Of a DNA stretch of 64,000 nt, positions 1 through 64,000 are shown piece by piece. The notes below the pieces were generated by a model. It searched no databases, was not told where the DNA came from, and saw only the letters and a program-made list of their open reading frames with translations. The DNA lies in contig CM054183.1 of NCBI GenBank assembly GCA_028829895.1, positions 76,247,571 to 76,311,570 on the forward strand, given 5' to 3'. Within the stretch, counting starts at the first letter, position 1; each line of letters begins with the position of its first letter. This DNA is from Sinotaia quadrata (Eukaryota; Mollusca; Gastropoda; Architaenioglossa; Viviparidae). The translations under genes were made by a program, and so were the position numbers.

Positions 1-1401
1 TTTCCACATTTGCATCCATACCATAAAGATAGAAAACAGTTTTCGTGCAATAATTAAAAACACTCTTGGTAAATTAATAATTAATATTAGTTGGTAATTG
101 CCTAAAAACAGTTGTACATGTAATGAATTACTAAAATAGATATTTCTTGCAGTTTCAATTTGTTTTGTGTTGTTAACTTGATTAATTATTTATATGATTA
201 ATTAACTATCAATTAATCACCTGTTGTTTAATTACTTTGCAATATCTGATTTAATAAAAAAAAAAAATCTACTGAATAAGATGCTTCTTATATTAAATAT
301 ATATTCATCAAATCCCTATCATCATCTTTTAATCTGAATTTATATGAATGCACTTTATTACATCAGTGGCTGCTTGTGTGTTGCATCATAATAATTAATA
401 AGTTACTTTCTATACTGTAGCATTACTTTTAATACTATTCATAACATAGATTTTCTTGAATAGATAACCTTATTACTCTAGCTGGTACATCCATTAGAAT
501 TTGATCATTATTATCATGCAACTGCAAAAACTACTTGTGTACAAAAGAATAGTTGAAGTAACTTGATCATAATTAAATATTTTACTTTACAGTTTATGGT
601 TTCATAATATGCATATTAGCAGAGTTATAAAATTTTGTTGCACTAATTATACCACCACTAGTAAGGTGGAAAACTGGGACTTTCCCCCTAGAATTCTAGC
701 CATTTCTTTTTTTTGTAACTGTACTTGATTGTTACTTTAGATCATGTATACATAATATACAAATAATTGTAATATTAATAAGAAGAAATGCATATACTTA
801 AACTTTATAAGACTATCCAACTATTAAATTAATATAACAATGGTCATTAATTGTTAAATTTAAATGCTTTTGATTTACAATACTAACAGTACACACAAAA
901 AATAAACACAAATAACATTTATAAAGACATTCATGCACAAACATACAAATATATATATATACAGAAATATAAAAGAAACTACTCTTCTAGTAGGTAAAGA
1001 AATTAAAAAAATTATATATATATAGATATATAATATGAATAATAATCACTCAATTAAAAAAAAGACTATACTGCTATTCTCTATATTGTACATTGTTAAA
1101 AAATTAGGTAATTTTAAATTATATACAGAATGATAATCACTTCTTTAAAAAATAACTATACTGCTATTCTCTAAATGTTAGTACAGATCGTTAATACTAT
1201 CACTAATAGTAGTGAATATCAGTATTAAATTAATATATAATATGACAATTAAAAAACTACTTAAAAAGCTTTTGTCATTCATATAAAAATCAAACATACT
1301 CATTTTAATAATAGTTAGAAATATGTCTATTAACTTAACGATGACGACAAATGTATGGCATGTAGTACAGTTACTATATATTATCAGAAAAATAACTTAC
1401 C
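1..1401. other. AT-rich non-coding DNA, nothing recognised
   Basis: There is no open frame of note and no clear transposon end. Short A/T runs and TATATA tracts occur at about 940-1030. A possible acceptor (TTTTTGCAG) at about 526-534 on the minus strand is followed by a short open stretch, Leu-His-Asp-Asn-Asn-Asp, but its phase does not fit the segment at 1402. Confidence 0.4.
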
Positions 1402-1640
1402 AGACATGGTCATCATCAGTCATTGCTTCCTCTCTATCTCCAACATCATTCAAAATTGTATATGAACTACTATCAGATGAACTTTTGCTGTCATCAGCAT
1501 GAATTGGATCAAAGTGGTAGGGTGTACCACAAAAAATTTAAATCAGAAGCCTTTTTGATTCAATTCGTGATGTCACTTCTGCTTGTTTTTACCCAGAGAG
1601 TGGATTATGTGTCTTAGTAAAGGTACAAATCTCATTCACG
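1402..1640 (-). pseudogene. Degenerate coding-like segment (possible further exon or transposon-protein relic)
   Basis: One minus-strand frame stays open across about 80 codons except for two TAA codons, which is few for such AT-rich DNA. Its 3' end reads Met-Thr-Asp-Asp-Asp-His-Val-Trp into a good donor (TCTG|GTAAGT, about 1401). Upstream in the same frame is PYHFDPIHADDSKSSSDSSS. The Asp-Asp-x-x-Trp end recalls the NAA25 block before Asp-Leu-Arg-Asp-Asn-Arg-Asp. The Pro-Tyr-x-Phe-x-Pro plus Ser/Asp run instead recalls N-termini of P2X7-like zinc-domain proteins common in invertebrate genomes. The stops and the absence of a phase-0 acceptor argue against a simple NAA25 exon 17. Confidence 0.3.
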
Positions 1641-2105
1641 AACTATGTTTGACCTAGATTCCATTTCACTTGGTCGTTAAGCCACTTATCTGAATATTAT
1701 GGTGTCTTGAGTATGCATTTTCTAATTTATTACAAGTGCATTTATATAATGAAGAGCTATGTTAGCATAGAGTTTGTAAAATATAATACATTCTCTGAAA
1801 AGAACTTCTGCATTTTTATCAATTAGAATATACCCTTCAGTTATAATTTTAATTTAGACACTTCATAACTGAATTTTTTTACCTTTTTTACAGTGCATCA
1901 AAATGAACTTTTATTCAAATATTTCATAAACTACTTGAGGTTTTTTCTTATAATTTTGCAATACTATTATGTAAATACTTTTGTTTTACTCTGAATCAAA
2001 CCTGAAAAAATGGTTGGGACTACCTAATTGCATTATAAAATTTTCTCAATTTAAAGGGTATCATGTATGTTTGAATAACTGTTATGAATTTATGGAAACT
2101 ATATT

Positions 2106-2357
2106 GATTGCTATATTGTTTAAAACAAGTTTACCTCTTTGTGGTTGATTGCTATATTGTTTAATACAAGTTTACCTCTTTGCGGTTGACTGCAATATTG
2201 TTTAAAACAAGTTTACCTCTTTGTGGTTGACTGCAATATTGTTTAATACAACCTTACCTCTTTGTGGTTGACTGCAATATTGTTTAAAACAAGTTTACCT
2301 CTTTGTGGTTGACTGCAATATTGTTTAATACAAGCTTACCTCTTTGTGGTTGACAGA
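2106..2357 (-). repeat. 41-bp minisatellite derived from the exon 16 donor
   Basis: Five 41-bp units follow the real exon 16 donor. Read on the minus strand, each unit carries CAACCACAAAGAG|GTAAAC or a near variant, i.e. the last 13 exon bases joined to a GT donor. Most units also carry TATTGCAG 14 bases before it, so each looks like a 14-nt micro-exon with acceptor and donor. The real exon end at 2340 is the outermost unit. Confidence 0.9.
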
Positions 2358-2439
2358 GAAGAAACGTAGCATGGTCCCAAACATGGCACAAGCTGCAACA
2401 AAATGCCCTAGACGACCCACATGACTGGAGACAAAATAA
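2340..2439 (-). CDS. NAA25: NAA25 exon 16
   Basis: The 100-nt exon encodes YFVSSHVGRLGHFVAACAMF and GTMLRFFSVNHKE, matching Gly-Tyr...Leu-Gly-x-(Tyr/Phe)-x-Ala-Ala...Leu-Arg-Phe-Phe in the family. The acceptor is TTCCACAG and the donor GAG|GTAAGC. Phase 2 in, phase 0 out. The donor is one unit of the 41-bp array at 2106-2357. A hAT relic begins 57 bp upstream of the acceptor. Confidence 0.93.
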
Positions 2440-5400
2440 CTGTGGAAAACATAATAAAAAAACAAACAAAATAATCATCAACAAAATGCCCTAGATCAGT
2501 GGTTCTCAAGCTTTTCAAGTAGAGGGCCAAATCTACTAACTTCAGTACTTAAGCGGGCCAGAATGTTATAAAATTATAAATGTTTATCAATGTTTATAAA
2601 ATAATAAGTCGTGAAATATCATTCTTAACTTTCTTTAACAATTTTAAATAAGTTTCAAAAACTGCTATTAATGTAATTAGTTTACAATTGTAACTGTTCT
2701 TCACAACCAATTACTGAAGTTCAGATGCCAGTTTATCAATGTCTGGGCATAAAGTTGTCATGCCCAAAGTCACAAGCGCAGGTAGGTTACTGTCAGTGAG
2801 TCTGGAATGTTGCTTGTTTTTTATATTTGTCATTGCGGAAAATAACTGCTTGCATCTAAAGTATAACCAAAACAACAAATATATCTCTGTGCAAATGAAA
2901 GCAAGTGTTCAAATTGTTCGACAGGCAATAGTTGCCAGAATGAGATCATATGATCAACTGAAGGCGAAGCAGGCAGCTCCAGGAATTTGCATCTCAGTGC
3001 AGAATTGCATTTCATATCAATTACTTCTTGCTGAAGGTTTTGCTGTAATTGACGGATCTTGGCATCTGGAAATACAAATGGATTTATGAAGAGAGCAACA
3101 TTAATGTCTTGTTTTCAACTCTTGAAATCTCGACTGAAAGATATCTAGAAGACTTTCAACTTTAACCTTGCACTGCAACAAGTCTAATTTCTTTTCCACC
3201 ACAAGTGTCTTCAGAGTTGGAAACATCTCTAAAGTCCCTTCTGCTAGCTGTCTAATAAACAGGTGCATATTCATTTTAAATGCAGAAATGTCATCGCACA
3301 AATTTGTGAACAGTTTTCCTTTTCCCTGAAGCCTCACATTTAAAGAGTTTAAATGAAACGTGTTGTCACCAAAAATGCCAGGCTTTAAGTCAGTCATCGT
3401 TCTGCAGACATTCCTGTCCTGTAGGCAATTCATCAGACAAAAACAGATAGACATTATTTTTCAGTGCCCAGAAACGTGACAGTACTTTCCCTTTAGAAAA
3501 CCATCTGACTTTGTAGTGTAACAGTAGCTCACCATATTCCTCATTCAGGTCTGAACTCATGCCTGTGCAATGCCTTGCTTCGAATTTTGTTTACACATTT
3601 CAGAACAACATCCATATGTTTCAGATTTAATGTCTTTCCACACAGTGCTTCCTGGAGAATGATATAGTGTGGTCAAGAAACTTTTCCAATAGTGCAAGAC
3701 ATCCAGATTTCTTACCTGTCAAAGCTGGAGCACTGTCGGTGCATACACTATCCAATTTTGTCCAGTCTACGTTGTTTTTCTGTACACACTTGGTCCTGCT
3801 TTTATATCTTTTTTTAAACTGAAATCTTGCTTTGATACCTTTATTAATATTATAATTGAAATCCAGCTCTGACACTTTCATTATAACTGAAATCCTGCTT
3901 TGATGCTTCTGTTTGATACCTTCTTTATAACTGAAATCTAGTAAGAAGTTTTCCACTTATGGAAATATTGTGTAATGGTACATGAAAATGTTTGCCTTTA
4001 ATGTTGTGGAAGAGAGAAAACTTTTACAGCACCTGCATATCTGCCAAGTGAGAAAGACAAATGGTGTCTTATGGAGTTAAGATCATCACTTGTAATTAGT
4101 TATGGATGATTAATTAATTAATAATAATCAAAAACCAATTAACTAGAGTGGCATTGTGTTAAGGCTAGTGTAATCTCTGTACTGTGTTTTCTTAATTCTA
4201 AAGGAGCATTTATATTTCTTTGTTTACTTACCCAAGAGAGTCGTTCATGATGTGCTTCATATCCATTCCATTCCACAGAGGAGGACAAGGGCCGAAGGCA
4301 CCTGAAAGCAAATACTCAAAATTTATACTAGTGATGGATAAGGGCCAAAGGCACCTGAAAGCAAATACTCAAAATTTATACTAGTGACGGACAAGGGCCA
4401 AAAGCACCTAAAGGCAAATACTCAAAATTTATACTAGTGATGGACAAGGTCAAAGGCACATGAGAGCAATAATCCAAATTTACACTAGTGATGGACAAGT
4501 GTCAAAGGTACCTGAAAAGAAAATAGTCTAAAATTATACAAGTGATAAGAAGCTGAACATAAAAATTCAACTGGGGATGTACTCACATTTAGAAAAGTTA
4601 AATGATCTACAAACCTAATGAATGTGAAAATTCAAAATGCTGTACAGGTACACAACAAGGTTTTAGGTACACAATAAAAAAGAATGACAAGAATCAAGTC
4701 ATCACCAGAACAATGCTACTAACAGTTACAAAGCTCAATATTTCAGCTAAACATCTTTTATTAACACACTGCTTCTAACAATTATAAGAGTCAATATTTT
4801 AGATAAACAGCCTTCATCAAGCTTATCATGATTTCATTTTCATCAGTTAATTTGTTACCTTCATATGGTATCATATCTTTGTTTGATATGCATAAGAATT
4901 CTACAAGAGAGGTTAAGATTAGTTGGCCACAAGTGTCTACATTTATCAGGCTTGACACAAGGTAGTTCTATTCATTGTGATGCCAAATTCTAAGAATGAA
5001 TTGCATAAGAAAAGGATGGGAGAAAAAGGAATTTATTAACCTGTAAAATAAGCAACTTTCAAGACTAACATACTAAATTACTATAAGAGATTATGGGTCC
5101 ATTATCATATACAAACCATGGTTTGTATATTGGTATGAAGGCCCAGATACTCTAAGAGGAGATTAAAGAGCTTAACCACTTGCATGTTCCAAGACTATGT
5201 CCCCAGGGTACCCTCAGTACCTTTTGAGTAAAGGTAGGGTTGAAACAAATTTCAGGAATCCAAACATATCCTCAGTACCTCATGAGTAAAGGTATGGGGT
5301 TGAAACAAATAGCAGGAATCCTGAAGGTGTCCTCAGTGTCTCCTGAGTAAAGGTATGGGTTGACACAAGTATCAGGAATCCCAAAGGTATCCCCAGTACA

Positions 5401-8400
5401 TCCTAAGGTATGGGTTGAGAAAAGTAACGGGAATCCCCAAGGTACCCTCAGTAAAGGTTGGATTGACACAAATACTATGAATCTCAAAAGTATTCTTTAG
5501 CACTTACTGAGTAAAGGCATCCCAAAGGTATCCTTCTGTACCTCCAGTGTAAAGATATGAGTTGACACAAATAGGACAAATCCTCAAGGTATCTTTCTGT
5601 ACCTCCAGAGTAAAGGTATGGGTTGACACAAATAAGAGGAATAAACAGGGTGCCCTCAGTATCTCCTAAGTAAAGGTATGGGTTGAAATAAACAAGAGGA
5701 ATAAACAGGGTGCCCTCAGCATCTCCTAAGGATGAGTTAAACAAGTAGCAGGAAAATGAGGATTGTGGGAGTATGCTCATCTGTTAAGTAATCAAGAAAA
5801 ACTTATTTATAAAAATAAAAAATAAAACTTTTCCCTTTCCATCAAACAACTAGAAAAGCATACTTCAGGAAAACTATGAGCAGGAGGCAGATATTCATCT
5901 GATGTTCTAATTTCAATTATGTATGTATGTATGCACATGGAAAACTTAATGCAAAATGTTGTCTAGTTGATCCATTATAAAACAGGTCTTGTCCAGGATG
6001 GCGATCTTTCTTCACCTTCGATGTGGGTGTGATTCAAACTATTAGGGTCTCCCTCGTTCATTGCCAATCACTCTTCCAGGATAGAGACTTCTGGTTTATA
6101 TTATATACCATTTTAAAGGGCATAAAATGACCTTTTCAACAACTATAAAGGATGAAAATGATAGATGAAAATGGGTTCCGAAGTTATAATGCATCAAACA
6201 TAACACATAATTTGGACTCTAATTTGCTACAATAAAAATTTAAAAAATTGAAATGAACCAATGCTTGTGTTAAAGGTCAATATCTTAGCTTTATCTTGAT
6301 ATAAGCTTTATTTTTATTGGTTGAATCCTGGAAAGTCAATAGCATGTTATGTAAGCATACCCCAAAATGATGTTGGCGGTCAGCCATGTTCAAATTTTGC
6401 CACGGGCACTTCAATACGCTTTACCCGTTGTAAGCTTATCAATCAAAACATAATAAATACCTCATTCAAATGTACAAACAAAACTCACATTAAACATTTG
6501 AAGATTCCTTTATTTATTAAAATAATTTTCTCCCATTTCTTTCTTCTAATTACTGAGATAGACAGTTTTGAAAAAAAGTGAAATAAGCCAATATGTGATG
6601 TTGTCTCCATATAGCGAGTGGGCTTACCTAATACTAAGGACTCATCGTTTTGTACTCCCTAATACTAAGGATTTGTCATTCTGTACTCACTAATACTAAG
6701 GACTCACCCATTCTGTACTCCCTAATATTAAAGACTTGTCCTGTATCCCCTAAAGACTTGTCATTCTGTATCACTAAAGACTCATCATTCTGTACTCCCT
6801 AATGCTAAGGACTCATCATCCTGAACCCCTAATGACATCATTCTGTACTCACTTAGGACTCATCATTCTGTACTCTCTAATACTAAGGACTCACCCATTC
6901 TGTATTCCTTAATACTAAGAACTCATCCATTCTGTGTTTAATACTAAGGACTCACCCATTCTGTACTCCCTAATACTAAGGACTCACCCATTCTGTACTC
7001 CCTAATGTTATAGACGTCCTGTATCCCCTAAAGACTTGTCATTCTGTACTCACGAAGGACTCATCATTCTGTACTCCCTAATACTAAGGAGTCACCCATT
7101 CTGTACTCCCTAATACTAAGGAGTCACCCATTCTGTACTCCCTAATACTAAGGACTCCTCATCCTTACCCCCCTAATGACTCATCATTCTGTATTCACTA
7201 ATATTAAAGACTTGTCATTCTGAACTCCCTAATACTAAGGACTCATCATTCTGTACTCCCTAATACTAAGGACTCACCCATTCTGTATTCCTTAATACTA
7301 AGGACTCACCCATTCTGTAATCCTTAATACTAAGGACTCACCCATTCTGTATTCCTTAATACTAAGGACTCACCCATTCTGTAATCCTTAAAGGACTCAC
7401 TCATTCTGTATTCCTTAATATTAAGGACTCACCCATTTCTGAATAGAGACGCATGAGTAGAAGTTTGAACTGGAAGTTGGCAGGACTACGTCGTACACCA
7501 AGCTCTAACTGTACTACAGCTTGCCAGAGGTACTTGTCACGACCTGGTGACAAATGCATTGGACAAACCTAAAGTTACATAAAGTGCGCTGACAAAGAGG
7601 AAACAATTGCAGCTACATACCCTCTATCTATCATGTTTTTTGTTGATAGTTTGTTTAATTTTTATCTGATTTATTTATAATTAATGCTTATATGTGACTG
7701 TAAAGGAAAAAACTAAAAAGAGCAACAACTTGATTCAGGTATCAAGTCTTTTGCCATTAGAAGTGTTTGTAATCTTTCTACAATAAAAAAAAAAAAAAAA
7801 GTCATTATCTAAATTTAGAAAATTACATATGACTTGCAGGAGTACAAACAAATAAAATAAACAAACAAGAAAGTTAAGTGTCTAAAATATAAATGCTGTA
7901 ATTTTTATTTTGACTAAACACTAAATAAAAAATGTTACAGTTAAATTCATCTTTCAAAGAGTAAAATGTTAATACAATAACAAACTTGTTTACAGCAGTA
8001 CACCTTAGAGTGAAACAAGTGATAACATCCCTTAATTTATTCACCTTGGAAATGCTTGATATATTCTTGCCTACTGACAAAAACAAAAGAATGAATAGAT
8101 GAAATTTAGCACAGAGCACTTGGTTAAGCTTGAGACTGAAGACATTAACTTCTGGAAGATGTTGTCCTGGCTCTACAGGAAAAACCTTATAGTATTTTAA
8201 TGTGCAATAAGCACTTTTTGCATCAATGCTCTAGAAACACCAACTCTTCTCCTGGAATATGACCATTTTTCATTCAGTTTGTGATGCTAATGCCTCTTGG
8301 TTAATAATTGTGATTATTAATTAATCATCCATGACTATTTGCAAGTGATGAGAATTTTAATTTATTAATTTAATTTAATAATATTCCAGAAGGTACCTTG

Positions 8401-11400
8401 TCTTTCTCACTTGGCAGATGTGCAGACACGGTAAACATTTTCTCTCTTACACAACACTAAAGATAAACATTTAATGTCACACAATATTTCCACAGGTGGA
8501 AAACTTCTTACCAAAGGAGAAGACAAATCTGTCTTTAATCTATATTTTTAGTATATTTTTAGTGAGCCCCCATCCACCTTTCCGACATATAGTTATCAAT
8601 ATGTGTTAAGGTCAATAAATTTAACAATAAATTTATTAAATCAAAAGTCAAATATATAACATGAATATACTCAAAGAGGGTTGACATTTACATCACTTCA
8701 CAACAATGTTCAATTAACGCTGGACAACTGTTCAGTTTATCCTGGCATAGACATAAGCAGTAAATTAACATAAATACATTACCAAGTTCATGGTTATCAT
8801 CATGGAAATGAAAGTAGAGTTCAGAGAAATAATTAAGCCAAAGCACATAACTTTTTCAAATAAGGCAGCTGTTGCCAGCACAGGTTTCAGGGTAACATGG
8901 TTTGCAACAAGTCATTGCCTTTCATATTGAGACGAGTTCCCTTCTAGGGGCATGCGTTACAACTGTTCCAGAATCTTCGACGCGTTCTCTATGCATGCCA
9001 AGGAGAATCGTCCTGAATTTCACATGCATTATCAAGTACAAGGAATGCTTTTGAATTTCTGTGTACATTTACTCAACACACCATAAAGAACATTCAAAAT
9101 AAACTTTGTGAATTCTCGAGACCAAACTCAAGCCACAATTTCCACCAATTTGGCATTCGAATGGAATTCACAGGAATTAACTTACAGCAACATGTTTTAC
9201 TGATAAGTAGACGACAATACATACACACACCAACATATTCAAATAGAGAGTACAGTAGTCACTGTAGTGTGAAGTGACAATCAAAAAGGCTTGCTCTGTT
9301 CTGCAAAAGTCAAATTAAGGCAGCACTAAATTTCAGGCATATTTCATTTTTAAAACTCCTCTCTCTCTTACAAACATTCTCAACTTACAAATCCTGCAAA
9401 AATTTCATTAGCCCAATAAACACACATCATAAGAAACGGCATCATTCAAAATTCACAAGTATAATGTACAACATAATCAAATTAATGAACATTAGAAATA
9501 AAGGTTCAATTACATGAGCATTCTCAATCATAGAGCAATAGCAAACAATTCTTTCTTTATCAGTTAGTTAACATACCACAAGCTAATGATTGCCTTTATA
9601 ACCAGACATGAGTTATGTTCAAATTCAAAGTGATAGAATTGAGTACTTCTTCAACATTTAAACTTCCAGCCCAACCCCATTGGATAAAATTGTTAAAAGT
9701 GTGAGACTATTAGTCAGAAAAACTACTCATCCAGTTGGAACTGGTTTGTGTTTCATATTTATTTAATGCATACTATTCCTCTGATGAGTTCAAGATGTGA
9801 CTAATTTATTTATTCTTGCAGGGTGGAGGAGAAGTTCAAGTCTTTTCCAATGACATTTCCTTCTATATACCACCACAACAAAAGCTTGACATGTATGCAT
9901 GCACACAAAATGCAACCAAACTTGCCTGTAAAAAACAACAATATACAGATGCAAATAGTCAAACAAATACTGTATAGCAACAGCAATTTAAATTCACACC
10001 ACTAAGAACTGTCCAAAGTAGTCAGCAGTCTCGGACATCCACATTTAATGTATCAACAAAGTCTTAAGTTGCACCTCACCTCCAACATAACATCAAGTCT
10101 GTCAATGGCATGGCTGTTTTGTGTTGGCTGTTCCCTGGTTGCTTGAATAATCATTAATGGAACCTGAAGATTTCGCAGGTAGATCTGTCACATTCAAATG
10201 TACACCTGTATACTAACAACCCTTTGTGACAACCCTTATCATTTTGATGTGAGTTAATCATATAAGCAAGGACCAAAGAGGCTGCAGTAATGGACTTGCT
10301 TATATATGACTTGATACTTGGCAGTTGATAAATAATTTTGGGAACATTTTCACCTAGTGACGGTGCCTGTGGTCTATGACAAAAGAAAGTATCAAATTAG
10401 TGATGAAGGACACTGGAGTCAAACTGTGATGGAAGAAGGCTGTTAAGATCCATCGCATGGGATCTTAAATGACCCTATATATTCTGAACTGGCACAAATG
10501 GGACTTGCTGGTAGTCAACCAAATAAGGTTTCCTTCTTTATGAAGAAAGATCTATCTTGGAGAAGGGGGGACAATAATAAGACCAAGCTAGTGGTATTTA
10601 CCCAATGCCATTGTCAGATAGTGAGGATGGTCTCTTAGGGTTGATAGTTTAAATCCAGCATCACCCAATACTATTACTGTCCCAGAATGTTAGCAGATAA
10701 TTGGGAGTATGACTATTATTACTGCCACTGTAAGACAGGAATGTCGTGCTGCCTGCACAAAGACCAATATCCTGGAACTTCCTCAAGTGACTACCAACTA
10801 ACTACATTTTTTATGGCAGAATCCATTCCATGTCACAGGAAACCTTTCCTTAAAAAAATTCAGAATCAGAATCTTTGGTGAGGAATGAGTACTTCACATC
10901 AGACTGTTTCCTTTACAAACATAAGACAAAACTGTTGAGAAATGTGTACTTCACATCAAACTATTTTCTTTGTCAAAATAGAACAGAATCTTTGGTTTAA
11001 GAAAAAAAGAGTACATCAGAAAAAATATACAGGATCAAAATCCTTGGCAAGGAAAGAGTACTTCATACTACACTAATGATCAGAATTCTTTGCTGTGGAA
11101 AGAGTTCTTCACATTACAGTGTCTCCTTTAAAAATACAGAATCAAAATCCTCGGTTAGAAAAGAGAACTTCATGTTATGCTATTGATGAGAATCCTTGGT
11201 GAGGAAAAAGAACTTCTTGCAAAATTCTTCTGATCAAAAATCCTTAGTGAAGAAAGACTACTTCCACATGAGGAGGAGATTACTCCTTGGTGAAGAAAGA
11301 CTACTCCACACTATCAGAATCTTTGGTGAGGAAAGGGTACTTCACATTATCAAAATCCTTGGTGAGGAAAGAGTGTATTTTACATTATCACAATCCTTCA

Positions 11401-14400
11401 CACTGTTGAAACAAGAATAGTGTAACACATTTATTTCATATTATCTTTGCTTGCTAAGGAAATTGCTGTATCAACGGCTGCTACAATGAACAATATATAA
11501 ACTTAAGAAACTCCTATAACTTAAAAAAAAAATTCAAACAAATTAATGAAACCATCACCATATTTTAAGTTGAATGTTTAATAATAATTGATAATATATA
11601 TATAATTTTAATTGGTGAATATTTCTTTTAAAGTTTTACAAATAAAATAATAGTGAAGATTCAATTTTAAAAACTTTTTAAAAAAAGATTTTTTCCCTAA
11701 AGCATGCACATATTTACAATCATATAATTTTTATTTTATATGTAAATACTGTTAAGTGTACAAAATGTAATTTTCCCACTGATTGAGCAATTGCATTCAT
11801 AAATGAATTTCATTCTTGTGCACAGTGGCAATATTAGTAATTACCCTGCCTAAGAGAAACAAATTAGTTAAGACACTGACATTAAATTAGAAAGTATAGT
11901 GGTAGTGCTACCATCTCTAAGAGAAAGAAATTAGTTAAGACAACTGATATTAAGTTAGACAGCACAGTGGCAGTGCTACCATACCTAAAAAGATTAGCAC
12001 AGTGGCAATGCTACCATACCTAAAAAAATTAAAGTCACTGGCATTAAGTTAGACAGCAAAGTGGCATTGCTTCCATATCTAAAAAAAAATAGTTATGTCA
12101 CTGGCATTAAGTTAGACAGTATAGTGGCAGTGCTACCATGCCTAAGAGAAACAAACAAATTAGACTTGTTGCAGTGCTCCCATGTCTAAAAGAAACAAAC
12201 TAATTATGACACTGACATTAAGTTAGACAGTATAGTGGTAGTACTACCATGCCTAGAGAAAAAAATTAGTTAAGATACTGACACTAAGTAAAACAATATA
12301 CTGGCACTACTACCATGACTAGAGAAACAAATTAGTTAAGATACTAACATTTAAGTTAGTATATTGGCAGTGCTTTCAAGACTAGAGAAACAAATTAGTT
12401 AAGATACTGACATTAATTAAAACAGTATAGTGGCAGAACTACCATGGTTAAAGAAATAAATTAGTTAAGAAATCAATATTAAGTTTAGTTACAAGTATAG
12501 TGGCAGTGCTACCATGTCTAAGAGAAACATATTGGCTAGACATTAGAGGAGTCTGGGCAAATTATACCTGTTTTGATTAACTATTTTCATTAATAAGGCG
12601 GTTTCGTTTGTTTTCCTTTTCCTTCTATAATGACCAATGTACTGTTATTGGCCTTGAACTGTGGTGCAATACTTGTTGTTGAGTACAAGGGATATAGGTC
12701 ACGTGTGAATGGTTGAAAAGTGAAGGGTGCTGGGGAAGCAGCTTGCTAAACCGGATGTTTGATGACCATATATAGAGATATTTTTTTTGCTGATGACATA
12801 GGTTAAGTACGCAGAAGCTGTGGGTGTGTGGAACTCTATAAATAAGGGCAAAGTTATTCATGAGGACCATGCCTATCTTTCAAAGGTCGAACTAATTCCA
12901 TGGATGAAGATTTTTAGCTAGCTGTACTTCAAAAAAAGGTAAAACATATCACATTCTCAGCTATTAGATGTATTGTATTAAGAATGCTGCAGAAATAGTT
13001 ATGTATTTTTCATTTGATTTTATGAATTGTTGCCATTTTCTCACAACGTTCTGTGGCAATAGAAATAGTATATAATCATTCTTCATGCATGCTCTGTGTT
13101 ATTATTAATTCTTTGATTCATTGTAAGGCATATTAGTATAGTGGGATGCCATTTTGATGTGAACTATTTTGTAACGATTGTAACCTGCTTGTGCATGGGC
13201 TTTCTCCTTTTGATGAGGTATTAATTGTAAAATAGATCGAGGTCAAAATGTAAGGCACACCTATTTCTGTCACTCGAATGAACGTGATACCATTTTACCT
13301 TCTACATATATGGTGTTGTGTGAGGTGGTTTTCGAAGACAGTGCAACAGATTCTATGACATGCAAGTGACGCATTGATTTTCGTGTGTATGAGTCTGGCA
13401 GGGCGGACTGAAAAACTTCGATAACTAAATGCCAGTTAAGTGGAATTGCCAAATGACTACAATCTAAGACTTGTGTTTACGATCCGTTATGAACTTTATG
13501 GACAGAGTAGGTTGTCTTGGAAAACCATTTGTATATCGTTTTACTATTTGATTGATGTATTATTTTGTTGTAAATTATTAAATTTTATCTTCGTTATCTT
13601 AATAATTAAAATTGGCTTGATTATTAGAAAGATCGTAAGGGTTGGTGGGGGTGGAGCCATATGTGGATATGAATGATTTTCTTTATAACAAAATTAATAT
13701 AACTAGTCCAATCTGTGCATTGTACATGGATTTACTGTCATTCCAATGAATGCCAGAATTCAAGGGTAATTAAATTGTAGAGGCTGAAGGGTGAATCAGG
13801 CATCAAGTCTGTCATCAATATTAGGTGTGATATAAAACTCTAAAGCCTCGTGTTGAGACAGGGTCTTTAAATATAAACTGGAACGCAATACTAGGATACT
13901 GATATTAAGTTTAGTTAGCAAAGTACTAGTTTAGTAAGTAAAGTACAGTGCTACCATGCCTAAAAGATTTAGTTAGTAAAGTGGCATTGCTATCATACCT
14001 AAGAGAAACACAATAGTTAAGGCACTGATATTAATTTCAAAAGTAAAGTGGTAGTGATACTGTGCCTAAGAGAAATACATCCGTTAAGGTATGATATTAA
14101 GTTATAGACACATCTAATCAAATTTTTGATGTAATTGAATGAACACAATGTAGTGAATTTATGACAAATATTGCAAGCATGTATACACATTTTAAACTCA
14201 TTATAGATGCTATTTTAAATTTAAAATCATGTCACATACTTTTTAATTTTTTTTAAATTTTGATAAAATATGGTTTGGCAAATAAACCAACAAATTTACT
14301 TCCTTTTCTCTTTCCAAAATAGCTAATTTATCTGAATAATTAAAAAAAAAAATACAGGATGTTGATGTCATTCTATAAGTATTCTGAATCCAATACTTTA

Positions 14401-17400
14401 TTCTCTGCCACATAACTGACTGCATTAACATAATATTAAAAAGCTATGTCAATTAGACTATCCTTTTGAATTTAAAAAAAAGTATCTTTCTAAAGAATTT
14501 TTATAAAAATTAAATAATCTAAATATATAATAATGTATGCATACAATGTACATGTCCTTATCAGAAAATGTAATATCAATGAAGGTTTATTTTTCCATTC
14601 TATATGTAGCTATCATCTAAATTATTTTACAATTAAGTAATTTATATAGCTGTACATTATATCACAATTAAGTAAATAATAAAGCCATCTTCAAAAATCA
14701 ATGATAATAAGTTATAGTTGAAGCTAAAATATATTTTAACATAAAATACATTGAACTAAAGATGTTGTCATGTTTAAAAAATAAATTAGATTTTAAGAAT
14801 AGGTAAAATTCATAAAAAAAAAAAAAATAATGGTAACATATATAGGCGAGTACAGGTTTCATGATTCATGTTTTTGAGGCTAAATAAATGGTAACATGCT
14901 TAATATAATTAATTTTAAGTTTTATTTTACATCAGCAATATTTAGAATATTACTTTAAGATATCGGTTTTGAGGCAGTATTCATTTTAAATACTGCCTGC
15001 ACATTCCTGTTTCCACAATATCATAGTGTTGGCACATTCCTGTGGTTTCATAATACTATAGTGCCTGCACATTCCTGTTTTCATAATAAAATAGCACCTG
15101 AACATCCCTGTGTTTATTATACCAAGTGCCTGCACATTCCCATGTTTGTATACCCTACTACCTGCACATTCCTGTTTTCAAAATACCATTGTGCCTGCAC
15201 ATTCCTATGTTTTCATAATACTATAATACCTGTACATTCCTGTTTTCAAAATACCATAGTGCCTACACATTCCTGTGATTTCATAATATCATAGTGCCTG
15301 CACATTCCTGTGTTTTCATAATACCATAGTGCCTACACCTTCCTGTGATTTCATATCATAGTGCCTGCACATTCCTGTTTTTATAATACTGTAGTGCCTG
15401 CATGTTCCTGTTTCCTTACTACAGTGCCTGCACTTCCAGTTTTATTAATATTGCAGTGCCTACGCATTTGCTTGTTTCCATGATACCACAGTGCCTGTAC
15501 ATTCCTGTTTTTATACCCTACTGCCTGCACATTCCTGTTTTCATCATTCCATAGTGCCTGGACATTCCCATTTTTATACCTTAATGCCTGCACATTCCTG
15601 TTTTCATCATACCATAGTGCCTGTACATTCCAGTTTCCTAATACAAAAATGTACAGGCATTATAGTAACACCATCATTTCCAATTGGGAAGTTCTTCACT
15701 ATATGATTTGCTTTAAATGTAATCTTTCTGGCTTCATTAGCCATGCATAAAGGGTATGAATTGTAGATAAAAATTCTGAAGACTACTGGTTCTATCGCAC
15801 CTGTTCGCTGCCAGAGATCTGTCAACAAGTGTGCTGCAAACAGCAGGTAAGGGTCACTGGGTTGGACATCAGTGGACAATAATTCCTTGCCTGCAAGAAA
15901 CAAAGTACTTTGACAACACACTTGTTTATGTAAATCAGATCTTAAATCTGTTCTTGCAATCAAAAGTGAAATCAGTTCTTTGGGTTACACTTAAAAAAAC
16001 CTGCAATCTTAAAATTTGTTCTTATAAAACTGCACAACATTAGTATTTTGATTTAGACTGCATAAAGTCAGGTTTTCATAACACTTTAAAGTACATCTTT
16101 ATTAGTTGAGTCAAACCTTAAAGTGCAAGAAATCAACTTTTAAAGCTATTTTTTTACAGAATGCTCATGTGTATAATGTAAAAGAGAAAAGTTTGTTCAG
16201 TATAACAGTATTTGCATTATTTTTATACCAATTCTTGACCTTAAATAAGAGCAGTTGATATAATCATTCATAAAAATAAAATGCATTTTCTTTTTTTTAA
16301 AAAAAATTACGGATAAAAACGGATAAAAATATGTTTCAAAAACATAAGAGAATGATTAAAAGCAATAAATGAAACCTATTAAATGCATCTTACAGCTAAA
16401 CATAAGTTCCATTATAAAACAAATTCAGTTACTTTTCTATTTTTCTAAGATAAACCTGAAATGCCATGCATGGTATTTCTCTCTGAAACACACACAACCA
16501 CATAACAATACACTCACAAACATACACACAAGCACAAACAAAAGATTTAAACACTGCTTATTTTGACTGCTAGTCAATTAAATCAGCCATCTGTTAGATT
16601 AAAATGGATTCCAATCAACATAACACAATCTTCCTATTATTTAGTACAGCCAATTTTCAGTTATTCACTTTAAAAAAATAGTAAACTGTCAAAATTTCAA
16701 AAATAAAATAAAAATGCAAACTTGTAAATAGGCATTTATAATCACAAGCAGCAACGCAAACTCTGCTTGATGACTTTATTGAACAAACTATAAATTTAAA
16801 ACAGGACTATGTAATTTTCTTAACTTGTTCATCACTTCTATAATACAAGATGGCACAAATGGTCGAATTAAAGTATAGCTCATTTGTGAGTACATGCAGT
16901 ATGGCTGATTTATTTCAGCTTCATCAATTGATTATTTCATGTACGGTACTCGGTTCATAGGGTGAATGTTAATGTTTATATAATGGTGAAGAACTGACTG
17001 TTTACAGGTCTGTCTCTAGCTAAACATTTAATCGTCATATGAGTTGTTTCTTCACTTTTTTAAACAGTACTTTCTTTAGACTGCACTTTATGACTGATTC
17101 AGCATACAATCAAACACTTCACTGTCCGTAATAAAACAAAGTACACTGTATAATAAGAATGCACTTTATGATAAGCTTATGTGCAACCAAAAATCAATGT
17201 ATTTTTTAGTTCATGGTACAATATATTCCAGGATAAGATGGAATTGCTAGAATATGTTAAAATTGTAAATTGGGAATCCACTGTACTTTAGAGATTTAGA
17301 GATAATATAATGAACAAGAAAAAATAGGTAAAAAAAGAAATGATTATATGAACAACACCCTTATCTTTCTTAATTTACTTCAATAGCGCTAAAAGATAAA

Positions 17401-20400
17401 GATAACAGCAAAATTTCTGTGGTCATGTTACCACATGAATACCTGATTTTCTTATTTAAAATGCTATTAGTAGGTATTCCAAACATATTTTTCAAAATCA
17501 TTACTAATACTTTAAATGTATATAGACAGATAGAACTTTTTCTGCTGATTTCGATAATGCTAAAATCCAGTTTGTACCTCAATTACAACCAAAGTTACGA
17601 ATTTTTCAATATTTAATTTTTCGCAAACTTTTACGCTCAAAAATGAAATTGTACAAATAGCTCACTTTGAAGGTCCACAAAATGAAGAAATGATGTTCAA
17701 TATAGTTCAGACTCTCCATATAAGTAGTATCCAACATACAAATATGGCTGAATTTTTTTTAAGAGGCTTTACAATGTTATTTTCAAATATATTGTCAGTC
17801 AAAATTAGCAATTTATTCATTTTCGGGTTGGAAAAAGCTCTAACGCAGTTAACACAAAATGGACGAAATTGCTATGAACATTAAAACTGTAATAACTCTG
17901 CTTGTAATTGAGCTACAGAGATGCTTTTGGTACCATTGGATTCAGTTTGGAAAGATCTATATTAAGAATGCACTCACTACAGTAAAGAAATCTTCATATT
18001 TTGTACACACATTCAGACATTTGCCAATCGTTCATCTAATTTAATGCTTTTTCAGTTCAATGATTCTAGTGCGGTCTAGCATGGTACCACAAGGAATGTT
18101 CTTATATGTTGAATGAACACAATTACAATGTTTTCCACAACAGCATGTTTCATGTTGTGGTGCTTAACCTAAATAAGCAATTCAATCTGCTGGTAGACCG
18201 TTATTCCACAATCTGCCTTCACTGGACACGGACATAATTTCATAGTTGCAGTAAAAGACATCCATTTATTACCTATACATCATCTTTTCTCAGCCAGTCT
18301 TTCCACTGACATGCTTTAAAAAATATTTGTACCTTATAAATCTTTCCCCTATTGAATGGTACAATCTCTTAAGGTGCATACCTAGCTCAAAAAGCATGAA
18401 AAATTGAAAAAATTCAATAAAAAAATTTGTTATTGGTTCTTTTCTGATAGAAAAATGGCTGAATTTTATGAAACTGCTTTTTTATTTTTGGACAAATCAC
18501 AATAGTTTTGAAGATATTTTCAATCAAAGATGGAGTATACCATAGATGTTTATGGTTGAAAAGTTAACTGAAAAATCAGTCGTTAATTTCATTTTTTGCA
18601 CAACATCTATAAAAACTATTAAAAGATATATGCAAAGAATTTTGAACATAGTTTTAAGGACAACCTAACATGGCTTCTGAACCTCTAACTTTTTTATATA
18701 TTTGACTATAGTGTAGATATGGAATTATAATTAATTAGATTTTAAAAAAAAAATTATTATTTAAATAAAATATGTGCTCTATCAGCTGAATGATTGCTAC
18801 ACAATGTAAATAACCAGAAATTACAGTATATTAATTGACTACCAAATATTTTGTCTATATATTTTAAGGTTTTCTTACAATCTTGTCAAAAAGAATTAAC
18901 AAGTTTTGGAAAATATGATTATTTACAAAACCTAGTAAATTCATAAGAAAAGTGAGTAGGCCTATATATTTTGAATCATGAACATTTTTCATCAGTTTCT
19001 GAAAACTTGAATAAAAATTTCCCTCATTTATTTCATACAATTTATGTTGCTGATATTTAGTGGATTTCAGTTAGGTGTGCCACCTTAAGCTTTGGATAAG
19101 GAATATAAATTCTAAAGTCATTTTCAGAGTTCACCCACCACCACCAAAGTTAAATTTTGTACCGTAGGCCTTGTAAATGTAATAGAATGTGCATTATCGA
19201 CTCACTCTTATATTTGTGGAAATATAAGCTTGCAAAATACAACAAATAAAGATATAACTCACTCGTGACTATCAGAATTTTAATAAAAGAAAAGAAAATC
19301 TGGTTAAAATAATAACTAAAATTAAAAAAAAAAATCTAGTGATCTACTCATTGTTTACACTGTGCCTGTTTACACTGTGCCTGCTAAAGCAGTAATGGAC
19401 GAAAAAAAGTGGTCACGTGACCACAAAATAAAAAGAATTAAAAACAAATAACATGCGATCCGAATAAGAGAAATACATTATATTGCAAATAAATCTTTCC
19501 CCTATTGAATGATACAAAACTTAAGCTATGGATAAGGCAGACATAAATTCACAAAGTTATTTTCTGTGTTCACCCTCAACGCCTTAAAAGACGAACGCTA
19601 CCGTAGGCCTATAGACACTGAAAATTCTTATTTATCGGTTAATATAGTCCTTTAAACGAAAAAATGTATGCTATAAACTGAAAATAATTGATTTAACTTA
19701 TCAAATAACGTCCTCAAACAGAGTGATGCACGAGAATGCAAAGTGGAAACTGGTTCAAAGTCGCTGAGTTGATCACTATGGTACTCGATACCATCCGCCA
19801 TTGTTGTTTTCGGTCTTCGGTGATTTCGGTAATTGACCACAGTTCTTTCAACGCAATTCAGTTCGTGCGCAGTATTTTTTATCTCAAACAAACTATACAG
19901 ACTTATAGATGAGGGATTTTCCTATTTTGGGGTATCTTTTAAGGCTGCTATGTTATCGGAATCACCATGAGCGTAATTTAAGAAAATTTTAGTTTAACGG
20001 TATTTCACTTATCTTGAAATTCCCGCGAATTGTTTAGTATGGAAATGAACCTTGTTCTCTCCCCTACATGAAAACCGTTATTATTTTTAGATTACTGTAC
20101 CGCTGACTTACTGATGGACCGAGAAAGAGTGCATGTGTTAAGCACTACCGCTGGACAAGTTATGGCGGCTTGGTAAAAAAGTCGTTCAGTTGGCAACTTC
20201 TGAATAATTTCTTATTACTTTTTCACAATTATTTAAAAACAAAACACTCAGAAAGACAGAACAGAGAACAAACTTTTTGTTTCATGTGCTTTTATTTTAC
20301 AAAGCCTTCAATATACAGAGGAAACATGAGTGTTGAAAATGTAGAAAAATTGACTAAACAATGTCACAATCAGCCATTTAGCGATGTTTGGAATACCTAC

Positions 20401-23400
20401 TATTAATTAAGTAAATGTTAATCTGTTAAAAAAACTAAACTGATAAGAATAAAAGGGTTATTTTTATATACTAATATCAATTTTTACAGAGTAGTCTTCA
20501 AATAAACACAGATTACTTTGACCTACCATCTACTCTGTTTCAACACTTGTTTCTATGACAAGAGCCCAATTAAAACTATCAAATATAAAATATATATATT
20601 TGAAAATATTAAAGGAAGATATGTAAGTTTATCCCCACCCATGAATAATAATTTATTTCATAAATATTTAATGTGGAAGAGGTGGTAGCTGCCCCTTTAT
20701 GCTAGCTTGAGTATGGCAAATTGCCAAGGCAATAACTTTCCCAAATTCAGGAAAAATCACATTTCCCTAAAGAGCAAGTAAGCACCAATGTGCAATAATC
20801 TGATAAATGAGCTTACTCTCTACGTGGAAACTGATTTTAAACATTACCTGAAAGGTGAACTTGAAACATGCTTTTTAAATGTTACTTCTCAAAGTGATAA
20901 ATTAGTTGAATTCTTAACAATATCTAGACATTTACTGCTTCTTAAAACAATAAGTTCCTTTTCAACTTCTCAAAGCAATAAATTACTTGAATTTTTATCA
21001 AATTATAGTCTTTTTCACATTTTAGAATTAGGTTGCATGAGTAACATGCAAATTTAAATGTTACTTCTCAAAACAATAAGTTACTTGAATTCTTACCAAA
21101 TTCCAGTCCTTTTTCACATCTTGGAATTAGGTTGCATGAAGAACATGCACATTTAAATGCTACTTCTCAAAGCAATAAACTTGAATTATTACCAAATTCT
21201 AGTCCTTTTCGATATCTCAGAATTAAATCACGTGAAGTTTTGAGCAAATCATCATCTGGCATCGAGGCAAAAATACTACAATGGCGAGACAGTTGTAGAA
21301 CTGCAGTATGTTGACATATATGTTTCGTCTGCAGAAAAAAAGAGCATACAGCATGAGTCAGGAGTTTTTAGTGTACATATGAGTGAGCGAGTGTGTGTGT
21401 GTGTGTGTATGTGCGTGCGTGTGCGTGCTTGTGCATTGTACATGTATATGACTGGCTGCAATGATAAATGACTTTTCATGAATACAGTTTCCAAAGTATT
21501 AGATACACAATACGAATGTTCCCATTCCTATGGGAAGGAACAGAATGGATTATATGGAGGGGGAGAAAATATAAATATTGTAGAATAACAGGAGATAAAA
21601 TAAATATGTAAGGAATGATTCAGATAAACAGCATATAACACTATAAACCATTCTACATATAATGCTACTTTTATAGGTATGATTCCAGAGCATATAATGT
21701 ATACATAATAAACCTGCATAATCTTTCTTTATTATTGAAAAGAATGACAAATTCCCTTATATCAGAACTGCATATTTGTATTAAATTATATAGATAGTGA
21801 AAGAAACAAGTACAAGTTGAATATAACCATACAAACATTGTGAAATAAGGTCATTTGTGATTTCATACAGTGAGAAGATAAAACAATTTCCAACACTTTT
21901 TATTAGTTAACCATTTCAACTAAAAGTGAAACAACAGTGCATGGATTGTAAGATGTCTGAAATGTCAAACACTGTCAATCAATACAAGACTATTCTAGAT
22001 TACTTTTTGAATGTCTTAAATAAAACAAACTACTGTACATCTCAGTTATGGACTTAACTTTTCCTGTGTGTTACTTCTATATAAATTAACTGATAATTTT
22101 CACCAAACAACAAAATCATTATACCTGATAAGAGTTAACTGTATATCTGTAAACAGAATAACAAATACAATAACAATGTATAATATTTTAAATAAAATAA
22201 AATTCTTTTCAACTAAGCCAAAAGGTGGCAAAATTACAAACTGTGCAAAAGGTATATGAAAAATCTAACTGAAGTGAAAACTTAAAAATTTAACGAATCT
22301 CTTGTAAATAAATTTGTGAAGACCAGATGTACTTACATCTCTTGCATATACAGGAGTGCCATCCTCTGAGGTCAGTTTTAAGGAGTCTGTAAACTGACTA
22401 GTCACCTGCAAAGAACAAACAAACAAGCAAAGTATTTCGATGTACAATTGGGATGTATCAATTTTATTTATAATTAATACCTAGGCATAATAAAAGTTAA
22501 GTCTACAATCCATGATAGGTAACCCAGAAAAATTGCTAAGAGTTGCAATTAAGGGAAAAAAAATCATTGAAATGTTTTAAAATAGAGTTACTGAGCATGA
22601 ATTTTGCTCATCTGATTATATTTATCTATATGTTCTATCCCCATCTGTAATCACTGATTTATCTCTCATTATGTAATAGAACTAATAGAAGATTGTCAAA
22701 TGTATTTATGAAATAACTTATGTATCTCTCATATTCATTCTTAATATAAAATATATAAACCTGTTATTTCAATGTTTATTGTTAAGATAACATTTCATAT
22801 AGAATGCTCATCCAGGATCTAGACAAATTAATGGATTCTGTAAACATCATTTTATGCCTTAATCTTTTATATAACATCCCCAAACAGTTATTACCATAAA
22901 TATCAAGCCATGCTAAGTTAGACCAATTCCATGTCAATACAAAATGTCTGACACTGAGCAAATCTAGACCAATTCCATCTCAATACAAGAAAAAGAAGAC
23001 TTACTTTCTGTGCCTCCTGCTGATCTAGAAGACAGGTGAAAGACTTAAGATCAGCAGCACAGCAAGGCTTAGTACCAAACAGATCAAAATACTGATGAAA
23101 TAACTCACTGGGAGGTCCTGCCAAATAGGTATAAAAGTTTTCAACACATATTTTAAACAAAACTGCATCTACAATCAGGGATAATAAATTTAAGGAGTAT
23201 TATTATACATAAAGACATAAAAAAAAGTTATTTAACAACCCACATTTTAAAAATCTGGGATATAAAATGTCTTTGTTATATATAAAATAATCTTTTATTT
23301 TAATAAATTTTTAATGAATAAAAATACATACTGTTTTAAATTTATAAATTTAAAGTCATAAAAAATTTACCATACAAATAAAACTATTGAAATAAGGTTT

Positions 23401-26400
23401 TTCCAGAACACAAGCTAAAGAAAGTTATGTTTGGCTGTTAAAAAATTAAAAATTAAAAAAAAAAAAAAGTGAACATTTTGCTATTATACCCATTCAAAAA
23501 GTAATAAATAATGTAAATTTTAAATATGCTTCTGTCCATAAGTAATTTATTAACTGTCTATACGATGAGCCACATTGACAAATTTTAGGTACACAGAATA
23601 ATTAAAACTATTAAAAGGGGACTTGGCCCACTGATTACTGAAACAAAATTGAAAAAACATGCTTAAAATAAAACAGACTGCAGAATAAAATTATATTAAA
23701 GTTATTTATTTATTTATTTATTTTTTTTTTTGGGGGGGGGGGCATAAACAAACCCTAGCCATAACATACATAACTCTTATTAGTCATTAAACTTTCTACA
23801 TCACCACTCTACCTATGAAACAGTATTTATCAACCTATGTTTTCACATTTTTTAAATACAACAAGTTATATTTGTTAGTTTTATAATATCTCTTCAGTAT
23901 TTATTTAAATTTTTATAAAATATATAAGTACATATTTTAAAAAAAAATTGTTGTTGATAAAAATTATCATATTGTAATACGCACAATAAAATCCTTAAAT
24001 AATCTTTTAATTTCCTCTCTATAACTGAAAATTTTACCCACTGGTATTTATAAATTTTAGAACTGATAAAGATACAAAAAGATACATTAAAAAACCATTT
24101 ACCCACCCATTTAAAAAAACAAAAAACAAAAACAAAATCTGAAGGAAACAGGTACTTAAACTTGAAAATTAAACTGTAAAAATTAAATGTTATCATAAAA
24201 AAAGACTTATTCTTCACTCAGCATATCTCCTGAATTAAGAATCAGATATCATTTTTACTTTTAAAGCTTTATGCATCCCAGTATTTGCTATTATTCTGTT
24301 ATGTTTTCTATTATCACAAGAATATTTTTGCTATATTAAGATTTTAAAAAATTATTAGCATTTTGTGCACTGTGCACTATTCATTAAAAAAAAAAAAAAT
24401 GCTATTCATTTAGAAATACATATATACTGCTTATTTTAAACGTTTTCTAAATTTGTATTAGAAATAGATTAAAAAAACCAAAAAAACCCCTAAAAAATTC
24501 ATATATGAGAGTGAGAGAGAGAGAGAAAGATTGAGAATATTAACACGTGAATAGTGATACAGTGTAAAGTAACATCAAACAACCACAAGGTGCAATGGTC
24601 ACCACACTTACAGAAGAAATTTTAAAGCCAAACCAGTAAACAGATCACAAAGTTTTAGAAGAACAGAAAATTTGTATGGCCAAAAAGAGTTATATGGTCA
24701 AATCAACTAGATAAGAAATGAACATTTAAAAGACTATTTTCACTGTTTTATAATTAACAAAAGCTCCAATAATCCAGTGAATTCACCTGCCAACTTCAAA
24801 ACTTCAGACTTTCTCTCCTGTAAAATCCGAACGAACTCCATTTGAGCTAGGTAGGGCCCCCGCAAAGGGGTATCTTGTTGACACTGTTTAATTTGTTCAT
24901 TAATAAATTCCATGACCTCCTCCAGGGTGCTGTCCACCATTTTCCCTTCTTTCCCATTTCTGAAACACAAGGAGAAAACAACTCTTGAGTGTCTCTGTCA
25001 CAGTCAGATGACTATGTCTCTATAGTTTCAGTCAATGACTAAATGGCGAACTGTAAGAATAAAAGTGAAATAAATGACAAACAGATCTTTCAACCACTAT
25101 ATTTTATGTTAGTAATTACCTTCAGGAACAAGTTCTATCAAGAGTGCTTCAAAGCAGTAGTCACAATTTCTAATGATTGATTATTCTGAACAAAAGACTG
25201 GTCATTTCAATAGATAAATATCTTTCTTATATTTATTAATTTTAATAAAAAATATTAATCCTCAAATTACATACTGTAGGGAAGGGTTTTGTTACATCAT
25301 TAACTGTAACAGTATTTTGTATACAGTTATTACACTAGTGTTCTGGTTATCAGCATGCTATTAAATGCTAACTGAAAATAAAATAATCCCCAAACTGATT
25401 TAAAATCCAAAGTGGACTTTTGGACAGGTAGCTAAATAAACCTAATCTGACTGCAAGTCTTTTAAAATACTCAAAAGTTTCACAATCAGACAATCACTAA
25501 CATTATTTCAACTTAATGAAATATTTAAAGATCAGTAAACAGTACATACACTATCATCTGGATTCCTGAATGCAATTAAATCTTTATAAAAACTGAGAAT
25601 CTTAAAAAATTCTGATATTGCTCCCCCCTTTTTCTTCAAATTACATGTCAAGAGATGGATTTTACTGTTATAAACTTAGGTCAAGCATTTGTTTTTTTTC
25701 TTAAGTTGTAGATTTTTCATTGTAAAATAAAAGAAAATGGGTTAGGGTAGGTTCTGAATACAAAATCTGTCAAATTCAGAGAACAATTATGAGATCATTA
25801 TATACAGTGTGATATATTGTTGCATTTTGTAACTATATCTATATGTAGTTAGAAAAACTGCTTTCTTTATATTGTGTTAACATGAACATACTCATTGTCA
25901 CAGTTGGATGTGTACATGTATCCAGAATCAATGAGTTGAAAAGCTGTATTGAGATACTGCAGCCAATATTGCCAGTGATCAGGACTGTCAACAGAATCAC
26001 AGTAAAATATGCAATAATTACTTTGATTAGGAAAATAAAAAAACTGACAAAAGTAAAACAATGATAGTATTTTTCAGACAATATTTCAAATCTCTCTTAT
26101 ACTCACAATAAAATGGGCGATCATTCTATGGGGTTAGGAAAATAAAAATATCAATAAATTTTTTAAAAGACAACAATTATATTATTTTTCAGACAATATT
26201 TCCCAACTATCTTATCTTTAAGGAGTCTAATAAAACCAATCAATGCAGAGCTTTATAAAAATTCTTTATAAACTGAAAATAATTGATTTAACTTATCAAC
26301 TAACACCCTCAAACAGAGTGATGCACAAGAATGCAAAGTGGAAACTGGTTCAATGTCGCCAGAGTTGAACACTACGGTACTCAATAAAGTCCACCATTGT

Positions 26401-29400
26401 TGTTGACAGTCTTCAGTGATTTCGGTCACTGACTATAGTTCTTTCAACACAATTCGGTATGCGTGCAGTATTTTTTGTCTCAAACTATATAGACTTATAG
26501 ATGAAGAATTTTCCTATTTTCTGGTAGCTTTTAAGGCTGCTATGTTATCGGAATCACCAAGAACATAATTTAAGAAAATTTAAGTTTAACTGTATTTCAC
26601 TTTATCTTGAAATTCCCAGACATTATTTAGTATGGAAATGTTCTCTCTCCTACATGAAAACCATTATTATTTTTAGATTACTGTACTGCACACGTCCCCA
26701 CAGACTGAGTGCATGTTTTAAGCGTTAGCGCTGGACAAGTTTTGACAGCTTGGTCAAAAAGTCGCTCGGTTGGTAACTTCTGAATAACTTATTATTACTT
26801 TTTCACAATTATTTCACAATTAAAACAAACAAACACATAAATACAGGACAGAGAACAAACTTTTGTTTCATGTGCTTTTATTTTACAAAGCTTCAATATA
26901 CAGAGGAAACATGAGTGTTGAATATGTAGAAAAATTGACAAAACAATGTCCCAATCAGTCATTCAGCGATGTTTGGAATACCTACTATAAGAAATTAAAT
27001 ATAAATATATAAATAAAATGTTTCATAATATTTATAGTTTAATCTAAAATGAATAACTATCTTCAAAAAGGATTTACAACCAATATATGAAAAATAAAAT
27101 CCAAAAACTCATTCTCTCTCTTTTATTCTATTGCTTAATAAACTTAAGTACACAGTTCAGTCCTTGGAAATGTTTGTGTACATAAATATGACTATTATAA
27201 ACAGCTACAGTATTATATTTACCAAAGTGTGCTCTGTATATAGTTTTGTGGTAGAGTAAATTTGCTTGTCCCTATTTTAAAACTTAATTATTATATAGTT
27301 TGTTAAATGTCAATGTGACATGACATTCAGGTACTGTGCATGATGATATTTTTGCAAATACCAGATTTAAAATATCTCAGGTAAAGAACTTAATGTAACC
27401 CAAACCAGTCCAGAGTGGTTGAGTAATTTTTGCTATCCATTAGTTTAATGTTTACAAATAATGAACTTGCCAATGGTTAGAGACTGAAACTTACCAGTTG
27501 AAGAAAGTTCTATATTCTAACCACTTTGATTTTGACATAACACAAGTCCGGTCATGAAAAGGCAATTGTTATCTTATTGGTGAGTTAACTGGATGATTGG
27601 GAGAGAATGGACCTAGAAATATTTCGCACACTTTGCTACTGATATTATTGTATTTGTAATTTAACTCTTTACTAGGCAGACGTTTTTCCTTTTTTTAGCT
27701 CTAAACGGGCAAGATTTTTCAGGATGTCAGTGATATTTAGGGGTACGTCGGTAAAAACATCATATCTTAGGTATTAGTGCATATATTTCAATGAAATAAA
27801 ATGCAAAATGAAAGGAAATGAAAGCAGCTTTATTAATATCCTTAATTGAAGTATACTTTCGGGTGTTAAATTTGAATCCATGCGTGAAAATATATATTTA
27901 CAAAAAAAAATATTATCCATTTATTGTCCGCTACAAACACTATGAACACACACTTTGTTGATGCCAGGAACACTAATCTGTCATCAGACAATCAATACAT
28001 CTCTTTTTTCGGCAGGTTGTGAATCAAAATCATAAGTCCAAAATAAGCCTTAATTTTAGTGGCATTAGTTTCCCTCCAACTTGGGTCACCATTTTGTTTT
28101 TTCGCAATTTTCGGACATGCATACTTGTTCGTTTATTCCACTATCTTGTCAAATGTTTCTTCTTTGAAAAACCAATAGAAGAAAGCCAGATGAGTACTAT
28201 CATTAGTTACAGTCACATTCGGCCCCATTTTTGTTTTAAATTCCGATATATTCAGTGCTAAAGTACTATTATTCCAACCATGTGTGTCTCCAGATACCCA
28301 TTCCCCCTACTCCTCTTCAATTATCCTCAGAATCTGACGCACTCTCCTCCAAAATTTGAAAGATACTACATGTGCACACTACTGACACTAATGTCACTTC
28401 TAATCCTATTGTCTAATTCAAAATAAACTTCTCTTACCTCATTATCTGATACATTGAATCCATTAAACTTCTCATTAACGATCGACGATTCTAAGAAATC
28501 CATTGAAACACCAAACGCGAAAAACAAAGAAAACTTTATGAAAAAAAGAATGCTGCCACATGAAAACACTTCAAAATGGGGCGGAAATCGTTGTCCAAAC
28601 GTCATGCTTCCTGTAGACACCGGATATGATGAAAATATGGGAAGGAAAGAGCACTGTAAGAGCACTGGTTGCTATGGGCGGCGTTGGGCGTTCTGCCCGG
28701 TAAAGAGTTAATGTAAAGATGTATTATATAAAAAGACTATTATTTCTACAGTTGTGAATTCTGATACTTGTATGTAATATGTTAAACATATGACATTGTT
28801 TCTAGCAGAAAATAATTGATTATGTTGTATTTATTATGTTGCACAGATATATCGGGCTAATAAATCCTGTTGCAGGAATTGTATATTGAGAATGATTAGA
28901 AGAGAATGGAGAATAGAAATGATTAAACTTGTAATTTACTGTTGCGCTCTGATGTTTCAGAAAGGAGCAAGCCTTTTTTTGTTTCCTTTTGTTCTTGTAT
29001 GCTTGTGGTGGCTTCGAGAAATTTCCATCCTAGAGTGTGGCAGTTGTGATGATTCACTGCACCCCATTTGTGTGCATCAACAAGTGTGTCTGACTCCACT
29101 TTGGTGTGCTAGAAGTTTGTTATTGTGATTGCCTAATCGAGAAGCTAATATGGCGAAAGTGTGCCTAGATTAGTATCGAGGGATCTACAACATGCTTAGC
29201 AGAGCACATGGAAGATTAATTATTCTAGTGTGAATAATAAACTTGTGATATTGTTATGAAAGCAACTGAAAGACTGTTGTGGCTTATGTCATTGAACAGA
29301 TTGTGTACAAACTATTACCATATCACTCCATTAACTCCATTTCTTCTATGATACGAATAGTCCTGTGATTTATATGTTGATACTAGTCTGACTGCTGAAT

Positions 29401-32400
29401 TATGTGTTAGAATATAAGAAATAATAAGTATTGGAATTACATGAAATTGTTTCATGGAACATTGATGTCAAATAACCTTCTCATTGTATTGGTATATGTA
29501 TATTTGATTGTTGATTTAATAAATTTATTAACCTTCTTACACATTTGAAGACTGAAATCATGACAGCAGAAGCCACTCAACCTTGGAGTCAGCGAGCTGA
29601 AAGAAGTCACCTCTTTCACCTACCTGGGCAGCATTGTATCAGCAACTGGTGGTTCTGATGAGGACATCAAAGCCAGAATTGGGAAAGCTAGATACACCTT
29701 TATTGCCCTGAGACCAGTCCGGAGGGCAACATCCCTATCTGTCCACAACAAACTATGAATTTTCAACAGCAACATTAAGTCTGTCCTCCTCTATGGCTCA
29801 GAGACCTGGAGAGTCACCAACAGCTTAACTAACAAACTCCAAGTATTCATCAACGGCTGCCTTTGCAACATACTGAAGATCAGGTGGACAGACAAACTAA
29901 AGAACACTGATTTGTGGAAGTGGACAAACCAAGATCCCATCAATCAGCAGATTGCCAGGCGTAAATGGCGATAGATAGGACACATCCTGCGGACCCCCCC
30001 CACAGGACATCAACCGGTAGGCTTTGCAGTGGAACCCCCAGGGAAAGAGACGGGTTTTTTGCCCAAAGACCACCTGGAGACGATCCTGCGAAGAGGAAAT
30101 GAGGTGAACTGAAAAAGGCTGCCCAGAATAGACTGCAATGGAGAACTGTTGTTGAGGTCCTTTGTTCCATGGGGAATCCAAGGAGGTAAGTCAAATCAAG
30201 TCTTACACATATTAATAAAACATATGTTGGACTGACAGTGGGTGGATGGGGGTTCATTAAATATAATTAAAGATGGATTTGTTAATCCTTTGGTAAAAAG
30301 TTTACACCTGTGAAAATATTGTGACAATAAAACATGTCTTATTATTGTGGAAGAGAGAAGACTTTTATTACACTCGAGTGGTGTCTCCTGGGAGAATTAT
30401 TAATTAACATAAATTAAAATTTCTCCATCACTTGTAATTAGTTATGGATGATTAATAATAATAATCATAACCAGTAACAAAGGGGTGCAGTGTCATAAGT
30501 TTAAAATGAGTTTGAAACAGAGTAGGGTTGTCGCAAAGCTGCTTACAGAACTGAGGATCAGACAATTAATTCTGCATTTTATAGCAGCTAAAATTAACTT
30601 GCAATTACTAAGAATAAATTTATAAACAAATAAAGTATTTCTTTAAAGCAATACTAAATGATATAAGTGTAATAAAGTCAAACCTCAGTTTTTGTATGCA
30701 CTAGTTTTCTTATGATTCATTTTTCAACCACTTTTTTCATCGAAATGTTGTCCCAGTTTTTGTACATCTGCTTAGTTTTTGTACCAAACTCGTCCGACTG
30801 CCTGCCTCGGCCACTCATTTCCTGGAATTGAGCGCCCACACATAGCATCCCATGTGTTTGTGACTTAGTCTGCCTTTGTTTCTCGTTGAGCGAGCATCAA
30901 TCCGCGCATTCATCCGAAACATTTTGTAATCATCCATTGTTTTTTGTGCTTGTTTATTTAGTGCAACTGCTAAATATGTCACCATATGGTCAAAGAAAGT
31001 TCAGAGTGCCAGCCCTTTGATAAAGAAGGCGAGAAACACGATAGAATTCAAGAACGAATTTGTAGCAAAGTACAAAAGTGGCGTATAATAATTTCCTTTA
31101 ATCAAATGTCCCAAGTGCAATTAAATCATAAGTAATGTTGTTCATCAGCAAAAAATGCAGCATTTATACATGCCTTCCAAACAATAATCTCTCTTCCTAC
31201 CTTTCCCCTCCTTGCTGTCTTCCATAAACCAACAAGTGTCTTCAATAAAGGTAAAAGTGATGTTAAATGTTCATTAGTCATTTATATTTATTTATCATTG
31301 TATTTATCATCATATATGTATAGTTATTCTCTATAAAATGTAATTGTATTTTTTTGTTAATATTTTTGGGTGTCATGAACGGATTAATTGGATTTACATT
31401 ATTTCTTATGGGAAATATTGCTTCAGTTTTCGTATGTTCGGTTTTGTCAGACTTTTTTGAACATATTAATCACGAAAACTGAGGTTCCACTGTAAACTTA
31501 GAGATTCATCAGTTTCTAACTTTGCTGAAGCTCTAACAGATCTTGCAACCATTGCAAGAACTTGAAACACTTGGTGCAAAACCTTAAACCATATTTTTTT
31601 TAAATAATAGTTTTGTAGATGAATGAATGCTCTTGTCTGCACAACATTCAGTGCAAAGAAATTCATTCAAATGTGGTTATATCAACAATTTCAAATGAGC
31701 TTGAGTTTTTAAAGTTAAGGTAATAAAAGTGGTATCAGTTGAAAGCTTACATTACAACTTTATTTTAGGTTCTTACTTAAATAACAAAAAATTATGTGTG
31801 GTTGTGTGCTAAAAAAAAATCCTGACAAAAGCAAATTTTTCGATCAGGATGACATAATGACTGTCAGACCCCATTGTTAGCTAAAACATGTCTAACACAT
31901 AGTAAGTGCAATTATTTTTCATTCAAACAGGGTTTTTAAGTCACATTAAAAGTAATATAGTAATGTTTTAAAAAACAGAAATGATTTTTAATATTATGCA
32001 AGTTACATCAACAAATAATTGTATTAAAATCTCTAACATCACTAGAGAAAATCACCAAATGTATGCACAAAATGCTACTTATTCCTGCACAATAGCAATG
32101 TTGGGACTACCTACTACTAGCAAAAAGAATGCATTAAGATTCATCAATAAAACTTCCAAGGAGTTTGCATTTTTATTAATCAATAAAAGTGACAAGCAAT
32201 TAGACTGCATTGTGAATCAATAGGCTAACAAAGAGTTTGCATTGGGATTCCCCCTCAAAATTGATTAGCAAATAATTTGCATTGTGATTTATCAATAAAA
32301 CTGCCTAACAAAAACTTGCATTGTGATTCATCAATAAAATTGCCTTGCTAAGAGTGTGCATTGTAATTTGGCAACAAAATCGACTAGCCAAAAGTTAGCA

Positions 32401-35400
32401 TTGTGATTCATCAATTGCCTAGTAAAGAAGTTGCATTGAAATTTCATCAACAAAATTGCTTAGTTGTACAATTCAAATTTTAAAGTCATAAATATGTTTT
32501 ATTTATGCTTATAAACAAAAAGTGATTCTAATAATTAAAAAAACATGAAGTGTTTTGTTGAATGAGCCTCTTCTTTGAATTCCAATTCTCAAAGTAGCTG
32601 AATATTAATTATGTAATCAAAATAAGCCATGACGACAGTTTGGTGCATTGATGGATTAAGTTAACAGTCCTTGGAAATGTATTCATATTTCTATAATCCT
32701 ATATTAAGCAAATCTATAGAGTGATATATTTGTATTGTGTGTAACAAACTAGAGATATGAAAAAAGACACACTTCTCTTTAAGTAGTTTTTTGTAGATGG
32801 AGTTGGCCTTGTCCCATTTTTGAAGTTTACATTGAAGTTCAGCAAGCTTTGTGGGTAAAAAGTTCAGCTCACTTACTATCCGCTCTGCACAATTAATATT
32901 TATTTTCTACATATAAGCCATTTTATAAAATGTTTTACATTTAGACTGGAGCTCTTTAAAAGTACATGGAAACAAACTAATAAACAGTTTTCTGACCAAA
33001 AATCATATAATCAGTCATTAAACAGCATACAGAATAAAAACAACTATAAAAGTCAATATTTCAAATTATCAAACAATAGAAATCTTATCCCAACAGATGG
33101 CAGCTATTATTACAAAGATTTACATCTCTATCTAATAATACATGATGAGAAGATGAATGTCAAACAAAGGATAAGCCATAAAATTATTACTTAGCAAATG
33201 ACGGCTAGTCTGAAACACACAAACGGAGAAAAAAAACCCTGTGAAATGAATGGTTTCTATTAAAAATCTATTAAAAAGAATAAGTAATGCTCCTCTTAAA
33301 GGTCTAAAATGAATAGAAATTGACAATCAGCTTAAAAAGATAAATAAAATATAATATTTCAAAGTACTAACAGTTTATAATACTTAAAAGAATAAAATGT
33401 TTTCTAAAATAGGATAGGCTTAAAGTTAACCATACAACTAATTTCGTAAGTGCATCATAAAGAAATAATACTAACCTCCCAGAGGTCCTTCTAATAAATC
33501 AACTGCTTCTTGCCACTTTTCTTGTAATTCTAGCACCATCAGATATAGCAGTGCCTCTGTAGTAGATATGAAAAGCAAACAAACGTTTACTAGCATCATC
33601 ATATTTAGAGTGCTTTCAGTAGTAAAGAAAAGATATGATAACAAACTAACAAACCACATAATCAAAATGGACCATCAGATTTTGAGTAATGATGTCAAGA
33701 ATTGAAAAATAACAATACAAATGTTCAATAGCACCCATCGGATACAATAATGCCTCTCTAGTAGTGAAAAGACATGAAAACAAACTGTGGATGGCTAGGT
33801 TTGCAGTCTGCCAAGCAGTAGTTTTGTTTTTACATGTAGGCCTGTCATTGTCGGCAAATTGGATCAGCAATTGCCCACTAATTTTTGTTTAAGGCTGAGC
33901 AGGAAATTTGTGTCATATGTACTATGCTGTTTTATGAGTACATGCTTTTATTGTTGTATACTATTTTAGGTAGTTAATAACTGAATTTGATGTTTGTATA
34001 TTTAGACAGGAAATAGTTTATAGTTTGTATTTATGTATTTTTGTGAGATTGGTTTTCCCATAGCACACCTATATGGTGATTTATTTTATTTTATACTTTA
34101 TGCTTCAAATTATACATTAGGAAAGAGCTGTATTTAAAACTAAAAGATAATTAATGTAGTTTCCTTAGACAGTAAAATCATAACATAACTCTTAAGTGGT
34201 TTAGAAGTAATTCATATTTAAACCAGAGTAAGAAATCACAGAACATAGAAGTCTGGTTCTGGAGACATGGTTGTAGAATTTGAAGGTCTTCCAGGGTATA
34301 TTTATTTGGCCAGGGTGGTCATGTGTGGCGAGTTCATTGTATGCATGCAGAGGAACAGAGAACTAAGTAGCATGAAAGAATTGAGAATGAGTTTTGGCAG
34401 GCAGATATGTGGCTGTGTCACCATGAAAGAGGTGAGAATGAGTTTTGGCAGGCAGATATGTGGCTGTGTCACCATGACAGAGGTGAGAATGAGTTTTGGC
34501 AGGCAGTTATGTGGCTGTTGCCCTGAAATAAAAGGTCTCTCATGTAAACACAGTTACATGTTCATCTCTTCCTGTGGTGTTGTGAAGTGTGTCAGTATTG
34601 TCTTTCATCATCGGCATTGTCTTGCATCCTGTGGTGACCAATTACACTACAACCACCACCCCATCACAAAACAAACATTCACAGAGAGACTGTTAACTTA
34701 TAAATACATTTATACATAAAATTTGTAATAGATATGATGAAAACTAAAAATTTGTATAAATGATATGATGCAGTAAGTGATGATCAGAACAGGTTTAATT
34801 TAGGATTGTTTTCATTTTGCTGATGAATTTTTGTTTTAAAACTTAAGGCAAACACTTTAATAAAAAATAGATTTATAACTTCATATATATATATATATAC
34901 ACATTTGAATAATTAGAACAGACTGTAGAAGAATAACTATTTGAATCACTATGCAAACAATATACCATTATTTAAAGAGACCAATCTTTATATTCCAAAT
35001 TTAAAGACACTAGGATGATAAATATATGTTCCTTCTTGGCATATAGTAATGTGGTCTTAAATACATGTAGAAGTAAATTATTAAACAAACTAATATTATA
35101 ATATATATTAAATGAAATATCTGTAAAGCCAGGACCCTGAAAATATAATTACTGGATTAAGATTTTTTGTGTGCACAAAATATTTTTCTTTAATGAAATT
35201 GAAATAAGTTGCAGGAGACTTCAGCTCAATTGTCAAATGTTTGTTGAAAGTATAGTGCTATACTTTATTAGTTCGACTCTTCAACCAAAACACCCCCCCA
35301 CAAAAAAAAAATGTGTTAAAAAAATAATCAGATTAAAGTGCATTTCTGAAGGTAAAGAAAATATGCGAAAACCAACATATGTTCACTAGCATTCATCAGA

Positions 35401-38400
35401 TATAGCAGTGCCTTTGTAGTAGAGACGTTAAACCAAATGTAAATAAGTTATTCATGTAAAATATTGTTTCAACAAATGTTTGATGGAGAATAATGTGATG
35501 CAGATCTCCTCAAATGACTCAAGACTATTATCTAAAGGCAATAATGCAAAAGATCAAATGTACACCCAATGTAACTGGGGGAAAAAAATAAAAGGTATTT
35601 TTATAATCCAGATAATTTTAGATATTCTTTGGAAATCTGACCAGAATCTTTGTTACTGACTGAATCTCTTTTGTCATAGAAAGTTATAAAAGCAATTCTG
35701 TTCACCCTTTTCATTTAACATTTTAAAAAATGGATTATTTTTAAGGCTGAAGAAATGAAGTTAACTAACTCCTATTCTCATATCCTGAGAAAACAAACCA
35801 ATGTTGAAATGGTTATCTTGTTCTGTTACCTGCTTCAGCATCAATTTTCCCTTCCTCCACATATTTTTTGGTCATGCGTTCAGCTAGAGGCAGGTACATG
35901 GTCCTGGCTAGTTTCTGATCTTTGGCTCCATGAGCCTAGAAAACAATGTATATAATATTGTCTAGAACAAGCCATAAGGAAATTTTTAATAGAATCATTT
36001 TTGTTTTCACTGCATAAGAATCGACATATGCATGCATGCACGCATATACACACATGGAATGAATATATAGAAATCCTAAGGACAAAAACCATCTTATGAA
36101 ATGAAAAACTGCAAAGGAATAACATTAGACAGGACTATCTAATTGTCAAAATCTCCTTGATATATATGCTATTTAATTTCCCTCATATATTAAAAATAAA
36201 ATATAATATGGCAAAAGTGCTGTATATTTCATAATTGAAAGTACCACTTATGATTTTTCTTAGAATTAAATTGTATGTAAAGCCACTTGTTAAAGATTTG
36301 TATTTACTAAAATTGGAGACTGTTTCTTCAGTACAAGCTTGTTAATTTGTGATTTAATGTAAAGTCAAACCAGATTATAACTCAAAATAATGCTAAGGAA
36401 GCAATACTTTCAGAACAGTATGAAAATTAAAGAAGTTTCAGTTAATATTTTTTTTTTTTTAACTTAGTTAGATGCATTAACCCCACAATAGCAGGCATTT
36501 GAACAGTTTTCACTTCTTTCCTAAGGAGATGTATTTTAGGTTACAAACCCACAGAAGACCCACTATATTGTTAAAATATGGTTTCTGAAAATGTGAATTT
36601 TACTTTTTGGGCTGCAATGTAACATGTGACCCACTTTTGTTGCAAACCTAAGGTACTGTACTCAAAGTTTATGAAGACTATAAGAAAATAGCAAGATGAA
36701 ACACTGATCTTTATTTTCACATGAAAATAGTCAGTTCAGGTTAAATGTAAAAAAAACTGCTCTGTGATAAATTTTAGCAAATTTGCATATGTTTGTGAGC
36801 TTTTCTCTATAAAATGGCATTGGGTCTGCTTAAAAATACAGTTGGGGCTAATTTTGTGCACCTACAATTTGCTTAAGTACACTTATCAGAGGAATATAAT
36901 TTTGTATTGAATAAGAGATGGATATTTGTGTTGAGGTCATGTGTGGCTTGTTGAAGAGGGTGCGGTTGAGGGCTACCCTGAGGGGTGCCATGAGTTGTTT
37001 GTCGTGTGATGGAATGAGTGTTTTTTATCTGTACTTGGAATGTGTGATATGTAAGAAAGTTTTTGACGTAATTGTATATGTTACCTGTTATTCCAAGTTG
37101 GAGCACTTTGAGGAGTACTGTTGGATGTCATGTGGTGTCAAAGGCTTTTGAAATACCTATGAAAATTGTGATCAAGTGCTTTCCTCGCAGTTTGTATATC
37201 GTGATATTGTCAATTATGGCCATTACATTTGCTACAGCCACATCCAGCCAATCTCAACCACAGACTGAGGGAAGGCATGAAAGATAAGTCAAGAACCTTG
37301 CTGCTGTCACTGACATTTAATAACGATTCACTGAGTCACCTGACAGTAGCCCACAACTCTGGTCTCATTGATGATAAGTGGAAAATTACCATTATAGTAT
37401 CATAACTATAGTCCCAATCGTAATTGTACTTATTGTCAATTTCATTAATAAACAATTATACAGAAATTCAATTAATAAATAGTTGCTATTAGAACCATGG
37501 AATAACTCATTTATTCACTTTTTCTATCATCTAAATAATCAAGATCTGAGGGCTCAGAACAGTAAGACTACTGTCTTTCTTATAGCATCACACCATTCAT
37601 AGTTATTCTGCAGCCCAGTCCTAGAATATGGACTCTGCCTGTAATTTAGTTTTAATGCAGTGAGAGGAGGGATGCATTTACAATAACTACCATTAATTGT
37701 GATGACCCACTCCATAAGACATCATACTTCTAAAAGCTGACAATTCAGTTGGTATATCAAGAATAGTAAAGAATCTCCATTTGCTTATGTATTTCTAAAA
37801 GCTTTTGTCTACAGAGATATGTGAATAGTTAGGATAAAGCTTTTGTGTACACTGCAGACAAGTGTGAATAGTTAGGTGAAACTTAAGTACATATTAAGTG
37901 TGAACATTGGGAACCGTGAATCTTCAATTACTCATGTTATTCTACTGCTGACCTCTGACCAGAACTAATATTTTCAACACAGATGTCAAGTCAGAAAAAG
38001 CATGAAACTTCTTTGTGGAGCACCAAAACTTTACATTTTAGCCAATGAGCTTATGTGAGGTTAGTGAAAAATTTGGTGGATCTGAAAACTACTTGCCATT
38101 TTGCTACAATGTGTACTTATAAGTAAGAAGTGAAAAACATTTGCATTAATTATTGCTTTTCCTCTTTCTCAATAAAGTTTAATCAATAATGAAATGAAAA
38201 TCAATACATTCACCTGCATGACGTTGGACATTACAGCCCAGAAGTAATAAGGGTTTTTGTGTGGCCGTAATTTATGTAGTGCCATGGCAGTCTGAAGCTG
38301 TTTTTGGTAGTTGCCTAGTCGCACATGTGCCATAAATAGTGCAGAGAGAACCTCTTCATTATCTGGTCGTGCTTTGTAAGCATTTTCATACATGTCTGCA

Positions 38401-41400
38401 ATTGCGTCCACTGCAAATGGAATTCATTTATATATGTTACAGAAAGAAAATTTTATCATTCTTCATCTCATTTAATTCTAGTTTGTTTATTAATGGTGCC
38501 ATTCCAGAAAACAGAACACTTATGTAACATGTTTAAAATACTTGTCAAACAATCCAAAAATGTCCTTTTAACAGAATTAATATTTAAATTCCATGATAAA
38601 TTATCACTTTTATTTTTTTTAGTAGGTAGAACCAGCTTTTATATGACGATAGAGAACAATTACTAAATTACAAAAAAAGTATCCTTTTGTCACAAGTGCA
38701 GTGTTTGTGTTCCATATTTACCATGCTTGTGAAATAATTTGTTAAATAAAATGATCTTCCAACTTTTCATTGATGTATTTTTTATTTATGAGAGAGCGAG
38801 TGGAAGCGTGTAAGATTGCATTAAGTTTGCTATGGTAGGCGTTTTATGATGACAGTGGCCATTTTCTCAATTTCCATGTTTTCCATTTTGGGATGCCTTG
38901 CAAACACTAAAACGGGTTCTGCTATGATTGTTCATCAGAATGTATCTTACATCAGACTAAAGCAAAATGAACATAGAATGCAACCATATTAGTTATGAAT
39001 CTATATTTTTATTTTTATTGTACCTAAAAGTTGACTGAAAAAAGCATATTTTGAATTATTACTTTTTGCATGGTTATTTTTGAAATTGTAATTGTTTTAA
39101 GAATATCATTAGAAAGTAGAAAATCTCTTCTTTAAAATGGTATATAGCATGGCAAATTGGCATTTTCTTAGTGGAACCCATAGAGAGGAAAAGTGTGCAG
39201 CATAAGTGTGTACAAAGTAAACATAGGCCTAAACATAAACAACGAAGAGCGTGGTCATCATGGTGTCGCCAGCTGTGCTTATTTCTCTGCTGCACAAGAA
39301 ATTCACTAAGCTTAATTAACTATAGTTCTTGCAGTTGTAAAAAGGTTTAATTAATTCTATGGATAATCTTTTAAGGCTATTTGTTGGAAATAAAGATCAT
39401 ATAAAAGACAGTAATGTAATCAAGATAATCATGGATTTGAGTGAGAGTAGACAAGTATAGGCCTATTAAACAATTGTTATTTATAATTTCTGCTGTAAAT
39501 TTTCTTAAAATTTTTGATAATGATTGTCAGACAATGGTCACACATAATCCTAGATAATTTTTCCCCACAATAAACTGGTTTATTAACTAAGTTATGATGG
39601 ATCACGATTACTGCCATTTAATTAATTATAATGACTAGCGTCAATAGCAACAGCCTTTAAATATGCATTAATTATTTAGTTTTTGTGAGGCTATACCACA
39701 CCTTTTAGAATTGGTAATAGTTAAATTATTGTTAGGATTCATTTAACTTATATAAATTGGCCAAGATTTTGAGGGACCATTTTTCAGAATACATCCTGCT
39801 ACTGTTTTTATTTCAACCTGCCACTAGGTTTCAATCAGCCCTCCACCCTTATTTTTAAATCATCATAAATTTTAAAAAGACATTAATAAGTGCATTTTAA
39901 CTAAAAATGTCAGTTGTTTTTATTTCATTATAATTACTTAAACAAGTCAAATGGAACTCAAAATAAGCAAAAAGCATTAATATCAATCATTCATTTTCAG
40001 TGTTGGCTCAATTGGCTATTGCACAATTTTTTTTCTTCTCATTCTTGAGAATCTATAGCTCCAAAAATAAAAAAAGCTATTGTCTTAGAAAAAAATCAAA
40101 CTTCATGTCAGCATTGGATACATGAGGTATGCAAACATTTAGCTGTCAGATAATCAGTTTTTACTTTAGGGTGCATGCAAAAATGGCAAAATGTAAAAAC
40201 AATTTTCTCCATTTTTTAAAACTGCGTTAAAAAGAAAGTAAGAAAGATTAAGCAACCATTTTTTGTAAATTGACTTCTTTCACCATGTTAGTTATATGGG
40301 ATGGTTGGATAAAAGTGAGAAGTTATTCAATAAATATGTTTTGAGAAAAACAAATAAGTACTGAAAGACATTTTTCCCCTCCATTTTTTAGATATTGCAT
40401 TGGTTAATGTTTCATTTTATTTGAGATTGAAGTAAAATATGGCTCATTTTCTGGGGAAGTGTACCAAAAAGGATGGGTCCATTTGAAATGTGTTTTCTTA
40501 AAAATAAAAAAAAAAAGCACTTGAATATCATGTCTTTATATTTTATATTCAGAATTGATACATAAGACAAGTGGGTGAATATGTCTTTATTTATTTTGTA
40601 ATTATTTATAAAACAAAGTCATTTTAAACTGAATAACGGCACCATTTTTTTTGTTACATGGATACACATTAATTTTTATCCATATAAATAATCCAACAGC
40701 CTTGTGGTATTAAGGTTTTCCTAGAAGCGATAATACATTAAAGCAATATTCATTATTTCTTTTATCTGCAAAGGGTCAATTTTGTGAAGAAATAATATTC
40801 TAAAAAGATTCTTCACAACGCTTAGTTTCTATATAAATCAGATCCAAAACTTTTAATCTTTTACCAAAATGGAATATGTCACATGAACATGCCATGGAGA
40901 TTTAAATTGTTTCTTTTTTACTGGAAGTATTTGTACACCAATGTTTTTCAAATTTATTTGTTATATTCAAAAATATTCAGCTTAAGGAAAACTAATTTGA
41001 CTTTGTTTCCTCTTTATCACAATGGAACCAATAAATTTGTAAATATAAAACAATGACGATAATATTGCAAGTTGCTTGCTTACATTTTTCAAAGGTGCCA
41101 AATTCTTGATGCTAACTCTCATGTCATTCTGTCTTGGTGTGATGAGTTTCAGTACCAAATAATAAAAGTTTCCCATTTAGATCACATGGGTGCAAAGAAG
41201 GGGCGGGAAAATTTTTGGAATCATCAAGAATGATCAACATTTCTAAAGAGCTAAGATTTCTGATAATCTTGATATATTTTGATTAAATTAATTAACATTG
41301 TATATTGACACATATATATCCATGTGGTTTCTTTTGCATTTAAAGTTTCACATAGTTGTGTGTATGTCTTAAACCTGAGTAAGGGTAGAAAAATCTGTGA

Positions 41401-44400
41401 ATTATTATTAAGAATAGGAATATCGCTTATAGGCTTATTATTATATTTAAAAAATTATATTTAATTAGACCATTTGTTTATTACTTAATATTATCTTTGC
41501 AGTGTAATAGCTTAGGACATTTTATATTTAGCTGAGAAAAATAGATGATAATTTTGTTAACATGTTGCGGAGTTGTAGTTTTAAACCCTATTTTAAATAC
41601 AAATATATCCAGATTAAGTTAATAATTTAGGTTAATAAAGAAAATATATTGGTGGTAATGAGATAATTATATTGCTTATTTTAAAATAATTTTTCTGGTA
41701 AAATCTTACTTTCTAAGTTTTCAACAGAAACATATGCTTTTTATGGATTTCAAACTCCTATAACACCAACATTTAAAAAAAAATCTTTTCTTATATTTTT
41801 ATGTGAGCATTAGGCCCTGTTGTACAATTTAACATGTAAAATAATTAGATTTAATCCACTTATTTTTTTTGCATTTCATGTAACGAAATGGTACACTTCC
41901 CCAGAGAATGAACTATATAGAATAAATTAAAAGAACAGCTAGGTATGGGCAAACTGATTTTATAGAAGGAGTTAATTTGAAAGCTGGGGAATATAGGTTT
42001 GCATGATATGTTGCTACATAAACCACCATTTATTTCTCACATGCTATGGATCCTGAATATATTGATGTTCATTGAAATTATAATTGTGATATCAACTATG
42101 CAAATTGAGAGAAAAATAAGTGTTAGGTGTACAGTTTGTGACATTATGCTTTCAGAAAAACAAACATTTTCTTTCTACAGTTCATAAACATAGTTACCCT
42201 ATTATGTCTGCATGGTACATCATGGTTAGACATATTAATTTGTTCAATGAAAAATCTGAGTATATTGCATACAATAAATACATTTCTAAATTGTAATTTT
42301 TATCCATAAATCAGTATATAAACAATTTTAAAGATTATTTCAATATCTTCCATGTTATTGTTACATATTTTAACAACTTGAATTTGTGTGTTGAAATATT
42401 TTACTTTTACAAAAATAAACTTGTTAATTCACTGGTACTAGTAGCAGTACTTAAAGACAAGTCGATTCATTATTTGTGAAGCTGTCTGGAAAAACCCGGC
42501 TACAGTCGCTAAAACTTATTTTGCGCTACAGCCATTTGAATTTTGATAGTCCAGGGAGGTGTATGTACTTACAAAAATGTACAGGTGAAAAAACTATCTG
42601 ACATAAATTAAATTTTTTAAATAAAAAATAAACACGAGATTCTGAACTTTAATAAATTATAAAAAAAAAAACACTTTTGATTTTTTTTCACTATAGCCAG
42701 GTTTTCCCCAGACAGCATCATATTTACTGTCACATTTACCTGATAATTGATTATATATTTTATTATATTTCAATAATATAGTTTTTCAATTATCTATTAT
42801 ACTTTCTTTATTCTTTCTTTTTCCAAATGTAAAATCTGGATCTTAGTCATCCCCCTCCTCCTCCAACAAACTAATCCTCATGTAACAATACAGTTACAAC
42901 TGTATTTGTATTAAAGCTCATTCAATTTCCTCTAGAATGATATACATTTCAGAACTTAGGCAGAAATATGTCTTAAATAAGCCCAGTGTGTAATGAGGAA
43001 TAAAATAACCAAAATCTAACATCGGAAGAGAGTTAAGATATATACATACACACACCACACACACGTTAAGTAAGAAAAGGAACTACTTATTTATAATCTT
43101 AAATTCATGGATTTTCTAACAAAGTCTATATCAAACAGAATTAGCCTTCAATTTACACAACTCTTGGCATCACACTAATTACGCTTTTAATTTAAGCATT
43201 ATTTTATAGACATAAATTTATCTATCTATTTGCATCAGATAACTTAAATTTAAGCATTACTTTAATGCAACACCATGTTTATGGACTTACATCTCTCTCT
43301 GATAGATTTAATCTTATATGGTTCAATATATTTACAATGTATCCTTACATTTATGGACCTCCCTGTAACAGATAGACATGGCCTGGAGGGTGGAGTCATC
43401 TGTGGGATGATGACTGTGCACCTCTTGTAATAGCACTGCACTTTCATCTTGACGGCCAAGTCGAAGCAATGCAAGTGCCTTTAGCACCTGTTTAATGAGC
43501 AATCACAAATAACATTACATCCAACATCAGTATTATACATGACTGTACTTACTGCAAAATGTTTTTTGACCATAAGACTAAGAGAAAGAAATAACCTATT
43601 CTACATTATGATTATATAAATTAGTTAATTGTATGAAAAAAAATGAACTATCATACATTAAGGTTATAAGAAAAATCTGTTTATATCAAAAAGAAAAAAG
43701 TGAGCTATCACATATAGTTATAGAAATTTGTTAACTGTATAAGAAAAAAAATAGCTATAGTATAATAATACATTATGACTATAGAAATTTGTTAGCTACA
43801 ACAAATGAAATTATAAAGTGAAAGTGAATTTAGAAACATTAATTTTAACAGAAAATCAATGAGTCAAAAATTTCAGAATTTTAAAAAAATCATTAAGAGT
43901 GAAATTTCTCATTTTTACCTTAGCACACTGAAAGTCCTTCTGTTTCTTCAACACTTTATCAGCTTCTTGGATAGCTTTTCGGTTGTTACCATTGTCCAGA
44001 CAATCTGTAACAAATATATTTTAAAGTATCTGTGAAACTTTCTTAAATAAATTCTTACAGCTTATTATAATTTATACAATTACAAATAAAAACAATTTAT
44101 CACTCAGAGTCAGAGTAATAAAACACAGAATAATCCATTCACAAAATTATTTTATAATATTCATGTCCATATGAACTCAGTAAGAGCAATTTTAACTGAT
44201 CAATGTAGCCTAGATTCATTGGGTCATAAAAAGTACAATTCTATATTTTTTGCTGCTGCATATCATATTTCAGGAATTAATTTAAATATTACCAAATGCC
44301 ATAGAATCAAAGATAATTTATTTTATATTTTGGTATTAATATTATTTTTAATACACAGCTCTATTATATTGATTTTAATACAGATATTACTAATATTATT

Positions 44401-45967
44401 TTATCAATAACACAAAGACACCCTGTCTTTCACTGTAACATTTGAAATGATAATAACAATGAGCTCAATCTTGTTGGTCAATAACAGAATAGTGTAAATT
44501 TGTAAGATTATTTTCCTGAGTGAAAAAGTGACAGCACACATTGCAAATTATAGACAATTTCTCACCAAAAAGTCCAAAAATATTTGTTAATTTATGAGAA
44601 CAGGTAAAGCTAGTTATGCACATAATTTTCCAGATATATTTTTATCTAACACTAACACTAGTAACAGTAAAAATAATTTTTTAGACTAAGAATATGTTGG
44701 TTTAATGTATATTAATATACTACAAAGTACAATTTGAAATGTGTATATAAATAAAAGATTATGCACAATCATTTTTTTTCTCTAGAATGCAAAAATTACA
44801 AATAATTTAATAAATTTTATGATAGTTGATACCTTTAAAATTTTAAACTGCAAATCAAGGAGTTATAAATATAATTCTTTAATAATATTATAATAACCTA
44901 GTTGTTTTAGGTCTTCATCGTTTAATGTGCTACTGCTACTAACCATTACTTAAAATCAGAATGAAATAAAATATAAAACATATATAATTCAATTATAATT
45001 TATATGAGATAAATGAAAAGAGATGAGAACAATTAATAAAATGGATAATCCTAAAACATGCATAAAGCAAAGCAATACAGAAAACCCATACCTGAATCTA
45101 AATTAAATATTGAGATTTATAGTGGCATTACTTTTACACACAGGGGGTGTATATGAAAAGTAAAAATAATAATGCTGGGGGGAAATGTGTATCCTAAGAG
45201 TCTACCAGATGACATTTGCCGAATTAAAAAACAAAGTTTGTTGATGATTCATTCTCTCAGCTTTAAAAATGATAATTTATATTGAAGTTGATGCTGCAAT
45301 AAATATTTTTTTTATTTTTAAAAGAAAATGAAACCTTGTTTCCAACATACTTGTTTAAAACTTAAATAATTTCATTAATGATTAATTAAAAACAAACTTT
45401 TTCCAGAATCAAATAGTGTACTGTAACTAAGTGTTATACTAAATCAAGTATAGTATAAACTACGTATAATAATATACCACACTGTGATACGTTTATAATC
45501 TCAACAGTTCTAAATATTGTTATTATGACTTTTAAATTAAATCGAAGTACGTAAGTGCAAGTAATAGTGCTATGGCAACCAGGCAAGCGGTCAAAAGGCG
45601 AAATTTGCCCAAAACGTATTCTAATAAAGCAGTAAGATAGCAATAAAAGTTGACATCCAAATACTCCAAAAGTACTTCTGTGCTATAATTTTCAACAGAT
45701 AGGTTTTGTTTTTATTCCATAATTAAAAGAAACATTCATACTCATAGAGCCTATACAAAAGTAGAATCAAGAAGAGGACTCGTGTTAGTGGTTTTAGTTT
45801 TAGTAATTATCTACAGTCTTAACATTCAATTTAAAAACGTTCTACGAAAATGCTATTTATAACCATCTAAGATAATTATAATAAATTTATATTACAAAAT
45901 ATATGTACAAACCATAAATTGGCCTCAACCGTCGTTCATTCACGTCCACATGGCTACGAGACGCCAT
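2340..45967 (-). CDS. NAA25: NAA25 orthologue, NatB auxiliary subunit (5' 16 exons; 3' part not resolved)
   Basis: NAA25 is the TPR-repeat scaffold that holds the catalytic subunit NAA20 in the cytosolic, ribosome-associated NatB complex, which acetylates N-termini beginning Met-Asp, Met-Glu, Met-Asn or Met-Gln. Sixteen exons were assembled by hand. Their lengths (55, 86, 139, 197, 106, 81, 112, 69, 173, 113, 69, 136, 90, 111, 70, 100) sum to 1707 nt, or 569 codons, with no stop, and every junction keeps phase. Landmarks known in the family appear in order: RRLRPIYD at the N-terminus, NPYYFWAVMS, LPLAERM, DHWQYWLQY, LRGPYLAQMEF, FGTKPCC, ILRYRKGLEFG, NFQFKLLLMRLYSEMGAFGP and a Gly-Tyr...Leu-Arg-Phe-Phe segment. 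The vertebrate protein is about 970 residues, so roughly the last 400 are missing here. Introns are long and rich in repeats. Orthology is confident from colinearity; the 3' end is open. Confidence 0.95.
2497..3956 (-). pseudogene. hAT-family DNA transposon relic (ZBED-like transposase)
   Basis: The left end begins CAGTGGTTCTCAAGC, a typical hAT terminal repeat. Minus-strand fragments in shifting frames encode a hAT transposase in order. About 3956-3627 has a Trp...Val-Cys-Thr-Asp-(Ser)-Ala-Pro...Thr-Gly block from the catalytic region. About 3454-3101 has Leu-Gln-Gly-Lys-Gly...Ala-Phe-Lys-Met. About 3015-2725 has the C-terminal dimerisation region (Phe-Trp-x-Leu-Leu...Phe-Gly-x-Thr, then Lys-x-x-x-x-Ser-Arg-Leu-Thr-Asp...Pro-Asp-Ile-Asp-Lys-Leu). 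Frameshifts and stops make it inactive. The right terminal repeat was not found; another repeat begins at about 3944. It lies in NAA25 intron 15. Confidence 0.85.
3944..4165 (+). repeat. Dispersed repeat family R1, copy 1
   Basis: A ~220-bp segment begins near AGAAGTTTTCCAC and contains GTGGAAGAGAGAAAACTTTT and CACTTGTAATTAGTTATGG. It recurs inverted at 8281-8513 and in the same orientation at 30296-30505. No coding potential. It is probably a short non-autonomous element; no class was assigned. Confidence 0.75.
4232..4301 (-). CDS. NAA25: NAA25 exon 15
   Basis: The 70-nt exon encodes GAFGPCPPLWNGMDMKHIMN followed by DSLG, corresponding to Gly-Ala-Phe-(Glu/Gly)-Pro...Leu-Asp-x-Lys-His-Ile-x-x-Asp-(Thr/Ser)-(Ile/Leu)-Gly in the family. 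The acceptor is CTTTCAG and the donor CTTGG|GTAAGT. The acceptor and first exon bases are repeated as a 53-bp tandem array. Confidence 0.9.
4284..4520 (-). repeat. 53-bp minisatellite derived from the exon 15 acceptor
   Basis: About five units of roughly 53 bp. On the minus strand each contains GCTTTCAG|GTGCCTTTGG or a mutated form, i.e. the exon 15 acceptor with ~19 bases of exon (through GCCCTTGTCC), followed by an intronic spacer. The real acceptor at 4301 is the unit nearest the exon. The first two units are intact acceptors; later units diverge. Confidence 0.9.
5197..5735. repeat. ~60-bp minisatellite, NAA25 intron 14
   Basis: About nine diverged units share CTCAGTACCTCCTGAGTAAA, then GGTATGGGTTGACACAAAT and GGAATCCCAAAGGTATCC. 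No exon with this sequence was found. Open frames across it on the minus strand follow from the unit length and do not resemble a known protein. Confidence 0.85.
6615..7440 (-). repeat. ~32-bp minisatellite derived from the exon 14 donor
   Basis: About 25 units of CTAATACTAAGGACTCACCC followed by ATTCTGTACTCC, with some partial units. Read on the minus strand, a unit is ACAGAATGG|GTGAGTCCTT, nearly identical to the real exon 14 end (TTCAGAAATGG|GTGAGTCCTT). About ten units keep GGTGA(G/C); others carry ATGATGAG and have lost the donor GT. The real donor at 7433 is the outermost unit. Confidence 0.92.
7433..7543 (-). CDS. NAA25: NAA25 exon 14
   Basis: The 111-nt exon encodes GRDKYLWQAVVQLELGVRRS followed by PANFQFKLLLMRLYSEMG. 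The family pattern is Trp-Gln-Ala...Leu-Glu-x-Gly-(Leu/Val)...Ser-Pro-(Ser/Ala)-Asn-x-Gln-Phe-Lys-Leu-Leu-Leu. The acceptor is TCACCAG and the donor ATGG|GTGAGT. The donor is the first unit of the minisatellite at 6615-7440. Confidence 0.95.
8281..8513 (-). repeat. Dispersed repeat family R1, copy 2 (inverted)
   Basis: Reverse complement of the 3944-4165 segment, including the ATTAATTAATCATCCATGAC side and the GGTGGAAAACTTCTTAC end. Diverged by scattered substitutions and indels. Confidence 0.75.
8514..10860. other. NAA25 intron 13 sequence, no gene recognised
   Basis: Complex-looking, moderately AT-rich intron DNA with no convincing open frame and no tandem array. The stretch at about 8890-9230 is relatively GC-rich for this window and could be an old transposon remnant, but no terminal repeats or protein similarity were seen. 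Confidence 0.4.
10868..11400. repeat. Diverged minisatellite, NAA25 intron 13
   Basis: Repeats of 40-65 bp built around AGAATCTTTGGTGAGGAAAG plus AGTACTTCACATTA. The unit contains GGTGAGGAAAG on the plus strand, the opposite strand to the gene. It has no similarity to a nearby exon. Confidence 0.8.
11826..12540. repeat. ~66-bp minisatellite, left block
   Basis: About ten units of AGTGGCAGTGCTACCATGCC, TAAGAGAAACAAATTAGTTA and AGACACTGACATTAAGTTAG. The same unit resumes at 13868-14105, so the array is split by about 1.3 kb of unrelated sequence. Confidence 0.85.
12541..13867. mobile_element. ~1.3 kb insertion splitting the 66-bp minisatellite (class unknown)
   Basis: This segment lacks the flanking minisatellite and is richer in GC than its surroundings in places. 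It contains CTATAAATAAGGGC at about 12835, a TATA-box-like word, and short open frames on both strands without recognisable homology. No terminal inverted repeat or target duplication was identified by eye. Calling it mobile rests only on its interruption of one array. Confidence 0.4.
13868..14105. repeat. ~66-bp minisatellite, right block
   Basis: Three to four units of the 11826-12540 family (CAGTGCTACCATGCCTAA, then AGAGAAACACAATAGTTAAG). They are more diverged than the left block. Confidence 0.8.
14985..15645. repeat. ~33-bp minisatellite, NAA25 intron 13
   Basis: About 20 units of CATAGTGCCTGCACATTCCT plus GTTTTCATAATAC, ending about 155 bp downstream (in transcript order) of the exon 13 donor. 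Resemblance of AACAGG...GTGC on the minus strand to the donor AACAG|GTGC is too weak to claim an exon origin. Confidence 0.88.
15801..15890 (-). CDS. NAA25: NAA25 exon 13
   Basis: The 90-nt exon encodes KELLSTDVQPSDPYLLFAAH and LLTDLWQRTG. It aligns with the family region Leu-(Gln/Ser)-x-(Ser/Thr)-Asp-x-Tyr...Ala-x-His-Ala-Leu-x-Asp-x-Trp-x-x-Thr-Gly. The acceptor is CTTGCAG and the donor ACAG|GTGCGA. Phase 1 in and out. Confidence 0.93.
15891..17471. other. NAA25 intron 12, AT-rich, nothing recognised
   Basis: Non-coding AT-rich DNA with A/T runs and no tandem array or transposon end that I could support. Confidence 0.4.
17472..20398. mobile_element. Non-coding TIR element T1, copy A (~2.9 kb)
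   Basis: The ends are perfect 15-bp inverted repeats, AGGTATTCCAAACAT and its complement. If the outermost A/T is taken as part of a TA target duplication, the flanks fit TA at both ends. A near-identical element lies at 54022-56869 and a truncated copy at 26266-26983. Inside, a block around CTTTCCCCTATTGAATG...CTTAAG...GTTCACCC occurs twice (about 18340-19130 and 19488-19580). The longest frame (79 codons, minus strand, ~19.7 kb) is not preserved in the other copies, so the element is probably non-autonomous, mobilised by a Tc1/mariner-like enzyme if the TA duplication is right. Confidence 0.85.
20868..21195 (-). repeat. ~105-bp tandem array derived from the exon 12 3' end and donor
   Basis: Three diverged units follow exon 12 on its intron side. 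The nearest unit (about 21085-21180), read on the minus strand, contains an exon-like stretch that translates Asn-Leu-Ile-Pro-Arg-Cys-Glu-Lys-Gly-Leu-Glu-Phe-Gly and ends TTTG|GTAAGAATTC. Its donor matches the consensus better than the real one (GTAATA). In the next unit the donor is ATAAAA, and in the third TTAAGA. Confidence 0.88.
21193..21328 (-). CDS. NAA25: NAA25 exon 12
   Basis: The 136-nt exon encodes TKHICQHTAVLQLSRHCSIF, then ASMPDDDLLKTSRDLILRYR and KGLEFG. The family has Gln-His-x-Cys-x-x-x-Gln-Leu-(Ser/Thr)-Arg and Leu-Arg-Tyr-x-x-Gly-Leu-Glu-Phe-Gly here. The acceptor is TTCTGCAG and the donor TTTG|GTAATA. The exon end and donor are repeated as a tandem array just downstream in the intron. 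Confidence 0.92.
21383..21436. repeat. GT-rich microsatellite
   Basis: A GTGTGT tract grading into GTGCGTGC words, about 55 bp upstream (in transcript order) of the exon 12 acceptor. On the minus strand this is a CA/CACGCA tract. Confidence 0.9.
21440..22336. other. NAA25 intron 11, nothing recognised
   Basis: AT-rich intron sequence. The only structures are short A/T runs; no transposon ends or arrays were seen. Confidence 0.4.
22337..22405 (-). CDS. NAA25: NAA25 exon 11
   Basis: This 69-nt, phase-0 symmetric exon encodes VTSQFTDSLKLTSEDGTPVY followed by ARD. The acceptor is TTTGCAG and the donor GAT|GTAAGT. It covers the poorly conserved linker between the Cys-Cys block and the next helical repeat, so the family match is weaker than for its neighbours, but it fits in frame. 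Confidence 0.85.
22406..23004. other. NAA25 intron 10
   Basis: Non-coding. Beside the exon 10 donor it has a two-copy, ~48-bp tandem repeat (AGACCAATTCCAT at about 22920 and 22968). Nothing else was recognised. Confidence 0.5.
23005..23117 (-). CDS. NAA25: NAA25 exon 10
   Basis: The 113-nt exon encodes PPSELFHQYFDLFGTKPCCA and ADLKSFTCLLDQQEAQK, matching the family Gln-Tyr-Phe-x-x-Phe-Gly-x-Lys-Pro-Cys-Cys and Asp-Leu-Lys blocks. The acceptor is TTGGCAG and the donor AAA|GTAAGT. Phase 1 in, phase 0 out. Confidence 0.95.
23118..24786. other. NAA25 intron 9, simple-sequence rich
   Basis: Contains TTATTTATTTAT followed by runs of T and then of G at about 23705-23742, several A runs, and a GAGAGA tract at 24510-24530. 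No transposon or coding sequence was recognised. Confidence 0.5.
24787..24959 (-). CDS. NAA25: NAA25 exon 9
   Basis: The 173-nt exon encodes NGKEGKMVDSTLEEVMEFIN, then EQIKQCQQDTPLRGPYLAQM and EFVRILQERKSEVLKLAG. The Leu-Arg-Gly-Pro-(His/Tyr)-Leu-Ala block is strongly conserved in NAA25. The acceptor is TGTTTCAG and the donor CAG|GTGAAT. Confidence 0.95.
24960..25915. other. NAA25 intron 8, nothing recognised
   Basis: AT-rich intron with no open frame, array or transposon end that I could support. Confidence 0.4.
25916..25984 (-). CDS. NAA25: NAA25 exon 8
   Basis: The 69-nt exon encodes PDHWQYWLQYLNTAFQLIDS followed by Gly-Tyr, matching the family Asp-Asp-Trp-Gln-Phe-Tyr-Leu...Phe-x-Leu-Ile stretch. 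The acceptor is TTGACAG. The donor AT|GTACAC was chosen on phase and is not a strong site. A ~105-bp duplicated segment lies just upstream of its acceptor. Confidence 0.85.
26000..26220. repeat. ~105-bp two-copy tandem duplication upstream of exon 8
   Basis: GGTTAGGAAAATAAAA and the following TTTTTCAGACAATATTTC occur twice, at about 26030-26090 and 26135-26205. The copy boundary lies about 15 bp outside the exon 8 acceptor, so no exon sequence is included. Confidence 0.7.
26266..26983. mobile_element. TIR element T1, copy C (truncated)
   Basis: About 720 bp match the last quarter of elements 17472-20398 and 54022-56869, beginning near TATAAACTGAAAATAATTG and ending with ATGTTTGGAATACCT. The other end is missing. 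Confidence 0.85.
26984..27660. other. NAA25 intron 7 segment, nothing recognised
   Basis: AT-rich sequence between two transposon relics. No feature supported. Confidence 0.4.
27661..28711 (-). mobile_element. piggyBac-family relic with TTAA target duplication
   Basis: TTAA flanks both ends (27661-27664, 28708-28711) and the ends are inverted repeats: CTCTTTACTAGGCAGACG on the left and the complement of CTCTTTACCGGGCAGAAC on the right. TTAA duplication is diagnostic of piggyBac. A minus-strand frame starting near 28503 reads Met-Asp-Phe-Leu-Glu...Asn-Gly-Phe-Asn-Val-Ser-Asp...Arg-Ser-Asp-Ile-Ser-Val-Ser-Ser-Val-His, which looks like the acidic N-terminus of a piggyBac transposase, then hits stops. 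At about 1.05 kb it is internally deleted and inactive. Confidence 0.85.
28712..29540. other. NAA25 intron 7 segment, unclassified
   Basis: Non-coding; a short plus-strand frame at 28886-29128 has no recognisable similarity. Somewhat less AT-rich than the flanks, so it may be part of an older insertion leading into the LINE fragment. Confidence 0.35.
29545..30200 (+). pseudogene. LINE (non-LTR retrotransposon) reverse-transcriptase C-terminal relic
   Basis: The plus strand reads Phe-Thr-Tyr-Leu-Gly-Ser-Ile-Val-Ser...Gly-Gly...Asp-Ile, then Lys-Ser-Val-Leu-Leu-Tyr-Gly-Ser-Glu-Thr-Trp-Arg, then Arg-Arg-Lys-Trp-Arg...Ile-Gly-His. This is the order seen downstream of the reverse-transcriptase catalytic core in the endonuclease-reverse transcriptases widespread in invertebrates. 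Several stops and frame changes make it dead. It is 5'-truncated, as usual for LINEs, and ends near a GTAAGTCAAATCAAGTC tail. Clade not assigned. Confidence 0.85.
30296..30505 (+). repeat. Dispersed repeat family R1, copy 3
   Basis: Contains GTGGAAGAGAGAAGACTTTT and CACTTGTAATTAGTTATGGA and ends near AACCAGTAACAAAGGGGTGC. Aligns in order with 3944-4165. Confidence 0.75.
30675..31492 (+). mobile_element. Tigger/pogo-type (Tc1/mariner superfamily) relic
   Basis: TA flanks both ends (30673-30674, 31493-31494). Inverted ends are AGTCAAACCTCAGTTTTTGT and the complement of CAGTGGAACCTCAGTTTTCG. About 0.8 kb long. A plus-strand frame at about 31015-31086 reads PLIKKARNTIEFKNEFVAKY followed by Lys-Ser-Gly-Val, the start of the CENP-B-type helix-turn-helix of pogo transposases, then stops. 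The catalytic DDE part has been deleted, so the copy is non-autonomous. Confidence 0.88.
32100..32465. repeat. ~57-bp minisatellite, NAA25 intron 7
   Basis: Six to seven diverged units of GTTTGCATTGTGATTCATCA plus ATAAAATTGCCTAACAA. It lies about 310 bp on the intron side of the exon 7 donor, with no detectable similarity to that boundary. Confidence 0.8.
32773..32884 (-). CDS. NAA25: NAA25 exon 7
   Basis: The 112-nt exon encodes ERIVSELNFLPTKLAELQCK and LQKWDKANSIYKKLLKE plus two bases. It aligns with the family region that reads Leu-Gly-Glu-Lys-Leu...Lys-Lys-Leu-x-(Arg/Lys)-Trp. The acceptor is TGTGCAG. The donor is AA|GTGTGT, chosen because it alone keeps phase with exon 8; it is a weak site. 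Confidence 0.85.
33476..33556 (-). CDS. NAA25: NAA25 exon 6
   Basis: The 81-nt exon encodes EALLYLMVLELQEKWQEAVD and LLEGPLG, matching the family stretch Glu-Leu-Tyr-x-Met-(Ile/Val)-Leu-Glu...Leu-Asp. The acceptor is CTACAG and the donor G|GTTAGT. Its acceptor end recurs as a ladder of diverged copies on the upstream side of the exon (33590-33785) and again at 35389-35430. Confidence 0.9.
33557..33790 (-). repeat. Tandem ladder derived from the exon 6 acceptor
   Basis: The real boundary (about 33529-33580; plus strand CATCAGATATAGCAGTGCCT then CTGTAGTAGA) recurs upstream of the exon in transcript order at about 33590-33640 and most clearly at 33725-33785, with a more doubtful copy at 33669. 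On the minus strand the 33725 copy still reads Arg-Glu-Ala-Leu-Leu-Tyr-Pro-Met behind an AG, so it is a decoy acceptor with exon sequence. Confidence 0.75.
34367..34520. repeat. 51-bp tandem repeat, three units, NAA25 intron 5
   Basis: Three units of ATGAAAGAGGTGAGAATGAG plus TTTTGGCAGGCAGATATGTG and GCTGTGTCACC. The 51-bp unit is a multiple of three and lies in a 150-codon plus-strand frame (34267-34719) as three 17-residue repeats. No protein similarity; the frame is probably fortuitous. Confidence 0.85.
35389..35430 (-). repeat. Dispersed copy of the exon 6 acceptor region
   Basis: About 40 bp closely match the exon 6 boundary (CATCAGATATAGCAGTGCCT then TTGTAGTAGA) but lie 1.8 kb away in the same intron. 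The acceptor dinucleotide is changed (AAAGGC where the real site has CAGAGGC), though an AG remains two bases in. Confidence 0.75.
35830..35935 (-). CDS. NAA25: NAA25 exon 5
   Basis: The 106-nt exon encodes AHGAKDQKLARTMYLPLAER and MTKKYVEEGKIDAEA. It matches the conserved Met-x-Leu-Pro-Leu-Ala-Glu-Arg-Met block and the Lys-Ile-(Asp/Glu)-Ala-Glu-Ala stretch. The acceptor is TTTCTAG and the donor CAG|GTAACA. Phase 0 in, phase 1 out. Confidence 0.94.
36873..37290 (-). pseudogene. LINE reverse-transcriptase fragment
   Basis: The minus strand reads Ile-Ser-Lys-Ala-Phe-Asp-Thr-Thr...His-Pro-Thr-Val-Leu-Leu, then Leu-Gly-Ile-x-Gly-Asn-Ile...Phe-Leu-Thr-Tyr...Phe-Gln-Val, then Gly-Thr-Pro-Gln-Gly-Ser-Pro. 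These are the palm-domain motifs of a Jockey/CR1-like reverse transcriptase in the right order. At least one stop interrupts the frame and the Tyr-Ala-Asp-Asp motif is absent. Orientation is opposite to the 29.5 kb fragment. Confidence 0.82.
37300..38213. other. NAA25 intron 4 segment, nothing recognised
   Basis: Non-coding. A short duplicated phrase, GTGAATAGTTAGG, occurs twice at about 37820-37880. No transposon was recognised. Confidence 0.4.
38214..38410 (-). CDS. NAA25: NAA25 exon 4
   Basis: The 197-nt exon encodes LDAIADMYENAYKARPDNEE, then VLSALFMAHVRLGNYQKQLQ and a segment ending NPYYFWAVMSNVMQ. The Asn-Pro-Tyr-Tyr-Phe-Trp block is a family signature. The acceptor is TTTGCAG and the donor CAG|GTGAAT. 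It follows a 4.9 kb intron that contains two TIR elements. Confidence 0.95.
40438..41917. mobile_element. ~1.5 kb TIR element (unclassified)
   Basis: TATGGCTCATTTTCTGGGGA with AGTGTACCA at the left matches the complement of the right end, TATAGTTCATTCTCTGGGGA with AGTGTACCA, over about 29 bp with three to four mismatches. Both ends carry TA. The interior has no open frame of note, so this is a non-autonomous element or a decayed one in NAA25 intron 3. Confidence 0.7.
42481..42716. mobile_element. 236-bp MITE
   Basis: The left end GCTGTCTGGAAAAACCCGGC with TACAGT pairs with the complement of the right end, GCTGTCTGGGGAAAACCTGG with CTATAGT, giving a TIR of about 26 bp. There is no coding sequence. 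The short size and long TIRs are typical of a MITE. The target duplication is unclear. Confidence 0.8.
42815..43035 (-). repeat. Dispersed repeat family R2, copy 1
   Basis: This is the reverse complement of 61205-61466: the phrases CCTCATTACACACTGGGCTT and TGAATGAGCTTTAATACAAA recur there in order with substitutions. One copy lies in NAA25 intron 3 and one in an SFSWAP intron. Confidence 0.75.
43349..43487 (-). CDS. NAA25: NAA25 exon 3
   Basis: The 139-nt exon encodes VLKALALLRLGRQDESAVLL, then QEVHSHHPTDDSTLQAMSIC and YREVHK. It corresponds to the TPR pair in which family members read Leu-Lys-Ala-x-x-Leu-x-Arg-x-Gly-(Lys/Arg)-Gln. The acceptor ends AACAG and the donor is T|GTAAGG. Phase 0 in, phase 1 out. 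Confidence 0.92.
43500..43915. repeat. NAA25 intron 2 with a short diverged tandem repeat
   Basis: Units of about 60 bp around CTATCATACATTAAGGTTAT and GAAATTTGTTA recur about three times between 43610 and 43800. No exon-boundary similarity. Confidence 0.55.
43919..44004 (-). CDS. NAA25: NAA25 exon 2
   Basis: The acceptor TTTGTTACAG and donor AG|GTAAAA bound 86 nt that encode DCLDNGNNRKAIQEADKVL and then KKQKDFQCAK. This matches the first helical repeat of the family (Leu-Asp-Asn-Gly-Asn-Asn-Lys-x-Ala-Ile). Phase 1 in, phase 0 out. Confidence 0.93.
44005..45912. other. NAA25 intron 1, nothing recognised
   Basis: A very AT-rich first intron. A plus-strand frame at 44171-44410 is low-complexity (Ile/Leu-rich) and not credible as a gene. 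Confidence 0.4.
45913..45967 (-). CDS. NAA25: NAA25 exon 1 (coding part)
   Basis: This exon encodes MASRSHVDVNERRLRPIY plus the first base of the next codon. The family N-terminus is Met-Ala-x-Arg...Arg-Arg-Leu-Arg-Pro-Ile-Tyr-Asp, which fixes the start codon at 45967. The donor is G|GTTTGT. The ATG sits in AAAATGGCGTC, which resembles a YY1-type site overlapping the start codon. Confidence 0.93.
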
Positions 45968-46060
45968 TTTGGATAGAACGAGATCTCGTTGTCGAGAGGT
46001 TATGTTGCTGGCCAAGTTTACGAAAAAACAAGATCGTTGGTGTGGCGTATATTAAGAAAT
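45968..46060 (-). promoter_or_regulatory. Probable NAA25 5' UTR / core promoter region
   Basis: The stretch just upstream of the NAA25 start codon is less AT-rich than its surroundings and has CpG-containing words (GAACGAGATCTCGTT, a perfect palindrome at 45976-45990 or so, and GTCGAGAGG). No TATA box is evident at the usual distance. The start codon itself lies in an AAAATGGCGTC context like a YY1 site, which often marks transcription starts in ubiquitously expressed genes. The transcription start was not determined. Confidence 0.35.
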
Positions 46061-46139
46061 AAGAAGCGCGAGCAGAATCTTTGATTAAATGTAATAGTTT
46101 CATGGGTTTTTTTGGTTTAAAATGGAAATGTTTACATGT

Positions 46140-46520
46140 TCTAAATTACATAGGCAATTAATGAGGGCTTAAATTGAGAGTAATTGAGAAAGAAGGGCAA
46201 TTAATGAGGTCTTCGTTGTCAATAATTGGGTCTATTCAGAAAGTAGGCAAGACTTAAGGGGCATGGTTGAAGATACATGTAATATAATTATCCAGACAGC
46301 TAGACAGTTTATGAGAACACGTGTGGAAATAATTATCTAGAGAGGGAAAGGTAATTAATGGGGGCTTTGTTGTGAGTAACCGTCTAGATAGAGATGGGCA
46401 GCTAATGAGAACTTATAGAACTAAGTATCCAAAGAGAGATGGGCAGTTAATGAAGGCTTAGTTGGGAATAATTACTCTGGGGATATAAACAGTTAACGAG
46501 GGCTTAGATATAAATAATTA
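46140..46520. repeat. Minisatellite upstream of NAA25
   Basis: Seven to eight diverged units of 45-60 bp with GGGCAGTTAATGAGGGCTTA and GTGAATAATTATCTAGAGAG. It lies 170-550 bp upstream of the start codon, where it could affect the promoter. Confidence 0.8.
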
Positions 46521-46949
46521 TTCTTTGATGTATATAGATAGATGAATGTTACTATAGATTTTGGTGTTGTGACACTCTTCATACCCACAGCTTAATGTGC
46601 GAATACTCACAAACTGACAACGACTGATCGCACATCAAGCATCAGTAGACAGATATTTGGCTTTACTTGACCTCAGTCACTATCTATCACGCCTTGACAA
46701 GTGTAGTCACTTCATAAAATGAACCGAAAGTTATGAATGAAATATACAAGAAAATGGTGTTTTTAATATACTATGTAATTATAATTCCCTAATCATTGTA
46801 AATAACTCAAAACAGATACAAGGGATTTTTTATAATATACAATAATATAATATTATAATTATAATTAACTCAGGTACAAGGAGTGATAGCCATAAACTGG
46901 TTAATCACCAAGTTGAAAATGATGAGTTTTGCTAGTGAATAAACTGGCA

Positions 46950-47120
46950 ATTAGGCAGATTATTTGTCATATTGAAGCTGCTTTATTGGTAATTTTACCA
47001 ATTGTCAGGAAGAGATTAAGCAAGGCTTACTATTTGTCATGTTGAAACTGTTGCACTGGTAACATACTGATTGACTGGGAAGAGATGAAGCTAGGCTATT
47101 TATCATGTTGAAACTTGTTT
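46950..47120. repeat. ~66-bp tandem repeat, intergenic
   Basis: Three units of TATTTGTCATGTTGAAACTG followed by TTTTACTGGTAAC and GGAAGAGATGAAGC. A second small repeat (GCACAAG...TTATGGGAATAGCAAA) follows at 47340-47440. Confidence 0.8.
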
Positions 47121-47449
47121 TACTGGTAACAACTAACAATGTGTATGAAAGAGATGAAGCACTTACTAAAAGTCTTTGTACCCTATCACTATCAGTTAAT
47201 TACAGTCTATGTGGTGCATTAAAGATTACTGATGGTACAAGCAGATAAGATTTCATCTATTCATGCATCAAACAATAAGTTTAATTCATACTGTGTATTT
47301 AACAAAATATTAATTGACAACTGAATATAATCAAGGTTATAGCACAAGCATAATAAGGTTATGAGAATATAGCACAAGCACAAGTTATGGGAATAGCAAA
47401 GTTAGGTTATTTCATAAGCACAATTTAGGTCATAGGAATGGCAAAAAAC

Positions 47450-50400
47450 AGTCTGAGGCAGATCCCAGCTACCTAACTGGCGGCAAGAGTGACTTGCTTT
47501 GGTGTGTTCTCTTCAGGGTGAGAGTAGATTTGGTTTGGCATGGAGGAGAACTGAGGTCCAGCAGCCTGGCTATTTAACTTTCTGATATTATCAATCCTTT
47601 TCTACTTTCTCACACATTTTCAATTATCAATCCTTTTCTACTTCTCACACATTTTCACACATGAAATTTTCCTACTGAAAGATATGCTTTCAATTAAAAA
47701 AAAAAAATTTCAATGATTAGATTAAATATTTTGTGAGTATAAATTTTAGTACTTTATTTATTTTTACATTTAGTAGTCAAGTGTAATGCAATTGAGCCCT
47801 ATAATTGTGTGACTGTATCTATGTTTATATAAGTTAATGTACACAGATCTCTTTATCAGTTACCATTATTCATTTCCCTGCACATAATGAAGTCATACTT
47901 TTAAAGTATTCTATGTAAAAATTCCCTATACTTAATGAGGATCATCTCTGTGAAACAGAAATCTTCCATCATAAATTGTAACAGAAAAGTGCTTAGTGTA
48001 TTTCATTTTAGAAATAAGTATAAATTGTGGATTTTGTTTCCTTGATTCAGATTTCTTATGAATGTATTGTCCTGCTTAAAGGTGTTGTGTTATGATCTCA
48101 TGTGCAATTTGGTACAGAGAAAATTATGACTGTAAATGTGCATGTGCTCTTCAGATTCCGGAAATGATTAATTAGAATTATTTGTGAAGCACAGAAACAT
48201 CACTACACTATAAAAGGAGTGAATAAAAGGTGCCTGTTAACCAACTGATGATTCATATAACAAACCTATGTACTACCAATACCAAGCACATTTACGTGGT
48301 TGTAGTCATGTTTTGCTTTCATAAGGTTACTTTAGGAGTCAAAATGTTATTAAGCTAATACATTTTATTAAATCATGACTATTTCAGTAGTAAATTTCAC
48401 ACTGATCATAAAAGAAAAAATGAACAAGCGAACAAAAGCCTAACATCTATTCATGTCTGAACTAAGTTTTATCTTTTGGTAGTTGTATGGGTGGATGAAA
48501 GTGACTATATCTGTCACCTGCACCCTGCAACTTAAATGATTTAATTGGTTGCACACAAGTTAAATAGAAAGATATAAGCTTGCACCTAACATATGCTGAA
48601 AAAAGAAACAGAAAGTCTGATGAAAAAATACTGATGGTAAATAGGTAACAAAAAGGTGACTGGAGAGAGACTATTTAGAAATGTGAAAATAATAATCACA
48701 AAGTCTATGTAATAAATATAATAGTGTGGTGAAAGTTCGCTCTTAGTATAAAAATGGGTACAGTTGACTAGTCAGTCCAACAAGGCTGCACTCTCCAAGT
48801 AACTTTTAATTGCTGGGAAAAATGATTCTAGAACAAGTGAATCAGTGTTGTTGATTGAGGACTGGTGACTGAGCTTGATCTAGGATGAGGTAGAATGGTA
48901 GCCAGTTATTATAATATAGGTCAGGAATAACAGATCATAGCCTTCATCCAGAACTGGGCCAGGCTGGAGTTGAAGCTTCTGTATGTGTTTGTGATACAGG
49001 AAGTGTTTCAATGTAAGGAAACTTAAGGTCAAAAATGCTGCAAAACATTTCCAGTACAGTTCCACTTTAAGTGACTCCTCTTTTTCACATAGTTTGAATC
49101 TGATAATAAATAACAAGCACAAGCTTGCATGACATATATTTTAACTTAAATAAAATAACATTACATATTACTAGTATATATACAACCTTGATTAAACAAC
49201 TCATAATTTATTAATCGATCAGCAATTAACAGTTTAATTACACTTTAGTGACAAGTGATCAGTCTCACAGTTGCATAGCAACACTTTATACAGAGATATT
49301 ATAGAATTTATTTGCCAAGGAAAGATATCTTAATACAAAGAAAATGCTAGAAAGCATCATCACAAATAAACATATGTAGAACAGAATGTAGCCATGGTGA
49401 ATAAAAATAGTAAACAAAACATACTTCAATGAAAATTTGTACATTAAAATAATCTTTGAAAAAGTAGGAAACCATTTCTAGAAAAGGAATGCTCTCTCTC
49501 AACTTAAATAGCTTAAAATTAGAATGGAAAAATGTTAAGTGTATGCCCTTGCCTCAAGATGTGGTAATATTAACAGCTTAGAGTGAATATTGTTTGAGCA
49601 TTAATAGGTCCTTTATTAAAATGACAACAATTAACCTATTCTGGTCTGGTGTAAAGTGGACCCGGGAACCGAGATTGGAAAATTTCCCCATTCCCAGCAC
49701 TTCCTAGTTGTGTAATGATGCCAGTCAAAATGAAGGAAAAAACAAGTAATGTAGACCCATCAACAGTGGTCATCTAGTTGTGTTTACCTCATATATGTGC
49801 TTTCAGATCTTTCAAAGAGAGAGGAGAGAAAGGGGGGGGGGGGAGGGTCACTATCTCTTCCACACACACACAACCATGCACTGGTAAAAATGTACCAACC
49901 ATGCATAGTGCTGAAAGGCATTATATCACTGGATTTTTTTAATTCATTTGCAAATTTAATGAACAATGTCCTAAAATAAAGTTTGAGAAATTTACCAATA
50001 ATTTATTACACAAACATTCATAGCTATTCATCATAACTTTACATTAAGTTTTAAACAGAACAACAAAATCCCTCAAGCCTCATCAATTCTGAAATGTCTA
50101 ATCAAACCTCAAAAATTTCTCAGCTATGCATTAGATTGTGACATCAGTTTCAAACACAATAACAAATGGTGTGACCTCCACAGAATTGATCAATTTTGAA
50201 ACATTATATTCTCCTTCCCCATCTTGCCTTTGTGGGTATACTTGTACGCATGCGCTCATGAGTGAATGTGTGTGCAGATTTATGGCAGAGAGTAATACCT
50301 TGCAATAGCAGATAGGCTTCCAAAAAAACCTGGCATATAAAAAATTCAACTATTTCACCTCTCTTTTTCGTATAATAATGTAAGTAGGAAATGCATTTAT

Positions 50401-52841
50401 GGAGCATAAAAAAAAAATTTCATTTTTCAAAATACTAGTGAAAAGTCATGAGTGTTTAGTGGGCAATTGCTTGTAATGATGCATAACACTAATAGCATTT
50501 AAAATGAAACAAATACAGTTAAATAATTTGATTATGCACATTGGAAAAAGAATTGTCCAAGGGTTGAATTAGTCAATAAAAATCTGAATATTTAATCACA
50601 GCTTTAGCCAATTGGTAGTGATCATTACTTGATAATGTAGATTTATTCAATAGATGTAGCAAATTGTTAAAACTTTCAGGTTCTTACCTAAGAGAAAGCA
50701 AGGGACTAAATTCTTAAGGCATCCAAATATTACTTTAGTATGTGACATACAGTGACAATCATACACAATCTTTGTTTTATCAGCTGTGATTTTAATGAAA
50801 AACAGCAAGTTTAATTAAAAGAAATATGAATACAAATAAAATTAACAGAAGTATACTTATGGGTGAGTGACTGATAGTAGTTTTGCAATTTCAAAGTTTG
50901 ACTGACAAGAAATTTGCCTGCAGTTAAATGTGGGAAACATTTAAGAAAACACTAGGTCCAATCAAATTCATAATTGCATTACAAAGTTTTAGATAAAAGA
51001 GTCAAAAGTACCTCTATACTGCATATATTACAAGTATTGCAAGGTATTATTGTATATATTAAAATCATTGAACTGTTTAAAATGTCTCCACATATGTACA
51101 CACTTTTGTATCTGAAGATATATAAAAACACTCATACACATATGAAGACATTACGAATCAAGGGATAAAGGGTTCATTCTAACAAAGTAGGACCTTTTTG
51201 TCTGAGAAAAGTGTTATGTATGGCATTCAGTTATCTTGGAATGTTTTTGTGATTGTGTTTCTGACTAGCTATTACCCCTAATACTGAATGTAAATTACTA
51301 AAGTGGAACTGTCTGAGATTATCATGTAAAGATTGTTCAATAATTTCCACACCTAGATAGCATGGTGCAATGATTTTTTGATACCAGGTCTCTTAATTAA
51401 CCACAGAAACTGGAAGCAGTGCTGCCATGCTCATCTCAATAAGTTCTACACCTTTGCATACTGACAGTTGGTGATGTAGTGGCAGGAAGGGTACTCTGGT
51501 TTAACCATTACAAAAGCACGTCTGAGGTGAGGAGTCATTGAAGTCTTGTTTCTTATGACAACTGACTAAAATCCAAATAGGTCTGAGATGAAATCTGGTA
51601 AGTTGGTAAAGTCTACTGCAGAGCTTAAAGGAACTATCAATGTATCTGAGGCTGTTGCTCTGTACCATGCTACTATATTTGTCAGGGTTGAATATGAACA
51701 TTTGTCACTAATACCTAGATCTTTGTAGTGCTAAACAACTTACTAAGAAAAGATGAACAGAACATTCGAATGGCTTGAATCTGATTTCTCAGTATTTACT
51801 TGAAAGCTCACTAGGTGTAATGACAAAATGAGCTGGGTTTTTTTGTTTGAAGAGAGTTGTCTAGGAAATTACAAATGGATGCTCTTTGTCAATGGTCTAA
51901 ACCCTTCTATAACTGTATTCGAACACCTATGGACTGATTAAAAAGTAAAACAGTGGTGTATGGAAATGAAATGTCCTTTCCTGGAATACAAACAAATATT
52001 TTCAAAGTATCTTTAAAGCAGGTGTGTTTAACATGTAGGTTTATAGCATGATCTTCCACTAGAACAGCATCATAAATATTGGGGACAGCATTTTCAAAAG
52101 GGATGAGCAAGCTTGTTCAGAGAGGTGAAGTTTATGACTGCACTTCTTTCCTCAGATGGCTCTCGTACCTGAAAAAAAAGTTGGGAATAGAAATCTGGAG
52201 AAGTGTAATCCATGACCTATTCAGCATTTTTCTAAAGGAGAGTTGTGATTTCCTGAGGCAAAATATTTTTGTATTCGCTGATGTGATACCATCTTGAAGG
52301 GCAAAATTTTCCTGTTAGAGAGAGGTTGCAAAAAGCAATGAAATGGCCAGAATAAATAATAGTATCCACTAAATTTTCCCAAGATGCAACATCAAAAGAA
52401 AAACGTGAAAGTTGATGCCTTCAAGAAACCTGCAATCTGCACATTCCTCACTTACAAAATGTCTTAACTAGATATCACTTCATAGAAGCTGAGGTTTTTT
52501 TTAAATGTTGTCCTGAACTCTTGCTTATGATTAGAACTGGCGTGTGCTCATGATTAGATTAGAATCATGGCATATTAGAATTGTGCACATCTGATCTGAT
52601 AGAAAGATAATATTAATAATAAATAATAATAACAAATGACAAATAATAATAACAAAAAGATATACCTAAAAAGGAAAGAAACTACGTAATGTCAGTACAT
52701 CTGTTTTCTAACAACTTTAATTTTTTCAGATTACTAATGACTCAAGATATGTTTTTAACCATATATATATATATATATAAAATAAACATCACTATAACTC
52801 AATTTCATAAAACTAAGTGATATTTTGTTGTGTTTTCTATG
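47450..52841. other. Intergenic DNA between SFSWAP and NAA25
   Basis: No gene recognised on either strand; open frames of 60-80 codons lack similarity. It contains a G run (49832-49845), two copies of TCTCACACATTTTCA at about 47608 and 47640, and a TA microsatellite at 52762-52784. The SFSWAP 3' UTR should occupy part of the right end, but I could not fix a polyadenylation signal. Confidence 0.45.
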
Positions 52842-53592
52842 CTATGAAGGAGTTGATTCCAAATTATCAGAATCATTCCAACTGTCAGAATGAGGTGACT
52901 TATACTTCTCAATTAATGTAATGTCATTCAGGGATTCATTTTGGGACAGCGAAACACTATCTTCCTCTTGTGAACTCAAACTTGAATCTGAACTCAAAAC
53001 AAAATTGTCTTTCTTATTAGATGACTGTGAATTGATATCTTCCATTTCTTCTGTATCATCTTCAATGGCATTTATTAAATGACTTGTTTTATTTACAGAA
53101 TGAGGAGATAAGCCAGGAGATATAATTCTGTATATTCTAATGTCACTTTCACCATCCTCAGCTTGTATGTCTATCATTTCTTCACCAATATTTCTCTCTT
53201 TTGTATTTTCTCTTTCATTCTCAATATGTTTTTCTCTGATTTTTTCCTTATTTGTAATTTTATTTTTGTCTGTATCAGTATGTTTATCTTTTTCTTTTTC
53301 AATATGATGCTTATCTTTTCCCCTCTCAGAATGTTTCTCTTTCTCCTTGTCAACATGTTGCTTATTTTTATCTTTTTCTAAATGTTTTTCTTTGTCTTTT
53401 TCAACACGATGTTTCTCTTTATCTTTTTTATGTCTGTCTTTACTCTTTTCTTTGTCTTTGTGTTTATCCTTATCTGCAGAAAGATCATGTCGCTTTTCCT
53501 TTAATCTGCTGTGATCTTTATCTGTGGATTGCTCATGTCGTTTCTCTTTTGAACGGCTGTGATCTTTTCCTTTTTTCTTCTTTTTTAGTGGC
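52842..53592 (-). CDS. SFSWAP: SFSWAP terminal exon E (Lys/Asp/Glu/His-rich C-terminus)
   Basis: The 751-nt exon joins in phase 2 (AA|G gives Lys) and ends at TAG. Residues roughly 5-150 of the exon are repeats of the type Glu-Lys-Asp-Lys-Glu-Lys-His. The last ~100 residues are acidic and Ser-rich (for example DNFVLSSDSSLSSQEEDSVS), with possible CK2-type sites. The acceptor is TGTTTCAG. It follows a 5.8 kb intron that hosts a T1 transposon, so it could be an alternative last exon. Confidence 0.85.
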
Positions 53593-56500
53593 CTGAAACA
53601 AAAGATATGAGGAGATAAGACAAAATATATTGAAAGAATTTACTATTTATAGTGATATTCACATATTGCAATAATAAAAAGACCAGAAATAATAAACAAA
53701 CAAAATATGCATGATTGTGTACTGATATTGCTTGAAGCAAAATTGAACATAATCAAAATTATGTTGATGTATAGTGCCTATGTGATGAATGAGACATACC
53801 AACTCTGAATACGTCTAAGAAAGCCAGTTTTCTTCTTCAGCAGTGAACAGATTACTGTTTCTTCGACTGAACATCAAATAAAGTACATGGGGCATTTATG
53901 ACAAAAATGTATGTATCTTTAAATAAAAAAATCATGCAGAGCAAGATGCCACGCTATAACAGTAACAGAGGAACTTGAGGGATTTCAGGGAACAGAACAA
54001 TGCACAAAATATATATATATTAGGTATTCCAAACATATTTTTAAAATCATAACTAATACTTTAAATGTAAATAGACAGATAGAACTTTTTCTGCTGATTT
54101 CAATAATACTAAAATCAAGTTTGTACATCAATTAGAACCAAAGTTACGAATTTTTCAATATTTAATTTTTCGCAAACTTTTACACTCAAAAATGAAATTG
54201 TACAAATAGCTCACTTTGAAGGTCCACAAAAAGAAGAAATGATGGACAATATTGTTCAGACTCTCCACATACGTAGTATCCAACATACAAATATGGCTGA
54301 ATTTTTTTGAGAGGCTTTGCAATGTTATTTTCAAATATACTGTTAGTCAAAATTAGCAATTTATTCATTTTCAGTTGGAAAAAAGCTCTAATGCAGTTAA
54401 CACAAAATGGACGAAATTGCTATAAATGTTAAAACTGTAATAACTCTGCTTGTAATTGAGCTACAGAGATGCTTTGGTATCATTGGATTCAGTTTGGAAA
54501 GAATGCACTCACCACAGTATCTTCTTATTTTGTACACACACTCAGACATTTGCCAATCATTCATCTAATTTAATGCTTTTTCAGTTCAATGATTCTAGTG
54601 CAGTCTAGCATGGAACCATAAGGAATGTTCTTATACATTGAATGCACACAATTACATGCTTTCCACAACAGCATGTTGTGGTGCTTAACCTAAATAAGCA
54701 ATTCAATCTGCTGGAAGACCGGATTCCACAATCTGCCTTCACTGGACACGGAGAGAATTTCATAGTTGCAGTAAAAGAGCCATTTATTACCTATACATCA
54801 TCTTTTCTCAGCCAGTCTTTCCACTGACATGCTTTAAAAAATATTTGTACCCTAATAATCTTTCCCATATTGAATGGTACAATCTCTTAAGGTGCATACC
54901 TAGCTCAAAAAGCATAAAAAATTGAAAAAAATTCAATAACAAAAATTTTATTGGCCTTTTCTGATATAAAAATGGCTGAATTTTATGAAATTGCTTTTAT
55001 TTTTGGACAAATCACAATAGTTTTGAAGATATTTTCAAAGATGGAAGTATACCATAGGAGATGTTTATGGTTAAAAAGTTAACTGAAAATCAGTCGTTAA
55101 TTTCGGTTTTTGCAGAACATCTAAAAAAACTATTATTTAAAGAGATTTGTAAAGAATTTTGAACACAGTTTAAGGACAACATAAGCTGGCTTCTGAACCT
55201 CTAACTTTTTTATATATGTGACTATAGTGTAGATATGGAATTATAATTAATTAAATTTAAAAAAAAAAATATTATTTAAATAAAATATGTGCTCCTTCAG
55301 CTGAATGATTGCTACACAGAAATTACAGTATATTAATTGACTACCAAATATTTTGTCTATATATTTTAATGTTTTCTTACAATCTTGTCAAAAATAATTA
55401 ACAAGTTTTGGAAAATATGTTTATATACAAAACCTAGTAAATTCATAAGAAAAGTGAGTAGGCCTATATATTTTGAATCACCATTTTTCATCAGTTTCTG
55501 AAAACTGGAATAAAAATTTCCCTCATTTATTTCATACAATTTTTGTTGTTGATATTTAGTGGATTTCAGTTAGGTGTACCACCTTAAGCTTTGGATAAGG
55601 AATATAAATTCTAAAGTCATTTTCAGAGTTCACCCACCACCACCACCAAAGTTAAATTCTGTACCGTAGGCCTTGTAAACGTAATAGAATGTGCATTATC
55701 AACTCACTCTTATATTTACTGTGGAAAAATAAGCTTGCAAAATACAACAAATAAATATATAACTCACTTGTGTCTATCAGAATTTTAAAAAAGAAAAGAA
55801 AATCTGGTAAAAATAATAACTAAAAATTAAAAAAAAAACAACATCTAGTGATCTACTCATTGTTTACACTGTGCCCTGCTAATGCAGTAATGGACAAAAA
55901 ACGTGACCACAAAATAAAAAGAATTAAAAACAAATAACACGCGATCCGAATAAACGAAATAATTATATTGCAAATAAATCTTTCCCCTATTGAATGATAC
56001 AAAACTTAAGCTATGGATAAGGCAGACATAAATTCACAAAGTTATTCTCCGTGTTCACCCTCAACGCCATAAAAGATGAATATGCTACCATAGGCCTATA
56101 GACACTGAAAATTCTTATTTATCGGTTAATATAGTCCTTTAAACGAAAAAATGTATGCTATAAACTGAAAATAATTGATTTAACTTATCAACTAACAACC
56201 TCAAACTGAGTGATGCACGAGAATGCAAAGTGGAAAGTGGTTCAATGTCGCCGAGTTGAACACTGCGGTACTTAATAATATCCGCCATTGTCGTTTTCAG
56301 TCTTCGGTGATTTCAGTCATTGACCACAGTTCTTTCAATTCAATTCAGTACGTGTGCAGTTTTTTTTTGTCTCAAACAAACTATATAGACTTATAGATGA
56401 AAGATTTTCCTATTTTTCGGTATCTTTTAAGGCTGCTATGTTATCAGAATCACCATTAACGAAATTTAAGAAAATTTAAGTGTATCACACTTTATCTTGA

Positions 56501-59500
56501 AATTCCTGCGCATTGTTTTGTATGGAAATGAACCTTGTTCTCTCCCCTACATGAAAACCGTTATTATTTTTAGATTACTGTACCGCACGCGTACTGATGG
56601 ACCGAGAAAGAGTGCATGTGTTAAGCGCTACCGCTGGAGAAGTTATGGCGGCTTGGTAAAAAAGTTGTTTGGTTGGCAGCTTCTGAATAACTTCTTATTA
56701 CTTTTTCACAAGTATTTATTAAAACAAAACACACAGAAAGACAAAACAGAGAACAAACTTTTTGTTTCATGTGCTTTTATTTTACAAAGCTTCAATATAT
56801 AGAGGAAACATGTAGAAAAATTGACTAAACAATGTCACAATCAGCCATTTAGCGATGTTTGGAATACCTATATATATACAGACCTACCTTGTAATGAGTG
56901 ATCATTTAAAATGTATCTTACTTTTATTTCTTTGAACTGTCACTATCTGCTGAAACATTTTGAGACAAGTGAAAAGTAAGCAATTAAATAACTAAAGACT
57001 GTCAAAACTATTAATAAAGTTTAACACCTTAAACAATTTTTAGGCAACCAGAGGCCATTTATAAACAGGATGTGGACATTTGGACTATGAATCAAGACTA
57101 TAACTTAATTAAAGTAGTTGGTATTTTATAAAGTTTTTTTTAATGTTTAAACGAGGTTTCCTCAGAAAATTATTAATACAAGTGACATGGAAAATCAGTT
57201 AAAAAATAAAATTGGTCATTACCAAGTTTGCATTGCAGTTTGTTAATAAAGAAAGTTTTTATTGTGGCTTGATTATGACATAAGCCGTCAAATTTCAATA
57301 TTTCTTTATTCTAATAATCAATCTTTGATTCTGGAATAAAAAAGAGGAAAATATTTTGTCTATGGAAATTCATTCTCTGAATTTTTATTTTAAAGAAAGG
57401 CTGCATCTCTTAGCCAGTGATCAAAATAAGTGGTGACTTTTTGTAAAGATCTAAAATTCCAACTCTGAATTAATCATACAATTAATACTGTTATTGATTA
57501 TTTTATCTATATCTGTGTAGTTTGTAGTGCTACTCTGAAAATGCTTTCTTGTGTCTTGTAGAAAGCTGTATATGAACACTTCAATGTGTTTGAAGTTTTC
57601 CTGAAATGGGTAAAATGTCTTTGTAGTTTCAGGCATCATTTATCTGTTGAATCTGCATATAATAACCCCAGTTTTCCCATGAAAGGGGTCAGTCTCCAAG
57701 GTCAGCCTCAGCTTGTAATATGAATCCTGGTTAGATACTACTTGCATAAATTATTGGAAAAAAAATTGGGTTTTCCCATAAAAAAGTGTTGTCTTTTCAT
57801 AGAAGAGAAATTTAGAAGATTCGGCCTGGTTTTCACATGCCATATTGTGAATCTCTGGGGGTGAATTTTTTGGGGAAATCCCTCTTTGGATTGTTGTACA
57901 TGTAAGGTATTTTCATAGGGATTTTGTGGAGGCTGTACTGACCATAAGCTGCCCAGGGATATCTTTAGGGTGAGAGAAATTACTAATTGTCTTATGTCTT
58001 ATGTTAGAAGTTGACCCCTACCGTCTTATTCATCCAAGGTGTGCTTGAGGTTCATAGAGTGTTCATTGATATTATTTATATCAAGAGTATCAAGATTATA
58101 CTCAACCCATGGGTATCTGTGTGTTAATCAAAGTAATTATAACTTACAATAATGTTTATGAAAAGTTGGAGGTGTAAATGAGCCTTCAAGATTTGTTTAA
58201 TGTTTAATTAAATAGATTTGATTATTGTACATACTGAACAGATAAAATAAATATCATCTTTATCCACTTTTGTTATATTCTATTATTCATTCTTGTATTT
58301 AATTAAATAGATGAATTTTGCAATGTCTGTTGTCTAACCTGATGTGTGACTTCATGTCTTTGCAGTTCGTATGTTTCACACATTTGCGTAGTTTGCTTTC
58401 CTTACTCATGAACTCAAGAACTAAAAATAAAGGTATTCTTACTATCACGAATCTAAATAACACAAATTTAATTGAATAGCCTCCAAATTATATGTTCAAA
58501 CTGGTAAAGGCATACTGGTGTTGCCAAAAGTCATAGTGAATAAAAGGTGACTAGGATAGATAAAGGTTGTACAAAAAATAGTGATCAAGCACACAAGACT
58601 GTCAAGCTTTCTATTCAAAAGTTGTGACATTGTGAACAACTAATATAAATGAAACAAAAGAAGTATGTTATTTATGATTAAAACTTAGTATATATCCATG
58701 CATTTAGTCATTCCCTCTTCTAAATTAAGTCACAATGAGTAATAGTGTGTAGAGTATACGTTGAAATTAGAATGAGTATTGGTAGGAAATTATGGTTACT
58801 AAACTCAGAATAAGTATGGTGTAGGAAAAGATAGGCTATTGAAGGTATATTGAGTATTGAGTGCTAGAGTAAAAGTTGATGGATTACTGAAGGTCAGGAG
58901 TATTAAAGAATAGTAGGTTATGGAAGTCAGAAAGAGAGAGGAGGGGAGAGAGAGAAAGGACTGAAGCAGATTGAGTAGATACATTTTGTAGGCAGACACC
59001 AAAGAATATGTCAGAGAGGACTGAAGTGGACCATGAGGACATCTCAGACAGATATAAAAGAATATCTGAAACTATAGCTACTACATTTACCATCAAGACC
59101 AACCACATTTTTATCAAGTGACAAACTAAATGAAATAGCTTTTGCAATGTTTTAGCCATGATGTCAAAGTCTGACTACAAATATCTCTAACTTTTTACCT
59201 GATTAAATTTGGAAAATTTTTATCAGTACTTCATACTATTAAAACTTCTAAATGTTTTACAAATGGGGGTAGGGTCAAACCCATTTACTATTGTTTAAGA
59301 GGATATTAAATGTAAATAAAGAATAAACATTCATACTTTAGTAAAATTTTAGACAAAAAATATTTATAACTGAAAAGATTTTTTAAAAGTTGCACTCACT
59401 TTGATGGTGACTGTGCCTGCTTTTTCTTTAGTTTGCTCAGTGATGGAGAAGCAGATCTTGATCGTGATTTCTTAGAAGATGACTTCTTTCGTGATGGTGA

Positions 59501-62500
59501 CCTACTTTTTTGTCTTTGCGGAGATCGACTCCTGCGTAGAAAGGTTGGTGATCGGCGATACCAAGATCTGATAGGAGACATTCTGACACCACGAGTACCT
59601 ATAAGGTTTCGTCTTGGGTGCTGACCAATAGAACTGAATCTTGCTGGAGAACTAAAACAAATTAAATGAATTCAAATTCAAATTCATTTTATGTTGATTA
59701 ATTCAAATCTGTAATGCATGTGTGTGTGTGCATGCAGACACACACACATCCATTAATTTTAATTTCCTCTCTCTTCAATCATATCTACTTTTATTAGTAC
59801 TATTTCAAATTTGATACTGCAAAGGGAAAAAAGCTACTCTCTCCCTATTACCCCATGTATAAACATCTTTTAATTATGCATTTTGTGACCAATTTTTTAA
59901 TCAACTATTTACTAAGATTCTGCCCATTCATAAAACAAAACTCAACATAATCCACTAACTACACTTTACAATATCAATCAAGTTTCTTTCTTAAGTTGCT
60001 TGCCCAGAGACCAGTGGTACGACCTACCGTCTTGGGTTTGCATAGGCACTTGGAGGAGTAGGTGATCTCTTTCGACGTTTTCGTTTGCTTTTAGAAGGTG
60101 ACCGTGACTTTGATTTTCTCTTCTTTTTTTCCAGTTTTTCAATTCCAAGAACAGTTGGAGTACCAGATCGATTGTGGTAGTCAAAAACGACAGGTGTCAT
60201 TGGTCTACTGTTTGTGGGACTGGTAACTGGCGATTTGACATCTAAACACCCATAATAAATTGACAAGTACAAGAAATATTTGAAAAATGTAATGATGTAT
60301 GACTTAAATATAACAAATTTATATACATAATAATCTTTTTTAAAACTAAAACTATAAAAGACTTGCTGAAGATTCTTCTTAATAAATTTGTGGAAGAGAA
60401 ATTAAATAGTGTGATTTTTCAAATATTGTTTAAAGCTTTATTACTTTTTGTAATAAACAATATTTCAGTTTCTATCAGAAACAAATATTTTTGATGGGAA
60501 TGTTTTTGAAATCATGTCATATATTACAAATACGTTTAAACTCAATGAGATAAGAGAGAATAAATAAGAACAGAAAAGATTTGGAGCTTAAGTAGAAAGA
60601 CTATGATATTAGACAAAGGAAGGAAATCCAATTCATCGAAGATTTTAGGTGGATGACTGAATACCACTCTATATGAACTAAGAAATAAAAGATTCTTTAC
60701 AAATCCCACTTTTTAAAATTAAATTAATTTTATTATTATTATTAAAAATAAAAAAACACAATAAATTAAAGATAAAATGCATAACAATAGGTGAAACAGG
60801 TAAAAGAAAATGTATTGCACGACAAATTGTTAACAATAGTAATTGTGAAAGATTGGTAACAATAATAATAGTAATATAAATGATTAGGAAAATAATTAAA
60901 TAATAATAATACAGAGAACAAAAGCAAGAGAAAATAATTCTGCTTTATCACCTTACCCCAAATTTAAAAAAATAAATCCATTAGTAAAATATGAAAAAAA
61001 CTCATCACCAGGTTTAATGTGCAGTTAGCCCCTAATTCTGCCCCCAACCATCCCATAACACCCTACACCTACCTATTCTGGTGTGAAGCCAGTGTAAGTT
61101 GAAATTGTCTCCAATTTAACATGATGATAAAGAAAGTAGAAAGAATGGGAATCAGCAAATGAGGAAATAAATGTGAAAAAAATACACAGGATAGAACTTT
61201 TCCAACATGAGATTTTGGTGATTTTGCTCCTCATTACACTCTGGGCTTATTTAGAACATATTTCTGACTAGTTGTGAAGTGTATATATATTTACTATATG
61301 TCATTTTAAAGGAAACTGAATGAGCTTTAATATAAATAAAGTTATTGTATAAATGTATTGTTACTTATTTGTATATTTTGTATATTTTAATAAATTAAAT
61401 TTGAGAATTAGTTAAAATATTTTGGACAAAAATCCAGATTTCACATTTTGACAAAGAAGAAAAAAAGAAGGTATTAAGCTGTATCTCTGAGTTATGAATA
61501 TATATGTAAAGTGAAAACTTGATGTGCGTTTTACAATGTCAGTACCTAACAGTCAAGTTTTATTCTTGTATTAGAAAAAGTACAAACGATTCACAAGAAT
61601 CAAAACTAATTTAGCATTCAAAAGCAAATATTAGAAAGCCAATTATTTTTATGACATGGTAATAATCACCAATTCTATTACTATTATATTACTGATTAAT
61701 CCTAAGTGGATCTGAACTATTAACAGTATAAAATTATTTTGACTAACCAGTATTTTCAGTAGAAGTAGCATCTTCTGGTAAGGGAGAATCTTTGACAATA
61801 CGCAGCAAGTTGATGAACATTGCTGCTTTCCGTTTCCGCTCTGCCTGCAGCTGTTTCTCGCGTGCTGATGACATGACCTTTTCTCGAGCAGCGACTACAA
61901 GTTTGTCTTTCAACCTTTCCTCAGCTGGTACAAAAAAATCTTTGTGAGAAGAACTGTGAGACTATTTATATTTCAATATTTTTATTTTTCTCTCATAATG
62001 AAGTGCAAAAACAGTTGAATTATGTTTGCAGAACACTTTCATTATGTCTGCATGAACCAAGATATTAAAAGTGCAATAACAACAACAAAAGCATTATAGA
62101 TATCATAGTTATTATTTTAAAACAAACAACAACACATTTTCAGAAAAACAGATTATAATTCAATTATAAAAGAAAATTAAGAAAACTTCAATTTCAGCTT
62201 ACCCATTTAAAAACTGAATGTGAAAGGAACTGAAAGGCAAAAATTAAAAGCAACCCTAATAAATATTACTATTTTATATTTTTAAGTGTGCAATACTTTT
62301 ATCATATTTAATCAACATTGGTTTTAAAATTTTTATACTGTTTAATATCCAGACTTCTCTTTAAAAAAAAAAAAAAGCATTCAGTTTATTCTGACCAGTA
62401 GAAAAAGCGAATTTAATTTTGACACTGATTAGGTTTTTGTAAAAACGAACTACACCCCGCAGGTTTTTTTGTGATTTTGTGAGCAATCTTTATATTTGCA

Positions 62501-64000
62501 ATGTTAGAAAATACATGTACAATATAATGCAAGGTTTATACATGTATCGAGAATCGATGGTGGACCAAATTTCTTCTTTGTCTTAGCATTTTCTCATCGG
62601 TTATGTCGATTCTTTTATGTTGCTGAACACTAATACAATGTCTCTTTGTTTCTTTCTTTTTTTGTACATGTATATGTATCTCGAGCACAAAGTGGGTCAA
62701 AATCGCCAGCTTTTGAAAATGTTAGTCATCGATGCCACTTCGCCATCTCGCTAACGATAAATGGCCATGGCTTGTTAACAACATGCAGCTTAAACGGCAC
62801 ACTGATGCCCTTCAACTGGCTCACACCTCTTTTATGTTAATTAGCCCACTTTTGAAGTAACTGCATGTACAATACTTTTCAGAGCTCTGTCAGAGTGAAA
62901 TGACTTGCAAATTTAATTTTGACACTGGTTAGGCTTTTTGTAAAAACGAACTACTGTACACCCTGCAGGTTTTTTGTGATTTTGTGAGTTATCTTTGTGT
63001 TTGCTATGTTGGAGAATATAGTGAAAGGTTTGTACATTTTTATTGTATACTGGTAAATCTCTGTTCTTAGTTGGTGTGCATAGGCCTTTTGTTGTTAGCA
63101 AACAGGTACAGTGTATGCACATTTTTATAGTATGCCGATTGCATCATCAAACAAATCGTGGCAACGCTGTTGTGTAAAAAAAAAATCACCAAAAACATGT
63201 GCATGTACATTCTCATTTATTAACACACATCATGTACATAAAGAAATTTCAATCACATGTTACATGTAATATTGAAACATTTGTTAAAAACAACAAACAA
63301 CAAAGCATTTTAGACTTTGTAGAAACCATAGTAACCGCATGTACATAAGCCTTTTGTTGTTAGCAAATATGTACATGTATGTACATTTTTATAGCATGCC
63401 GATTGTATCATCAAACAAATCGAGGCAATGCTGTTGTCTAAAAAATCGCCAAAAACATGTGCATGTACATTCTCATTTATTAATGCACATCATGTACATA
63501 AAGAAATTTCAAGCACGTTACTGTAATATATTGCTGCCATATTGGTTTTTGGTTATCTCGATCATCGGTTATCTCGACACTTTCGGCAAACCCCTAGGCC
63601 AGTGACATAACCGGTTTGACTGTATTCATAGCAGCAAAGACATTAATTAGGAATAGGACTAGAATGTAGAATATATTATTTTCTCTAAACCAGGCATTAA
63701 TATTACACAACTAACTAATCTTTATGACAGTGTAATCTATAATTACTGTAATAAGGTTTCAACTGAAAACTGAAAAGAAATATGATGTATCATCAATGTA
63801 CATTTACACCTTACTAATGTACAAAAAGCTGTTATTATAAATTTACCAAGTCTCCGCTCAAGCTCTTCAGGTGGTATAGCAGGTTTGGTGTCAGCGCTAA
63901 GAGCAGAGACTGTAGACTGAACACTCGCAGCAGTTGCAGACGAATTGTTAATGTCTGGAGACGACCCCATAGAATCACCACCCTTCTCTTTTCCGACTTC
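52842..64000 (-). CDS. SFSWAP: SFSWAP orthologue, 3' part (five exons; 5' part beyond the window)
   Basis: SFSWAP (suppressor of white-apricot) is a nuclear SR-related regulator of alternative splicing with two SURP modules and a C-terminal RS region. Only the region after the SURP modules is present. Five exons (at least 154, then 177, 214, 252 and 751 nt) join in phase to give 515 codons and a TAG at 52842. Diagnostic blocks are KEKGGDSM near the right edge, PPEELERRL, and then AAREK...EKQLQAERKRKAA, which is nearly identical to the vertebrate Arg-Glu-Lys-Gln-Leu-Gln-Ala-Glu-Arg-Lys-Arg-Lys-Ala-Ala block. A basic RS region follows. The C-terminal exon is a long Lys/Asp/Glu/His-rich tract and lacks the conserved helix (Ile-Thr-Gln-Asp-Leu-Met-Ala-Lys-Val-Arg) that ends the vertebrate protein, so it may be an alternative last exon or lineage-specific. 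Confidence 0.88.
53593..54021. other. SFSWAP last-intron segment
   Basis: Non-coding. A short open stretch on the minus strand (about 53773-53870) follows a weak acceptor-like TTCAG, but no conserved SFSWAP residues were recognised. Confidence 0.4.
54022..56869. mobile_element. Non-coding TIR element T1, copy B (~2.85 kb)
   Basis: Full-length relative of 17472-20398 in the same orientation, with the same AGGTATTCCAAACAT inverted ends. The insertion is in a TATATA tract, so the target duplication cannot be read exactly, but TA fits. By eye it is above 90% identical to copy A apart from small indels. The frames of copy A are not conserved. It lies in the last SFSWAP intron. Confidence 0.88.
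56870..59399. other. SFSWAP intron D/E segment, nothing recognised
   Basis: Intron DNA with small A/T tracts and a GAGAGA patch at about 58928-58955. No coding or transposon sequence supported. Confidence 0.45.
59400..59651 (-). CDS. SFSWAP: SFSWAP exon D (basic RS region, part 2)
   Basis: The 252-nt exon encodes RSPARFSSIGQHPRRNLIGT and later RRSRSPQRQKSRSPSRKKSS with further Ser-Arg dipeptides, a canonical RS tract. The acceptor is GTTTTAG and the donor AA|GTGAGT. Phase 2 in and out. Confidence 0.9.
59717..59749. repeat. TG/CA microsatellite hairpin
   Basis: GTGTGTGTGTGCATGCAGACACACACACA forms an interrupted inverted repeat that could fold into a hairpin. It lies about 65 bp upstream of the exon D acceptor in transcript order. 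Confidence 0.7.
60028..60241 (-). CDS. SFSWAP: SFSWAP exon C (basic RS region, part 1)
   Basis: The 214-nt exon encodes DVKSPVTSPTNSRPMTPVVF and, later, EKLEKKKRKSKSRSPSKSKR followed by Lys-Arg-Arg-Lys-Arg-Ser-Pro-Thr-Pro-Pro-Ser-Ala-Tyr. The Lys-Lys-Lys-x-Lys...Arg-Ser-(Arg)-Ser and Pro-Ser-Ala-Tyr pieces parallel the vertebrate RS region. The acceptor is GTTTAG and the donor CG|GTAGGT. Confidence 0.9.
60242..61204. other. SFSWAP intron B/C segment, nothing recognised
   Basis: AT-rich intron sequence with (ATT)n/(AAT)n stretches at about 60725-60925. No gene or transposon end supported. Confidence 0.45.
61205..61466 (+). repeat. Dispersed repeat family R2, copy 2
   Basis: Inverted relative of 42815-43035, sharing CTCCTCATTACACTCTGGGC, then TGAATGAGCTTTAATATAAA and AATCCAGATTTCACATTTTG. 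Non-coding and unclassified. Confidence 0.75.
61748..61924 (-). CDS. SFSWAP: SFSWAP exon B
   Basis: The 177-nt exon encodes AEERLKDKLVVAAREKVMSS, then AREKQLQAERKRKAAMFINL and LRIVKDSPLPEDATSTENTG. It is the most diagnostic exon, corresponding to the charged coiled-coil block followed by the Leu-Pro-Glu segment in vertebrates. The acceptor is GTACCAG and the donor ACTG|GTTAGT. Confidence 0.93.
62409..63620. mobile_element. Composite repeat block with a possible pogo-like terminal repeat
   Basis: Two pairs of internal duplications are present. AATTTTGACACTGATTAGG...GTAAAAACGAACTAC at about 62415 recurs at about 62915. A longer segment (GCCTTTTGTTGTTAGCAAA...CATGTACATAAAGAAATTTC) at 63080-63250 recurs at 63345-63511. 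The right edge (63544-63620) reads on the minus strand CAGTCAAACCGGTTATGTC and then two GAGATAACC words, like the ends of pogo/Tigger elements. No matching left end was found. It lies in SFSWAP intron A/B. Confidence 0.6.
63847..64000 (-). CDS. SFSWAP: SFSWAP exon A (cut by window edge)
   Basis: From the window edge the frame reads EVGKEKGGDSMGSSPDINNS and on to KPAIPPEELERRL, ending at donor CTTG|GTAAAT. The Lys-(Glu)-Gly-Gly-Asp-Ser-Met and Glu-Glu-Leu-Glu blocks match vertebrate SFSWAP just after SURP2. Confidence 0.85.

Follow-up and report, generated by a model that had tools for sequence, protein, structure and literature searches.

The window analysed here, a whole stretch of 64,000 nucleotides from Sinotaia quadrata contig CM054183.1, holds exons 1-16 of NAA25, the gene for the NatB auxiliary subunit, on the minus strand (2340-45967, read from 45967 to 2340), and the gene extends past the window end. 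Exons were located by tblastn, with a human NAA25 sequence serving as the query, and their ends were set by GT-AG and the reading frame, giving a splice-consistent model of the first 577 codons with 16 exons and 31 splice junctions. The 577-aa product is 45% identical to this human sequence, and the protein alignment to the latter is gap-free at four of the five junctions considered below; the fifth, the donor of exon 16, is the end of the model, the following exon lying outside the window. Its nearest relatives are caenogastropod (Littorina saxatilis 78%, Babylonia areolata 78%, Batillaria 77%), and NAA25 of Octopus bimaculoides is 52% identical to it. A PDB sequence search matched a piece of exon 4 to solved NAA25 chains and returned no match for a piece of exon 9.

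The gene upstream of NAA25, at 52-64 kb, is SFSWAP by best matches. Imperfect tandem repeats lie at 53221-53567 of SFSWAP, within a long open frame rich in lysine and glutamate, and longer local repeat pairs in and around the gene (62407-63529, 55583-56097 and 46187-46473) are probably dispersed elements. Three open frames, at 3100-3960 (minus), 29564-29974 (plus) and 36873-37127 (minus), show what we take to be a resemblance to remnants of hAT-type transposase and LINE reverse transcriptase; the pieces of these frames that were tried had no Pfam match. Across the window, a tRNA scan found no tRNA and Rfam at the gathering threshold found no match, nor did a Pfam search with eight ORF pieces.

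Each of the 31 junctions, taken with 80 bp around it, was aligned with the 1500 bp on each side, and five proved to be members of local repeats that extend into the intron, namely the donors of exons 12, 14 and 16 and the acceptors of exons 6 and 15. Junction-spanning scores were 105 for the exon 16 donor, 93 for the exon 15 acceptor, 92 for the exon 12 donor, 82 for the exon 14 donor and 42 for the exon 6 acceptor, against a maximum of 26 for shuffled blocks (n = 20). The exon 2 acceptor scored 32 with a match that stops 8 bp short of the junction, a short local repeat that excludes the junction starts 16 bp after the exon 10 donor (22919-22988, minus strand; local alignment, score 43), and the remaining 24 junctions scored at most 28. 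These scores, 42-105 against no more than 26 after shuffling, bear out the first-pass annotation, which had described five NAA25 junctions as members of arrays entering the intron. It had also taken the arrays for amplified copies of the adjacent junctions, and this holds as well: TRF recovers four of the five arrays (exons 12, 14, 15 and 16), and their consensus units score 71-119 against their own junctions, with 100 shuffles of each reaching at most 33. The exon 6 array is absent from the TRF list and was seen by local alignment. The four TRF arrays have units of 99 bp (exon 12), 32 bp (exon 14), 41 bp (exon 16) and 53 bp (exon 15); at exon 6 the copies are degenerate and irregularly spaced.

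At exons 6, 12, 15 and 16, four of the five junctions, the copies include coding sequence, 15-33 bp in length. The exonic part of the unit alone scores 46 for exon 12, 33 for exon 15, 30 for exon 16 and 14 for exon 14, to be read against shuffled units compared with junctions, which averaged 18-22 with maxima of 27-33. By eye, the residues encoded by the exonic parts of the arrays are conserved in eight fetched relatives, barring two models without the stretch, and the copying therefore ran from the junction into the intron. Both boundary types are affected (three donors, two acceptors), and unit length varies between loci. Since the units differ in length, sequence and divergence, the arrays arose separately, as had been supposed from their differing units. 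Other NAA25 minisatellites were considered as relics of junction copies, and this was rejected: when 13 consensus units were compared with all 31 junctions, a test that left out three TRF arrays (15933, 33350 and 44337), nine aligned with none of them better than shuffled sequence did (P 0.11 to 0.94).

The exon 16 donor array (2104-2354, minus strand; TRF and alignment) comprises six copies of a 41-bp unit with 15 exonic bp. GT is intact in all five extra copies and reads GTAAAC in four, and the units alternate between TGTATT and TGTTTT, giving a higher-order period of 82 bp that suggests duplication of unit pairs. The exonic match is exact over 15 bp and in register, and we accept it because of that register, its score of 30 being within the shuffle maxima of 27-33. 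At the exon 15 acceptor (4283-4546, minus strand; TRF and alignment) stand five copies of a unit of about 53 bp, each with 19 exonic bp; moving away from the exon, the extra copies are 94, 92, 80 and 80% identical to the junction unit, and three of these four keep AG. The 82-bp alternation at exon 16 and the diverged distal units at exon 15 bear on concerted evolution of inner units with the cluster edges left out, a mirage trait, but samples this small give no clear sign either way.

The exon 14 donor array (6627-7444, minus strand; TRF and alignment) has a 32-bp unit and, by length, about 25 units; TRF places it at 6627-7437. Eleven listed copies have an in-register GTGA donor, as ATGG|GTGA or ATGA|GTGA, and eight of these eleven equal the real donor in score; some further units read ATGATGAG, without GT. 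The donor signal is thus a member of the unit, and the exonic match, of about 10 bp with an indel (score 14), is not convincing. The first copy is just 71% identical to the junction unit. Public NAA25 models of relatives are faulty around exons 14-16, that of Pomacea lacking the exon 15 stretch and that of Nucella stopping just after exon 14; possibly, and this is a guess, junction arrays in those snails mislead gene prediction.

At the exon 12 donor (20865-21225, minus strand; TRF and alignment), a 99-bp unit is present in four copies, including a degenerate one; the TRF call covers 20965-21225. The copied stretch takes in the last 31-33 exonic bp and about 65 intronic bp, and one of the three extra copies keeps GT. 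The exon 6 acceptor repeats (33531-33785, minus strand; alignment) include three junction copies, at 33556 (the real one), about 33616 and about 33755, with 26-27 exonic bp and irregular spacing. Copies of this junction score 39, 42 and 60, and 2000 shuffles per copy never exceeded 28. A distant fourth copy, with 27 exonic bp and its AG lost, lies 1.9 kb upstream in intron 5 (35386-35437, minus strand; alignment) and is nearer in sequence to exon 6 than the tandem copies are; the exon 6 copies show no distance gradient in similarity. Elsewhere in the window, this one at 35.4 kb is the sole clear further copy of any of the five junctions, and two short matches of 22 and 30 bp are borderline.

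Splice sites were scored with a weight matrix built from NAA25's own 16 donors and 15 acceptors, a small set, with the tested real site left out, and the cut-off for a decoy was the 90th percentile of background GT or AG sites. The first-pass annotation was right that the introns hold decoy splice sites: 23 alternative sites exceed the cut-off (15 in the exon 14 array, five at exon 12, two at exon 15 and one at exon 16), some of them not unit copies. Its further statement that several decoys come with attached exon sequence is clear at four junctions and unconvincing at exon 14, where the exonic part is the short, indel-bearing match described above. Using any of the 23 sites results in a stop codon, so these sites could not rescue splicing. 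The real donor of exon 12 scores 0.4, against 6.6 for its first copy; at exon 6 the real acceptor scores 1.6, under the cut-off, and none of its copies pass.

Whether arrays prefer junctions hinges on the null, the answer being no with free placement and yes if exon overrun is forbidden or placement is by seed unit, and all enrichment P values are post hoc, from one gene picked because of its arrays. As single positions, 5 of 31 junctions are locally repeated, as are 478 of 4219 intron points and 5 of 174 exon points, with no clear enrichment at junctions; a whole-window repeat search likewise gave no enrichment (5/31 junctions vs 102/400 intron control points), the latter figure being raised, we think, by transposons. 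Among 15 TRF arrays (overlapping rows merged by hand, two in-gene rows with units under 20 bp dropped), three contain a junction with at least 8 bp on each side, the exon 14 array being uncounted with its 5 exonic bp by TRF. The expected number is 1.77 when exons are ignored (P 0.25), 0.38 when coverage of exon sequence is limited to 40 bp (P 0.006), 0.33 when a single seed unit is placed (P 0.004) and 0.26 for a seed unit with the exon limit (P 0.002).

A uniform catalogue of 25 local-repeat blocks, which includes non-tandem local pairs, gave a similar picture. Five blocks contain a junction, with 2.7 expected when exons are ignored (P 0.12), 0.69 when exon overrun is barred (P 0.00045) and 1.29 under the seed-unit null (P 0.009); at a stricter cut-off it is 4 of 18 blocks (P 0.17, 0.001 and 0.016 under the same three nulls). 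Blocks that cover a junction or come within 20 bp of one number 7 of 25 (expected 1.2, P 0.0001); with the limit at 50 bp the count is again 7 (expected 1.75, P 0.001), and at 100 bp it is 9 (expected 2.7, P 0.0007). A two-copy local repeat that excludes the junction ends 13 bp before the exon 8 acceptor (25997-26215, minus strand). We think the exon-respecting null the better one, because arrays running through exons would be purged. The earlier argument that five boundaries in one gene speak against a single accident is not upheld as a statement about chance: free placement gives P 0.12, and the excess appears only under constrained nulls, post hoc.

The first-pass annotation knew of no named class of such minisatellites, and here it was mistaken, since lancelet "mirage" minisatellites are already named. 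The defining paper on mirages is reportedly Canestro 2002. Lancelet mirages are minisatellite-like tandem duplications of intron-exon boundaries, at donors and acceptors, with units of about 10 to 160 bp, in genes for Adh3, the globins Gb6 and Gb9 and troponin C, and the splice signals are kept in many copies, not all (PMC3087553, PMC3902484). In one of the two papers RT-PCR suggested undisturbed splicing (PMC3087553); the other also cites troponin C and likens PGBD5 repeats to mirages (PMC3902484). The NAA25 arrays are like these in affecting donors and acceptors, in their variable units and in partial loss of GT or AG, which is kept in 5/5 extra copies at exon 16, 3/4 at exon 15 and 1/3 at exon 12. 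Unlike them, they occur in a mollusc, at five junctions of one gene, and are known from one assembled sequence alone, whereas the lancelet cases come with RT-PCR and haplotype length data.

Other systems are more distant. Human segmental-duplication genes have internal tandem repeats at their exon-intron boundaries (PMC2812944); minisatellites cross junctions there as in NAA25, with altered splicing and new introns reported for the human case. In the Rogers model, as cited in PMC3087553, introns are gained by tandem duplication of AGGT segments, and a potato RdRp gene is a listed case (PMC4974935); splice signals are duplicated in both settings, but the NAA25 copies went to the intron side of the junction. 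An abalone gene carries a 27-bp minisatellite in an intron, which is not said to cross a junction (PMC6905558). Among the papers listed on minisatellites at junctions or in molluscs there was no mollusc mirage, and a case may well be in print elsewhere. We read the NAA25 arrays as mirages outside lancelets, in a mollusc, of a kind known and little noticed.

The arrays are, we consider, very probably mirage-type minisatellites, produced by neutral tandem duplication across junctions, tolerated there, on five separate occasions. A short stretch spanning a splice junction would be tandemly duplicated, presumably by slippage or unequal exchange. With a duplicate over the junction, the exon and the outermost splice site would stay intact while the extra copy, with its exon tail, would drop into the intron; since the exon still has its outermost site to use, a duplication of this kind can include coding sequence at little cost. 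The extra copy would be nearly neutral in the intron and free to amplify and decay. The reading frame points to splicing at the exon-most copy, the others being putative decoys that would normally be passed over. Copies near the exon tend to resemble it most in the exon 12, 14, 15 and 16 arrays, which fits repeated duplication at the exon end, yet any tandem array tends likewise. Two observations weigh on the other side: the first copy at exon 12 (6.6 vs 0.4) would be expected to compete with the real donor, and the near-junction excess found with constrained nulls is not easily squared with neutrality.

Chance overlap, itself compatible with neutral mirages, deserves serious weight, though we put it somewhat below even: NAA25 is rich in local repeats (about 9-14% of the gene), and some would cover junctions that are otherwise irrelevant. 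The single-position counts (5/31 vs 478/4219) and window-wide counts (5/31 vs 102/400) agree with this, as do the exon-ignoring nulls (P 0.25, 0.12 and 0.17), but the junction-reaching arrays end 12-33 bp inside the exon, the constrained nulls expect 0.69 or 1.29 blocks where five are observed (P 0.00045 and 0.009), and 7 of 25 blocks lie over or within 20 bp of a junction (P 0.0001). That same near-junction excess, together with the most exon-like copies lying near the exon in four arrays, is what would follow if junctions were mutational hot spots, with the boundary seeding duplication and a conveyor carrying copies from a fixed exon into the intron. We regard this as doubtful, the excess being post hoc and from one gene, and distance-dependent similarity being expected in any tandem array; likeness to the junction unit is only 71% in the first exon 14 copy, and among the exon 6 copies it follows no gradient. 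It is similarly unlikely that junctions are preferred duplication seeds with the exon end as a lasting template, in which case mirages would be a general way for introns to grow in gastropods, perhaps in animals at large.

Selection could keep redundant splice sites, as the first-pass annotation proposed among its explanations, or poison sites that lower NAA25 output. Eight exon 14 copies do equal the real donor in score and the first exon 12 copy exceeds it, but with stops brought by all 23 sites above the cut-off the redundancy idea is unsupported, and GT or AG has been lost in two of three exon 12 copies and one of four exon 15 copies; we hold selection in either form to be quite improbable. 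Insertion of a transposable, introner-like element has in its favour the fourth exon 6 junction copy, 1.9 kb away. This origin is rejected within the window and is the least credible we considered, given that the units are otherwise undispersed, save for two borderline short matches, and that the copies carry NAA25's own coding sequence.

With the arrays read as mirages, each one is a natural experiment in splice-site choice: one intron holds at least 11 copies of one donor, eight of them as strong by score as the real site, and exon 12 offers a case where a copy looks stronger than the real site. They are relevant, too, to the suggestion that repeats of this kind can seed new introns. Should snails have mirages just as lancelets do, then either such arrays were invented more than once or tandem duplication at junctions gives rise to them generally and this has been overlooked.
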